64,000 nucleotides of DNA, taken from Narthecium ossifragum. Taxonomy: Eukaryota; Streptophyta; Magnoliopsida; Dioscoreales; Nartheciaceae. The position numbers and the translations under genes were made by a program. Of the stretch, positions 1 through 64,000 are shown one piece after another. Positions within the stretch are counted from its first letter, which is position 1, and each line of letters begins with the position of its first letter. A model generated the notes under the pieces. That model did no database searches, was not told where the DNA came from, and was given only the letters and a program-made list of their open reading frames with translations. The stretch covers positions 5,125,054 to 5,189,053 of the forward strand of contig OY986973.1 of the NCBI GenBank assembly GCA_963920575.1, in the 5' to 3' direction.

Positions 1-215
1 ACATCCAATGGTTGTGATTCCATGATCAGCTTTAAGATCCGCAGTGAAAAATTCACTCCCACCCAAATTTTCCGCCCAACTTTCTTCATCCCACCCGCCG
101 AAATTTCAGCCCCGCGCCTCGCTCCTCTCCCTCTCCCTTTTCAAAATTCAACTCTGAGAGAGAGATGGGATGTGAGTCCCATCCGTCCCATCCCTCTCCC
201 CCTGTCTTCGTCCCC

Positions 216-415
216 NNNNNNNNNNNNNNNNNNNNNNNNNNNNNNNNNNNNNNNNNNNNNNNNNNNNNNNNNNNNNNNNNNNNNNNNNNNNNNNNNNNNN
301 NNNNNNNNNNNNNNNNNNNNNNNNNNNNNNNNNNNNNNNNNNNNNNNNNNNNNNNNNNNNNNNNNNNNNNNNNNNNNNNNNNNNNNNNNNNNNNNNNNNN
401 NNNNNNNNNNNNNNN
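216..415. other. Assembly gap of 200 N
   Basis: Exactly 200 unresolved bases. The round length suggests a placeholder rather than a measured gap. The left flank is pyrimidine-rich (ctctccc runs) and reading frames running across it have no meaning. Confidence 0.97.
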
Positions 416-1856
416 AAAGGCTCTGTTGATTTGAATGGTTGTGCATTAGCATAACTGCGTCAAACTCATTCCTTTATTAGCTTGGCATTCTGATTGCCTA
501 CCTCTGGTATAGAACTTGAGGACTCTGAGATGACACGTCTAACCTTTTAAACTTGAGTTTTTGCACTCTTATGGATTTTGCATAATTACTCCGAGTTTCA
601 ACGGTTGATTTGTAGGGGCAACAAAGTTTACATGAGTATCAAGCATCAGATGTACTTCACATAGCAGTCAAGACATCTTGAACTGCAAACTTGAGGAATG
701 ATTATTTGGCTGTAATATAAGGTTGTTCTCCTCTAAATATTCGTTTAGCAAATGTCATCTGCAATGTTAAATCTCTAATTAAGTTGGTTTCTTGATAAGT
801 TTTGTCTTCAAACATTAGTCAAATTCAGGATAGTGAGAATGAATGTAATAGTGGATTCTCCATTGTGATAAGTACTTGATGAATGTAATTGAATATAATA
901 GTTATATTCAATTAAGAAAGTTGTGGTTTGTGGGTTTGCTCCGGGGACAATGTTCGTCTATTTTATACTGTGATTTAATTTTTGTATTTGAGGAATGTTA
1001 TAAAATTATCTCATTTAGCTCTCGGTATATGAGAGGTTTTGCTGAAATTTTTTAAAATAAACTCTAAAAATCCGTGTCGTAGGCACGGGCATTCACTAGT
1101 ATATATACAAGTTATGCTCCTCTCAGGTAACCACCAACCCCACCTTAATAACCACCCAATAACTCCCTCCCACTAAACCCCCTCAACTTAGGGTTATCAT
1201 GTCACATAGGTTTCACTTAGGATATTCTCCCGTCATGTTAAACGACAGTTTCACTCCCGTCATATAAAACAACGAAAGTTTCACTTATAACCATAGCCTC
1301 ATATAAGGATGATTTTACGTAGGTGGGCTCCTGTGTTAAATGGGCTCTTGTGTCATCTATAACGGCTAATCACACATCTCATTATCTTCTCTCTCTTCAA
1401 CTATTTTTACTAACATGGATGTTTTAGACCGTATGTGGTCGAGATATATGACTAATATTGACTAATATGATTAATATTGACTAATATGTCACGTCATAAA
1501 TATTATTTTATAATATTTATATCTATTAAGAAAAACATGACTTTCAGTAATTAAAAATAAAATAATAAAAATAAAAGTAGCTGATCTCAACCGTCAATTC
1601 GAGATGGGACGGTTGTAATTGTCAGATGAAATTAGCTGGGAAAAGGCTCTCACGAAGTAGTCAATAAATCATTTTCATTTCCACCAAATAGCGGATGAAG
1701 CAATGAGACATATGGGAGGGAACTATCGTGGAAAAATTAGATGTTTAGTTGGCTATATGCCTGCCGCGTGGGCTTGTTCAGCGATAATTAGTGACAGTGA
1801 TAGTTATTTTATGACCATATTATACTTTGATACATATGGTTCGATGAATTCGTATT
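416..1856. other. AT-rich gene-free stretch
   Basis: No reading frame with recognisable protein similarity on either strand. Short direct repeats of gactaatatga occur near 1450-1480. The motif 'ctcaaccgtc' near 1590 recurs near 4810 and 4955, which suggests fragments of a dispersed repeat. The first part could be the 3' flank of a gene lost in the gap, but nothing shows this. Confidence 0.5.
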
Positions 1857-2470
1857 CTACTATCCTCATTTTCAAAAATCACATAAAACTATCCTATAGT
1901 TTCAAAACCTGGTAATTTAGTCTGTGTCGTCAAATGTCATTAAAATAAGTCATGGAAACCGATCACGTGACACGCACGTGACATGTCAAATTACACTTTG
2001 TTACCCTATAGTTTTATGGATTAGCATTCTAATATTCTCATCTTCCAAAATCACATAAAACTTCCTTATAGTTTCAAAACCTGACAATTTAGTCCGGGTC
2101 ATCAAGCGCTGTTAGGATGAGTCATGGAAAACCGGTTACGTGACACGCACGTGACTAATTTTCACCCATTCCCCGTGAACGACACTGCTTCAGCGGAGAC
2201 TGACGACGCCCAAGATGAAGACGGCGATGGGGTTCCATCATAGCCCAACGATGCCCAAGGTGAAGGTAGCAGAGGCGGCAATGGGCACAAGAGAACGTGA
2301 ACATGAGGTGGAGGAGGAACAAGAACATCGAGAAGCGATTGGTGTAGTGCGGTTTCCCGTGACTCATCCTAATTGCGTTTAACAGCTCGGACTAAATTGT
2401 TATTTTTGAAACTATATGATAGTTTTATGTGATTTTAAAAGATAATAGTATTCGAATGCTAATTCATGAA
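1857..2470. repeat. Foldback repeat with two direct and one inverted copy
   Basis: A block of about 120 bp beginning near 'tcacataaaactatcctatag' and containing 'cacgtgacacgcacgtgac' occurs near 1857-1975. It recurs in the same orientation near 2035-2153. The reverse complement of its first half ('ggactaaattgtt...gaaactatatgatagttttatgtga') lies near 2385-2435. The arrangement is typical of a MITE or foldback element. No TSD or transposase was identified. The short frames inside it are not gene-like. Confidence 0.6.
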
Positions 2471-2499
2471 ACTATAGGATATCAAAAAGTAATTTCACG

Positions 2500-3331
2500 T
2501 TAGTTTATTTGTATGGCATGAAGTTGACGGCGATCCTAATGGAGAGTGATGAAGATGATAAGGGTTGATGTAATTTTGAAATGCTGCTATATTAAGGTGT
2601 CACTTCCAACGTATCCTCTCTCTGGCTGTCCTTTCATTGTATTGGATGCCAGTAGGGCCGAGTGGCTGGGGCCTGCAATTGTTAATCAATTCTGATTAAA
2701 AGATAAATGATGGTTGAGATAATTAAGATATTATTTGATGAGCAATAAAAATAAAATAAAATAATAGATATAATTCAGTTGATCAAATCTTCATATGAAC
2801 TTTTGATTAATTTCAGGTCCCAATTGGGACCAAAAACATATTTACAGTGGAAAATATCTTCCTTTTTATTTTATTTTATTTCTCTGGCTCGACTTGTTGC
2901 CGGCCAATGATTGCTTTTGCCGCCTTCCATCAACCTTCTAGTCGTTGTCGATGCGTTTGTATTTTATGCCTGAGATTTAGGTATTTGGTGGTTAGTGGAG
3001 AGTGGCCTAGTGTTTTTGTGGCTTTCGTGGTGGGAAAAGGTAGGCCAAACATTAGATTTAACAGATTCTCAATATTATCAAACATGAGTAGTCGTAATCC
3101 AAAGAAATATATATAGAGTCGAGCAAATGCTAGCAATAATAAACTCAGCACTGTCACTATTATTGTTACCATTGTGTCTATCATTTAGGACATGTTTTTT
3201 TTTTATTAATTAAACCGTGGGGCTAAGAAATCTCGTTAGTGGTTGAGTACAAAATTGCCGTAAGGGCGGAGGTATGCCCCTAGCCTCCTCTACGCTAACA
3301 AATTCATGCCAAAGCCTGAGCACCTCCCGTG
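2500..3331. other. Gene-free stretch
   Basis: AT-rich sequence with no recognisable frames or repeats, apart from short homopolymer runs. The LINE fragment's 3' side (stop codon at 3332) begins at its right edge. Confidence 0.4.
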
Positions 3332-3679
3332 TCAGTTGATTTGCATGCAGGTTCCTTCGTGTGGGATGTGAGTGATGTGGAAGTATGTGAGATTTCGACT
3401 CGTCCACCATATGTATTGCACTACATCCTTGCATTCCTCTACCAACGATAGCCTCCCCTCTATCATGTGTATGGCATGTAGCGAATCACTTTCAACAAAC
3501 ACCTGCTGAATCCCATGTTCTACCGCTTTGGTGACCGCTACCAAGATTGCATGGAGCTCTTTGAGGAGGATGGAATCTGTCTTATGGGTGCTACTTTCGG
3601 ACCAAAGGACTACCTCGTCGTCGTCGATGCACGTGACACCAATTCCAGCTATGCCGGCGATTCTATCAAAGGATGCGTC
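3332..3679 (-). pseudogene. LINE-type RNase H domain fragment
   Basis: The minus strand from 3679 reads an open frame of about 115 codons that resembles the C-terminal RNase H domain of plant non-LTR retrotransposons. It begins with DASF near residue 1 (first acidic residue), has IGVTC and a KELHAI helix near residues 12-45, and has VESDS with the second conserved aspartate near residue 60. The late motif FHITHIPHEGTC corresponds to the usual 'V.R..N..AD' region but lacks the final N..AD part, and the frame ends at a TAA. No reverse transcriptase lies upstream on the same strand, so this is a stranded LINE 3' fragment. It is not the same copy as the LINE at 24-28 kb; related text occurs there near 24115-24321. 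Confidence 0.7.
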
Positions 3680-3899
3680 CGTTTGAAATATGATGCTTTG
3701 TTTCTGCCTCTCAACTGGTTTTGCGCCCGCTTTGTTTTGCTATCACAATATGCTCTCTTGATTTGTGACTTGATTACGAGAGGGAGTGGAGAGATAGTGA
3801 GTTGGAGAAAAGTTTTATTTTCTTACAAGTCGCATCCCCATGCAAAGTGGATATCATTTTATGGTCTTCGATTGTGCCAGGGAAGTAAAGATTGAAAAA

Positions 3900-5038
3900 A
3901 TTAAATTTTAAATATTTAGAGTGAGTTTCGTCGTCGGTTTGACCGTGAGAGTGGGAGAGGGAGTCAAGACTCCCTCCGTCATATTTGGTTAGCATTTAAG
4001 CGCGGGAGAGGGAGTCGTCTCTCTTGAGCTCTCCCGTCATGAGAGGAATCCGGACTCCTCCCAACTTCAGGAGGAGTATGATTTTCATTCCCTTCTATTT
4101 GGTCAACGCATGTTAAAATTATGAAAACATCCTTCTTAATACGTCAAATTAATGAGATAATATAGCAAGATGTATATTAGTAATTTCAATATCATTTATG
4201 CGTTTTCTCATATTAATTTGGACATATCAAACAAAAGCAATGTTTCTTTCACTCCCACTCTCATGTTCATACTAAACACCGATGAGGATAATCCCATTCA
4301 TCTCCACTCTTCTCTCTCTTTACCTCCCACGTCATGTAACCAAACCCAACCTTAAATCATGTCATTGTAACACCAAAAGCCGGTCAGTTTTGAAAGCTAA
4401 CCAAACAATCACCATCAACCACTTTGCACGCTTCACTGATAGTTAAAAGATTTACACGATTGCTAGTGCGGGGGATGAGCATCAATGTATTGATTTGAAT
4501 GAATGGCCTCCTTTGTCGGTTAAGTTCATCCTAATTAATGGCATTGGACTGGATTTTGTTTTGAGCTCGACTCTAAGCTTGACATGAACTAATTCAAACC
4601 CGATCCAACTTGGTTCGGTCCTCGACCTTGGGCAATTTCAAAGCTGAGGGCTGGACTTGGTCCATCTACCCAACTCGGCCACCCATGTCATCAACCCGAT
4701 TTGAAAAGCCTACCTAGGGAGGCAATTTCGTGACACAGTCCATAATAGGAACTCAACCTCACCGAGTCACCCCCCGTAGAGCAAAATCCAAGAGAGGAAA
4801 AGTTAATCTCAACCGTCCAAACCTGGCGGTTGAGATTCACCATCCCCCCCCCCCCCGGTGGGCTCGGATAAGGACTCGAGTCTTTAAGATCTGGCTCGAA
4901 CCGAGCCAAATCTGATCCAAATAGTAGCCATGGTGGTGTGTCATGTGTGTTAATCTCAACCGTCCAAACCGCCTTCGCCAACGAATCCTCCAGCTTCCCG
5001 CCAAATAAACGAATTTTTCGCCTTTCATATTATAATTA
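3900..5038. other. Gene-free stretch with short repeats
   Basis: Contains the repeated 'gggagagggagtc' motif near 3950-4020 with inverted 'actccctcc' partners (probable MITE remnant). It also holds two copies of 'ttaatctcaaccgtccaaac' (near 4804 and 4951) and a run of 14 C near 4845-4858 that is prone to assembly error. No coding region is supported. Confidence 0.45.
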
Positions 5039-5039
5039 A

Positions 5040-5653
5040 GGTTTTTTTTAGATATCGCCATCTATATTTTAGAGAATTTATAGAAACTCACATGTATTTT
5101 CGTTTATTGTATTCCACCACCTCTATTATTCATTAAATTTGCAAAAAGTCACATCCGGTAAATTGCCGTCCCATTCCGTCAGTTTTCTATGTAAATTGAC
5201 AAAATTACCCCCTCTAGTAAATATACGACGTTATTTCCTTTCCTCAATGCTCTTCTAAATTCTTAGTACGACTTCTTACTTCATCACTGACGATCCTGTC
5301 GGCGTTCGCGATTCAAAGGTGGAGAAAGAAGGATTTGAACTCCAATATGATGAATCAAGCAGTCATACTAAGAATTTAGGATAGCACATAGGAGAGGAAA
5401 TAACGTCGTATATTTACTGGAGGAGTAATTTTTTCAATTTACACAGAAAACTGACAAAATGTAATCACATTTTACCGGATGTGGCTTTTTGCAAATTTAA
5501 TGAATAATAGAGGTGACGAAATACAATAAACAAAAATATAAGTGTGTTTTCTAAAATTCTCTAAAATATAGGTGACGAAATGCAATAAACGAAAATGTAG
5601 ACGAGTTTCTGCAAATTCTCTAAAATATAGGTGACGATATGCAAAAAAAACCC
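5040..5653. repeat. Foldback MITE copy 1 (arms about 280 bp)
   Basis: The two halves are near reverse complements. The left arm runs from 'ggttttttttagatatcgcc' and includes 'ccacctctattattcatta'. The right arm ends 'ggtgacgatatgcaaaaaaa' and includes the inverse 'aatgaataatagaggtg'. The centre is near 5330. A second copy lies at 6302-6869. No coding capacity, and the TSD is unclear for this copy. Confidence 0.8.
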
Positions 5654-5926
5654 ATTCCATTAAATAGCAATTTTGGATTTAATTACATATTGAAAATGAT
5701 TTGTACATCACATGCCGCTTCAATCCGTAGATGTCTATCGATTGATTTACCTCTGATTGATTCGTTAGATGTACCGATTAAATGATTAATACATTTAATA
5801 CATCTATCGATTGATTGATCTAATCTATCTGTAGAACACTACCGATAGATTAGGTGACTAAATCGGTCGATGTATGCCGATCATACATGTCCTTACCCAA
5901 TCTACCTCAATCACAGTCCTTCCATG

Positions 5927-6265
5927 TTAGGTTTTCCTATATACAATATTCCATTAAATAGCAATTTTGGATTTAATTACATATTAGGTTTCCCTATATA
6001 CAATATTCCATTATTAGCAATTTTGGATTTAATTAGCATATTAGGTTTTCCTATATACAATATTCCATTAAATAGCAATTTTGGATTTAATTACATATTA
6101 GGCTATCTATATACAATATTCCATTAAATAGCAATTTTTTAATTAATTAAATATCAGGTTTCCTATATACAATATTCCATTATTAGCAATTTTGGATTTA
6201 ATTGGCATATTAGGTTTCCTATATACAATATTCCATTACTAGCAATTTTGGATTTAATTGGCATA
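5927..6265. repeat. Tandem array, about six 57-bp units
   Basis: Six consecutive units begin ttaggtttt(c)ctatatac and contain 'aatattccatta' and 'gcaattttggatttaatt'. Units differ by small indels and substitutions. Single further pieces of the unit lie just right of foldback copy 1 (5653-5693) and, inverted, right of foldback copy 2 (6870-6900). The array lies between the two foldback copies and upstream of the NLA-like gene. Confidence 0.9.
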
Positions 6266-6301
6266 TTAGGTTGTTCTTATCCAATTTGATTTTTAATTAT
6301 A

Positions 6302-6869
6302 GGGTTTGTTTTGCATATCTCCACGTATATTTTTGAGAATTTGCAGAAACCCTCCTGCATTTTCGTCTATTGCATTCCACCACCTCTATTATTCATTAAA
6401 TTTGCAAAAAGCCACGGCCAGTAAACTGCAATTCAATTATGTTAGTTGTTTTCAATTCCGTTAGTTTTCTGTGTAAATGAACAAAATTACCTCTCCAGTA
6501 AATATACGACGTTATTTCCTCTCATTTGTGCTATCCTAAATTCTTGGTACGACTGCTTGCTCCATCACATTGGAATTCAGATCCCTTTTCCTCCACCTTT
6601 GAATCGCAAACGCCGATAGGATCGCCGATGATGATGCAATCAGTTGTACTAAGAATTTAGGAGAGCATAGAGAAAGAAAATAACGTTATATATTTACTGA
6701 AGGGGTAATTTTGTCAATTTACATAGAAAACTGATGGAATGGAATGGTAGTTTGATGTGATTTTTTATAAATTTAATGAATAATAGAGGTGGCGGAATGC
6801 AATAAACGAAAGTTGGTTTCTACAAATTCTCTTAAAAATATAGGTGACGATTTGTTTTAAAAAAAACCC
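6302..6869. repeat. Foldback MITE copy 2
   Basis: It has the same long inverted arms as 5040-5653, sharing 'tctattattcattaaatttg' and 'aaatataggtgacgat'. The ends are GGGTTTG and AAAACCC, and both sides are flanked by TA, which would fit a TA target site. It ends about 300 bp before the start codon of the NLA-like gene, so it probably lies in or next to that gene's promoter. Confidence 0.8.
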
Positions 6870-7168
6870 TAATGGAATATTGTATATAGGAAAACCTAGA
6901 CCTGTCTGCTGGAGAGGAGATCATCAACGGGAAACAGTATATAGGTATGTTTAATGCGATTTTAATTCTGGTGCTCTAAACATCTCCAAATCCTTCTTTT
7001 ATCTGAATCAGAAAAACTTCATCTCGAAATCCCTAGCGTTTTGGTGGCAAAAAAATTTCATGTTGGAATCCCAAGCTTTTGGTGGCGAAGCGACCGTAAC
7101 CATTATAGAGTCGAGGGCTCGCGTTTTGTGAGTATATAGATAGGGTTCTTTGATCGAGATCGATCGAG

Positions 7169-10100
7169 ATGAAGTTTGGGGAGACGTTCATGGGGTACGT
7201 ACGCGTCCGTGGAGAGCAGGAGCGGTTTCTGGAGAAGTGCTCGTACGTGGAGTACAAGCGGCTCAAGAAAGTCCTCAAGAGCTGCCGGAATTGCCGGGCG
7301 TCGCACGGCGAAGAGCAAGAGCAGCAAGATCGAGAAGACCAGGACGACGATAGGGGAGAATCATCGGATCTCTGCCAGTATGAATCCGAGTCTTGCCCAT
7401 GTACGCTTGTTCTTTGCGTTTGGATATACAACCCATTTTTACTTACTTTTATGCAAGAACTATCCTTTGCATGCTTCATAAATTTCCCTGTCTCTTATGT
7501 GCTTTTGTGTCCGACATTGTTTTTGATTGTTGTTAGAGTCTCTCCTTTTCTATCTTTTCTTTGTCTTTTATTATGTAAGGGTCCGCAAACCTCCTTTTTT
7601 CTTTAATTCTCTTATTTTTTATGTTCTTTTGTGTTCGACATTATCTATTATTGTTGTGATTTTTTTGCTTTTCTCTGTATGTAAAGTTCTAGTTTTTCCT
7701 TCAGTTCCCTTTCTAACTTACTTTTTATGCAAGAATTTGTCCTTTATTGTGTTTGCATATGCAAACCTTCTTGTTTCTTTAATTTCCCTATTTTTTTATT
7801 TGTTTTTTGTGTTTGACATTGCCCTTTATAGTTGTGAGATTCTCTGCTTTTCTCTGTAATTGATTTATTGGACTTCCACGTGCATAACTATCTTCATCAT
7901 TTTTAGAGTTGCTCTACATTCTGGTGATCTTGTTCTTATGTTGATCATTCTTTTGCTCAGTATGTGATCAGACATTCTTCACCGAGCTGACTAAAGAGGC
8001 TTTAGCAATATCGGGATGTTTTAACTCGAAAGTAAGGAGGCTCCTACATGCTTCCGATTCTCTAGGACTGCATAGGTATCTTTGGCGTCTGCGCCACTGT
8101 TTCATGGATGATCAGCAGATCATGATCCAAGAAGGAAGGATTTTACTCGATTATGTGACGATGAATGCCATTGCCATACGTAAGATACTCAAGAAGTATG
8201 ACAAAGTAAGATACCTACATGGTAATTTCTCACGCGGCAATCGTGACTATACGTAGCTTAGGATGAAAGATCTCTGATTTTTTACTAATGTATCTTGCAG
8301 ATACACAGCTCTGTTAATGGGAGAAAGTTTAAGACAAAATTGCGGGCAGAACACCTAGAGCTCATGCAGTCTCCATATCTCATCGAACTTGGGGCATTTT
8401 ATATAAATTCTAGTGGGTCCGACGCAGGAGAACCTGGCGAGTTCTTCAGGAAGTTCTCTTGTGATTTGAGCAGCAGCCAGCCTGTAATGACCACTACTCT
8501 ATCCGATTCTGTTAAGTACGAGTACAGCCTCATCTGTTCCATTTGCTTGGTAAAATTCTCCATCCATAGTTTCTTTGGAAAATGTAGGGATGCATGTACA
8601 GGTTCTTTTTTTAGTCAAAAGCATGTTATAAACTTCCTTTTTCGGATGCTTGGCAGTGATAATATGGTAAATTCTTTTTCAAGGCAGCTGATGATAGTGA
8701 GATGCTCTAGCTTTATTCGTTTCTCATTATTATATCGAGATATAACCTAGCAATCTGAAATTAAGATGCCGTGGCCCAGTGTCACTGGAAGCAAGCTAGA
8801 TGAATTTAGATATTATGTCTAGCTCTAGTCTTTTCAGAATTGGAAATTTTGAACATAGTTAATGGAATAGTTTCTTTTGAGTTCTTTAGCTATTCTCCAG
8901 TAAGCATCCTTCTGGAGATCAAGTAGATTATGTGAAATGCAGCTTTAAATAGTTAAGTAGAGAGTTATGTCTTTCTGCTATTTTTAGAGCTAATAGATAA
9001 GTAGAGAATTTTGTGACCATTACACTTATTAGGATCTATGTGCCTAGTGAAGTTGTATAGCTTGAAAATAATTTGCCAATGGTGCTTTATATTTAATTCA
9101 AAATTTGTGAAGCTAAGACTTATAGCTTGTATATAATAGGCAATATTTCATTATGTTTTATTGGAAATTTGTGAAGCACATTCAATTTAATGTCACTGGT
9201 TTCTGTTTTTCTGTTAAATTGACCCTATGCCATGGAATTTCATCTCATAATCCTATCGTGCACAATTGACTTTTGTGCTCCACAGTTTGTCATTTTGTTC
9301 CAGTTTCTTTTCGTGGTCGCAGCATGAGGCTCTGTATATATACATTTTGTTCATATTTCACTGAAGGGACCAAGGGAGTTCAGTTGGAATGTGTAAAGAC
9401 TTTTTTTTTCTAAAGTATAGATCTGTAAACTTTTTATCATGTGTTTTCCACAGGATACCGTATTTAATCCATATGCTTTGGCTTGTGGGCATCTGTTCTG
9501 TAGAGGATGTGCTTGTTCTGCAGGTTCTGTGCCAATCTTCCAAGGTCTCAAGACAGCACCTCCTGGTTCCAAGTGTCCAGTTTGTCGGGAGGTATGTGCT
9601 ACTAATTAAGCTGTTATGGAATCCACCCTCATCACTTCTTGATCTGCTCCTTGTGCTGAGAATATATGCTTCAACCAATGCCATCCCTGTTGTCTGATGA
9701 TATCATAAATTAATCAGTCTCAGCCATGATCAAGTTTAGTTGGATGACAGTATCTATGTAAACTTTCAACGTGGTCTGCTGCACTCTTGCTCTTTAAGAT
9801 TTCAGCTGGTCAGGCGAGAAGCACGATAATGGAACATGATTTTTCTGTATTTCATTAACTGCCAAATGAAACCCAAAGCCGGACTAAATGTTTTAGTGCT
9901 CTTCGGAGAGCAAACTGAAAGTTATTTTGAGGATTTGGACTTTTAATGAAAAATGCATGAAGTGTTATCCCGCTTTCGAGTGGGAAAGTAGGTGGTAAAT
10001 GTCCATGTTGAAGTATAACTTCTACTGAATACTGGAACTAGCTTTCCACTTCATATGGTGAATTCTTAACTGTCTTAGTCGTGGATAGATCCTAATTTGT

Positions 10101-12185
10101 TATCTAGCTTTCGTTAAAGGATGGAAAGTCCTAAGGTGATATGATGACTCAGTGGTCAACTTCGAGTGAGACATTAGATGCTGTGAGTCCACATAACAAG
10201 AAAAAAGCCTGTTAGGACTTCCATTATCCTTATTAATGAATTATGTTCTCTTTCTATTGCTTACGGCAGAGCCCACTCTTGATGTAGAGGTTCGAGAGAC
10301 GTCAGCTAATTCAGAAGCCCCTCTTTCGTATTGCCTCAGCTACCAATGGGTGTGTCACATAGCAAAGGCTACAAGAGATGTATTTGAACTTCTGAGTGCA
10401 AACTTCGATAGTTCTTTACATAACTCGGATGTTGATGTATACAGGTGTGAGCTATGACACCATTTTAGATGATCTATAAACTAACAAACGGCTATACCGT
10501 AAAGTGGGAAATGTTAATTTGATCCCTTAACTGATGTACAAAAGGGCTTATAACAGTACTCAGATGAGGAGCTTATAATCAGCATGGATGTTGAAGGCAG
10601 AAGTGGTCCATAGACATCATCAAGTGTATTGCTTAAGCGTTAAGCAGGTAGATCAAGTGATTGCTCAAGTGGTGGATCAATGTGATTTTGATTTTGTGGA
10701 CATCCTCATTAATATATGTTACATCTGCTTCTCTTCATTTATTCAAATGGAAATTTGTCAACCATAACTGTAAATTACACTCGTTTCATTAAATAACTAT
10801 TTTGGTTGTCGATGGCATTTGCAACATCAAGGAATTCATTCTCGATGAAGCCCAGCTAACTCCGATGAAAGTGTCATTGATAAGTTGAACATCAAGGTAA
10901 CAGTTGAGTAATCAACAATGATTTGTTGTGATGAGATAATAAGCCAATGACCATGATTGATGTGAAATATACTATCATACAGCCGTGGTACTTTTATCTT
11001 CTTGGAGGATTGAATATGAATTTCATTCTGTCTGCCAAGTCTGTCCTCTTCTCCAATAGACCTGGAAACTTGCCTTGCCTTCGGGTGCAGCAAGAGTGAT
11101 GGTGTTTTACTACTGTGCAGGGATTCTCAGCTTCTGTCCAGGCCCTTGAGAGGACCAAGTGAAAATGTTAGTAGGATTATTGGTGTAGATGCTTGGGTGT
11201 TGAGCCAGTGTGGCCCAATGCTTAGGCTGATGATAATGTAATTCTAGAAATCAACCTCGCTGGGGGGCTTAAGTAATATTTGCAGTCTTTGGCTTGTCAA
11301 ATTATCTCGACAGGATAAAGTATGGGGCAGAATTGTCCGATCAACCCGGTATATTTTCAGAGCGTTTTTATTGGACTAGTTTCACTTAACGTAGTACCAT
11401 GATAATGGCCTATTAGTTGGTTATGGTGTTACATGCCAGCAGTTGTTTGTTGTCTGTTATTCCTTGCTGAATTGAGCTTCTTCACATTTGGGTTCATTCA
11501 TTGGTCTTGAAAGAGGCCTTTCACTTTCCTCATGGATATTGTCACTTAAATTATGAACAAATCATAACGGGGGGGTTAGCTGCATGATTTAGAATATTAT
11601 ATGTTCGTTAATCGCCATTACTTCGCCTTGTCCTTGGACTAGGATGTTCACCATTATAAAGAAGAATTGGACTAACAATGTCATATTTCTCGATGTGCAG
11701 GTTGGGGTGTATGCTAATGCATTGCATATGACAGAACTGGACCTGCTAGTGAAGAACAGGTGCACAAATTCAAATTTTTGTATGGTTTTATACTGGTGCT
11801 GCCCATAGCATGCATAGTACCGTTCACTTTTGTTTCTGAATTTCTTGATATGCTTACTGCTTGCAAGTAATGTTCGTGGTAGCTAGTTGTTGCCCAACAA
11901 TTGAACCATCCACATGCAGTTGAGTGCATTTATTCCATGCATTCTTCATCTTTTTGCATGCAACTTGTTCATGAGATGCTTGTAGATAGTTGAGCTCTGA
12001 TACCAGCACCATGTCCTACTGAAATGCTACCAAAAGGCGACGTAACCTCATGTGAATTTCCTTGTTTTTTCATGTACAGATGCAAGGAGTATTGGAAGGA
12101 GAGGCTGCAGGAGGAGCGTGCTGAGATGGTGAAGCAATCCAAAGAGTATTGGGAGCTGCAGACAATATCGGCTCTTGGCCTCTGA
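7169..12185 (+). CDS. NLA: SPX-RING E3 ubiquitin ligase (NLA/BAH1-like)
   Basis: Six exons are read from GT-AG borders with consistent phases: 7169-7400, 7961-8205, 8301-8549, 9454-9591, 11701-11759 and 12080-12185 (342 aa). The N-terminus begins MKFGETF and has [11 protein letters not shown] near residue 28, the start of an SPX domain that continues to about residue 165 ([10 protein letters not shown]). A C3HC4 RING has all eight ligands: C238, C241, C253, H255, C258, C261, C283 and C286. The tail ends in a charged helix ([21 protein letters not shown]). The family is known for ubiquitination of plasma-membrane phosphate and nitrate transporters, with SPX sensing inositol pyrophosphates; that role is by homology. 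Length matches the family (about 320-340 aa). The gene looks intact; intron 4 is long (2.1 kb) with no clear transposon. Confidence 0.93.
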
Positions 12186-14713
12186 CATGGCACCTGGAGG
12201 TTCCGGGGAAATATTTGGTCTGTGTATGGACATGTAGTAGCTGCAGTTCAAGAAACGATCTCACACATAATATGGTTCCATGATTCATTTTTTCATTCTT
12301 TTCAAGGCCTTGATTGGAAGGAAATTGGTTGCTTGGAAAGAGCCCCCTCTTTGTGATTTCTTTTAGCTCCACCTTTTCTTTTCTTTTCTTCTTTTGTTGC
12401 CTTTGTATTTTATTTTGGACATGTACTAACACGAGGCCTACATCCAGCCTCAGTTGTGACTTTGAGATATTATTGGATTTGTTCCAAAATTTGTTGACTT
12501 ACGAAGGGAGAACCACTCGAGTAAATTTTGTAACAGGAGCTTGGCCTCTTTCTTTTTTTGTGTTTGTTTCATTTACGTGTGTTCGGTTACTAATTATGGT
12601 ATCAAAATGTCATTGATTTGATCCGGCTCAGTTCTCAATGTTTTTTTTTTTTTTTTTTTTTGTGTTTTGTTTTCTTATTTGAATTTATTCTTCAGGCTAC
12701 TTTTTCTATAAATTGCATCGTTGCAACTAAGGCTCGGACTTTGGATCTACAGACTTGGTTCCCGAGCTCTTATCACTAAATCATGCAATTGTGTTTCTAA
12801 ACTAGTTGAACTTCTTGTGCTGTGTATAAGGGCGGTGTTTTCGCTTATCAACCTGTGGTTAGACTTAAAAAAAGAAAACAATAGTTGAACTCCATTCTTA
12901 CAGTTCTAGGGTGCAAATGGAGTACAAACTATGTCTTTGTTTTCTATTTATATTTTTTGCGTCGTAATGAGTTCTTACATTAATTTTTAGAGTGTATTGG
13001 TTTGCTTGTAATTATATTAATGAATGGTGTTGCATCGTTTAATGTAGTTATTTTTTTTAATCTCTTATTTTATTGGCCCACATAACACAAAATCTTTTAA
13101 ACATCTCTGGCAATATCATAAGATTCAGAAAGCCCATGGTATTCGTTTAACGCGAATTTATAAGCAAATCTATTTAGCCGTGCGTTGTGTTTTTGTTATA
13201 ACTGTGGTGAGGTGTGATGTGTTTGTAAACTGTGGTGCGGTGCAGTAACGGCTTAAAAACTGTTTGGTATGACACGTTAATAATTGTGGTAGAAAAGTGT
13301 GTTCATGTAATTTATTATTTGGGTGTGCGTTTATTTTTAAATGTACTGTGTAAAATATTAGTTTGTTATTTAGTTTCTGTGTTTGTTACGCCGCAGCCAA
13401 GGTGTGGCCAGATGAAAGCACCTATAAACTGCTTCGTCTCTGACGCAGTTTTAACGTGGTCCCCACCAATCTGTTATTATTCCCAAACGGGATTTTTGTG
13501 AACGCAGCTGCGTTCGGTCCAAAAAAAAAGTGCGTTTGGGCAGCAGAAACGCACACCCAAACGGACCCTAAATACTCCTAATAGTAATGAATATATTTAT
13601 ATAGTTATGAAACTTGTGTCATAATATCACTTAATGATGTATGCTTTATCATAATTAAAAAAAACTTCAAAACCACAGAATTTCTCGGGGATTTTACAAA
13701 TGTTGCTGATATTCATGATCATGATGCAGTCTAGTAATATCCAATATAATCATAAATATTATATAACATAAAATTTACAAAAGAGAATTTCCAGTTGTTT
13801 AACCCATAAATTTATTATCATAACTAAGTTTGAGAGTAATACTAATTCTAGAAATATATAACAAAAAAATATGCGAACTAACAAAGTCAACATATTTAGT
13901 GAAATCCAATATAATCACAAATAATGCAATCAAAATCGTGGTAGCCTGTTTGGCTGGAATGGACGGGAATATGGAGGGAATGAATGGAATTAGATGATCC
14001 CCATTCATGTGATTCCAGTGTTTGGAATCGCCGGGAATCCGCCCATGTACAACTGATTCCAAAAAGATGCCACCATTCTCAGCCATTGTTAATTACTCCT
14101 CCAAACACTAACACATAAACCCTAACGCCCGCCTCCCGCCTTAACACACACACACTGACAAGAACATCATTGCTGCTTTTTGCTCCTGGACCTCCGATCG
14201 ACTGCATAAAGCTTATCTAGGAGGTAGTTTTCTTAGCCCTTCTTCCCCAATATCTCTCTCTTGTTGGATTCGTGATCGGACTTGAGGAACACAAAACATG
14301 TTATTCATTGTGCTTGTTGAGGAGATTCATATGCTATTTGATCTTCATGTTCCTAGCATTAGATTTTGTGATGGATGTCTGCTTTTATTATGGATTTCAG
14401 ATGTCATATTTCTATGTTTGTTACGAGACAATCATCTGTTGCAACAAGGCCTCTCTGTGATTTATGAATGAGGGTTTTGCGTTGAAGAAAATATGGAAGA
14501 AAGCTTGTCTGTAACTTTCTCTTGCCGTTTTTGGGAGACTCATTTGATTTGTATTAGAATATAAGTTATACATTCTTGAATGTTGCTCAAGCGAGTGTTC
14601 TATTCTACATTTCTCTTTATCTATCTTTTTAACATTCTTGCAATTGTCCATTATTTTTTTTCTTCATTTTAAAGTAGCTTAATCTTTTTTTTGAGAAGTT
14701 GAGCCGGAGCTGG
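12186..14713. other. 3' flank of NLA-like gene and MITE remnants
   Basis: The first 450 bp, T-rich with a long T run near 12643, probably include the 3' UTR. Near 13230-13570 are 'gtgcggtgcag' and 'gtgcgtttgggcagcagaaa...cccaaacggaccct', typical of Tourist-like MITE ends. Near 13943-14100 'gcctgtttggctggaatgg' and 'ccaaacactaac' mark another MITE-like remnant. No gene is supported. Confidence 0.45.
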
Positions 14714-15724
14714 AGCCTTCTCGTTTGGTATGGGGTTAGGAAAAGTTGAAATAAGGGATTTTGGGGTTAGGAAAAGTGGAAATAAGGGGAGGGAATAAAG
14801 TTATTCCACTTTGGTGTTTGGTTGTAAAATGGGGATAACTTTGTAATGATTGGTAAGAATAAGGGAATGGTGTTGGTTGTAAATGGTGGAATTGATGTGG
14901 GATGAAGGGTAAATACCGAAAATGCCCTTCGGGGGTGAAGCCATTTTTTGTTATCAGATGTCTCCTTGACTAATACAGAAAACTGCATCATAATATATTG
15001 TCTCCGAAAATTTTGTAAGCACCTTATAATATAAATATAGCTTCAAAAATAATGACTAATACATGGAATTTTTTAAATTATGTAAGCACATCATAATATA
15101 TTGTCCTAAAAAAAAGTGCAACTGCATCAACAGAAACTGCATATTTGGAAATTACAACATATCATTTGCGCATAAAACCACAATTACTAATAAAGACGAC
15201 ATCAACCTAAATGGCATATTTAGCTACATGTTTCATCTTAAATCTAAACAAGACAACATAATACAAGGCCGGAAACATCACAACAACAACATAACATCAA
15301 CTGCAACGACTAGGAAGGCAACATGCAACAAGTACTTAGGCAACGGTCGAAGAAAACACTGAACACTGCTCGACACGTGCCATGTTCGACTCTACGTAAG
15401 TTGGCCTGCTTACTTCATCATAAGAAGTCCAATTGTAATCTTCATAGGATTTTGAGGCTTCGATCCAGGTTTGAAATTTACGGTAACATGCTCCTGGGAA
15501 CTTGTGCACTTGAGCATGACACTCATGCCATGTTGCATATATTCCCGACCGCCGACTCCGATAAACCACATAAAAACTCATCTGGCATAAATTATTGGCC
15601 ATTAGTACAATCTAAAAAAACACAACATCATAATAGGAAATAATTTGACAATTAAATTAAATGTTTTGCAAGATAATAAATACACAAAAGTAATTATAGT
15701 GCATGCTTCCAACCTTCTGTTTGC

Positions 15725-17041
15725 TCATAATTCTGCTGCAATTCTATCCCGCAATGAATCGCCCGCAGTATCACCACGTACTCGCGGCATATGTTGTGGA
15801 TCTATGTCTTCATTACCTTCATCTGGTACCGTTTGATGAGATTGTGATAAGTATGTATCGCGTTTTCGGCTTCTGATGATATAGTTGTGTATTACACAAC
15901 ACACCATTACTATACGACATTGCACATCGAAAGGGTACGACTACATTATTCGTAGTACCTTAAATCGCATCTTTAGAATTCCAATTGCCCGTTCGACGTG
16001 ATTACGTAGTTGTGCATGGCGATGGTTGTATATGTCCCTAGGACCTGTATATTCATTACCGCGGCTGGTGCGAACGTTTTGAAATTCACTAATATGGTAC
16101 CGTTGTCCTCTGTATGGTGCCAGGAAGTTCTTTCTATTTGCATAACCAGAATCGACTAAATAAAATTTGCCTACAATCAATGTCATCCTCACCGTTATTT
16201 GAAGATAACAACAGTGAATATATAAGTGGAGTTCACTAGACTCAGTACCTTCTGGAACAATAAAATGACACTTGTTAATCACCGAATTTAAGATACGCAT
16301 ATCTGCAGCAGAACCTTCCTAGCCTACGACGACATGCACGAATTACAGATCAAATGACACGACTCCCATAACATTCTGTGATATGTACCCCTTGCGATTA
16401 CGAAACTGCGACTGGTCCGCTAAGGGGACTATGTTGGAATATGTGTCCCGTCAATTGCACCAAGAGCGTTATGCACAACATCATTGATGCATTTATACAA
16501 TAAAGTATAAGTACATGACATGAAATAAGCTCACTTATGATAGAATATTGGTAAATACCTTAAATGGGGTGTAAGTGGAATTGCCCTGGAATATGGGATG
16601 AACGGGGACATTACCACCAGGCAGCTGCATGTACTGAAATCTTAATTCTTCAACGCCTTCCAATACGTGATTGAAATGGCGGCTTATTGTTTCACCAGAA
16701 TGTTGAAACATCTCACACAACACTCTGTTAGAAACTCCATGTCCAATTGCGTGAAGAAAAATTGCAAGTTGCTCCCTACTAGTCATGTTTGGTGTGTCTT
16801 CAATCAAACCCCTCCTCTGTAATGCACGACACAAGCCCTTAAACAATGTTTTCGACATCCTAAACATTTCCGAGCACCTATTTTCATGGCCGGACAAAAT
16901 ATCATTTACCAGTTGATGTCCAGTGAAAGGTCTAGTGCGACATAGCAGCGGGGCTTGGCGCTGTGACATGGATGCACAGTCATCTACTACTGCTTGAATA
17001 ATCATAATCTTCCTCCTCAGATGAATCCGAGGAGGACTCAT
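15725..17041 (-). pseudogene. PIF/Harbinger (ALP1/HARBI1-like) DDE transposase, broken
   Basis: The minus-strand frame from 17041 gives about 160 residues typical of the family's N-terminal half, including SREQLAIFLHAIGH and NRVLCEMFQHSGETISRHF. Further on, all three catalytic positions can be seen: D in GAIDGTHI (near 16450), D in SAADMRIL (near 16295) and E in RNHVERAIGILK (near 15990). The frame is broken near 16435 by a shift just after HIPT, and stops follow near 16345 and 16320. An intron between FIVPEG and KFYLVDSGYANRKNF (about 16165-16250) explains one further interruption. Function would be cut-and-paste excision together with ORF1. The breaks make it inactive as it stands. Confidence 0.88.
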
Positions 17042-20000
17042 ATGATAGAAAACTCATTTCTGCAAAATTTAGCATAGTATGCTTATCAATAAAATAAAAT
17101 AATGAGATAACCAATATAGACCAATTTTAAATAACGTTAGTTTATGATGTTTATCAATTTTTAGATCCCGAGAATCCAAATATGGCTACTGTTATGTTCC
17201 AACGGCATGCTAGTCATCACTGGGTTGCACTAATGCCAGCGACGGTCATGGGAACGGCGAAGAAGGGAAGAGGTTTGAACCAACACATCAGACCATCCAA
17301 TTAATAAGGATGCTTTTTAATACCAAAACATTCTATCATTGTTTGCTTGAAAGGATTAATCGTAAGGACAGATGTTGCATGCATGCATGCATCATTATAT
17401 CGCTGTAGTGATTTCAGCAAGGAAACCATGCATGTGAAGGATCTTCAAACATGGATTTGATACTCTATGACCCTTCATTCTGATCACTCTCAAACCTATG
17501 ATAATGACCTCCATTCCGATCACTTGTGGGGAAGAATGATGAAAGGCAGTAGCCAAGCTTCAAAGTTGATCCAGTTTTAAATGAAGAGATTATCTATCAT
17601 AAAACTCATTAATACATCATAAAATAATACTGAACACAATGACTTGCTCATTAATTACAACAAGCAGTACCTTAATTACGAAAGAAACAAGATTAAACAA
17701 TACCCTAATCAACAACAGGAAACATACCATACACAAACAAACAAGATCATCTTATCAAATTACCACAAGCAGTACCTTCGAGCCACCGACCAAGGACTCA
17801 AATATCTCCAATGAACTCAGATATCTCCAGTGAAGAGAATGAGCTCAAGATGAAATATATAGAGAAGGGAACATAAATTTGACAACCACCTTGCAATCAA
17901 ATAAGACAAAGTAGTTTTAACTCATACTACACCTCATGCATGTCAGCATGTGTTGTCAAAACAATCTGACATGGATTTGATACATGTCCACATAAAGCAC
18001 ACAACAACATCATATGCAAATAGTTTGGGACATCCCAAGCAGTCAAAAGCACACAACAACATAATTTTATGCAAATAGTTTACTCCTCCATAAACATGTC
18101 CTCTCTACCACAACAAATATCCAATTTTTGAGACATCCCAAGCAGTCAAAAGCAGTCAAAAGCCCACTGCAACACTGTTGTAGCCCTGATGTAACCCTTC
18201 ACCACCAAAGTTATCACCACCTATAATAATAGCAACAAGTATGTTACTAATAGTAAAATAAAGAAAACATAATAATCCATTTTTTTGATAATGAAGTGAA
18301 TAACACAATATCCAATTTTTTGTTCTTATGTGTAAGCCTAACACAAACGATGTCCAACAAAAGACTATGTTAGTGTGCACTCCTAACTACTGTCTTAATT
18401 GATGGTAAAAATAGGTACAACACAATTGATCTTTTTCATTCATTTTACCTTGATTTTGCCTTCTTTCATTACACAATCTTCCATACTACTACAAAGCATA
18501 CCATAATAGCAACAAAATTTAAATATGATAGAAAGTCAAACTGTTGTAAATATAGTATAGGCTTTTGATACTACTACTACCAAATTGATTGACCCTGAAG
18601 CAAGCAAAATTGAAGATTGAACCCAATACCAAATTGATAGACCCTGTAAAATTGAAGATTGTCCAACAAAATTGAAGATTGAACCCTAAACCCAATAATA
18701 TACCCGTTTGATTTCTTGTTTCCAATATTCAACCCCATACCATAATAATATACCCTTTTCAATGAGACCTAGATAACAAGCTTCTACTACCAAGTAGTAC
18801 CTACACAAACTGATAGACCATGGAGTAAGCAGAAATGACATTTAAATGAAAAGCAAATACCACATGATTGAGATGATCTACAACTTGTAAAAATAGGTAA
18901 ATAAAAAAAGGGCTTAGATAGGAACCACTGTAAATAAGACCCTCGACGACATCACCATTAATGTTAACATTCATGGATCTATTGCAACCAGATATATTAG
19001 AAGGCCACCCAAAATCATATCCAGTTCATATTGAGTTACACTCATACAATGACTTATACTCGATCAGATGCAAGAACGCGAAAAAATTTGATATCAATAT
19101 AAGAGACATAGCTACAATCGTGAATGCATCTGATAGAAAGCCATCAAAATTTTGCGCTGAACATCATGCCAATCAAATTAAAATACCAAATTATGGATAA
19201 TATACTCGATCAGATGCAAGAAGCATTGCAGTCTTCCTCAATGTTTTCCTAATTATGCAATACAATGAAAGAAATGAACGCTAAGAAAAAGCATATTTGG
19301 CACATTCTAACTATCCAATAAATACTAGGATAATGACACCACCACAATATCACCATAATACAAATGCCGTCGATCCAATTTCATGACGCTATTCAAATAA
19401 TGTCTACTTAGATTATATTAAGATGCCTACTTATGCAATATAACGATAGAAATGAACGCTTTTCAAAGCAAAAACATATTTCACAAATTCTAACTTTTCA
19501 ATTAATACTATGATAATGACACCCCACAATATAACAACTTACCTAAAGAAGACCACTACATGTTTGGATTTGACCCGTCATGTGTGCTACGGTTATTTTC
19601 TGGCATCCCATACGTTGTCCAGGCCGATTAATTTGCTCAGCTTGGCCATCTTGACCTTGAGGTACATTATAGGCAGAAAACAATTGGCGATATGCAAATG
19701 CGTGCGGCAACTCCGAGGGAGGCTGCCACATTGGTGGATGGTATGATGCTCCAGCCTGTGCACCCCATGTAGATGGCTGGGTGTCAACATTCATAGCTGA
19801 GTTATATGCATGTGCACCCCATGTACATGGCTGGGTCTCAACATTCTTACTAACTGAGTTATATGCATTTACCCTTGATTCTACCCACTTGCTTCTTTTA
19901 TAGTCATTGTCGAGAGACAGAAATCCTAGCCTCTGTGACTTCTTCTCGAATATCTCAGTCAACGCGATCAATTGATCTACGTTAACGTCTGGCAAAGCCT

Positions 20001-21166
20001 GAGCTACTTTTATACATCACGGAATAGAGTAATCGACGGCCCTTTGTAAGACCTCCTGTTTCCTGTCCATCCTCCTTCGCATCATATCACCAATATGTTG
20101 TGTACCCACACTGACGAGACGTGAAAAGTGTCGCGGCTTAACGCGCCCGATCAAAATTAGAAATTTATAATCGAACTACTAATTAACTACCTTTGGGGGT
20201 AGCTAGCGGTGAGTCCGAGTCGAATCCACAGGGAATGCGTAAGGAAACAATTAAATTACCAAGCTCAATCTAAGTGTTCCTACAAGGATAATAAAAGAAA
20301 TGGTTTTTGGGTTTTATGATAAGGAAACTAAGAAAGCATGTAAATGATTCAATGGATAGAAAGAGGTCCTAGGGAATCCCAATCCGGATTAGGCTCAATC
20401 ATAGCTTTCTAATGAATCAAGATGTGTAATCCTATCGAGATACTACAATATCGACTACCTTGGGGCTAACAAAGGTCGTCGCTAACGAATAACCGGATAA
20501 GGACTATCCGTCGCACTAGGTGTATGTTAGAAAGTCGACGATCGAGGGATTAGCTACAATCATCGCCAACGAGAAGTCGGGTTAGGATCATCTCGTCGCA
20601 AGGAATCGGGTTATATGGAGTACGGTAATGGATCGAGGTGGTTCTAGCACATCGCATCCAATACACTACAAAAGATAGGATAGATGCTAGGTTAGATGTG
20701 GATTGGAGTGGTTCTAGCACAACCAAGTCTCTAACCTAGAGCCAAGATTCCCTTCAACACAAGTGGCCATGGTTCTAGCACAACCTACTCATTGGGGAAT
20801 ATCAACAAACACCTATTGGGCACAAGGTTCTAGCTTATGCATACCAAAAGATTCATCCATCCAACATTAGAATCCAACTACAAGGGTATAGAAATGAAGA
20901 ATAAATTCATACAACTTGTCTCATAAGGATTACAACATCCAAATGCAAAGAAAACTATAATAAAAACCTAAAACATCATGGTATTCCACTAGGTAAATAG
21001 ATTAGCTACTCATCTTCGATAGAGAAGCCATGGAGAAGAGATGGATCCTCTTCTTCATCAATCTCCTCCCTCTTGGATGAGAGCTCCCTTCCTTGCCCAA
21101 GGGGGTTGCCCCTTTCCTTAGCCTCTTTTTGTCCAAAAGAATCCCCAAAATCCCCCAAAAGGGGTC

Positions 21167-21174
21167 TATTTATA
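21167..21174 (-). promoter_or_regulatory. TATA-like box of element A
   Basis: The minus strand reads TATAAATA. It has the same position relative to the GATCGATC array as the TATAAATA of sister element B. Confidence 0.6.
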
Positions 21175-21237
21175 GCCTCCAAGCATCCCCCACTTGGATT
21201 AGATCTGGACCATTGATTTTGCTCGGCTGGCACAAAA

Positions 21238-21404
21238 GGATCGATCCTTATAGGGTAAAGGATCGATCTTTTCTCTTGAGTTCTGGCTGCGCCCCGACGA
21301 GGATCGATCCTCTAGTAGATGGAGATCGATCCTAGAGAATGTTGCGTTCTGTCTCTGGAAAATCTGCAAAAAGGATCGATCTTTTATACACAGAGGATCG
21401 ATCT
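21238..21404 (-). repeat. GATCGATC array in element A
   Basis: Six GATCGATC cores begin at 21239, 21261, 21302, 21324, 21374 and 21396. They form three pairs, each spaced exactly 22 bp, with unrelated spacers. The nearest core lies about 64 bp upstream of the minus-strand TATA-like box of the element. Confidence 0.93.
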
Positions 21405-24114
21405 TCTTTTCTGCATATTATCTCTTTTGCCATTCAGCACTGCGCATTGGTACGAAAAATGCCATAACTTCATTTAGGAAACCCGGAATCATGAACCGTA
21501 AAATTCTTCAGAAACTAGACTTCCAGAGCTTTCCAATGATATATGGCACATTATCTGGTTCTTCCTGAGAAGGTACAGTTTAATCTTTGAAGTTGACCCA
21601 TGTACCTAAATGTGCTCGAATAGGCTCGTTTACGCTCCAAAGTTGATCTAAGTCTTGTTGAAGGCTCTTGTACCTGAAATACCATGAAGATTATTAGAAA
21701 TACCTTGCTCGAAGACTAATAAAGGTAAATTAAGGGGTTAACTTGTGTACTTTTCACGTCTCATCACACACTCCCGTCGGCCCCCTTGTCTTCTTACCCT
21801 TCTTGATGTACTCTCGCTGTTGTCGCTTTCTGCCAGAAGAACCCGACGCATCCGTGCCAGTACCACTGCCTCCTCGTGTACTTTGTGGCGTGACTTGTGG
21901 TATTCGGTCACTGGAGTAGATATCTTGTGACCCGTCACCGTATGTTGAAGTCAATGGTCCTCTTGCATGAAATTCGTCGATATTGATATTAATAGTAGAA
22001 ATACGTGATGGAAACGTGCGAAGAGGAGGTACCTGAGCATCAGACGGAGTATCCGATGATCCAGTGCTCTCAGATATCTCCTCAACCACTATCTTACCAT
22101 CGATCTTGCTGTTGGAGGAATACGCACGCTCACCGTTGGCAGTATTTTTGCTTGTTTTGAGATTCATGACATCATAAAAGAGTAGACCTTGTCTCTGAGT
22201 GGGATGAACTTTGGAAATTCCTAGAGGATAGGAAAGAGAATATTAGATTATGTTAATAAGTCTCTTTAGAGCAAACATATGAATACTACTATTCAATTCT
22301 TACCTTAACAAGCTCGTCCCATCCCCTTACATCAGGTGGTAGGGGCATATTTCTGTCACTGCTCCAACCCCATCCGCTCATGCCCACAAGCTTTTTGTAG
22401 ATGGCATGTGTCTTTTTTAGGGTTTTCAACCTATGCTTGAGGTTTTTTAACTCAACCTTCTTCGCACGTTTCTCGTTTAATTCGTCCAGAACTTTATGGC
22501 ATGCATCTTTAGTAAACTGGCCGTTAATAAAGAACCCGTCAAGGAGTTTTCTTCTCAGTATTTCTAGCAATTGGTTATCCTCGGCTTCTTTCCAATTTTC
22601 TTTCCTGTCTATTGTATTAGTATTGGCATTCCTCCTGGGCATATTTCTAACAATTATGTATTTCTAATAAACATTCTTGTACAACATGCATGGTGAATAA
22701 TATAACAAGCTCGATGACTTGAATCCATTTTTCAAATAATAGACAATTGCTAAGAGCAGAGGACCAAGGCTCCCCTTAATTCTGTGTTAATTATCTATTT
22801 GCTCTTTTATTGCTTTCTTTGCTCCTTATATATGCTCAGTATAAAGGAGAAACAGGGATAGAGGTAAACAAGGAAAAATTGAAACATATCAATCATTTCT
22901 GTGGGTTGGCTTGCAAATCATCAACATTGAAACAGATGAAGGATCATAGGTACTCATGGCAACATAGTGTAGAAGAAGAGATCAATGAAACAACTTGGTT
23001 TCATAAGCAAAAACAGTCAACATACAACTTGTTCCTATGCATTCCAAAATAGAAATGCATTTTTATGTATTTGTTGCATAACTCTAGCATAGTTTTGTGC
23101 CATATAAAATCTCGTCTATGATATCACTCACTGCAAATCCACAGACAACTTGTTCTAGAGCATGAGCAAATGTGAGAATGCAAAAACAGAAATCAAGGAT
23201 GAAGCCAAACACTGTGGAAAATTATTCCCTACGAATAACCCAAGAATAGAACTAGTTTAAGAAGAAAGGAAAAATCGAGAAGAAAGAAGAAAGAAGAAAG
23301 AAGAAAGCAGCAAGAAGCCACGACAAAATCGAGAAACAATCCATACTCTCTCAAGAAGCTACAACAAAATCAGTTAACTAGAAAGAAGAAAACCATGATT
23401 CATACCAAGATCAGAGAAAAAACCAAACAAAATAGAGACTGAAAAAGGGGAAATAGACATCAAGCATTCATGTTAGGGAAGGAAAAAAACCAAAGAGGAA
23501 AGAGAGAAGACTTACCTGGAGAAGGTGATCGGAAGGTCAAGTTCTCTCCATGAGAAAAGAAGTGTTGTGTAGAGTGATTTGGAAAAGAAGGGGCTTGAAT
23601 GGGGGTTCCGCTCCTGTGCGTGGCATGGGATCGACGAAGGCAGGACCTCTTACTCTGAGGAGCACCAGATCTGTCCCTCTACATAGCGATCTCCGGCCAT
23701 CACCGCCATTTTGTTATCAAGAGGATGCAAGCTCGGCTGCCGGTCGCCATTGCTGGTAGGGTTCAGAGTAGATGGGTGGATAGGTTTTCTCCAAGGAAAA
23801 GATGACAGGGGGGAGGGACTACCTGTCGCCGTTGTTGGTAGGGATGAAATCGGCGGATAGGTTTTCTCCAGGAAAAGAGGAGGGGGGTCGGGGTGAGAGG
23901 GGATGCCGGGGTGGGTAAAAGCGGAAGGTGCCTTGGGTAAAAAATCGATTTTAAAATGGTGGAATAAATGATAGCCGGTGAAGTCATCCCCGCTTATTCC
24001 TCTTGCATGTGGGATCCATTTTATTCCCACAAAGTTATTCCCATCTCGTTTGGGATTAAGTATGGGAATAAGAGGGTTATTCCCCCCTTATTCCCATACC
24101 AAACAGGGATAGGC

Positions 24115-27100
24115 TTATAGGGAACTAAACTCCCTCACCTGGGCAGCACGAGCTAGCTCGTCTGCCCTTACATTCCACTCTCTAGGTATGTAAACTAGCG
24201 AGAAATTAACAAAATTTCCCAAGTGCCACCAAAGATCCAAAAGCAACTTCCGGCAATCATCATTGATAGGCATTCGCGCATTAACCATATCCACAACAAA
24301 TCTAGAGTCGCTTTCAACCAATATGCTCGTCAGGCCCTGTCGGCTAGCCTCCTGAACCGATGGTAGAATTGCGAAGATCTATGCTTGAAGCGCCGAACTA
24401 GCTGACGATGCCAATGAGAATTCCCAAGCTTGATCAGACCCCTGAAAGCAGACGACCCCAATGCCCATTGATCCAGCAATGAAGGAAGCATCCACATGTA
24501 TGCGCACACCATCCCAAGCCTCGCGCTCCGTTCTGCGTGCTTTCTGGCCATTTAGGAGGAGAAACTCCCTTACCTGCCACTTAATGCTGCGGCTCAAACT
24601 CGGAATCGCATCCCCCTCTTGTCCATGGACCACGCTGCACCTCCTCTTCTAGAGAGACCAGAGAGTGTAACAAATGCTAGATTGGGTCAACCTAGTAGCA
24701 TATGATTTCTGGGGCTTGAGTAACCAGTCCAAGCACAATGAAAGGTTTATTGAGTGAGGATCCAGATCAGAGTCCTCCAACATAGACCTCCAGATAGCGG
24801 ACGCCACAACACTCAAAGAAAATATGATCGAAGGTCTCCTCCTCGGCACCATAAGCAGGACAGGCTTTATCACTGATTAAACTCAGTTCCCACAGTATAT
24901 CTCTTGCAGGTACCTTCCCGTGCGCCAGCTTCCAGAGGAACTGCTGCACGAGAAATCCAGCTGGGCTCCGCCAGATACTCCACCAGCATCCCGCCAGCTG
25001 CCGTCAATGCTGATGGCATGCCTCGAGATAGTCATAGCAGGAGCTTGTGGTAGGCTTCCCAGCTGTACCCCACACCCATCGAGACCCAGGCGAGTGAGGA
25101 GGGGGATCAATAGGAATAGCACTCACCTTGGCCACCAAATCTGGGTGAAGAAAAGAGGAAAGCATGTCCTCCCGCCATCCCGAGGAATCCAGAAGCTGTC
25201 CCAGCTCCATCATGTCCGCTTGTGCAGCATCAAAGGTGCAGGCCGATGAAGACAGGGGACCGTCCATCAACCACCAATCTCGCAACACATTTGCATGGCT
25301 TCCTTCCATCACCGGCCATCGGAGCCCCAGCCGAAGTTGGTCCAACGCCCGACAAATGGAGCGCCAAAATGGAGAAGCATTGTAAGGTATCCTACTGGGG
25401 AGAGCTCCGACGCTAATGTTATACTTTGCCACAACCAGTTGCTTCCAGATAGAGTCGGAGCTGTCGAGGAGGGTTGCCGCCCGCCGCATGCGCATCGCCA
25501 GTTGCCATTGGGAGAGGTCCTTGAGCCCAAGACCACCTTGAGATTTATGGGCACATACATGCTCCCAAGCCACTATGGGAGATTCCTCCTTTCTTGCCCT
25601 GCCAAAGGAACTGCCGGATCAACGCTTCCACCTTATGCATGACTGAGATAGGGACTTGAATAGCGGACATCAAGAAGACATGCAGCGACTGCAGCACTGG
25701 TTTCACCAGGGTGACCCGTCCGGCCTTTGCGAGCTTCAGAGAGTGCCACGATGACAGCCGAGACTGCACAACCTAAAATAGGAAGTTGAAGTCGTGGGAG
25801 ACCAGTCACTTGAAATCCAGCGGCACCCCAAGATACCTCCAGGGTCCAACCTTCTCCCTTAAGCTCAGCACCTTCATGACTATGTTCTTCTGCCGATCGG
25901 AGGTTTTCGGAGAGAACTTCAAGCTTGATTTGTCTGGGTTCACCTCCAACCCAGATAGGGTTTTGAATCTCTTCAACACATTCAGCAGCTTTTGAGCTTC
26001 CTCCTTCCCTGCCCTGGCCAGGAAGAGACAGTCATTAGCAAAAAGCAGGTGGGCCACCTGAAACCTGCCCCGATCAAATGACACACCCTCCGGCTCAAAC
26101 AGAGGCTACTTAAGAAGTATGGTGAGCACCTCCTGAGACAAAATGAAAAGATAGGGGGAAATGCGGTCACCTTGTCGGAGTCCACGTCCAGAGGTAAACT
26201 GCTAAGAGACCCGCCCGTTTAGAATGAGGGAGAAGCGCGTCGTCGAAACACAATGGATGATCCACTGAACAAAACTTGCAGGGAAGTTCATTGCGACCAA
26301 CACCTGTTGCAAAAAAGCCAACTTACTGAATCAAACTCTGCTTTGAGATCCGCCTTGACAGCCATGAGCGCTCCCTTCCCCGGTGCTCGACGGGTTTCTT
26401 GCATCACTTTTTGGGCGGTTGCAATATTGTCCAAAATGGATCTCCCATCCACAAATGCAGATTGCTCAACACTCACAAGTGAATTGAGGAGAGGTTTAAG
26501 CCTATTAGCCAAAATAGATGAAATAACCTTATAAAGGACATTGCACAGAGAGACTGGCTTGTAATCCTTAACTCGCCGTGGGTTCTTGCATTTGGGGATG
26601 AAGGAGATGAAGGTGTCGTTCCACCCCGGCGGCGGAGAACCAGATCGGAAGAAGGAGAGGACCAACTCGCAAACATCTTCTCCCACGATGTCTCAATGCT
26701 TGATGTAGAACTCACTCGGAACTCCATCGGGGCCCGGGCATTTGTACCGGCCCATCATTTGCAATGTAGACTTTATCTCCTCCGATGTGACCTCTGCGAG
26801 CAAATTTGATGAGTCTTTAGGAGATATCTTTGGCAACAATGGTAGTTGGTGTTCTTTGTTCACATCACGACCCCTCCACAACTGCTTGAAGTGATCGCAG
26901 AATAGTTTTTCCACTTGTTCTTGGTTCGAGACCACCAGGCCATCCTCTCCTCTAACTTCCATGGTGCGTGAGCGGTGGATGTGAGAAGAGATAGCTTTGT
27001 AAAAGAACCGAGAGTTGCGATCTCAATCTTGAACCCAATCCAAGCGGCGATGCTGGGCTCTGTAGGTGTCATGCTGGAGCTGGACTGTCACCATCTTGTT

Positions 27101-27684
27101 CTCGAGGGATCTCATTCTCTCCTCCAACTGGAGCGGGAGTGGCCCCTCCTCTTCCAGTAGATAGAGGTGTTGAAGTTGTTGGAGAATGGACTGCTGCGAG
27201 TTGAACAGGTCGAAGTCGTCCACCTTGGTCCAGTTCTTGACCTTAGTTATCAATTCCTTCATCCTGCCTTTGAAGACATACTGCTTGGATCCCTTCTTGT
27301 GCCGACTCCAGGCTAGCTCCACGACTCTCCTCAGTTCCTTGGACTCAATCCAGAACTGCTGTAGCCGAAAGATTGACGGCCCCTTTTGGCGCTTCTCAGC
27401 TAACCAACAATGGACGGTGATCCAAACCACTACGATGAAGATGATGGACCTCCGCCTGAGGAAACCACTCCTTCCACTGAAGGTTACACAGAGCGTGATC
27501 TAACCTTTCCAGAATCCGTGAAGACCCCAATCTCCTGTTACTCCAAGTGAACGACGGGCCCCTGAACCACAGATCCAGTAGCTTATCGGAGGCCATGAAC
27601 CGGAGGAAGTCATTCACCGACCTGCTATATTGGAAAGGACGCCCTCCTCTCTTCTTCGATGGCATTGCTAAGACATTGAAGTCC
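24115..27684 (-). pseudogene. LINE ORF2, reverse transcriptase to RNase H part
   Basis: Read on the minus strand in broken frames. The end of the endonuclease domain (DFNVLAMPSKK, GPSFTWSNRR, ILERLDHAL, SGLDHRPLL) lies at about 27684-27396. The reverse transcriptase core follows: FISFIPKCKNPRRVKDYKPVSLCN, SILANRLKPLL, SAFVDGRSILDN and KADLKAEFDSVSW near 26680-26290, then HLLFANDCLFLARAG near 26050. A zinc-binding region (FLWKLAHGKVPARDIL, 24950-24770) and an RNase H domain (HVDASFIAGSMGIGVV; MVESDSRFVVDMV; VYIPREWNVRADELA) complete the order. The usual FADD catalytic motif reads FAND. Many frameshifts mean it is inactive. The 3' end is cut by the Harbinger border, the 5' side by Cassandra at 27690. 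Confidence 0.9.
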
Positions 27685-27846
27685 CCTACTGTGAGGCCCG
27701 CTGGGTCTACCGTGGGACAAGATGCCTGCGCCTGGAGGGCGGGGTTGAGTCGGGTAGCCGGGTAAGCAATCCCACAACGCCTGGGTATGGTCCAGGGTTC
27801 GATATAAGTATATAGTAAGCCCTTAATAGATACAACGCGTTTTAAA

Positions 27847-27953
27847 CCCGTGCTGGCAGTGATCCGCCAGAAAACTTCGAGGTTAAGCGTGCTTGCCTTG
27901 GAGAGGTCCCGGGATGGGTGACCTACTGGGAAGTTTTCCCAGATTTCTGCGGT
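27847..27953 (+). ncRNA. 5S rRNA-derived segment in Cassandra LTR
   Basis: Contains 5S-like blocks in order: 'gtgctggcagtgatccgcc', 'cttcgaggttaagcgtgctt', 'gggatgggtgacctactggg' followed by 'aagt'. These match the plant 5S order (start, A box/intermediate element, C box) with substitutions. In Cassandra this region retains Pol III promoter elements. Here it is part of the LTR, not a functional 5S gene; the 5' and 3' ends of a true 5S are missing. Confidence 0.85.
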
Positions 27954-28059
27954 GAGCCAAAAGTGGACAATATTGTGTCGGGTGGGGCCCTCGGGTGGAT
28001 CCTGGTCAGACCGGGAGCCCGCGGGGCGGGGCCCAGTGGAGGGCCGGGGCGTTACAGTA

Positions 28060-28072
28060 TGGTATCAGAGCC
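28060..28072 (+). other. Primer-binding site (tRNA-iMet)
   Basis: TGGTATCAGAGCC lies 3 bp after the left Cassandra LTR end. It is complementary to the 3' end of initiator tRNA-Met, the standard primer of plant LTR elements, and it fixes the element's orientation as +. Confidence 0.85.
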
Positions 28073-28260
28073 GGTTCCCAGCCGGAAATTGTGCCAGCGA
28101 GTACGCTGGGTCCCGGGATGGGTGACCTACTGGGAAGTTTTTCCAAATTTCTGCGGTGAGCCAAAAGCGGACAATATTGTGTCGGGTGGGGCCCTCGGGT
28201 GGATCCTGGTCGGACCGGGAGCCCGCGGGGCGGGGCCCAGTGGAGGGCCGGGGCGTTACA

Positions 28261-28673
28261 CCTACCATCAAGTGTGGCCAGCCTCTGGCATTGATCTTAG
28301 TAAGGACGTCCCAGAGCTCCTCCCGGCCCCTCCATGATCGAGCTCCATACACCACCGAGAGAAACCACTGGTAGTGGCGTTGAGAGGTGAAGACTCCATG
28401 GATGGCTTGCTCCGTGAAGTGCGTGAAGTAGCCTCTTCCTACACTCTCCCTCCAAACAACCAAGATCCCACCCTGCTTCCCCCTGGACGATAGAAGGTAG
28501 GTACACCAGCTCGCGCCCAGTCTTGTTGAGATGAGCTGCAAGTGTTCTTCCAAGACCACCACCTCCAGTAGGAACATGAAGTCCACACCTCTGTCCACGA
28601 TCAGGCGTCCACACACCCCTGCAACCCTTCGCGGCCCAAGGCCATGGCAATTCCACACTAGAAAACTAGTCAT
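28261..28673 (-). pseudogene. LINE ORF2 start: AP-endonuclease domain
   Basis: On the minus strand an ATG at 28673 opens a frame beginning MTSFLVWNCHGLG, the first motif of plant LINE endonucleases (WNCRG-like). It runs through FLLEV, GGILVVWRE and WHY-like positions to GWPHLMVG at the Cassandra border. The other side of Cassandra (27684 downward) continues as DFNVLAM, so the catalytic GDFN motif is divided by the insertion. The start codon overlaps the stop of an upstream ORF1 frame in ATGA (28670-28673). Confidence 0.85.
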
Positions 28674-28726
28674 TGGCAAACTGTGGAAAAGCTATGCTCC
28701 GTAGCCTCAAGATTAGAGGGTCGCGG

Positions 28727-31243
28727 TGTCGCGCCCCGACCAGCGAAAGCCCAACCGGGCCGAGCGACGCGAACCGCAACCTACAAAACGCGAAAAAAGA
28801 ACGGCAAGGGTTCCCTCTAACCTATTGGTCTCCCTAGCAGTTCACCAAAAGCACCCTCAATTGGAACAACATTGATTAGCAAAACCTCGAACCACAGATT
28901 TAAATTCAAAGTGTTAATATACAAATCCTCGGAGAGGGGAAGATTCAAAATACAACATACTCCCGTAGGAGACTAACTAACATAAGGTAAAAGCAATAAA
29001 CGATCACCACCTCTCAAAAGCCACCAGGCGCCGCCGCACCGCCAACCAACTGCCCGGTAGGGGCCACAGAGGAAGAACTGACGCCTGCACCTGCAAAACG
29101 CAGCCCGGGTAGGTGTGAGCACTAAGCTCAGTAGGGATCTACACTACGACACACAGAAGGAAGAGAGAAACGCAACAGTGTCGCCCTCAAGTGGAACCTG
29201 GGTGTATACAGGGGTCCCATAACCCCACCGCGTGTCCCTGAGGCCCACGATCATGGTCTTCCAGCCGGGTTGGTCACATGTCAGGTCACACTCAGTAGCA
29301 GGAGACGACACTGCTAACTCTCAACAGGACACTGAACACTGTTTGGTGGGAAAAGACACCACTTAGTAGGTAACTCCTCTACTCAAGAGTTTTAAGAATA
29401 CCGGACACCGGCTACACCTCAGATCCGACTCGAGGCCAACACGACCTCTACAATCATCAAGAAACAAGTGCGCCAGTCATCTAGGCCTAACATCGAATCA
29501 ACTGGGCACCACAATTCAAACCGGGTCCAAACAACCCAACCCCGGTCCTAGGGCTAAGTCCGAGCTTCCAGCCTCGGGACGGCGACCCAAAGATCACCAA
29601 CGCCCTAACCAATGCAACTAATGCACAAGTCAATGATGCATGCTATGACATACGCAGACAGGAGATAGGCATGCAACAGTATATCAAACATCATAAAAGT
29701 CAACCGGATCGCTGTAGCGGTACTACCAACCGCTGCCAGCCGATCCGCAGCGGGTCCCGGCATTACGACGGTACCGCGACCGTCGACCGCGGACTCCTGC
29801 AACGGGAAGCAACCCCGAAAACGATGATGAACAATAAACAATATAATATTATATTCCGAAATATAATATTATATTCAAACACCCAAAACCACTACTTAGG
29901 GGCTAATTGATTCCGTCGATCCGACGTCCAAACGACGTCGGATTCAAGATCCAACTTAGCCACAAGTAGGTGTATATACCAGGATCAATATATCCAAAAT
30001 TCATAATCATCCAACGGTTGAATTAACGGAAAAACATTAATCAAAACCACTAAAAAAATGGACCATAAAACACCATAAGCTAGCCTTGGGATCGATCCGA
30101 ACAATTTGGATCGATCCGAAGGCTTCACACCAGCTTACCCATTTAATTGCTGCAACGCAGCCCTCCAGTAAACAATTCATAAGAAATCGTAGCAAAATAG
30201 GAAAATTATGAAACAAGATTGAATGGAAAGCTAACGAAGAGATCTACAACTCTTATGTTTATCACAAACCAAGATCATGTACGTGCCGGCCGAAAAACTC
30301 GCCGCAAGCCGGCTGTTCTTCAAGAACAGCAGAAAACAGAGAATCCGAACTTAATCATGCATAAAACCTACTCAAATCTCAACTGATTAACATGAAGCTT
30401 AAATCAGTAAATCTAATAGGGATAAGGAATCCAACAAAATAAAGATCAACAAGATCCAACGGCTAGATCTAGAGAACAACCCGAAACAACATCAGTAGGT
30501 ATAACCCTACCTAGCAGCGCTTTCCTCGGCTGATTCCCCGCGAGTTGATCACCAACAAGCTTCCAAACCACTTCAGGGATCTTCCTCTCGTTGCCACGGA
30601 TCCAACGAGCCTTAGAACACCCAAATTGATGGTCGGAGGAGGGAGAACGGAAGAGGAGAAGGTGGCTGCCGGAAAAACAGGGGAAGAGCAACGTCGGGAG
30701 AGAAGAAAGAAGAAGAAGAAGAAGAAGGAAGGAGGGGAAGAAGAAAAGGAGGAAAGGGGGAGGGGACAGCCGGGAAAGAGGGGAGAAAGGTGAAGGAGGG
30801 GAGGGAAAGTCCTCCCCCTCTGACAGAGGAGAGCGACGGCCAACGGCTGTCCTCGCGAAAGAGAAGGAAACCATCGACTAGCTACAGTGTCTGGATCGAT
30901 CCAACACCATGCTGGATCGATCCAAGACAAGGATGGATCGATCCAACACTAGTTGGGATCGATCCACAGGGTCAAAAACCCCCCGACTCGCTCACGAGTC
31001 CGATCGATCGCTCCTACGAGCGACCGATCACTCGAGGGCCGCCAGCAGCCCAAAGACGGGCTGTTGCGCGCCCGAGCTGGGATCCTCCGATCCCGGGTCC
31101 ACCTAGCCATTCTAAGCAAACACTAACACAGACAAGGTCAGTGTGTGCACACGCGGGTGTGAAACAAACCAACAAGGCGCAATTTACCAAATTACCTTTG
31201 CAGTCTACAACGAGCCACATGGGTAGAGGGGCAGGTCCTCACA
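28727..31243 (-). mobile_element. Solo LTR 1 (TGTGAGGACC...GGGGCGCGACA family)
   Basis: A 2517-bp unit; the plus strand starts TGTCGCGCCCCGAC and ends GGTCCTCACA. The 5-bp flanks are CGCGG (28722-28726) and CGCAG (31244-31248), a TSD with one later change. The element has no internal domain or primer site, so it is a solo LTR. Minus orientation is inferred: on that strand the GATCGATC array precedes a long pyrimidine-rich leader (30640-30800). Inner landmarks shared with copies 2-4 are 'aatataatattatattc', a 'cattacgac' block and the conserved tail 'ggtccacctagccattct'. It sits between LINE ORF2 and an ORF1 remnant. Confidence 0.92.
30893..31029 (-). repeat. GATCGATC array in solo LTR 1
   Basis: GGATCGATCC begins at 30893, 30914, 30935 and 30956, an exact 21-bp period with different 11-bp spacers. 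A further pair (GATCGATC at 31002, GACCGATC at 31022; 20 bp) follows. An isolated pair lies at 30090 and 30109 (19 bp). The flanking blocks ('gagagcgacggccaacggc' and 'gatcccgggtccacctagcc') are conserved between LTR copies while the array itself differs. Confidence 0.94.
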
Positions 31244-31336
31244 CGCAGCCTCTTGGCGCCACTGCTACTCCCCCTGGCCTCCTGCATGAGCTTGTCGGCG
31301 CACTCCTCCAGGTCTTCCTTGATCACATACATTGAG
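31244..31336 (-). pseudogene. Remnant of LINE ORF1 3' end
   Basis: The minus strand reads an ATG at about 31331 followed by YVIKEDLEECADKLMQEARG and then SSSGAKRL to the solo LTR border. If the LTR and one TSD copy are ignored, this frame continues into the 47 bp left of the LTR (28680-28726) and stops in the ATGA that starts ORF2. The family of ORF1 cannot be confirmed because the conserved zinc-knuckle part is missing. It could also be unrelated open sequence. Confidence 0.5.
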
Positions 31337-31339
31337 TGG

Positions 31340-31993
31340 CTGTTAGTAATCAGAACTGTCGTGGCTGTTAGTAATCAGAACTGTCATGATCACATACATT
31401 GAGTGGCTGTTATATACTTGTGCATGTACGATTTGGTTTCTCAGTGTCTTGGAAATGGAACATTAGCCATGAGGATTTGGTGGCTGCTGAAACTGGAGCC
31501 ACATAGAGCCCAACTAGTTTCAAAGAGCTTCCTCAGTGACCCCTAGCATTAAAGAGAGAAAGAGCAAGCTGGGGAAGAGAGGGAGGGCTATGGTGGCTGT
31601 TGCACATGAGGCTTTGGAAAAACTCGGTGAACGTCTGGGAGATCTAAACGAGGCACTAAAAAAGTCAAAGAACTACGACATCAACCATGACTTATTTGAA
31701 GACTTTGATGAAGATGGTGGAACATGGATATGAGGAGGGCCATCTCGTTGCTGCTTATGATCATCTTGGACTGAATGCAGTGGCAGAACCAGGATGAGAC
31801 TTAAGGGGAGTGAAATTTAAAGTAAAATGACTAATTTTTTTTTTCTTTTAAGTAATGCAAAAAATACCTTAGAATTACAATATCGAACATTAAACAATAA
31901 AAATAATATAAATATTAAAATATACGTACCGTACTATGTGTTGCGATTGAGAGGTGAAAGTTGGATCCTATGCTTTTGTATTTTTTGAAAACG
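31340..31993. other. Gene-free stretch with local duplications
   Basis: 'gagtggctgttagtaatcagaactgtc' and pieces of it are repeated at 31332-31415, together with a repeated 'gatcacatacattgagtggc'. A short frame at 31536-31733 rich in Lys/Glu (KERKSKLGKRGRA, LEDFDEDGG-like end) has no recognised family and I do not call it a gene. Confidence 0.4.
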
Positions 31994-32915
31994 TTACAAA
32001 ATGACTTCGTTTTCAATAGTTTTAAAAAAATTTCGCTCGATGTATACCACCATGCAATCATTTATCCAGTCATCTCCCATCTTATTACGTAAATAAGACT
32101 TGACAATCTTTATCGAAGAGAAGACTCTCTCAACGATTGCAGTCGCAACTGATAAGACCAATGCCAACTCAATAAGAAGATAAACCAATGGAAATAGAGC
32201 ATTTTTTCTAGTTTCAACCATCTTCACCGCAAGACTTCCAATATCTTGAAGTTCAGAAAAATCATCATTTCTTCTAACGTCTCTAATGTAGGTGTTAAGC
32301 TGATCTCTGAGTATCATACGATCAGCTGCTGTGAAATCATCTGGATAAAGTTCAGCAAGACGACATAACTTAGCATGTTCAAATGTTGAGAATGATTTTC
32401 TTGGATTAAGGCATGCTATGCAAAGAGGTAACTCCGTACTTACTTCTGTGAAACGATGATTCATCTCTTGAGTGATGAAATCAATAACTTGGAAAAACAC
32501 TTCAACATGAAAATGATGCATATAAGTAATACTTTGCCCTCCAGAGCTTCCACGCCTCAAATGTCTGCGAGTTGGTATAATATCTTCCATATTGGGTACA
32601 CTAATAGAATTATTGGCACAAAAAGTTTTGACTTCTTCCAAAAATTTATTCCATTTTGTCTCCCTCAAATGTTGCAGTCGTTCCTTCACTACTCCAACCA
32701 AACTCATAGCATTAACTATATCTTGATCCTTTCGCTGCAAGACCTATGACAATTCATTCGTAATCCCATTATATCCCTCATCAAATGCATAGTGAATACA
32801 AACTCAAAGCTTTCCATCTTATCCATCAAACTCATAGCCATGGATCTTTGTTCTGATTGAACTCCATCATCTTTTATATTTTCAAGAACTTCCAACACTG
32901 ATGACCACATATTGA
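31994..32915 (-). pseudogene. hAT transposase C-terminal fragment (ZMYM1-like)
   Basis: The minus strand from about 32915 reads MWSSVLEVLENIKDDG and SMESFEFVF-like text (MDKMESFEFVFTMHLMRDI), then shifts frame near 32740. It continues for 248 codons through MSLVGVVKERLQHLRE to the hAT C-terminal dimerisation region (LVLSVATAIVERVFSS, KSYLRNKMGDDWINDCMV, YIERNFF). This matches plant 'zinc finger MYM-type 1-like' transposons. The N-terminal TTF zinc finger and catalytic DDE start are absent. The missing part lies where a Copia-like solo LTR begins (32936). Confidence 0.88.
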
Positions 32916-32961
32916 AAAGAAGGATTATTGTAAGGTGTTGGTGTGTAGAGAAGCCGTTTCT

Positions 32962-33221
32962 GGATCGATCCAGGAAGGCTCTGGATCGATCCAGAACTGC
33001 CATCCAGAGAGGCGTCAACAGAGCGGATCGATCCAGATCCACAATGGATCGATCCGAGGATCTTGTTCCATAGACGTAGATTGAAGCAGCGCCCAGTGGA
33101 TCGATCCAAACCCAAACCTGGATCGATCCAATACCACAGTGGATCGATCCCAGACCGTTGACAGAGAACTGGTTTGGCCGACGCACAGTTGGATCAATCC
33201 ATACCTCTCTTGGATTGATCC
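32962..33221 (+). repeat. GATCGATC array in Copia-like LTR
   Basis: GGATCGATCC starts at 32962, 32983, 33025, 33046, 33098, 33120 and 33141, and degenerate GGATCAATCC and GGATTGATCC at 33191 and 33212. Spacings are 21, 42, 21, 52, 22, 21, 50 and 21 bp. Spacer sequence is unrelated between units. The last core ends about 62 bp before the TATTTAAG box. Confidence 0.94.
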
Positions 33222-33281
33222 AAAAACGGCGAGATGCAAACTTGACCTTGATCGAATGGCTTAAATCACTCTGATTGAGGA

Positions 33282-33289
33282 TATTTAAG
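33282..33289 (+). promoter_or_regulatory. TATA-like box of Copia-like LTR
   Basis: TATTTAAG lies downstream of the array and upstream of a GA-rich leader, matching the usual place of the TATA box in Copia LTRs. Confidence 0.5.
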
Positions 33290-33599
33290 GTCAGGATACA
33301 TGTTAGGGTTAGAATAACGTGGATTCTCATATGGGAGGCCTAGAGAGAGGTCTTAGGGCTTGAGAGAAAGCAAAGACAGAGAGAGAGCTGTAAGTACGTG
33401 AGAGCGTATTGGGAGGGAAGAGAGGTTTGGTGTGAGAGTTAGAGAGTGCTCTGTAATCTCCTCACATAGTGAAGCTCTTCTTCCCATGTTTTTTCCTTTG
33501 CGGTAATTTACCGGAAGGTTTTCCATGTTAAACCGGTGTCTCCTATTTGTTCTCTTGCTTTCCATCTTGGTTTCATCCCCGCAGAATTCCTAACACATC

Positions 33600-34519
33600 A
33601 TTCCCACTTGCTTGGTTGATTGCATTGAAATCACTCATTGCATCAACACACTTGACTTAATCGCATTTTTTTAAAAAATAAAATAAAAATATGATTAAAT
33701 TGTTACATGACGCATCATTAGCACTGTTTTGAGTGTGACCTGACACGGTTGTAAAAATTACAATTGTCATTTAGTTTATTGATCTACAGTCTTCTAACAA
33801 ATCTATAAGGCATTTAGTCTTTTTTAGAGTTATTATGGTAACTTTCATGACCAAAATACCCTTTCAGATAGAAAAAGTATGGGCAAAGATGGCATTTTCT
33901 GGAATCTAAAACAAATGGGTGCATAAGTGGGTGCGGTTTTTGAAAAATGGAATTTTTGGAGAAATGCATAAGTGGATGTGGTACTTTCAGCTGCATTAAT
34001 GACTTCTTTTCATTGATGTATATAGTAAAATTATATGTTTTTGTAGTAACTTTCCGGTCTTTTTGGGAGTAACTTTTCAATTTTTTTGAAGTAACTTTCT
34101 AGTTTTTTTGGATGTAACTTTTCAATTTATTTGGAAGTTACTTTTCAATTTTTTTGAAAATTACTTTTCATTTTGTAGTTACTTTCCATTTATTGTTTTA
34201 GTCTGATGACTACCATCATTTATTTGATACTTTAATCTCATTTGATTGGTCGTTTCTTTTCAGTTTTTTTGGAAGTTACTTTCCATTCCTTTTATGGAGT
34301 TACTACAATGAAATTGAAAAGTTACCACAAAAAAAATGAAAAGGTACCACAAAAAAAATGGAAAGTTAACGATTTTTTTTTTGAAAAGTTATTGCAACAA
34401 AATAGAGAAGGCACCACAAAATTGAAAATGTACAGGAACAAAAACAACAAAATTGAAAAACTCTCCCCTTCGCTGATAGCAACAGGACGGCGTCGAACTC
34501 CCGGTACGTTCGGCTGGAC
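33600..34519. repeat. AT-rich stretch with degenerate 'gtaacttttcaattttttt' repeats
   Basis: Between about 34030 and 34470 the motif 'agttacttttcaatttttttgg' (or its complement 'gaaaagttaccacaaaaaaaatg') recurs with changing orientation: direct before 34300, inverted after. The whole can therefore fold back on itself. No coding region is seen. Confidence 0.6.
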
Positions 34520-34566
34520 GGGGAACCCAAATTAGTGACGAGGGAGGGTGGATTGGCGACAAGGGA
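34520..34566. repeat. Left remnant of G-rich minisatellite
   Basis: 'gacgagggagggtggattggcgacaaggga' is of the same type as the units at 39157-39460. Together they are one array split by solo LTR 2. Confidence 0.65.
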
Positions 34567-35566
34567 TGTCGCGCCCCGACCCGTGTAGGCCCAACCGGGG
34601 CGTGCGACGTGAACCGGAACCTAACCTACTGCAGAAATTTTGGCGAGGTTTTCCTCTAATCATAGTGGTCTCCCTAGCAAATCATAATCATTATGTATTA
34701 TACAAACAATCACAAACCTCAAAAACTGAATTTGAAATATATACAAATCTTCAACAGGGTAAAAGTTATACAAATCACTCCCGTAGGAGGCTAACTAAGC
34801 AAAAGGATAGAACTGATGATCGTCGCACCTCAAACACCGCCAGACGCCGCCAAACACCGGCCCAGTGGGGGCGACCGAAGAAGAGTTAGCGCCAGCACCT
34901 ACAAAACGGAGCCCGGGTAGGAGTGAGCACTAAGCTCAGCAGGGACACTACACTACGACATTCACAAGGGAGGGAGCACAACAGTGCCACCCCCAAGTCT
35001 ACCCTAGGTGTATACAAGGGTCCCATAACCCTATCGGAAGTCCGTGAACGTAGGACCAAAACACTGCAGACTCACAATAGGATACTGAACACTGTTTGGC
35101 GGGCAAGGACACCGCTGGGTAGGCACTCCTCGACCCAAGAGTCAAGAACACCGGACTCCGGCTACACCTCAGATACAACTTGGAGTCGACACGACCTCTA
35201 AACATCAAACCACATGTATTCAGATCATCTAACCCTATCATCGAAAAATGACTGAATACTACAAATCGAGTCCTGGACCAAGCTACCCACAACGGTCCTA
35301 GAGCTAGATCCGGACTACCCGAAAGCCCCGGATCGGCGATCAACCCATCGCCAACGTCCTACACAGATGCAACTAATGCACAAAGTAATGCATGTTATGA
35401 GCACACGCAAGAATATACAGATAAGCATGCATCAGTATGTGATTGTATATCAAACAAGGTCTGGGCACAACACCCTGCCGGCCCGGGGTGGTGAACAGGT
35501 AAGTAAGGTCTAGGAGCTGCTACAGTGGTACCACCACCAACTGTCAACAGTCCACCACAACACCTG

Positions 35567-37968
35567 TGTCGCGCCCCGACCCGCGAAAGCCCAACCAGGC
35601 CGGGCGACGCGAACCGAAACCTAACAAACCGCGGAAAATAATGACGAGGGTTCCCTCTAACCTATTGGTCTCCCTAACAGTTCACCAAAAACACCACCAA
35701 TTAAAAGACAATAATTTAATGAAACCTCGAACCACAGATTTAAGAACTCAAAAAGATTTAATATACATATTCTCGGAGAGGGGGGAGTTCAAATATAACA
35801 TTACTCCCGTAGGAGACTATCTAACATAGGATAAAAATTGTAAAGGATCACCACCTCTCAGACTCTGCCTGACGCCGCCGCATCGCCGACCAACTGCCCG
35901 GTAGGGGCCACGGAAGAAGAACTGACGCCTGCACCTGCTAAACGCAGCCCGGGTAGGAGTGAGCACTAAGCTCAGTAGGGATCTATACTACGACACACAG
36001 AAGGAAGAGGGAAACGCAATAGTGTCGCCCTCAAGTAGGATATGGGTATATACAGGGGTCCCATAACCCCACCGGGTGTCCCTGGTGCCCAGGAGCAGCA
36101 CACAGTAAGCTCAACAAACACTGCTGACTCACATGCAGGAACCCGACACTGCAGGCGGGAAATGGCACCGCTGAGGGGGCCTCTCCACCACTCAAGAGTC
36201 TACACAGTGGAACACCGGCTACACCTCTGTATCCGACTCGAGGCCGACACGACCTCTACAATCATCAAGCAACCAGTGTACCAGTCATCTAAGCCTATCA
36301 TCGAATCGACTGGACACCACAAATCAAACCGGGTCCAAACTACCCAACCCCGGTCCTAGGGCTAAGTCCAAGCTTCCAGCCTCGGGACGGCGACCCACAG
36401 ATCACCCACGCCCTAACCAATGCAACTAATGCACAACAGGGAAAATGTATGCTATGAACATACACAGATAAGAAGCAAAGCATGCAACAGTATGACAGGG
36501 CATCATATAAGTCTACTGGATCGCTGCAGCAGTACTACCAACCGCTGCCAGCCGATCCGCAGCGGGCCCCGGCATTACGACAGTACCACGACCGTCAACC
36601 GCGAACTCCTGCAACTAGAAGCAACCCCGAAAACCGCTGAATGAACAGTAAACAATATAATATTATATTCAAACACCCAAAACCTCTACTTAGGGGCTAA
36701 TTGATCCCATCGATCCGATGTTCAAACGACGTCGAATTCAAGATCCAACTTAGCCATCAGTAGGTGTATATACCATGATCAACATATCCAAAATTCATAA
36801 TCATCCAATGGTTGGATTAACGGGAAAACACTAATCAAAATTGCTAATCAAACTAACTTACCAATTAATTGCTGAAACGCAGCCCTCCAGCAAACAATTC
36901 ATAACAAATTGTAGAAACATCGGAAAAATATGAAATCAATTGGGTTAGAGAGTAGATTCAAAGATCTACAACTCTTATGTTTCTTCACAACCTAAGATCA
37001 CATACACGCCGGCCGAAAAACTCGCCGCAAGCCGGCTGTTCTTCAAGAACAGCAAAAAACTGGAAATTCGAGATTAATCATGCATAAAACCTACTCAAAT
37101 CTCAACCAAATATCATGAAACTTATATCAGTAATTCTACTGGGCATGAGGAATCTAAAAACACTAAGATCAACAACATCCAACGGCTAGATCTAGAGAAA
37201 ACCCGAAAACAACATCAGTAGGTATAAACCTACCTAACAGCGCTTTCCTCGGCTGATTCCCCGCGAGTTGATCACCAACAAGGTTCCAAACCACTTCAGG
37301 GATCTTCCTCTCGTTGTCACGGATCCAACGAGCCTTAGAACACCCAAAATGATGGTCGTCGGAGGGAGAACGGAGGAGATGAAGCTCGCTGCCGGAAATA
37401 GGGGAAGGAAGCAGAGCTTTCGGGAGAAGAAAGAAGAAGGAAGAAGAAAGGAGAAGGAGGAGGAGAAGAGGAAGAAAAGGAGGGAAAAGGGGGAGGGGAA
37501 AGCCGGGGGAAGGGGGGAAAAGAGAAAGAAGGGGAGGGAAAGTCCTCCCCCTTTGACAGGAGAGAGCGACGGCCAACGGCGGCCGTCCTCGCGAAGCAGA
37601 AAAGCCACCGACGCGAGTCCGATCGGTCGCTCCAAGGAGCGATCGATCGCTCGCGCCCCGGATCGATCCCAACACCAAGTCGGATCGATCCGAGCGGGTC
37701 AAACCCACCGACTCGCTCACGAGTCCGATCGATCGTTCCAAGGAGCGATCGATCGCTCAAGGGTCGTCAGCTGCCCAAAGGCAAGCTTCCGCGCGCCTGA
37801 GCTGGGATCTTCCGATCCCGGGTCCACCTAGCCATTCTAAATAAGCATTAACACAAATATGGCCAGTGTGTGCACATGCGGGTGTGAAACAAACCAACAA
37901 GACGCAATTTACCAAATTGCCATTGCGGTCTACAACGAGCCACAGGGATAGAGGGACAGGTCCTCACA
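35567..37968 (-). mobile_element. Solo LTR 3, nested in LTR 2
   Basis: 2402 bp, TGTCGCGCCCCGAC to GGTCCTCACA, with a perfect TSD ACCTG (35562-35566 and 37969-37973). It is very close to LTR 1 over most of its length: the 'ccgctgccagccgatccgca' block, 'aatataatattatattc', the 'ccttcgcgagttgatcacc'-like region and the GA-rich tract 37420-37540. It inserted into a relative of its own family. Confidence 0.94.
37621..37754 (-). repeat. GATCGATC array in solo LTR 3
   Basis: Cores (one degenerate) at 37621, 37641, 37661 and 37683 (spacings 20, 20 and 22), and a pair at 37727 and 37747 (20). Several cores sit in larger palindromes such as gagcgatcgatcgctc. Confidence 0.9.
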
Positions 37969-38264
37969 ACCTGCATTGGGAAGCAGCCCCGCAAACAACA
38001 GCTCACAGATATCATAGATAAAGCCTTCGGCGCACGCCAACATGCAAGGCTAAGGAAAGCTGTAGGGCTACCCGCCCGTTTATTCTAAACATCCCGGGAG
38101 TCATCACTCCCCCGGTTCACCACTGCCCCTATTATAGGGCTAACATGCTTAAACATATGTACAAGATATAAAACAGTAGAGAAAACCATCATACAAAGCC
38201 CCGTGGGCAAAAGCCACATGAAAACACCCCTCAGCCACTAAGAGATCTAATCCCTTCCCAAGGG

Positions 38265-38475
38265 GATCGATTTTCTTAGTACTTGGGAGAAAACTCGTCC
38301 CTGTCAACCAAAGGAGATCGATCATCTCCACCAGAAGAATCGATCTTCTTCGTGACATGGAACCCGCCACCTCAACCTAGGCAAGGATCGATCTTCTCCC
38401 ACCGAGGGATCGATCCTGCTCGGGCTGGACGTGACGCCCCAGAAGGGATCGATCTTCCCTCAAGGCAGATCGATC
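38265..38475 (-). repeat. GATCGATC array, distal part, in solo LTR 2
   Basis: Cores at 38265 (GATCGATT), 38316 and 38338 (spacing 22), 38386 and 38408 (22), and 38447 and 38468 (21). They come as pairs with unrelated spacers. Confidence 0.88.
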
Positions 38476-38846
38476 CGAATGGGTTCTCCGGCGACCGGAC
38501 GGTGAGAAATACCGCCGGATTATACAACCAAATCCCCCAAAACTCTGGGATCTGGTAGATCAAGCAACCGCGAGTCCAAAACCGGTGAAATCATGGAAAA
38601 CAAACATGTATTTTAACAGATCTAAGCAAAAGATCACAATCAAACCGGAAAAACTCCAAAAACCCGAAAGATTGTAGGTAGGATCCCTACCTATGCAATA
38701 GCAGCTTCAATCCAAGCTACTTGGCCTTAGATCTTCCTCAAATGAAGCCAAATCCAGCAAGAACACGGTTGAAATCTTGGAGTTTCAAAAAAATCAAAAG
38801 AAAAGAGTTTCGTTCGTTTTATAGACGAACGAACCGACTCAAGAGA

Positions 38847-38944
38847 GATCGATCTCTTTTGAGAAAGAGATCGATCTTCCTTTGCCAAATCAGGGTTGAC
38901 TTTCTGGCACTAAGAGATCGATCTTCTAGCTAGGGAGATCGATC
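38847..38944 (-). repeat. GATCGATC array, proximal part, in solo LTR 2
   Basis: Pairs at 38847/38869 (22 bp) and 38916/38937 (21 bp). A TATAAAAC on the minus strand (about 38816-38823) lies 24 bp downstream in the inferred transcription direction. Confidence 0.88.
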
Positions 38945-39156
38945 CCTTAGATGCAAAAAGCTAGACTTGGGCTAAAACTTAATCCCAAGCCCGGATCTTT
39001 CGATCCCGGGTCCCACTAACCATTCTAGCCAAATATTTCCACAAACATGGTTAGTGTGTGCACATGTGGGTGTGAAACCAGCCGACAAGGCGCAATTTAC
39101 CAAATTGCCCTTGCGGTCCATAACGAGCCACAAGAGTAGAGGGACGGGTCCTCACA

Positions 39157-39460
39157 AGGGAGCCCGGATCGGCGATGAGGGAGTTGGATCGGTGAGGGGA
39201 GAGCCCGGATTCACGACGGGGGAGGCTGGATCGGCGGCGGGGGAGGCGAATCGGCGACGTAGTAGCCCGGATCGGCGTCGGGGGAGGCGGATCGGCGACA
39301 GGGGAGGCCGGATCGGCGACGGGGTAGGCGGTTCGGCGACGGAGGCGACAGGGGAGGCTTGATCGGCGATGTGGGAGCCCGGATCGGTGATGGGGGAGGC
39401 GGATCGGTGACGGGGGAGGCCGGATCGGCGGCCGGGGAGGCGGATCGGCAACGACCTCGG
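39157..39460. repeat. G-rich minisatellite
   Basis: Irregular units of about 20-30 bp built from 'ggatcggcgacgggggaggc'. The array is continuous with the remnant at 34520-34566 on the other side of solo LTR 2. Confidence 0.85.
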
Positions 39461-39680
39461 GATTGTGACGGGGACGACCTCGGGATGTGGTGGTGGGGGA
39501 CAGCGGGGCGGCTATGGGGCGCCGGACGCGTGGTGGTGGGGGGACGGCGACGGCGGGGTGACTGTGGGGAGCTGGGCGTGCCGCTGTGGGGGGGGACGGC
39601 GGGGCGGCTGTGGGATCTGGTGGGGGGGATGCCGGGGGGGCTGATATGGGGGGGTTTGGGGGGGCTGATATATATAAAAA
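39461..39680. repeat. G-run-rich block
   Basis: Many runs of 3-8 G on the plus strand (for example ggggggggacggcggggcgg and ggtgggggggatgccggggg). The composition favours G-quadruplexes. No coding region. Confidence 0.75.
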
Positions 39681-40048
39681 CAGGGTATAAGGTTATTATA
39701 GTATTCTATCCCTTATAGTTAGGGGTGTACAGCGGGTCGGGTCAACAGGTTAACGGGTCAGGTCGGACCTGACTCGTTAATTTTTTAGGGCCTTATGACC
39801 CGCCCGTTAACCTGTTAATTTATCAACAGGTTAACATGTTCACGGGTCAACAGGTTAACAGGTAAACATGTACAAGTAACTGATAACGCGCGAAAAGTGC
39901 ACAAATCGCCCCTATAACTAGGTCCTATTAGCCTCCGAGCAATGCTATTTTGATGGTGTATGGTACATTTCAGGTATAAGAGCCTTCAACAAAAGTTAGG
40001 TCAAGTTTGATGCTAAAACGAAGCTATTCTGGCAATTCTGCGCAACTC

Positions 40049-40364
40049 AGATCAATCTGACATCCAAAGGAGATCGATCTGACTATTCCAGCAAGAAGCG
40101 GTCCAACTGAAGCAAAGAAGATCGATCTCAATACAAGCAGATCGATCTACTTTCCAGCCGCAGGCGTGACAGAGAGTTAAATAAAAGCACTTCCCAACGG
40201 GATCGATCTGAGACAAGCCAGATCGATCTGAACCTGGTGACTCTAGTCAGCCGTCCAAAGAAGATCGATCCGTTTTTCCAAGGAGATCGATCATGGTCGG
40301 GCGAAATCCAGATCCTGAGTTCACGGACGAAGAAGATCGATCCATTTTCCAAAGGGGATCGATC
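40049..40364 (+). repeat. GATCGATC array in element B
   Basis: Ten cores in five pairs: 40050 (GATCAATC)/40072, 40120/40140, 40201/40221, 40263/40285 and 40335/40357. Spacings inside pairs are 22, 20, 20, 22 and 22 bp. The last core ends 66 bp before TATAAATA. Confidence 0.94.
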
Positions 40365-40429
40365 TCTTTTGGCGCTGCGGGAAAAATAAAGGGCTGAGAT
40401 CTAATCCGAGTTAGGGTTTTACAAAAGCC

Positions 40430-40437
40430 TATAAATA
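40430..40437 (+). promoter_or_regulatory. TATA box of element B
   Basis: TATAAATA in 'agcctataaatagacc'; the equivalent box in element A is at 21167-21174 on the opposite strand. Confidence 0.65.
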
Positions 40438-42514
40438 GACCTTGTTTGAGGAATTTTGGCAGCGATCCATAGATGAATTTTCCTTTCCTCCTTGGCTCTT
40501 TCTTTGCTTCTCTTCCACAAATCTAGGTTAGAATCTCAAGGTTTGATCCATGGGTGGTGCTTCTCATCGACTTTCATCGACGGATCTTCCCCTTGAGATG
40601 AGTAACTAAACTCTAGTTTAGAAATTTCTATGATGTATTAGAGATCTTATCTAGGGTTTTCCTATGGATTAGAGCATGTACTTGATGATGGTTTAATGGA
40701 TAGATTTCAGATTTTATATATCTATTGGTAATATTTATTATGGTGAATGAATTGTATGTTCTTTGTGCCCTAGAATTCGGCCTGTCTTTCTTCGGTTTTT
40801 CCGTGGTTGTACAGCTGGAATCTTTGAAAACTCAAAATACAAAAGTTGTAGATCTCTTCCTTAGCTTTCCACCAAATCTTGAATAATCACATTTCGAGTT
40901 CGGATGTGAAAGTTACACTGAGATTACGATCGCTGGTTTTGAGCATTGCATGTTAGAGGCTAGGATTAGGACTTTTCCAAGATACTTTCATGCTAGAACC
41001 ATGTTAGATCTTAGGATTGGATTCTAAACCCTAGATTATGATTGTAGGAGTGATAGAACCACTACCTTAATGCTAGAACCATTAAGACCTATGATTATAA
41101 CCTACAATTCGTTCCTTATCTTTATTGATTAGGTGATCTCAAAGTGCTAGAACCACTTTGATTATTCTCATACCAATTATCTGCTGATTTGATCTTCGTT
41201 CGACGAAGACTTCTTACAAATATTTGTTAAGTGATAGGTAGATCTAGCCATTCTCCTATCAACTTTTGGAAAACCATCTCTGATTTATGGTTTTGCTCTC
41301 ATTCTAGGAAAACCTAGATAGTTCTTGACTACGGATTAGAAATTCCTAGCTTTTTTTTCTCCTATTGTTATTCCCCCGATTTAGTTTAATTCGAGTTAAA
41401 AGTAGTTCGAAAACCAACTATCATTCCTTTTTATTAACTTTTGATTTAGAATTATGCACGACAATTCGGCTTAATCCTGTTTTCCCTGTGGACCGACTCG
41501 GACTCATTGCTATCTACCCATAAAGTAGTTAGTTAGTGATTCGGATTATAAATTTCTAATTTTGGCGTATTTGTTAAGACTACGACACTTTTCAAGACGT
41601 GTCAGTAACCCATTAACCCGTTATTAGTACCACATGAATAAATATAAAGTTTTAAATTACAATCTATTAATTCAAAATTCAAACAACGTAAGCACATAAA
41701 TCTAAGTTGTGCCACATGAAGAAATATAAAGTTTTAAAGTACAATCTATTAATTCAAAATTCAACCAAAAATAGCATAACAAATGATTAAATCATAATTG
41801 AGCTTTTCCGAGTTGATTTGAGGATGAAGGCCGTAGGGTGGTTGTAAAAGATGGACGGCTATTAGAACTTGGTTAGGAGCTTAGTGGACATCTATCTCTG
41901 CATCACAACCAAAGGTACAAATTATCAATAATTCTAAGAAACACCACATAGAAAATTTAAATTAGATCATGGCATGCAATGTATCTAAAAAGATGTCATT
42001 ATGAGAGAGTTTTGTACTGAATTCAAGTGTATAGTAATAAACAAAACAACTACTCAATATATATATATATATATATATACTTGTAATTTGTAAATAGTCT
42101 TTATTCTAAAACGGGTAAAACGGGTTACCCGTTAAGAAAAACTTAAGCACCCATTACCCGACCCGGTATTATTGTAACGGGTCAGGTCTGACTCGACCCG
42201 TTTACGACTACCTTATGACCCGCCCGTTAAGGTTCGGGTCAGGTTAATTTTTCGGGTCGAAACGGGTTACCCAAGGTTGTACACCGCTACTTATAGTGGT
42301 ACTAAAACACTTATCATCTTTTATAGGGGATCAAATGATAGACCATTTGACAAATCTTCCTAAAAATTAACAATAAAATCTCAGAATAAAAGAAAAACTT
42401 GTTTTGTTTGGACACGTGTATGCTCACTGGCTGGTCACTGGACCCAACCAATCCAACAAAGAAACGAGCGCCGAGCAGACCTCCTCTTTATATTCTCCTC
42501 ACTCTATCCTCCCC

Positions 42515-45213
42515 ATGGCAGCTCCCACCTCTCCGCCGAACCGCCTCTCCCGTCTCCCCGGCGACTCACCTCCGCTCTCCGCCCATGCTTCGCTTCTCTC
42601 GAAGCCATGCTGGAAGACCGGGTTCCCGAGGGTCACCTCGGCACCGAGTTGGGTGAGCTCATCACCGAGGCTCCGCGCGCAATCCACCCCGGCGTTTCTC
42701 TATGGTGGAGGAGTGAGGTCGTTGGACACCCAAACCCTCATCGTCACCACCTCCGTCCTCGCCGCCGTCGCAATCTCTCTCTTCCTGGGCCTCAAGGTGA
42801 TCTCCCACGAGATCCTTTATTTTGATGGGTGTTCGTGTTTGGGGATGTTTAATTGGGTTAGGTTTGTTCTGCAGGGTGATCCGGTTCCTTGCGAGAGGTG
42901 TGCGGGTAATGGTAAGGTTCTCTGGGTTAAATTTGGAGTTTCAGTACACAAAGTGTCATTTTTTGATCTCATGATGCTGTTGGTTCGATGGAACGAATTG
43001 AATCCATTTATTCTGTGATACCAAATTGGTTAGTTGTTTGTGGAAATTGGACAGGAAGTTTGATTTCTTTGGCTTGTTCATTGACATTGCACTCTTTTTA
43101 CGACATTTTGAATGAATTGACATCTTTGGGTTGGGAACTGTGAGCATGAGCTTATTTCGAACTGTAGAGTTTGAACTGTGTATAAAATTAGTTGCTACTT
43201 TGACAAAGTTAATTGAAGATTGTTGAAAGAGCAAGAAACTACTTCTAAAGCGAGATATTAGAAGTATATGGAAAGAAAGAATTCTGCTTTGATCTCAATT
43301 AAGCCATGGTCTAATGCAAACACAAAACTAAGAAGGTCTGGATAGTAATAATCTGTTTATCGATTAGTATGTTGCCACTGTTAACTTGTTGATGCAGGCC
43401 AAGCTCTAACTGATAAGGTATAGGATCGATAAGGCTGTCAATAGGTAAAAACTAAGGACATGAACCAAATAGGTATAATCTGGTGATAGAATAACCCGGG
43501 ACGCCACTCAACCGGGGGCAGCGGATGCCACTCGACGCTGCTGATCGCGGATGCCTCTCACGCGACCAAGCCACAAGCTTGATTGTTAAGGAGGAATCAC
43601 TCACTCCGGCAAGAGAACTTGCATAACAATTTTTGATCCAAAAGTCTAGCCCCCACTTCATTTCATTCATAGTATATATGTAGAGAGAAACTCACATGAA
43701 TGTCTTCAACCACCAACCACCTACTTAAAGTCATTACCACTTACTATGAGTTAACAGCACTACACACAAGGAGACAACACAACTACCAACACACATTTAA
43801 TAAAGACTCAACTACCAACTAATCTAGATATGAAAGCTGCAATAAAGACTCAATTAATAACTAATCTAGATATGCAAGCTGGCAGCTATGACTTTATTAT
43901 GCTCCTACATCACTTGTGGAGTGCTAGAAGGTGCAGGTTCTATAATGAGCTGAAAACCAACAGAGAACGCTGACAAAACTTTGTAGTTATGGATAATAAA
44001 GCATTAATCCTGAGGAAACAGATAGTATCACATGGCCTTATTGGTTTGAATGTGCGAGTTGGGTTGCTTTCACTCAATAGGTGCAGAGATGATGTTCGAA
44101 ATGTATGAGAATGCATTGAATGCCTTGGTGTTTGGTATGTAACAATTTTATGTTACCTGGTCTAGGATTGTGAACTACATGTAATTAATTCACGTCTATC
44201 CTTGTGTGCCTTAGAATCTTTATATCGAATTCTCCTTGCTGCCTGCATATTAGCCATCGCTGTGACAACTATTATTTTGCTGAAATGACATACTCTGTCC
44301 ATGTGTGCGATCATGATAATCAATTTGCAATATAACATGTCGCAGTTACTTCCAAGTAATTATCTACTTGTTTCATTACAACATAACATCTATTTTTGTA
44401 CCTTTACCAAATTTTATGCATTATTTTTTAAGAACAGACTAGATTTCTTGTGTTTGGCTTCGTGATAGTTAGGCAGAAGTGCATGTATGATACTGACCTG
44501 CATGTTACACAAATTTGCATTTAAGATAAATTTTGTTATCTGGAAATAAGTGATGCAGTTATTGTAACGAGGAAGTAATTGAATCTGTGCTTTTCATGGT
44601 AAGGTGGCACAAAGTGCGTTTTTTGTAATGATGGCAAGATGAAGCAAGAAACAGGATTGGTTGATTGTCGAGTATGCAAGGGCACAGGTACCTAGTTTGT
44701 ATTCCACCTAATCAACCGCTTGTTTACTGGATAGTTTTGAATACTGTTAGCTTTTGTAATGTAATCAACTCATGTTTTTTTGGTGTTGTGACGGTCTCCT
44801 AATCCTTCACCACGAATAAATGCCTATGGTCTGAGTTGGCTTGATTGTTCGTAGCATTGTCTTTTCTTTCATAGGTGGATATGACAGTTCTTTTACCTAC
44901 CTGAGATTCCTTCATCTCTTTTCTGAATAGAGTTAGAGCCGGGCACATCATCAACTTCATTGCTTTCAAATTAGTCAAACTCAGAGAACTGAGTCATGGC
45001 AGCTTGTTACCCCCTCTTGCTAAAAAAACAATCTTTACGAGAACATTATTCAAAATGGCACAAAAGTGCCTTATAACGAATCAGTTCTCTTTTTGCCTCG
45101 ACAAACCTTTTGGGTTTCGAATTCTCTGTGCTTTGCTGACTGCTTGCTGATCTTTTCCAGGTTTAATACTGTGTAAAAGGTGCAGGGGTTCAGGATATTC
45201 AAGGCGGTTGTGA
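42515..45213 (+). CDS. DnaJ-type zinc-finger (four CXXC) protein, probably plastid
   Basis: Four exons, all GT-AG: 42515-42796, 42875-42911, 44604-44687 and 45161-45213 (151 aa). The N-terminus is Ser/Pro/Arg-rich with few acids (a likely chloroplast transit peptide). A hydrophobic stretch ([20 protein letters not shown], about 73-92) could be a membrane anchor. The C-terminus has four CXXC motifs: C100ERC, C111VFC, C128RVC and C139KRC, with GxG spacers like the cysteine-rich domain of DnaJ and of BSD2/LQY1-type plastid proteins. There is no J domain. Relatives act as thylakoid or stromal folding or disulfide helpers; which one applies here is not shown. Intron 2 (1.7 kb) contains an unclassified GC-rich insertion near 43480-43910. 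Confidence 0.87.
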
Positions 45214-45800
45214 GTGCTCGCGGTACCTGGCGCCACTTACTCTTCTCTATTGGCATGCCTGTGACCTTTAACCAAAGTGGCTTGTTTAAAAATGGGCATG
45301 CAAGATCGGACAGCTTATACACTTCCATCTTGGTCTTGCTTGATTTGTTCTTCAAATGCTACAGGTGTAATAATGTGACGATGCCAATATGAGTCTGGAA
45401 GAAATGTGACCAATTTTGCAAAAATATGGGTCTTTTTTGTTCGAGTTTGTTTTATAGACTACATACACATGGTTACTACTTTCGCGTTTTCAAGCTGCTA
45501 ATTCTCAGATTAAAAGCTTTTAAACTGATATCCTCTAAAAGCTAAAGGTGTTTCGCTTTGGCAAACCATACCTTTTCTAATCTTTCTAGATTTCCTGCAA
45601 ATAATAGGCTCGCAACAGAAATTTATCCGCGTGTGGAAGGAAAAAACTGAGATTAGCTAGCTAGCTAATGGGTTTTGACCATTAACGGGGAAATGGTTTA
45701 AAAGAGAGAAGGTTTTGTATAAATAAAGCTGGAAATTCTTTTGTAATAAAGCTGCTCGAACGTTCAACACTATAAAATTGAAAAAAAAAATTAAAAAATA
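45214..45800. other. 3' flank of zinc-finger gene
   Basis: Probable 3' UTR followed by AT-rich sequence. No further gene seen up to the tRNA. Confidence 0.4.
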
Positions 45801-45872
45801 TGCGTCTGCCGGGAGTCGAACCCGGGTCTATTGCTTGGAAGGCAATTATCCTAACCGTTGGACTACAAACGC
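45801..45872 (-). tRNA. tRNA-Gly (anticodon TCC)
   Basis: The minus strand folds as a 72-nt cloverleaf. The acceptor arm is GCGTTTG with CAGACGC (one T-G pair) and discriminator A. The anticodon arm ATTGC-CTTCCAA-GCAAT has TCC at the anticodon. The T arm has GGTTCGACTCC (B box) and the D arm TAGTCCAACGG (A box). No intron. A T run follows within 10 nt on the minus strand, fitting Pol III termination. It lies between the zinc-finger gene and the D-lactate dehydrogenase gene. Confidence 0.95.
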
Positions 45873-45919
45873 TTTTGTTTAATTTTAGCACATGATTGTT
45901 CTATCTTTCTTCAACGTCA

Positions 45920-46510
45920 TCAATAGTACACCGATAGAACAATACTGATATACTAGATCAATTAATCGAATCGATACATACCAATGATCGATTGATCGAT
46001 ATTGTTATGTACCGATTCAATCAATTGATCTAATCCAACGGTATTATTTTATCGCCGAATTAAATCGATTAATCTGTATTTCATTACATATCTATCTATT
46101 ATATAAGATCAGCTTTTATGACTCGTCATATGAGTCATAAAAACCATGCATGCGTGGCATACACACGTAACATAGAGTTGTAACTAAATAAAAAGAGAGG
46201 GGGTGTGTATGATGGGGGAAAGGGGGCAACATGTTGAGAGGGAGAGAGGAGAGAGAAAGAGAGAGTGGGGGTGATAGGGGCCACCTAGTTACATATGTAA
46301 TGTATGAGTGCTGATTTATGCACAACCTGATGTGGCATGTGTGATAGAACAGATGAAGATATAGGTAGTGGGATATCGAGTATGTCAACTATCGATTCTT
46401 TTATTTATCCGATGAAAATATCGGTAGTAGGATACCGATATATTCAATCGATAGTCGAGTATGTCATATATCGATATAATAAATAAAAAAATTGGTAATT
46501 TACTATCGAT
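45920..46510. repeat. ATCGATTGATC-rich block
   Basis: Repeated 'cgattgatcgatattgtt', 'gatcaattaatcgaatcgat' and 'atcggtag.aggataccgat' near 45940-46100 and 46370-46500. They are related to stretches at 5730-5890 and 58330-58560. A GA-rich tract (46190-46275) lies in between. Probably short MITEs; it forms the upstream region of the D-lactate dehydrogenase gene. Confidence 0.6.
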
Positions 46511-46706
46511 TGGTGACGTGACATTGCAAGCTGTCCATGTGCACGAATGTACATCCTCGTTGACTCGATCAATGTTCTTCGTTGAGTCATCCACGTCACA
46601 TATGACCGCCGGTGGTCTTTCTCCCAACGTTCTTCTTCCGATCACTCGAACGCTCACTTCCACTTCCGCGGTCTCTCATCACCGATCACTCTATTTTCTC
46701 GTCTTC

Positions 46707-49700
46707 ATGGCCTTCCTCTCCCGACTCGCCTCCGTCTCCGCCGCCTCCTGCAAACTCCGACTATCTCGATTTCTCCGCCGCTCCTCCTCTCCCTTCTCTC
46801 ATGGCGCTGCCACACCCCTCGCCTCCCGCCTTCCAAGCTCCCACTCCAAAGAATCCTTCCTCCGCTCCATCCTCCCCTTTGCTGCCGCCATCGCCACAGG
46901 CGGCGCCGGCTACCTCATTCTGGATCTCCACCCCAGCCACTCCACTTGCGACAGTGCCCTGGATCACCTGTCCGCATCCCAACCTCGTCCGGTTCGCTGG
47001 GAGTTCTTTAGGTTGTGATATCTTATGGAGTTGTTGATTCTGTTTTAGGGCTGCGGGGGGAGATAGCAGCAGCAAGATGTTGGTCCAAGGCTCTCATAAG
47101 GAGGTCCCTAAGGAGTTCATCGATGAACTGAGGGCTATTTGTCAAGTAAATGGTTTCTTAATTATCTTCTGCTGAAAATCGCATTAAAGATCGCATTGAT
47201 GGTAGTGTTTATACTAATGGTGTTTAGGAGAACATGACGTTGGACAAGGAGGAAAGGTACTTCCATGGGAAGCCGCAGAACAGCTTCCATAGCGCCGTGA
47301 ATATTCCTGATGTGGTCGTCTATCCTAGGTAGATGTATTCATTGTTAACTGTATCTTTTTTCATTGAGTAGGTTTTGTCCTAAATGTTTCTCAAAGGAAG
47401 CAATTTGTAGGTCACAAGATGATGTGCAAAAGATTGTTAGGACTTGTAACAAATATAAGGTACTATATATAGTTCATGAATGAATAGGCTGCATAAGCGA
47501 ATGTAGTTGAGAAATTCTTGCTGGCCAATTCTTGATTTATTCCTGTTCTCACTGTTGAGTTTCTTTTGAAGAACAGGTTCCTATTGTACCCTATGGCGGA
47601 GCTACATCTATCGAGGGCCACACCTTAGCTCCTCAAGGAGGCGTATGTGTCGATATGTCTCTAATGAAAGTATGTATATTGTTCTTTGACTACTGTATGC
47701 TAGTCTCCTGCGTAGCAATAGACAAGACTTGATTCTTGTCCAGCAATGAGAAAAGCTCCACTATTCTTGCCTTTAGTAATTAATTTGAGAAGCGAACTTT
47801 AGTATCTTTTTGGTTTTGCTGATAGTTAGATCCTTCACTATTTGCTTTCTTCTTCTCTGTGTTCGGTAGTTTCGAAGGATCTCATTATATCTCCATCTGT
47901 TGCTATGGTGACATCTTTGTCTTGCAGACTATCAAATCATTGCATATTGAGGACATGGATGTTGTTGTTGACCCTGGAGTTGGATGGATCGAACTTAATG
48001 AGTACCTAAAGCCCTATGGTCTTTTCTTTCCACTTGACCCAGGTTAGTGATACTGATCATGAAGCCGTTATATTTATCTCCTCATTCTCTTTTAAGTCAG
48101 CTTTCATAGGATAAGAACTTTAGAACATCTTCATATTTTTATATTTCCTGTCCACAAGAAAGGATTTTGGTTGCCTTTTTGAGGATATTCTACCTGCTAA
48201 GTAAATTGGCTCTTAGCGTTTGTTTGGTTCTAACAAGCAATCCTGAAAATCAAAATTCTAACAAGTATTTGCAATTTGAGGCCAGCAGTTTTCTGCTATT
48301 AAACAGTAGTCAAAGCTTTCTAAGGACAAATTCCTGCAAACTTTTCTGTTGGTGGTTGATAGAGCCTATAAGATGGCCGATCCTCCAATGAGACCCATAA
48401 ACGTGGGCATGAGCGCAAAGAGGATGCCCTGATGATAAAATGTGGTGGCTCATAAGGTCTCATATTTTATCTTCAAACTCGTTGTTGATTCGTCTAGAAG
48501 AGAATAAAGGCATCATTGTGGGCTGATATGTGGATGCAATTAATTATGGCCCTTACTGATAATTTTATGGAATGCTATTGTAGATATATCCATCAATTAT
48601 GATAATATAGTTTTAATGCATGCAACATGACATAGTTTGGTAATTTGGCCTGCCCCCGGAGTCATGAAAAATAACATGTATCAGTTTAAATCATGGAAGC
48701 TATGCAATGGAAGTTAGAAACTTCATCAAACATAGCAGAAATGTTTCCAGCTGCTTTGTATATGTACTAAATTTAAAGTCCTGGATATTATGTCGGATAT
48801 AGTTTCAGAGCAGTTTTTGTTTTTTCTGAGCTAAAATCTGGCACCTCTGGTCTCTGACATTTAGGGCCTGGTGCTACCATTGGAGGCATGTGTTCGACTC
48901 GTTGTTCTGGTTCTTTGGCCGTGAGGTACTGGTAGTCTTTCTTTCTATGCAAAATATTTTGCTTACCTGCAAGATGTCCGCAGGGCTGATTCATTTTTGC
49001 TCGCCATCAATTAGCTTATTTTTAGCTTACTGGTAATAGGCTGTAAAATTTATCGGGTTGACTGATTAAATCATCCGTTTTTAGGTATGGAACTATGCGG
49101 GATAATGTCATCAATCTTCAGGTATCTTGTGATGCTTTATCCTCCATATACTTTTCCTAGTAGCTTTATGTGACACTGCTGATATTATGTGCAGTGCCTT
49201 GAAAATTATCAAACCGTAAGAGGACTGGATGAAAAAAATCATATAGTCATCTTAGAATTTTTATGAAGCAAAACAAATATTAAATTATGTATATAAACAC
49301 CAGAATAATTAGGAGTTCAGGTGTCCTTTGCAAATTATGAGTGCAATTTTTGGTGTAGGTTTATAGTAATGTGCTTAACGCAGAAGTTATTTGTGTGGGC
49401 ATTTAAGAACATTGTAAAAGGATAGTAACTGTGAATCATGAGATTGGACAATATCTCCTTGTAGGCTGTTTTGGGGAATGGAGATGTCATAAAGACAGGG
49501 TCTCGTGCCCGAAAGAGTGCTGCCGGGTATGTTAAAAGCTTCCTTCCGAGTTGAAAAAGCTATATCATTTGATATGGGTATTAAATTGAGTTTACTGAAC
49601 TGCAGTATCTATTTCTAGTCCAATTTTGTTAATTTTCTTTGGTTCTTTGCTTGGTTTCAACTATCTAAAGATTGGGAACTGTTTTTATGATCGTGCCCTG

Positions 49701-52700
49701 ACATAATTTCCCCCCCTGCTTAAATTGGTGTTCCATCATCCTCTCTACCGTCACTTTGTCAACTACAAAGTACATCATCTTACGGCCCATTTGTTTCGCT
49801 GCATAGGATGGGGATTTAAAATTTATATGTTGTATATACAATTGATAATTTAAGTATAATTTGTAGAACTATATAGTGGTTGGTACAACGTGGTATAAAT
49901 AATGTATAGTATGATATGTTATGAATAAACAAAAATGTCCTTTATCAAGGATGTGGCTAAATATGAGAAAATAAGTGCAACTACTACTAAAAACAACTAA
50001 TATGAACTATGATATCCACTGAAAACAACTAATACAATGGGCTTGGTAAGAAATAATACCGACTAAGAGGTGGTATAAAGTTATGCGGTATCCAACATAT
50101 TAAATTTTCTAATGTAAAATTTATACTATCTATTATCGCACCAAACACCGTATTACGATGACAACGTATAATTTTATCCTACATGTTCCCTTACACAGCG
50201 AACCAAATGGGCCATTAGTTTTCGAACTTTTCAGTCATTTGATCTAGTTATTCTTCAACTTCTCATATCACAATAACCATGCGTAGAAGTATAGTTGTTT
50301 TTCATACTTGGCAGTTTACTGGTGATAGACATATTTAAATATCTGTCTTCATAAAGATGCTTATCAGATAATAGCAGAAAAGACTTCATGCTGACAAGAG
50401 GAAGTTGACATGTCTATTTAATATCTCAGATATGATCTGGCTCGTTTAATTATTGGAAGTGAAGGCACCTTAGGCATAATTACAGAAGTAACTTTACGGC
50501 TCCAAAAGCTTCCTCAACACTCAGTGGTATTCTCTGATTCTTTAATTTATTTTCCTAATTTTAGATCCAAATTTTCCAGTGCATACGTATGCCGTACTCT
50601 ATGTTTGCTTCAGTATCATATTTCTATATTTTTTGGCAAATATTTTTCCATGAAGAACTGATGGTAGAGAATATCTGTACTTTTTGTACTTTGTATTCAC
50701 TAAGATCTCTTCTCTTGGGAGAGAATAATTTTGTGGTGATTCTTGTGAGCAACCTAATATGGACTCAGATAAGATTTTTGTGGGCAAAATATGCTTCATT
50801 TACGTTCTAGCTTTCCATTTATGTTCCTGGACTTACATTTTTTGAAAATTGCTGAGCTTGCATTTCTTATAGTGCACTCTTCTTTTGTAGTCGTTGAGGC
50901 ATTTTTCCTCTTAAATTAGAAAAAGATTGAATAGTGAGCTGTCGGACACATCCGCTTCCTGCTTGTAGTAAAATGCATTTCATCAGTTTTCTGAGTGAAG
51001 TGCTCTGACCTTTTTCTTTTTCCTATACTTGCATTCTTTGCATATTGTTTCCCTATTTATCTAACTGTTTTCAGGTCTTATGAGCTCTGTTTATTTCAGG
51101 TTGCAATGTGCAACTTTCAGACGGTCAAGGATGCTGCTGATGTGGCAATTGCGACAATGCTCTCTGGTATACAGGTAGAATCATGGAAAGCAGAACTTCT
51201 TTATTTTAAGTTGTGGCTGGCCCTTGCATAGTTGCATGGTCATTTTTTTTCAATTGTCTTCTGTTGGTTAGCTGCAGTTCTAATCCAGTAGTACTTAGTG
51301 CATAATAAGTTATTTTCTTGTATGGCAAAAGATGAATTAATCGTGAAAACGGTTTGTGTTTGAATTGTGTATACATGTTACAATGAGCTTCTTAGTTAGA
51401 GGAGCAAGTGCAATTAGACAAGAGCAATCAAGTATCATAGCATGATGGCAAGTGAAATTGTGTCCAAGTTCAATTATTATACAAGTGTTCAGTTGAAGAT
51501 GTATATATTTATATGGGTATGTATGTATCTATGTACCATTATGTATAAATATCTTTATGTATGTATGTAACATATATGAAGTGGTTACCTCAATAGTGCC
51601 AAATTCGCCAACTTCCTAATTAAAGTTGGGGGTCTTGATGCCATGTTTTTACTTCCCTCACATGAAATGTAAAAAACTTGATTTTTACTCCTCAAAATGT
51701 TGTGCAGAAATTAGTACCCATTCTGTCATGTCGAATTTCATTGTTTATTGTTATTGGCATCGGGCAAAATTTGCTTACAAAGAGATATATAAAGAAAGCA
51801 GGTTTAAGTGGAGCTACTTCCATCTGGTAACTTTTCCCCTTCCTTACATAGGTTTCAAGGGTAGAACTCTTGGATGAGGTTCAAGTAAGGGCAATAAATC
51901 TGGCAAACGAAAGAGATTTACCTGAAGTTCCGACCTTAATGTTTGAATTTATAGGCACCGGTAAAGTATACCTTTATGCTTATTCTTCATTACACATTGC
52001 TTCAAGGTTCCAATATGCTTGTCAACAATAAGGGAAGAGCGTCTTAATAAAGATGAGTATAACATGGATAAAAGTAGTCCTCCAAGACCAATTACCAATA
52101 ATGATGGTGCTTTCTAGTTCTCATGAGTTGTTATAATGTGGCTTTCCGATGAACGCGCGTCAGTCCATTTAAAGCTGATGGTGCACATTGAGTGCAAACT
52201 ACTTTTCCGGGCTCTGTTCTAGTTTATTGCTCCATTCATATTATTTCAGGTGTGATGTGAGGATTAATCATATACAGTAAACGGCAACTGTAATTGTTGT
52301 TCCTATACTTTGTCTTGTGACCTGAATTTTAAGGGGAAAAGATCAACTCGCTTTCCAAAAAGATTGTGTCTACACTTGATAAGCTTGAGAAATTTATGCC
52401 CTTGGTCATTGTTAAACTATTCCATAAGAAGTTAGTGTTGGTAATCTATTTACTCGACCCAAGACTATGCACTGTTACATCAATAACATGTTTCATCCAT
52501 ATGTTATCTGACATGTTGATTCAAGGATTTCATTCAACATTATTATTTTGAACATTTCTTTTTCTTATCATGCAATTGCATATGGGATAGATCTTCATAG
52601 TTCATACTGCCAAAAGCATGCACCTCTTTCTTTCTCTGAAAGTTTTTGGCTTCTAGGCATGGCTATTATCATGATGGAGCAGAACCAACTTGGTTTTCAC

Positions 52701-54822
52701 CGCATCATGAACGTGTGGGTTTTCCAAAACTAGGATTCATGTGACCCATCATGATCCATGAGCGCTGATCTGTGGATCAATATGCAGAAGATTAGGAATT
52801 GGATGCCTTTTTGCCTTCTCCACAAACTTGTTGGATATTTTCTCATGTAAATTCTTTGGATGTAATGATACTCCTGTATACATATCTCCTTTTGGTGGGC
52901 AGGCCAGTCATTGATATCATTGCCAATGATTGGCTTGTAGCGGTTATTAATCAGGTAAAAAAATGTTCATATTGCATCAGGATGTTTCATCATTCCTAAA
53001 ACTATGTAAGAACTTGCTTTTGCATAAAGCCTTAACATTCCCAATGATTGGCCTGTAGTGATTATTAATCAGGTAACTTGCTTCATCATTCCCAATGATT
53101 GGCCTGTAGTGGTTATTTATTAGGTAAAGAATGATGACATATTGCATCAGGATGCTTCATTATTCCTAAAACTATGTGTAGGAACTTGCTTTTGCTTAAA
53201 GCCTTAACAAGAAATTTGTGAAATTTTAGCCCCTTATGTCGTATGTACGAGAATTTGAAATATAGCCAATGCAACCTATGTTTTGTGTGATCCCATTAGA
53301 ATAAATTGTTGCATACTATGCCAGCTTTTTATAGACTCACGATTATCCCTTCTAGTCATAGTTTTATAGCCATCAATCCTTTGCCTTGAACGACGTAATT
53401 TAACCCCATAGGCGATTCTACTAATCTAATAAATCAATCTCATTGCATCATATTATTGTTTTGGTGCTAACATAACTTTGGCTGCATGAATCTTATTATG
53501 AAGACGTTTATCGGGGGTAATATATACTTTATATGCTAAAACTTGCTTTCTCTCTTTTTTTTTACCATGACAGAAGCATATTCACGAGAACAGACAATGC
53601 TGGTTCAGAAGATTGTTTCTGAACATAAGGGCTCTGACTTTGTATTCGTAGAGGATCTTGATGCTAAAAGGGAGCTTTGGAAGGTTAGGAAGCAGATAGC
53701 GGCCTTATGTATTTATCTTTCATGGTTTATGTTTTTGTGACTTAGTCAACTTCAAATGTGAGTAACCATATGCATGATCATGAGTATCTTCCGTTGTTTC
53801 TTGTACTATCACAATTAGAAACTTTGCGGTGCTTACATAGAAGGTAGTTCACTTTCCAAAGCAGATTTGAAGTCACTAATGCTTTCTTATCATGAGTCAT
53901 TATATTATTTATGTTACATGCAATGTGTGCCAACCTGCACTTGTCTAGCCGTTGATAATGGGACGGCACATGGGTGGGACCTGGGCACATTCGTGTCCAC
54001 CGGAATCTGTACGTGCCAAATGCTTGATGCTCCATGCTTGGTAGGATGGTCTCTCTTGTGTCCTAGCTTATCTTGTACAAATTTGTGAAAGGCAGGCTAG
54101 CATTATAATAAAGATACTAGCATAGATGTGAGCCACATATCCAGTTCTTGGCCTCAATGCACATGGAACGGGAATTTTGCATTTTCCTGTAGAAACATGT
54201 TAAATGCGGTAATGTTTTGAATTTGGTATCCCTTCTCAATTTGTAAGAATTATTTAACTAATCATGATAATCTTGCTAAAAACTTTAGGGGGTTGTGAAC
54301 GACTCTTATTCTTGTAATTTTATCTGCTGTCTAGCCATATCCTTATACAGTCTTTTGATTGCAGATTAGGAAGGAGGCTTTATGGGCTTGCTATGCGATG
54401 GCACCTAACTTTGAGGCAATGATCACGGTTAGTTTCATACAGGATGCCATCCCACTTTGTTGTCTCATAGTGAAAATTGCTTAAGCTTAGTTTAATTGTA
54501 TGTTGCTCGACACAGCTCATGCAATCACTTATCATTACATCTGACAACTAGAATTATTTCATTTTGACCGAGTCTCTAAGCATTTGAGAGTATTTGGTTA
54601 TTTTACTTGGGGGAAGTGACAATTAGTTCAATAATTTAAGAGACCTGCAGCAATCAAAATTCTTTTGTTGTGCAATATGATCCTATGAAGTAGATATTAA
54701 CTTTGTATCATCAAATATCACAGCCCATTGCAAACTCGGTCGCCTATAAGTCAGGGGTATTTCTCTGTCACAGTCACCTTTTACTATTTGTGATATTCAC
54801 CAGAAATATGAGAGCTTGAGAA

Positions 54823-54858
<36 letters not shown>

Positions 54859-57800
54859 GCTAAATGAGGGTCATGCTTAAAGACTACGCCCTAATACCTA
54901 ATCACAATTTTAAGTTGTCTATACTCTATACAGAGAGTACATGGATATGCTCGTATACGCATTGGCCTTTTTACCAAAATGGCTTTTAGGCACCTAACCC
55001 TTTGTGATTCCCTTTCCCACAATTCTGCGCTGCATTAAATCAGGGAAGAGCAACCCTGAGTTTTTGAACTTCCGTAGATGTACTTTAATGCTTATTATGT
55101 CCAACAAACTAGCACCTTGACCTACGTAAGTAGCCTCTAAAGATAGATTATTCAATTCCAGAGAAATTTTAGAGCATGAGAGGTCTAGGTCGCTGTCTTA
55201 GATATGAGAGAATCCTGAAAGGCATCATATTAAATAGATACTCATACATATTTGATAGGAGAACTCTGTTATATATTTCTCTCCTATCTGCGTCAGATGA
55301 CACCTCTTTCAAGATTATTGTTGGTTTCCTATGTTGCACTGCTAAAACCGACTTATTATGGGGTCAATAATTGCTCTCCGGTAGCAGGATCGTATCGATG
55401 TAGCTTTAGTTCCATGTCTGTAACACTTCCATCCTTCCAGGACGTCTGTGTTCCTCTATCTCAGCTTGGAGAATGCATTTCAAAATCCAAAGAAGTGCTT
55501 GATGCATCATCATTGTTGTGGTATGATTTCTGCCAAAACTCTAACTGACCGTGGTCGAGTTAGATGTGGTGTCCAACTTTGATCGGTGATTTTTTGTTTG
55601 TAGATATCATATATCTCATGCATTTCTGCATTTTTGCCTCAGTACTGTTATTGCTCATGCTGGTGATGGTAACTTCCATACGGTAATACTCTTTGATCCA
55701 AACCAAGAAGATCAGTGCAAAGAGGCAGAGAAGCTGAACCATTTTATGGTTCACACTGCATTGTCAATGGAAGGTAGCTTTCATATATGATCAACTGATA
55801 TTGAAGTTCTTAAATTACAATCAGGTTGACACATTTTCGTCTGAATGTGAAAATGTGGTTCTATGGGCTGCTAAAAAGGGTCCATCTATGTTTCATCATA
55901 GGCAAACATTGGCATACATGCCTAGTTAGTGTAAGACATGGTGTGATGAATGAAAAGGTGAAGAATGTTTCAAGGCAACCTGAATGAGAATGGCTAGTGA
56001 AGGACTCAACAGTCACTTTGGTCCTTCTATCACAGTACTTGTGCTGTTCAGAAATTGCGGAGATAGTTAATGGTTCTCGTGTTAAGGTTTTTCATGTTAT
56101 GTTATGGGTTTAACAATTCTGACTTTTAATATTCTAGTCGGCCAACGATAACAGGCAATCTAAAAGAACATAGGCAACAAGAGATGTAATTGAAATGTAT
56201 TTGACATTTCGATGGGTGGGTAATAACTAGACTAAGATATGTTGCGTCAATATCCATCTGGATTTCTGTTAAGTAGAAAATAGGTTAGTGCCCCATCTGT
56301 CCTTTGTTTCTGAGCAAAAAATATCTAGTTTTATATGGTTTTAGATGGTTCAGTGGGTTCTGTTTAAGAGAAATAGCTATCGAGGATGTACAAATCTTAC
56401 CAGATATGTCAATAACACAATCCACTACTTAATTAGAAGTTGAATAAAGCAGAAGTTTGATTGACTTAGGTTTTGCATGTGGAATCGTATTCATATACAT
56501 ATGTGTACATCAAGACCATAAGTCATAAGACCAATTGTGTATTACATTATGTTTTCTCCTCCAACTTAACCTTCCCACAGCCGCAGTTTTCCGCTTTATT
56601 TGTGTGAGGGTCTGCGAGCCGTATTGTAGTGTTGTGGGGGGTGGGGGACTCATAAGCCTGAATTTCCTGGAGCAAGCATGTGATATGCTAAACTGCTGCT
56701 TATCAGCTACTTGCTATGAGAAATACAGTCTTTTGTGATTGTTGATAGGTGGGTACTACCGAAAGACCCCTTATCCTGCATTTGTTATCTCTTTAAGAAA
56801 TCTCATGTTACTTTCTACTGTTCCAGTGACCAATTTTTTTGTCTGCGTGTTGATTCATATTTCAATCGCTAAACAGGAACATGTACAGGGGAGCACGGCG
56901 TAGGTACTGGAAAAATGAAGGTACGCATACGTGCTACTGTAGTGTTGTTTGCCAGCAGTTATCAATACCACACCTATTGAATACCACTCATCATCGGACA
57001 ATATGAGCCTGAATTCTCTCTCTCATGTTTTATGATATCACAATAAAAGCATAAATTGTGGGCCAAGTAGAGGAACAAGCTTATGCCAAAACCGGAAAGG
57101 CTAGGGCACTAAGTAATATTTGGTAAAATTGGTCATGCTTCTTGCATTTCCAACAGAACTCGGGGTATCTAGATAGATACATGACCTGTGGTCTTGCTGT
57201 GTAGAAGAGGTAATAGATGTTAGCAGTTACTTGTATTGCATATTCTCGCACGAGGATATTTTCTGTATGAACATCTCTTTATGTCCGGTCATAATAGACT
57301 AACTCTACTGAGACATCTCGTCGGTTCATTCTTCTTGTTAAGCTTGGGATTTAGTTGATATCCTGAGCTTCCAGTGTAAAAGGTGAGGGGGGTGAGAATG
57401 TGACGGTTTTAAGATCTATACTAACCAGATTAAGCATTGGTTGAAAGGCCTAAAAATAGTTTTTATATGCAGCTTAGGGAAGGCTGCCCTACATTTTAGT
57501 TTCTGTTTTCAGATGCACTCCAGACTTGACATGCAAACTGTTTGAAAGACACAAACAGGATGTATGTATCTTTGTTCAATAATCCTATCTAGTAAAAGGT
57601 TGACGATATATGAAGCCTGAACTTAGCTTGAACTTTTCAAGGTAATGTACCTGAGAAGTTTAGGTTTAGTTGATTTTATCTGTACTGAAGTAGTTACCCA
57701 AGTATAACGTTTTGTAGAAATTAAAGCAGAGATTTCTCTTATCCTCCAAGACGGAGATTATAAACTTTGCCTCAGGTATTTCTCTTACTGATTGTTACTG

Positions 57801-57961
57801 TTTTTAGGATGTTACAATCTATACTCGTTTGGAAATTTCAGTACCTCGAAGAAGAGTTTGGGATGGGGGCACTGGTGACGATGAAAAGAATAAAGGCTGC
57901 TTTAGATCCCAACAGTATCATGAACCCAGGAAAGCTGATTCCTCCTCATGTCTGCATTTGA
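46707..57961 (+). CDS. DLD: D-lactate dehydrogenase (cytochrome), mitochondrial
   Basis: Eighteen exons keep one frame (568 aa): 46707-46969, 47049-47145, 47228-47328, 47411-47459, 47577-47669, 47928-48042, 48865-48925, 49085-49121, 49465-49526, 50430-50526, 51100-51174, 51852-51960, 53574-53683, 54365-54427, 55441-55520, 55643-55773, 56877-56920 and 57842-57961. The N-terminus is Arg/Ser-rich (mitochondrial presequence). The FAD-binding PCMH domain has [11 protein letters not shown] (about 174), [11 protein letters not shown] (about 238) and [15 protein letters not shown] (about 300). The FAD-oxidase C domain has AHAGDGNFH (about 474) and [11 protein letters not shown] (about 519). The enzyme oxidises D-lactate, passing electrons to cytochrome c, and serves methylglyoxal detoxification. 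Length matches plant orthologues. Start and exon 1 donor were chosen for best fit; the donor context CT|GT is weak. Confidence 0.95.
49783..50214. mobile_element. Tourist-like MITE in DLD intron 9
   Basis: 432 bp with terminal inverted repeats GGCCCATTTGTTTCGCTG and, from the other end, GGCCCATTTGGTTCGCTG. TTA lies on both sides (49780-49782, 50215-50217), the target site of Harbinger/Tourist elements. AT-rich interior, no coding region. Confidence 0.88.
52900..53215. repeat. Local duplication in DLD intron 12
   Basis: 'ccaatgattggc.tgtag.g.ttatta' occurs three times (near 52922, 53041 and 53091). The block 'ttgcatcaggatg.ttcat.attcctaaaactatgt' followed by 'gaacttgcttttgc' occurs twice (near 52973 and 53143), the mark of a recent nested tandem duplication. 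Confidence 0.85.
54824..54855. repeat. (TA)n microsatellite
   Basis: Sixteen TA units in DLD intron 14. Confidence 0.95.
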
Positions 57962-58980
57962 AGTAAGGTGTGTTCTTTGCTCGACTTGTACAGAGTTTGT
58001 ATCAAATTCGTTTTTCAAATATGTAGAAGAAATGGATAAAATCTTTGATCTCGAGGAAAATACATGGATAAAAATTGCAATTTACTGACAATATCTGGCT
58101 ATTGCAGGTGGAAATGTTATTGTGATCTGTTCAAAAGAATGACGGAGAGCGAGATATCTTCTGGACAACAAGATGTACATTATCTGTGGATGGCCAAGAC
58201 GATAAAAATTCGGTACCGTAATCTCACAGAGATGGGTGCAAATAAAGAAATACAACTAAAGGAATAGAAGAGATAAAGCTTGCAGCACTATTTATTGAGT
58301 CGCTATTTGTGTACATGGCCACGTGCACATGCCTCCAATCGGTAGAGTGAGATATCGATGGATTGATCTAGTTCATCGATATTGTTCTATCGATGAACTA
58401 GATCAGCCCATTGGTATATACCTACCGATTTGATCATTGGTACATCAATCGGTAGATATATACCGATCATTGGTAGATATATACTGGTCATCGGCGATCA
58501 ATTGATCTGGTTCATCGATATTGTTCTACTTATAGATTAGATCAATTAATCGGTTGAGGCTATTGTATATGTCATATGGTCATGTACATAAATCTTTATT
58601 TCTACTTATGTGCGGCCAACGTCACCACTATAATTCTCCTGGATGTGTATGGTTGAATTAAGATGATAATTAGTGCCCTCTTAGTAGATGTTTGGAAGTA
58701 TCCATGATACTTTAGCAAAATAAAAATGTTGGTAGTTGGATGATCGACTCACCCACCAAACATGACGTTACAATACTGGAAAAGGCCTGCCTTTCTTGGT
58801 TAGTTGTTCAGCTTAATGTGCTTTTCTTCATCATTAGTTTGTTATGCTTTTCTTCATCATTAGTTTGTTATTAATAGGATAATTATAATCACGTTATTTG
58901 GATCGAATCTTAAAGCACCCTTTTTGTTCTACAAAACCCCCCCTCGTTCTCCCACTGTACTAAACCATCGCCTCTAAACC
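57962..58980. repeat. Intergenic spacer with ATCGAT repeats
   Basis: After the probable 3' UTR of the D-lactate dehydrogenase gene, 58330-58560 holds repeats of 'atcggtagatatataccgat' and 'gatctagttcatcgatattgtt'. It includes a perfect hairpin with 18-bp arms and a 6-nt loop (58364-58381 and 58388-58405). Near 58815-58870 'cttttcttcatcattagttt' followed by 'gttat' is duplicated in tandem. Confidence 0.7.
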
Positions 58981-60003
58981 ATGACGTTGTCCACCGCCAC
59001 CGGCCAGGGCCAGCCGCCCCACGTCGTCGACGAGTGCCGCGGCGTCCTCTTTGTGTACAGCGACGGCTCCGTCTTGCGAACCTCAAACCCCAGCTTCCCT
59101 GTTCCTGTCCACGACGACGGCTCCGTGGAGTGGAAGGACCTACTGTTCTCCCCTGCTCACTCCCTCCACCTCCGCCTCTATAGGCCTCGTGGCAACTCCA
59201 CCGCCTCTAAGCTCCCCGTGTTCTACTACTTCCACGGCGGCGGGTTCTGCATCGGGTCCCGGACCTGGCCCAATTGCCAGAACTATTGCCTCCGCCTCGC
59301 CTCCGATCTCCGAGCACTAGTCATCGCCCCGGACTACCGCCTCGCCCCCGAGCACCCGCTCCCCGCCGCCATCCACGACTCCTTCGCCGCCCTTGATTGG
59401 CTCCGCTCGCAGGCGGCCTCCTCTGGAGACGGCGGCATCGACCCTTGGCTCGCGGAGTCTGCGGACTTCTCCCGGGTCTTCGTCTCAGGTGACTCGGCCG
59501 GCGGCACCATGGCCCACCACCTCGCGTTCCGGTCCGATCCGCCGGTAGATCTGGATCCGGTCCGAGTGAGGGGGTATGTGCTACTGATGCCTTTCTTCGG
59601 CGGGACGCGGCGGACGAGGTCGGAGGCGGAGTGCCCGGAGGAGGCCTTCTTGAACCTGGAGCTCAACGATCGGTTCTGGAAGTTGTCGCTGCCACGCGGC
59701 GCGACGACGGACCACCCTCTGGTGAACCCGCTCGGGCCGGAGAGCCCGAGCTTGGAGGAGGCGGAGATGGAGGCGAAGATGATGGTGGTGGTGGGAGGGA
59801 AGGATCTGCTGAGGGACCGGGCGGTGGAGTACGGGGAGAGGCTGAAGGGGTGGGGGAAGCCGGTGGAGGTGGTGGAGTTCGAGGGCCAGCAGCATGGCTT
59901 CTTCACCATCGACCCACGGTCTCCGCCGGCCGACGAGCTGATGCGAATCATCAAAAGGTTCATCTCCGATACGAGTTCATCTGAATCGTGCGCAGATGAA
60001 TGA
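58981..60003 (+). CDS. Carboxylesterase, CXE/GID1-like alpha/beta hydrolase
   Basis: An intronless frame of 340 aa, GC-rich unlike its surroundings, as usual for monocot CXE genes. The oxyanion-hole motif HGGG is at 85-88, the nucleophile motif GDSAGG has Ser172, and the other triad members are probably Asp275 (GGKDLL) and His305 (QQHGFF). It starts MTLSTATGQG followed by a VVDECRGVLFVYSDGSV region typical of CXE15-like members. There is no signal peptide, so it is probably cytosolic. The catalytic His is present, in contrast to GID1 receptors, so it is expected to be an enzyme. AtCXE15 cleaves strigolactones; whether this one does is inference. Confidence 0.92.
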   Translation: MTLSTATGQGQPPHVVDECRGVLFVYSDGSVLRTSNPSFPVPVHDDGSVEWKDLLFSPAHSLHLRLYRPRGNSTASKLPVFYYFHGGGFCIGSRTWPNCQNYCLRLASDLRALVIAPDYRLAPEHPLPAAIHDSFAALDWLRSQAASSGDGGIDPWLAESADFSRVFVSGDSAGGTMAHHLAFRSDPPVDLDPVRVRGYVLLMPFFGGTRRTRSEAECPEEAFLNLELNDRFWKLSLPRGATTDHPLVNPLGPESPSLEEAEMEAKMMVVVGGKDLLRDRAVEYGERLKGWGKPVEVVEFEGQQHGFFTIDPRSPPADELMRIIKRFISDTSSSESCADE

Positions 60004-61965
60004 CCGTATGTTGCCATGCACTTGGGCTGCCGTATCAATCGATTCACGAATCTAATAAGCTAAATATGATCGGTTTACCATCAAATCGAAAAAAATATTG
60101 AATGATGCTGAATCGATTCATGGATCTACTAATTTTGATAAATTTAGATCTCATGCCAAATAATACTGGACCTTGCTGAATCTACTATAAACAATTGACA
60201 CTAATAGAATCATACATGTCTGTCAAAAACTTTTTAGATATCGACCTATGTGCTGAAATTCCTACATGACTAAAAGCCACGTGGCAATGACGTTGCTAAC
60301 GGAGGATACCCACGTGAGTTACCGCTTCCATAAATAACATCACTGGGGATGTATTCCGGATTAAGAAATTTTAGGTTTAGAAAATACGAGACAATGAGTG
60401 GACATAAATCAAAATATTTTTTTTAATAAAAAATAGAAATGTGGATACAAATTGGGGTGGAGTTAAATTGGAATAGAATAAGTGATATCCTCGTTTTTTG
60501 AGATGACTTATCTTAACCCACCTTAAGGGATAAGGTGAGGATAACCTAAGGATAACCTATTTTATTCCTGAACCAAACATATCCGTTGGTAGGCTAACGA
60601 GAAGGGAGGTTGATGATCCGATTTGAGTATCTTCAGTCAAGGAACGAACGTTTATGAGGTTTTTTTTTAAAAAAAAAAATAAGCCTAAAGGCTAAGTATT
60701 ACAACTTATCAATCACTCAGACTACAAGTCCACTCGCAAAGAGGCCAAGTAACAAATTTATCAATCATCCGCCCGGCTACATAATCCATTCTCTGGTTAT
60801 CCTCGAATGGGATGTACACAACACTAAGCCCCCGTTTGGCGACAGAGGTAAGAACCGTTAACCCACTTCTTATCTCAAAACGCTATATATATAAATGGGG
60901 TTAAGCTTTTGGGGTTAAGAGTGGTTAAACAAAAAAATGGGGTTAAGTTTCTCTCTCATTTACACTCATCACATCTATTCTAATACTATTTTGATGATGC
61001 AAATATATAAAGAATGATAAAATAATATTTTTTTTACATGATGTGGACCAATCATGGTATAACACGTGACATGTGGGACCCACATATATTAATATTTTAT
61101 TATAATAATATGTTATTGATATTATTTAATACACTATGCATAGGAAATTGTTTTTACGTGCTTAGACTTTTTTATGCGCTTTTAAAAATACATTTAAATA
61201 TTTTTATAATGGTATAAAAATGTTTATGTGCGTAGTAACATTTTTTGCGCGTGTTTGTTTTTCTATATGCAAATATTTTTGTGAGTCCATAAATATTTTT
61301 ATATGCGTTTTTATGAGCGTATAAAAACTTTTGTGCACGCATAATATTTTTTTTTCATATGCGTAGTGTATTAAACAATATTATTCATATGTTATTATAA
61401 TAAAATATTAATATAAGTGGGTCCACATGCCACATGTCATATCATGGTTGGTCTACATCATGCAAAATTTATTTTATTTTATATTATTTTAATGATAAAT
61501 ATTAAAATATTATTATTATATTAATATAAGTGGGTTCGCATGGGATTGCATTGATGTGTACGACCATGCCACGTCACCATGCTATGTCATGTGGCGATAT
61601 GATTCTTCTTCGCGTCCGCCGTAGGTGGAGGCTGCGTATACGTCGCTGGCGGCCACGACGCGGGCAAGAACGGCCTCAACACCGCCGAGTCATACGACCC
61701 GGTGGAGGACGGGCATGCATCGTTGCCGACAATGGTGGAGGAGCGGGTGTCTGCTAGAGATGGCAAATAAGCGGGCGTTGATAGGAGAGGGATTCGTCTG
61801 TGGAGACGTCAAACATGATGGGTGAAGTGGTAATATTATACTTTATTATAATATATTTTTACTTTATTTTATATAATAATATAATAGTATAAATTTTATA
61901 TTGTTCAACGTACAAATACCGAAAACTTAATTTAATAGTGGAATACAGAAAGATGAGTTAGCCGA
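60004..61965. other. AT-rich intergenic stretch with MITE-like repeats
   Basis: Short MITE-like pieces occur near 60340-60590 ('gataaggtgaggataacc') and at 60830 onward ('gcccccgtttggcgacagagg'). The large inverted repeat 61036-61465 is listed separately. Frames at 61530-61825 on the plus strand have no recognised family and lie in repeat-derived sequence. Confidence 0.5.
61036..61465. repeat. Inverted repeat, arms about 100 bp
   Basis: The left arm (61036-61140) contains 'atgatgtggaccaatcatgg' and 'attaatattttattataata'. The right arm (61363-61465) is its imperfect reverse complement ('tattataataaaatattaat', 'catggttggtctacatcat'). A third partial piece follows at 61500-61575. Probably a foldback MITE; the loop holds 'tttttatatgcgt'-like repeats. 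Confidence 0.8.
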
Positions 61966-64000
61966 TATGAGGACCTGCCCCTCTACCCCTGTGGCTCGTT
62001 GTAGACCGCAAGGGCAATTTGGTAAATTACGCATTGTTAGTTTGTTTCACACCTGCGTGTGCACACACTGACTTTGTTTCTGTTAGTCTTTGATTAGAAT
62101 GGTTAGGTGGACCCGGGATCGGAAGATCCGAGCTTGGGTTTGTGTTTTAGCCCAAGTTTGTGTTTCTGGGCAAGAAGGCAAGAAGATCGATCTTTCTTGC
62201 TAAGGAGATTGATCTTCCTTGCTAAGGAGATCGATCTTCCTTGAGAAGAAGATCGATCCTTCTGTGTCAGAAAGTCTTGACAGTGGAGTTGAGAGGACGG
62301 CCGCCGTTGGCCGTCGCTCTCCCCTGTCAGAGGAAGAGAGGACTTTCTCTCCTCTCCTCCCCCTTTTCCCCTCCTTCCCCGGCTTTCCCCCTTCCTCTTC
62401 CTCTTCTTCCTCTTTTCCTTCTCCTTCTCCTTCCTTCTTCTTTCTTTTTCCCGCAAGCTCTGCTTCCTCTGTTTTTCCCTGCAGCCCCTTCTTCTTCTCC
62501 GTTCTCCCTCCTCCGGCCACTATTTTGGGCGTTTCAAGGCTCGTTGGATCCCTGGCGACGTGAGGAAGATCTCTGGTGTGGTTTGAAGCTGGGTTGGTGA
62601 CTGGTTTGCGGGGAATCAACTGAGGAGTGCGTTTCCGGTAGGTTTCTACGTACCTGAGTTAGTTTAGGGGTTTTCTTTGGATCTAGCCGTTAGATCTTGC
62701 TGTTCTTTGTGTTGTTGGATGCCTCTTGCTTAGTATAATTTTTTGTTTAAGTTTCATAAGCTTTGGTAGAGATTTTAGTAGGATTTAAGCATATTTAATC
62801 TTGGATTTTCTGATTTCTGCTATTCTTGAAGAACAACCGATTTATGGTGAGTTTTTTGATCGGTATGTGCATGTTCTTGGGTTGCGATGAACATAAGAGT
62901 TGTAGATCTTTGAATCTACTAGCAAACCCAACTGATTTCATAATTTTTTGATTTTCCTACGATTTGTTATGAATTTCGTACGGGTGGGTTGCGTTGCAGC
63001 AAGTAATGGTAAGTTAGTTTGATTAGCAGTTTTGATTAGTGTTTTCCTGTTAATCTAGCCGTTGGATGTTTTCCGATTTTGGATATGTTGATCCCGGAAT
63101 GTTGATCTACATATGTTAAAATTGGATCTCGAATCCAACGTCGTTTGGATGTCGGATCGACGGGGTCAATTAGTCTCTAAGTAGAGGATTTTGGTGATTT
63201 AAATAATATTATATGTTCGAAACATATAATATTATATTTTACTGTTCATCAAAGTTTTCGGGGTTGCTTCCCGTTGCAGGAGTCCGCGGTTGACGGTCGT
63301 GGTACCGTCGTAATGTCGGGACCCGCTGCGAATCGGCTGGCAGCGGTTAGTAGTATCGCTGCAGCGATCCAGTTGGACTTATATGATGTTTGATCATACT
63401 GTTGCATGGTCACCTCTTATTTTGTGTATGTTCATAGCATGCATTCTCTGTTGTGCATTAGTTGCATGGTTAGGGCGTGGGTGATCTGTGGGTCGCCGTC
63501 CCGAGGCTGGAAGCTCGGATTTAGCCCTAGGAGTACCGGGGTTGAGTAGTTTGGACCCGGTTCGAATTGTGGTGTCCAGTCAAACTTGATGATAGGCTTA
63601 GATGATTGGTACACATGTTGCTTGATGATTGTAGAAGTCGTGTCGGTCTCGAGTCGGATGCTGAGGTGTAGCCAGTGTCCCACTGTGTTGACTCTTGAGT
63701 AGAGGAGTTGTCTACTCAGCGGTGCCATTTCCCGCATGCAGTGCCGTTCCCTGCTTGTGAGCCAGCAGTGTTGTTTCCTGTTACTGAGTGTGACCTGGCA
63801 TGTGACCAGCTCGGCTGGAAGATCATGATTGTGGGCCTCAGGGACACGCGATGGGGTTATGGGACCCATGTATACACCCAGGTCTTATTTGAGGGTGACG
63901 CTGTTGCGTTTCCCTCTTCCTTATGTGTGTCGTAGTGTAGAACCCTACCGAGCTTTATGCTCACTCCTACCCGGGCTGCGTTTTGCAGGTGCAGGCGTCA
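61966..64000 (+). mobile_element. LTR 4, same family as solo LTRs 1-3, runs off the window
   Basis: Starts TATGAGGACCTGCCCCTCTACC, the reverse complement of the right end of LTRs 1-3 with TG changed to TA. It continues through all family landmarks in reverse order: 'cacacactgac', the GATCGATC array, the pyrimidine-rich leader 62320-62520, 'aatataatattatat' and the 'ccgctgcgaatcggctggcag' block. It reaches 'gcgttttgcaggtgcaggcg', about 370 bp before the expected end, so it is incomplete here. Whether it is a solo LTR or the 5' LTR of a full element cannot be seen. Confidence 0.9.
62185..62258 (+). repeat. GATCGATC array in LTR 4
   Basis: Cores at 62185, 62207 (GATTGATC), 62229 and 62251, an exact 22-bp period. 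The spacers are partly similar here ('cttgctaagga'), unlike LTR 1. Confidence 0.93.

Follow-up and report, generated by a model that had tools for sequence, protein, structure and literature searches.

LTRs and palindromic arrays in the window

The window, a stretch of 64,000 bases whose host looks like a monocot outside the grasses, was analysed over its whole length and contains seven LTRs in which an 8-bp palindromic core, GATCGATC, is repeated in short arrays. In order along the sequence, these features are:

Element A, 20112..21766, minus strand: solo LTR of 1655 bp with TG..CA ends and target duplication CACAC; TATA box TATAAAT at LTR position 593
Array A, 21239..21403: six GATCGATC forming three pairs, 22, 22 and 22 bp within pairs, 41 and 50 bp between them
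LTR1, 28727..31243, minus strand (strand from homology with LTR3): probable solo LTR of 2517 bp with flanks CGCGG/CGCAG, 4/5 identical
Pair L1a, 30090..30116: within an LTR1 segment of about 71 bp that LTR2 and LTR4 lack at the corresponding point; inverted repeat AGCCTT-c-GGATCGATCC-9 nt-GGATCGATCC-c-AAGGCT
Array L1b, 30894..31029: five exact cores and GACCGATC at 31022; a run of four sites at 21 bp, then one pair
Copia-like LTR (Cop), 32936..33595, plus strand: 660 bp, TGTTGG..CCTAACA; TATA-like word TATTTAAG at LTR position 347
Array Cop, 32963..33220: seven exact and two one-mismatch cores (33192, 33213)
LTR3, 34567..39156, minus strand: solo LTR with perfect 5-bp target duplication AGGGA, split by LTR2
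LTR2, 35567..37968, minus strand: solo LTR of 2402 bp with perfect 5-bp duplication ACCTG, nested in LTR3
Array L2, 37621..37754: five exact cores and GATCGGTC at 37621
Array L3a, 38316..38475: three pairs, one core being AATCGATC at 38338
Array L3b, 38847..38944: two pairs; TATAAAA 24 bp beyond the array end
Element B, 39881..41604, plus strand: solo LTR of 1724 bp with target duplication GTAAC; TATA box TATAAAT at LTR position 550
Array B, 40050..40364: nine exact cores and GATCAATC at 40050, forming five pairs
LTR4, 61966..64000, plus strand: member of the LTR1-3 family, incomplete, with a mutated TG end and extending past the window edge
Array L4, 62185..62258: three exact cores and GATTGATC at 62207; a four-site run at 22 bp

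TG..CA ends together with a 5-bp target duplication mark A, B, LTR2 and LTR3 as LTRs, and of the six complete copies all but one appear to be solo LTRs. A target duplication was sought in the flanks of Cop and none was found. No recognisable internal region adjoins these LTRs, no PBS was seen by eye in the 30 bases past their ends, and a Pfam search of 19 distinct open frames (including 32719-33339) returned just a hAT dimerisation domain and a carboxylesterase. LTR1-4, to which no coding region is attached, may belong to a Del/Tekay chromovirus, a candidate name suggested by their end sequences.

Enrichment and pairing of the core

The preliminary description of this DNA had counted at least 45 cores where fewer than one was expected by chance. 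The count stands: 47 copies of GATCGATC occur in the 64,000 bases against 0.83 expected (mean of 100 dinucleotide shuffles), and none of the 100 shuffles got to 47, the largest count being 4. Among the 130 palindromic 8-mers present, GATCGATC is the commonest, followed by TATATATA with 28; it is also the 8-mer most often recurring at 19-22 bp in the window (23 times), the second being GGATCGAT (12 times), which overlaps it. Forty-six of the 47 copies lie inside the seven LTRs (13,181 bp, three families), all of them within array blocks (1,619 bp), and a single one, at 7158, falls in the other 50,819 bp. The arrays had been placed at 20112..41604, where they are indeed found, but that range omits LTR4 at 61966-64000. 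Exact cores number 6 in A, 2 in L1a, 5 in L1b, 7 in Cop, 5 in L2, 5 in L3a, 4 in L3b, 9 in B and 3 in L4. Seven in-register one-mismatch sites bring the array cores to 53 sites; four of the seven differ by CpG transitions, which is what decaying methylated copies would give.

A plain array with a spacing of 19-22 bp, as originally claimed, accounts for the short gaps (20-22 bp) but not for the long ones (39-61 bp), which strictly alternate with them in A, B, L3a and L3b. Gaps in Cop are also pairwise, with one triple, and runs of four sites occur in LTR1, LTR2 and LTR4, those of LTR2 and LTR4 each including one mismatched site. Spacing is tight within pairs (n=29, mean 21.3, sd 0.8) and loose between them (n=14, sd 5.4, range 39-61 bp). 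Gaps had a like neighbour 7 times against 17.5 expected, and the alternation was matched in 0 of 20000 shuffles. The data do not support strict helical phasing from end to end of an array, the long gaps of 39-61 bp not being multiples of the helical turn.

Position of the arrays relative to TATA boxes

The main arrays, each with 3-9 exact cores, span LTR positions 28-528 in A, B, Cop and LTR1-4. They end 65, 66 and 24 bp before a TATA[AT]A[AT] match in A, B and LTR3, respectively, and array Cop ends 62 bp upstream of TATTTAAG, a weaker, TATA-like word that joined the pattern only after it had been seen. In the 100 bp past the arrays, the strict pattern is matched in three of seven LTRs (P 0.00004 against shuffles), or in two of six when A, the relative of B, is left aside (P 0.0026).

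Other observations count against a promoter function. LTR1, LTR2 and LTR4 hold zero matches to the TATA patterns over their whole length, and extra matches occur in A at 379 (inside the array) and 1598 and in B at 835 and 1667. L3a (five cores), which lies downstream of the TATA box on the TATA-carrying strand, and L1a (two cores) are downstream of the promoter part. The non-helical long gaps and the nature of the copies, which are old solo LTRs or fragments, weigh on the same side.

Relations among the LTR families and turnover of the arrays

After masking of the arrays, blastn (E up to 0.1) joined A to B (71-81%), whose homology covers both ends and the promoter part, and LTR1-4 to each other (69-90%; LTR1 and LTR2, 83-88%), leaving Cop apart; the division into three families put forward at the outset is therefore borne out. 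That these families share no similarity outside the arrays proved nearly correct: the masked between-family matches are just 47 bp at 85% between B and LTR1 (E 1.7e-9) and a weak one of 26 bp between Cop and LTR4 (E 0.007). A single family in disguise was rejected on these grounds.

LTR1 and LTR4 are 90% identical before the array block and 77% identical after it, and blastn found no match between them across the block itself. Despite the non-matching blocks, the core is present in both, at LTR positions 215-350 and 220-293, respectively. Such swapping of the block between retained flanks indicates that cassette exchange happens inside one family and, as read from these alignments, the array in LTR1-4 is a replaceable cassette. 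In the LTR1/LTR2 array alignment, 45 of 48 ungapped core columns are identical against 124 of 162 other columns, a comparison that favours cores since these were defined by an exact match in one LTR of the pair. In the LTR3/LTR4 alignment, conservation of the cores does not exceed that of the remaining columns (31/36 and 78/93), which speaks against a promoter role.

By eye, the flanks fall into types: Cop and LTR1 have TGGATCGATCCA; A, B, LTR3 and LTR4 mostly have (A/G)GATCGATC(C/T), their outer flanks being rich in purines; and LTR2 as well as part of LTR1 has CGATCGATCG. Flank type, so judged, does not track family, and we count this in favour of a promoter role. Taken over all 46 array cores, the flanks are strongly symmetrical, but this symmetry tracks array type; palindromic flanks of the single site were rejected as the true unit, the within-array figure being 129/265 against 120.6 (p 0.09).

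A putative host factor

The core is enriched and paired, it lies close to a TATA box in three LTRs and to a TATA-like word in a fourth, and arrays have been replaced between kept flanks. Its most likely use is as the binding site of a putative host factor. On balance, we think it probable that the arrays are promoter-proximal cis-regulatory blocks of the U3, employed by several LTR lineages and recognised by a putative dimeric host DNA-binding factor. Each GATCGATC would be a dyad site for this candidate factor, and the working pair would consist of two sites 20-22 bp apart, about two helical turns, with two to five pairs upstream of the retrotransposon TATA box. We propose that the lineages keep the 8-bp core because they depend on the same factor, whereas flanks, spacers and whole arrays would be free to turn over. 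Host-factor binding would then activate transcription, several families would be dependent on one factor, and the arrays would have arisen by independent gain, not transfer. Together, the data suggest that the three families obey the same host control protein.

Folding potential of the pairs

The pairs might instead act as stem-loops in RNA or extruded DNA, the loop measuring about 14 nt at most, serving in packaging, in RNA stability or in host cutting into silencing small RNAs; we regard this as unlikely. A copy of the U3 is present at the transcript's 3' end, and in predicted folds the partner cores pair with each other in L1a, Cop, L3b and L3a (two of three pairs, the third having a mismatched core not tracked in the folds). 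Self-folding is confined, however, to one of three pairs in array A, the results for B are mixed, L2 and L4 fold across pairs, and the four-site runs offer no unique partner. When cores were held and the other letters shuffled, the combined z was -10.6 over nine arrays; holding the core with two bases on either side lowered it to -5.7, with no excess in A, B and Cop (z -0.7, 0.0 and 0.4). It is driven by the LTR1-4 arrays, where LTR1 and LTR2 also contain core-free inverted repeats (by eye). A pair's own right flank folds better than the right flanks of other pairs in 12 of 16 pairs (p 0.03). A place right before the TATA box suits protein sites better. In maize Sirevirus LTRs, small RNAs are over-represented at palindrome clusters (Bousios et al. 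2016, as cited in PMC10760457).

Within arrays, outer flanks are complementary pair by pair: over 19 pairs, 53/95 positions against 42.4 at a depth of 5 nt (p 0.002), with p values of 0.013, 0.021 and 0.036 at 3, 7 and 10 nt. No such signal came from the inner flanks, from the symmetry of single sites or from direct likeness. Since six flank comparisons were made at several depths, the outer-flank result is suggestive. Although weaker, this evidence and the predicted folds suggest that pairs may also form stem-loops. Complementarity at the level of the pair is unexpected for independent protein sites and, as such, counts against a promoter function.

Possible transfer between families

Recombination or convergence had been offered as the alternatives for the origin of the arrays. 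Exchange is evident inside the LTR1-4 family, where array blocks were replaced, but we consider it improbable that an array moved between families through recombination or template switching in reverse transcription. The 47 bp common to B and LTR1 outside the arrays do imply some exchange or common descent between their families. Likeness of the arrays themselves was assessed with sites (+-3) and spacing fixed, in 34 comparisons (17 pairs in both orientations). Five of the 34 were matched by at most 5 of 100 nulls, about two being expected by chance; the standouts were B/L3b (0 nulls), B/L4 (1 and 2), B/L3a (2) and A/L1b (5). Four of the six comparisons of B with LTR3 and LTR4 were thus matched by at most 2 of 100 nulls. 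This excess may reflect exchange, or else a longer shared site with CCAAAGGA before the core (by eye) rather than shared descent. The arrays of Cop and LTR1 align over 54 bp at 81%, but this likeness is within the null once sites and spacing are fixed, as are all 14 comparisons involving Cop; the idea that the Cop array recently moved to LTR1 was rejected accordingly.

The arrays are most improbable as a GATC-type simple repeat grown neutrally by slippage or tandem duplication: such microsatellites exist (many viral-contig matches, see below, are runs in 4-bp steps), and TRF detects short tandem arrays in four blocks (L1b and L4, and parts of Cop and L2), indicating that local duplication of 20-22 bp units contributes, but it reports nothing in A, B, L3a and L3b, pairs alternate, non-aligning arrays carry the same core, and the absence of 4-bp steps between cores led us to reject a simple GATC microsatellite as the whole story.

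Returning to the putative host factor, a broader proposal can be entertained, if only tentatively. Unrelated families of one genome could each have arrived separately at promoters made of one and the same paired palindrome, several of them could be controlled by one host factor, be it an activator or a silencer, and the dyad pair (8 bp, 20-22 bp apart) could be a new control unit of plant retrotransposons that doubles as a stem-loop. If so, much of a genome's transposon activity and silencing would be accessible through one host factor, and LTR-borne sites could rewire neighbouring host genes in parallel. The arrays offer a clean test of whether retrotransposon families converge or trade regulatory cassettes, and likewise of the conflict between the palindromes that an element needs to be transcribed and those that expose it to RNA silencing.

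Searches for similar arrays and comparison with known retrotransposon motifs

Among viral contigs, seven stretches match the three-site pattern, and at least 120 match the pair pattern in a set that may omit records near the window's own genome. In the 25 densest of 121 sequences, steps of 4, 25 and 28 bp dominate, with at most one gap of 20-21 bp each; none of these 25 resembles the LTR arrays. Mispredicted plant proteins that might reveal arrays were sought with P0121 residues 35-140 (19 candidates) and P0122 residues 88-235 (168 candidates), none being found at E 1. In the collection of papers searched, there was none on the GATCGATC motif in LTRs, nothing on GATCGATC as a plant transcription factor motif and nothing on ATCGAT; the two occurrences of GATCGATC checked in context were an invented example sequence and an entry in a list of primers.

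A close likeness is provided by the LTRs of Sireviruses (Ty1/copia), in which palindromic repeated motifs (RM) precede the TATA box (Bousios et al. 2010, PMC2829016). There, too, a core is kept amid divergent LTRs, with near-identical RMs despite very low homology, and the RM of Tnd-1, ACAATCGATTGT, has an ATCGAT centre like that of GATCGATC (PMC2829016). Tnd-1 is a published exception to the CGG-CCG core found in 12 of 13 cases, and RMs are termed Sirevirus-specific and missing from classic copia elements (PMC2829016); here, in contrast, the core is GATCGATC, it occurs in three LTR families of one genome, Sireviruses or otherwise, and sites are mostly paired 20-22 bp apart. As in Sireviruses, repeats of a palindromic box occupy the upstream half of the LTR (main arrays, positions 28-528). 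Eight or more copies per element, the Sirevirus figure, are reached in two of seven LTRs, exact cores numbering 6 in A, 9 in B, 7 in Cop, 7 in LTR1, 5 in LTR2, 9 in LTR3 and 3 in the window-cut LTR4; published RM numbers count linker copies too (PMC2829016). CGG-CCG dyads with arms of at least 5 bp number 0 in A, 0 in B, 1 in Cop, 1 in LTR1, 2 in LTR2, 1 in each LTR3 piece and 3 in LTR4; one of those in LTR2, CGGATCGATCCG, surrounds a core.

The maize Sirevirus palindrome CACCGGACNNNGTCCGGTG occurs in Copia and Helitron elements, that is, one palindrome in two TE superfamilies, and both a cis-regulatory role and the production of small RNAs are discussed for palindrome clusters (PMC10760457). 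It differs in sequence and host, and paired spacing is not described in the cited part of that paper. In Tnt1, Retrolyc1 and Retrosol, the U3 diversifies or gets exchanged and the remaining parts of the element persist (PMC1838419); those U3 types differ inside one superfamily, whereas the swapped blocks described here retain the core, and do so across families. Del (chromovirus) LTRs have a variable 5' CpG island, and their 5' region varies more in length and sequence than the remainder, as in LTR1-4; the main text of that study makes no mention of palindromes or tandem repeats (Cruz et al. 2014, PMC4029996). In Sireviruses, the RM cluster makes up a CpG island (PMC2829016). In the window, the observed/expected CpG ratio is 0.88-1.65 in seven of the eight array blocks examined and 0.59 in L4, the window as a whole having 0.74; without the cores it is 0.45-1.14, and 0.00 in L4, at an array GC content of 0.44-0.63.

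Arrays of a palindromic core in three LTR families

The palindromic 8-bp core GATCGATC occurs 47 times in the window against 0.83 expected, bearing out an earlier count of at least 45 against less than one. Within the window it is not equally frequent outside LTRs: 46/47 copies fall in array blocks (1,619 bp summed), every block lying within an LTR, and the single exception is at 7158. Seven in-register one-mismatch sites raise the total to 53; in four of the seven the mismatch is a CpG transition, as methylation of old copies would predict. The sample is one window of one genome, with seven LTRs:

20112-21766, element A, solo LTR, 5-bp target duplication CACAC
39881-41604, element B, solo LTR, 5-bp target duplication GTAAC
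28727-31243, LTR1, duplication CGCGG/CGCAG
35567-37968, LTR2, duplication ACCTG, interrupts LTR3
34567-39156, LTR3, duplication AGGGA, interrupted by LTR2
61966 to window end, LTR4
32936-33595, Copia-like LTR (Cop), TG..CA ends, TATA-like word

Elements A and B, whose ends are 78-81% identical, form one family of solo LTRs on sequence comparison. LTR1 to LTR4 are a second family, possibly of Del/Tekay lineage, and Cop is presumably copia, as the preliminary description also assumed; neither lineage's LTRs have an attached coding region. No target duplication was found for Cop, and visual inspection of the 30 bases beyond the LTR ends revealed no primer-binding site. A hAT transposase dimerisation domain (31997-32743, minus strand, E 6.7e-5) adjoins Cop, and a GC-rich minisatellite of ~20-21 bp (GGATCGGCGACGG, 39158-39453), without the core, abuts the end of LTR3.

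Paired spacing and promoter position

Gaps between adjacent sites fall into two classes, short (20-22 bp, n=29, mean 21.3, sd 0.8, excluding L1a, a lone 19-bp pair in LTR1) and long (39-61 bp, n=14, mean 47, sd 5.4). The arrays of A (short-long-short-long-short) and B (nine gaps), and both arrays of LTR3 (L3a, L3b), alternate strictly; that of Cop does so save for one triple, and four-site runs are present in LTR1, LTR2 and LTR4. Permuting gap order within arrays matched the observed alternation in 0/20000 shuffles. Thus, the predominant unit is a pair of dyads spaced by two helical turns. The 19-22 bp spacing first reported holds for the short gaps, but the alternating long gaps, and hence the pairing, had been missed. 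As leads only, the paired dyads are reminiscent of as-1/ocs elements, and the (A/G)GATC half-sites of those bound by GARP-type factors, for example type-B ARRs.

The array lies upstream of a TATA box by 65 bp in A, 66 bp in B and 24 bp in LTR3; in Cop it ends 62 bp upstream of the TATA-like TATTTAAG, which joined the pattern only after being noticed there. A strict match occurs within 100 bp past the array in 3/7 LTRs (P 0.00004 against shuffles), or in 2/6 without A (P 0.0026), A and B being homologous here. A and B each hold two extra matches; LTR1, LTR2 and LTR4 gave none at any position. L3a and L1a are positioned further downstream than the main arrays.

Turnover and origin of the arrays

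Identity between LTR1 and LTR4 is 90% in the first 171 aligned bp and 77% and 85% beyond the array, across which blastn finds no match. By eye, LTR3 and LTR4 have in common the beginning of another array type. A ~71-bp segment of LTR1 carrying one pair is missing at the same point in LTR2 and LTR4, and may have been gained in LTR1 or lost elsewhere. In ungapped columns of the aligned LTR1 and LTR2 arrays, 45/48 core positions are identical against 124/162 others, a count biased toward cores by the way these were chosen; in LTR3 and LTR4 cores are no better kept than the rest (31/36 vs 78/93).

The preliminary description, seeing no similarity between families outside the arrays, left a choice between recombination and convergence. 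With arrays masked, that lack of similarity largely holds: matches between families are limited to 47 bp in B and LTR1 (85%, E 1.7e-9) and a weak stretch of 26 bp in Cop and LTR4 (E 0.007).

30214-30260 (LTR1) and 40835-40881 (B), 47-bp match that includes GTTGTAGATCTCTTCnTTAGCTTTCCA and is oriented alike with respect to the array in both elements

This match may reflect either conservation of part of R/U5 or an exchange. When arrays were compared across families, with sites and spacing kept fixed in the nulls, 5/34 comparisons were reached by at most 5/100 nulls (~2 expected). Cop gave no sign of copying; four of the five were B against L3a, L3b and the LTR4 array, which hints at an exchange, or else at a longer site that these arrays have in common. 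We lean towards convergence of the three families on a common site, with transfer as the alternative.

Possible stem-loops

Flanks of single sites are palindromic overall, a symmetry that follows array type (within arrays, p 0.09). Within arrays, the outer flanks of a pair are complementary at 53/95 positions against 42.4 (5 nt, 19 pairs, p 0.002; other depths, p 0.013-0.036), the inner flanks not (p 0.69). Folding with cores fixed gave z from -1.35 (B) to -6.2 (L1b, in LTR1), combined -10.6; with core ±2 fixed, the excess disappears in A, B and Cop and persists in the LTR1 to LTR4 arrays (combined z over nine arrays, -5.7). When right flanks were exchanged between pairs of an array, the own flank folded better in 12/16 pairs (p 0.03). 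Predicted folds contain self-closing pairs in L1a, Cop, L3a, L3b and 1/3 pairs of A; B is mixed, and the LTR2 and LTR4 arrays fold across pairs. We regard these results as suggestive of pairs also forming stem-loops.

Relation to known repeats

The Sirevirus study describes palindromic LTR motifs, 8-32 copies per element including linker copies, with a CGG-CCG core in 12/13, making CpG islands followed by a TATA box at a mean of 37 bp (Bousios et al. 2010, PMC2829016). One of them, Tnd-1 (ACAATCGATTGT), has ATCGAT in common with the present core. Our arrays look similarly built but tested negative for CGG-CCG, and therefore are not classed with them. A 2023 study of maize reports one palindrome in both Copia and Helitron elements and summarises cis-regulatory repeat arrays, sometimes palindromic, in several TE families (PMC10760457). 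Other reports describe a variable 5' CpG island in Del LTRs (PMC4029996) and U3 diversification in Tnt1-type elements (PMC1838419). Binding of LTR motifs by host factors has been established for individual families, ONSEN among them (PMC12786077). Within the scope of these searches, the new findings are the GATCGATC core, its presence in three LTR families over 41 kb, and its paired spacing.

Other features of the window

27846-28264, 5S-rRNA-like stretch, primer-site word TGGTATCAGAGC at 28060 flanked by two 152-bp copies of 97.4% identity
5023-6873, inverted repeat (5035-5585 vs 6311-6873, 81%) enclosing a 56/114-bp tandem repeat
45801-45872, minus strand, tRNA-Gly (TCC) gene
58978-60003 (about), open frame for a CXE15-like carboxylesterase, Abhydrolase_3 domain (E 2.8e-61)

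The first resembles a small Cassandra-type (TRIM) element. The last is a relative of CXE15 (carboxylesterase 15) and suggests that the window, which is plant DNA, comes from a non-grass monocot with no closely related genome in the database: its best named matches, at 66-73% identity, include Glycine, Musa, Cocos, Elaeis, Canna, Iris and Typha.
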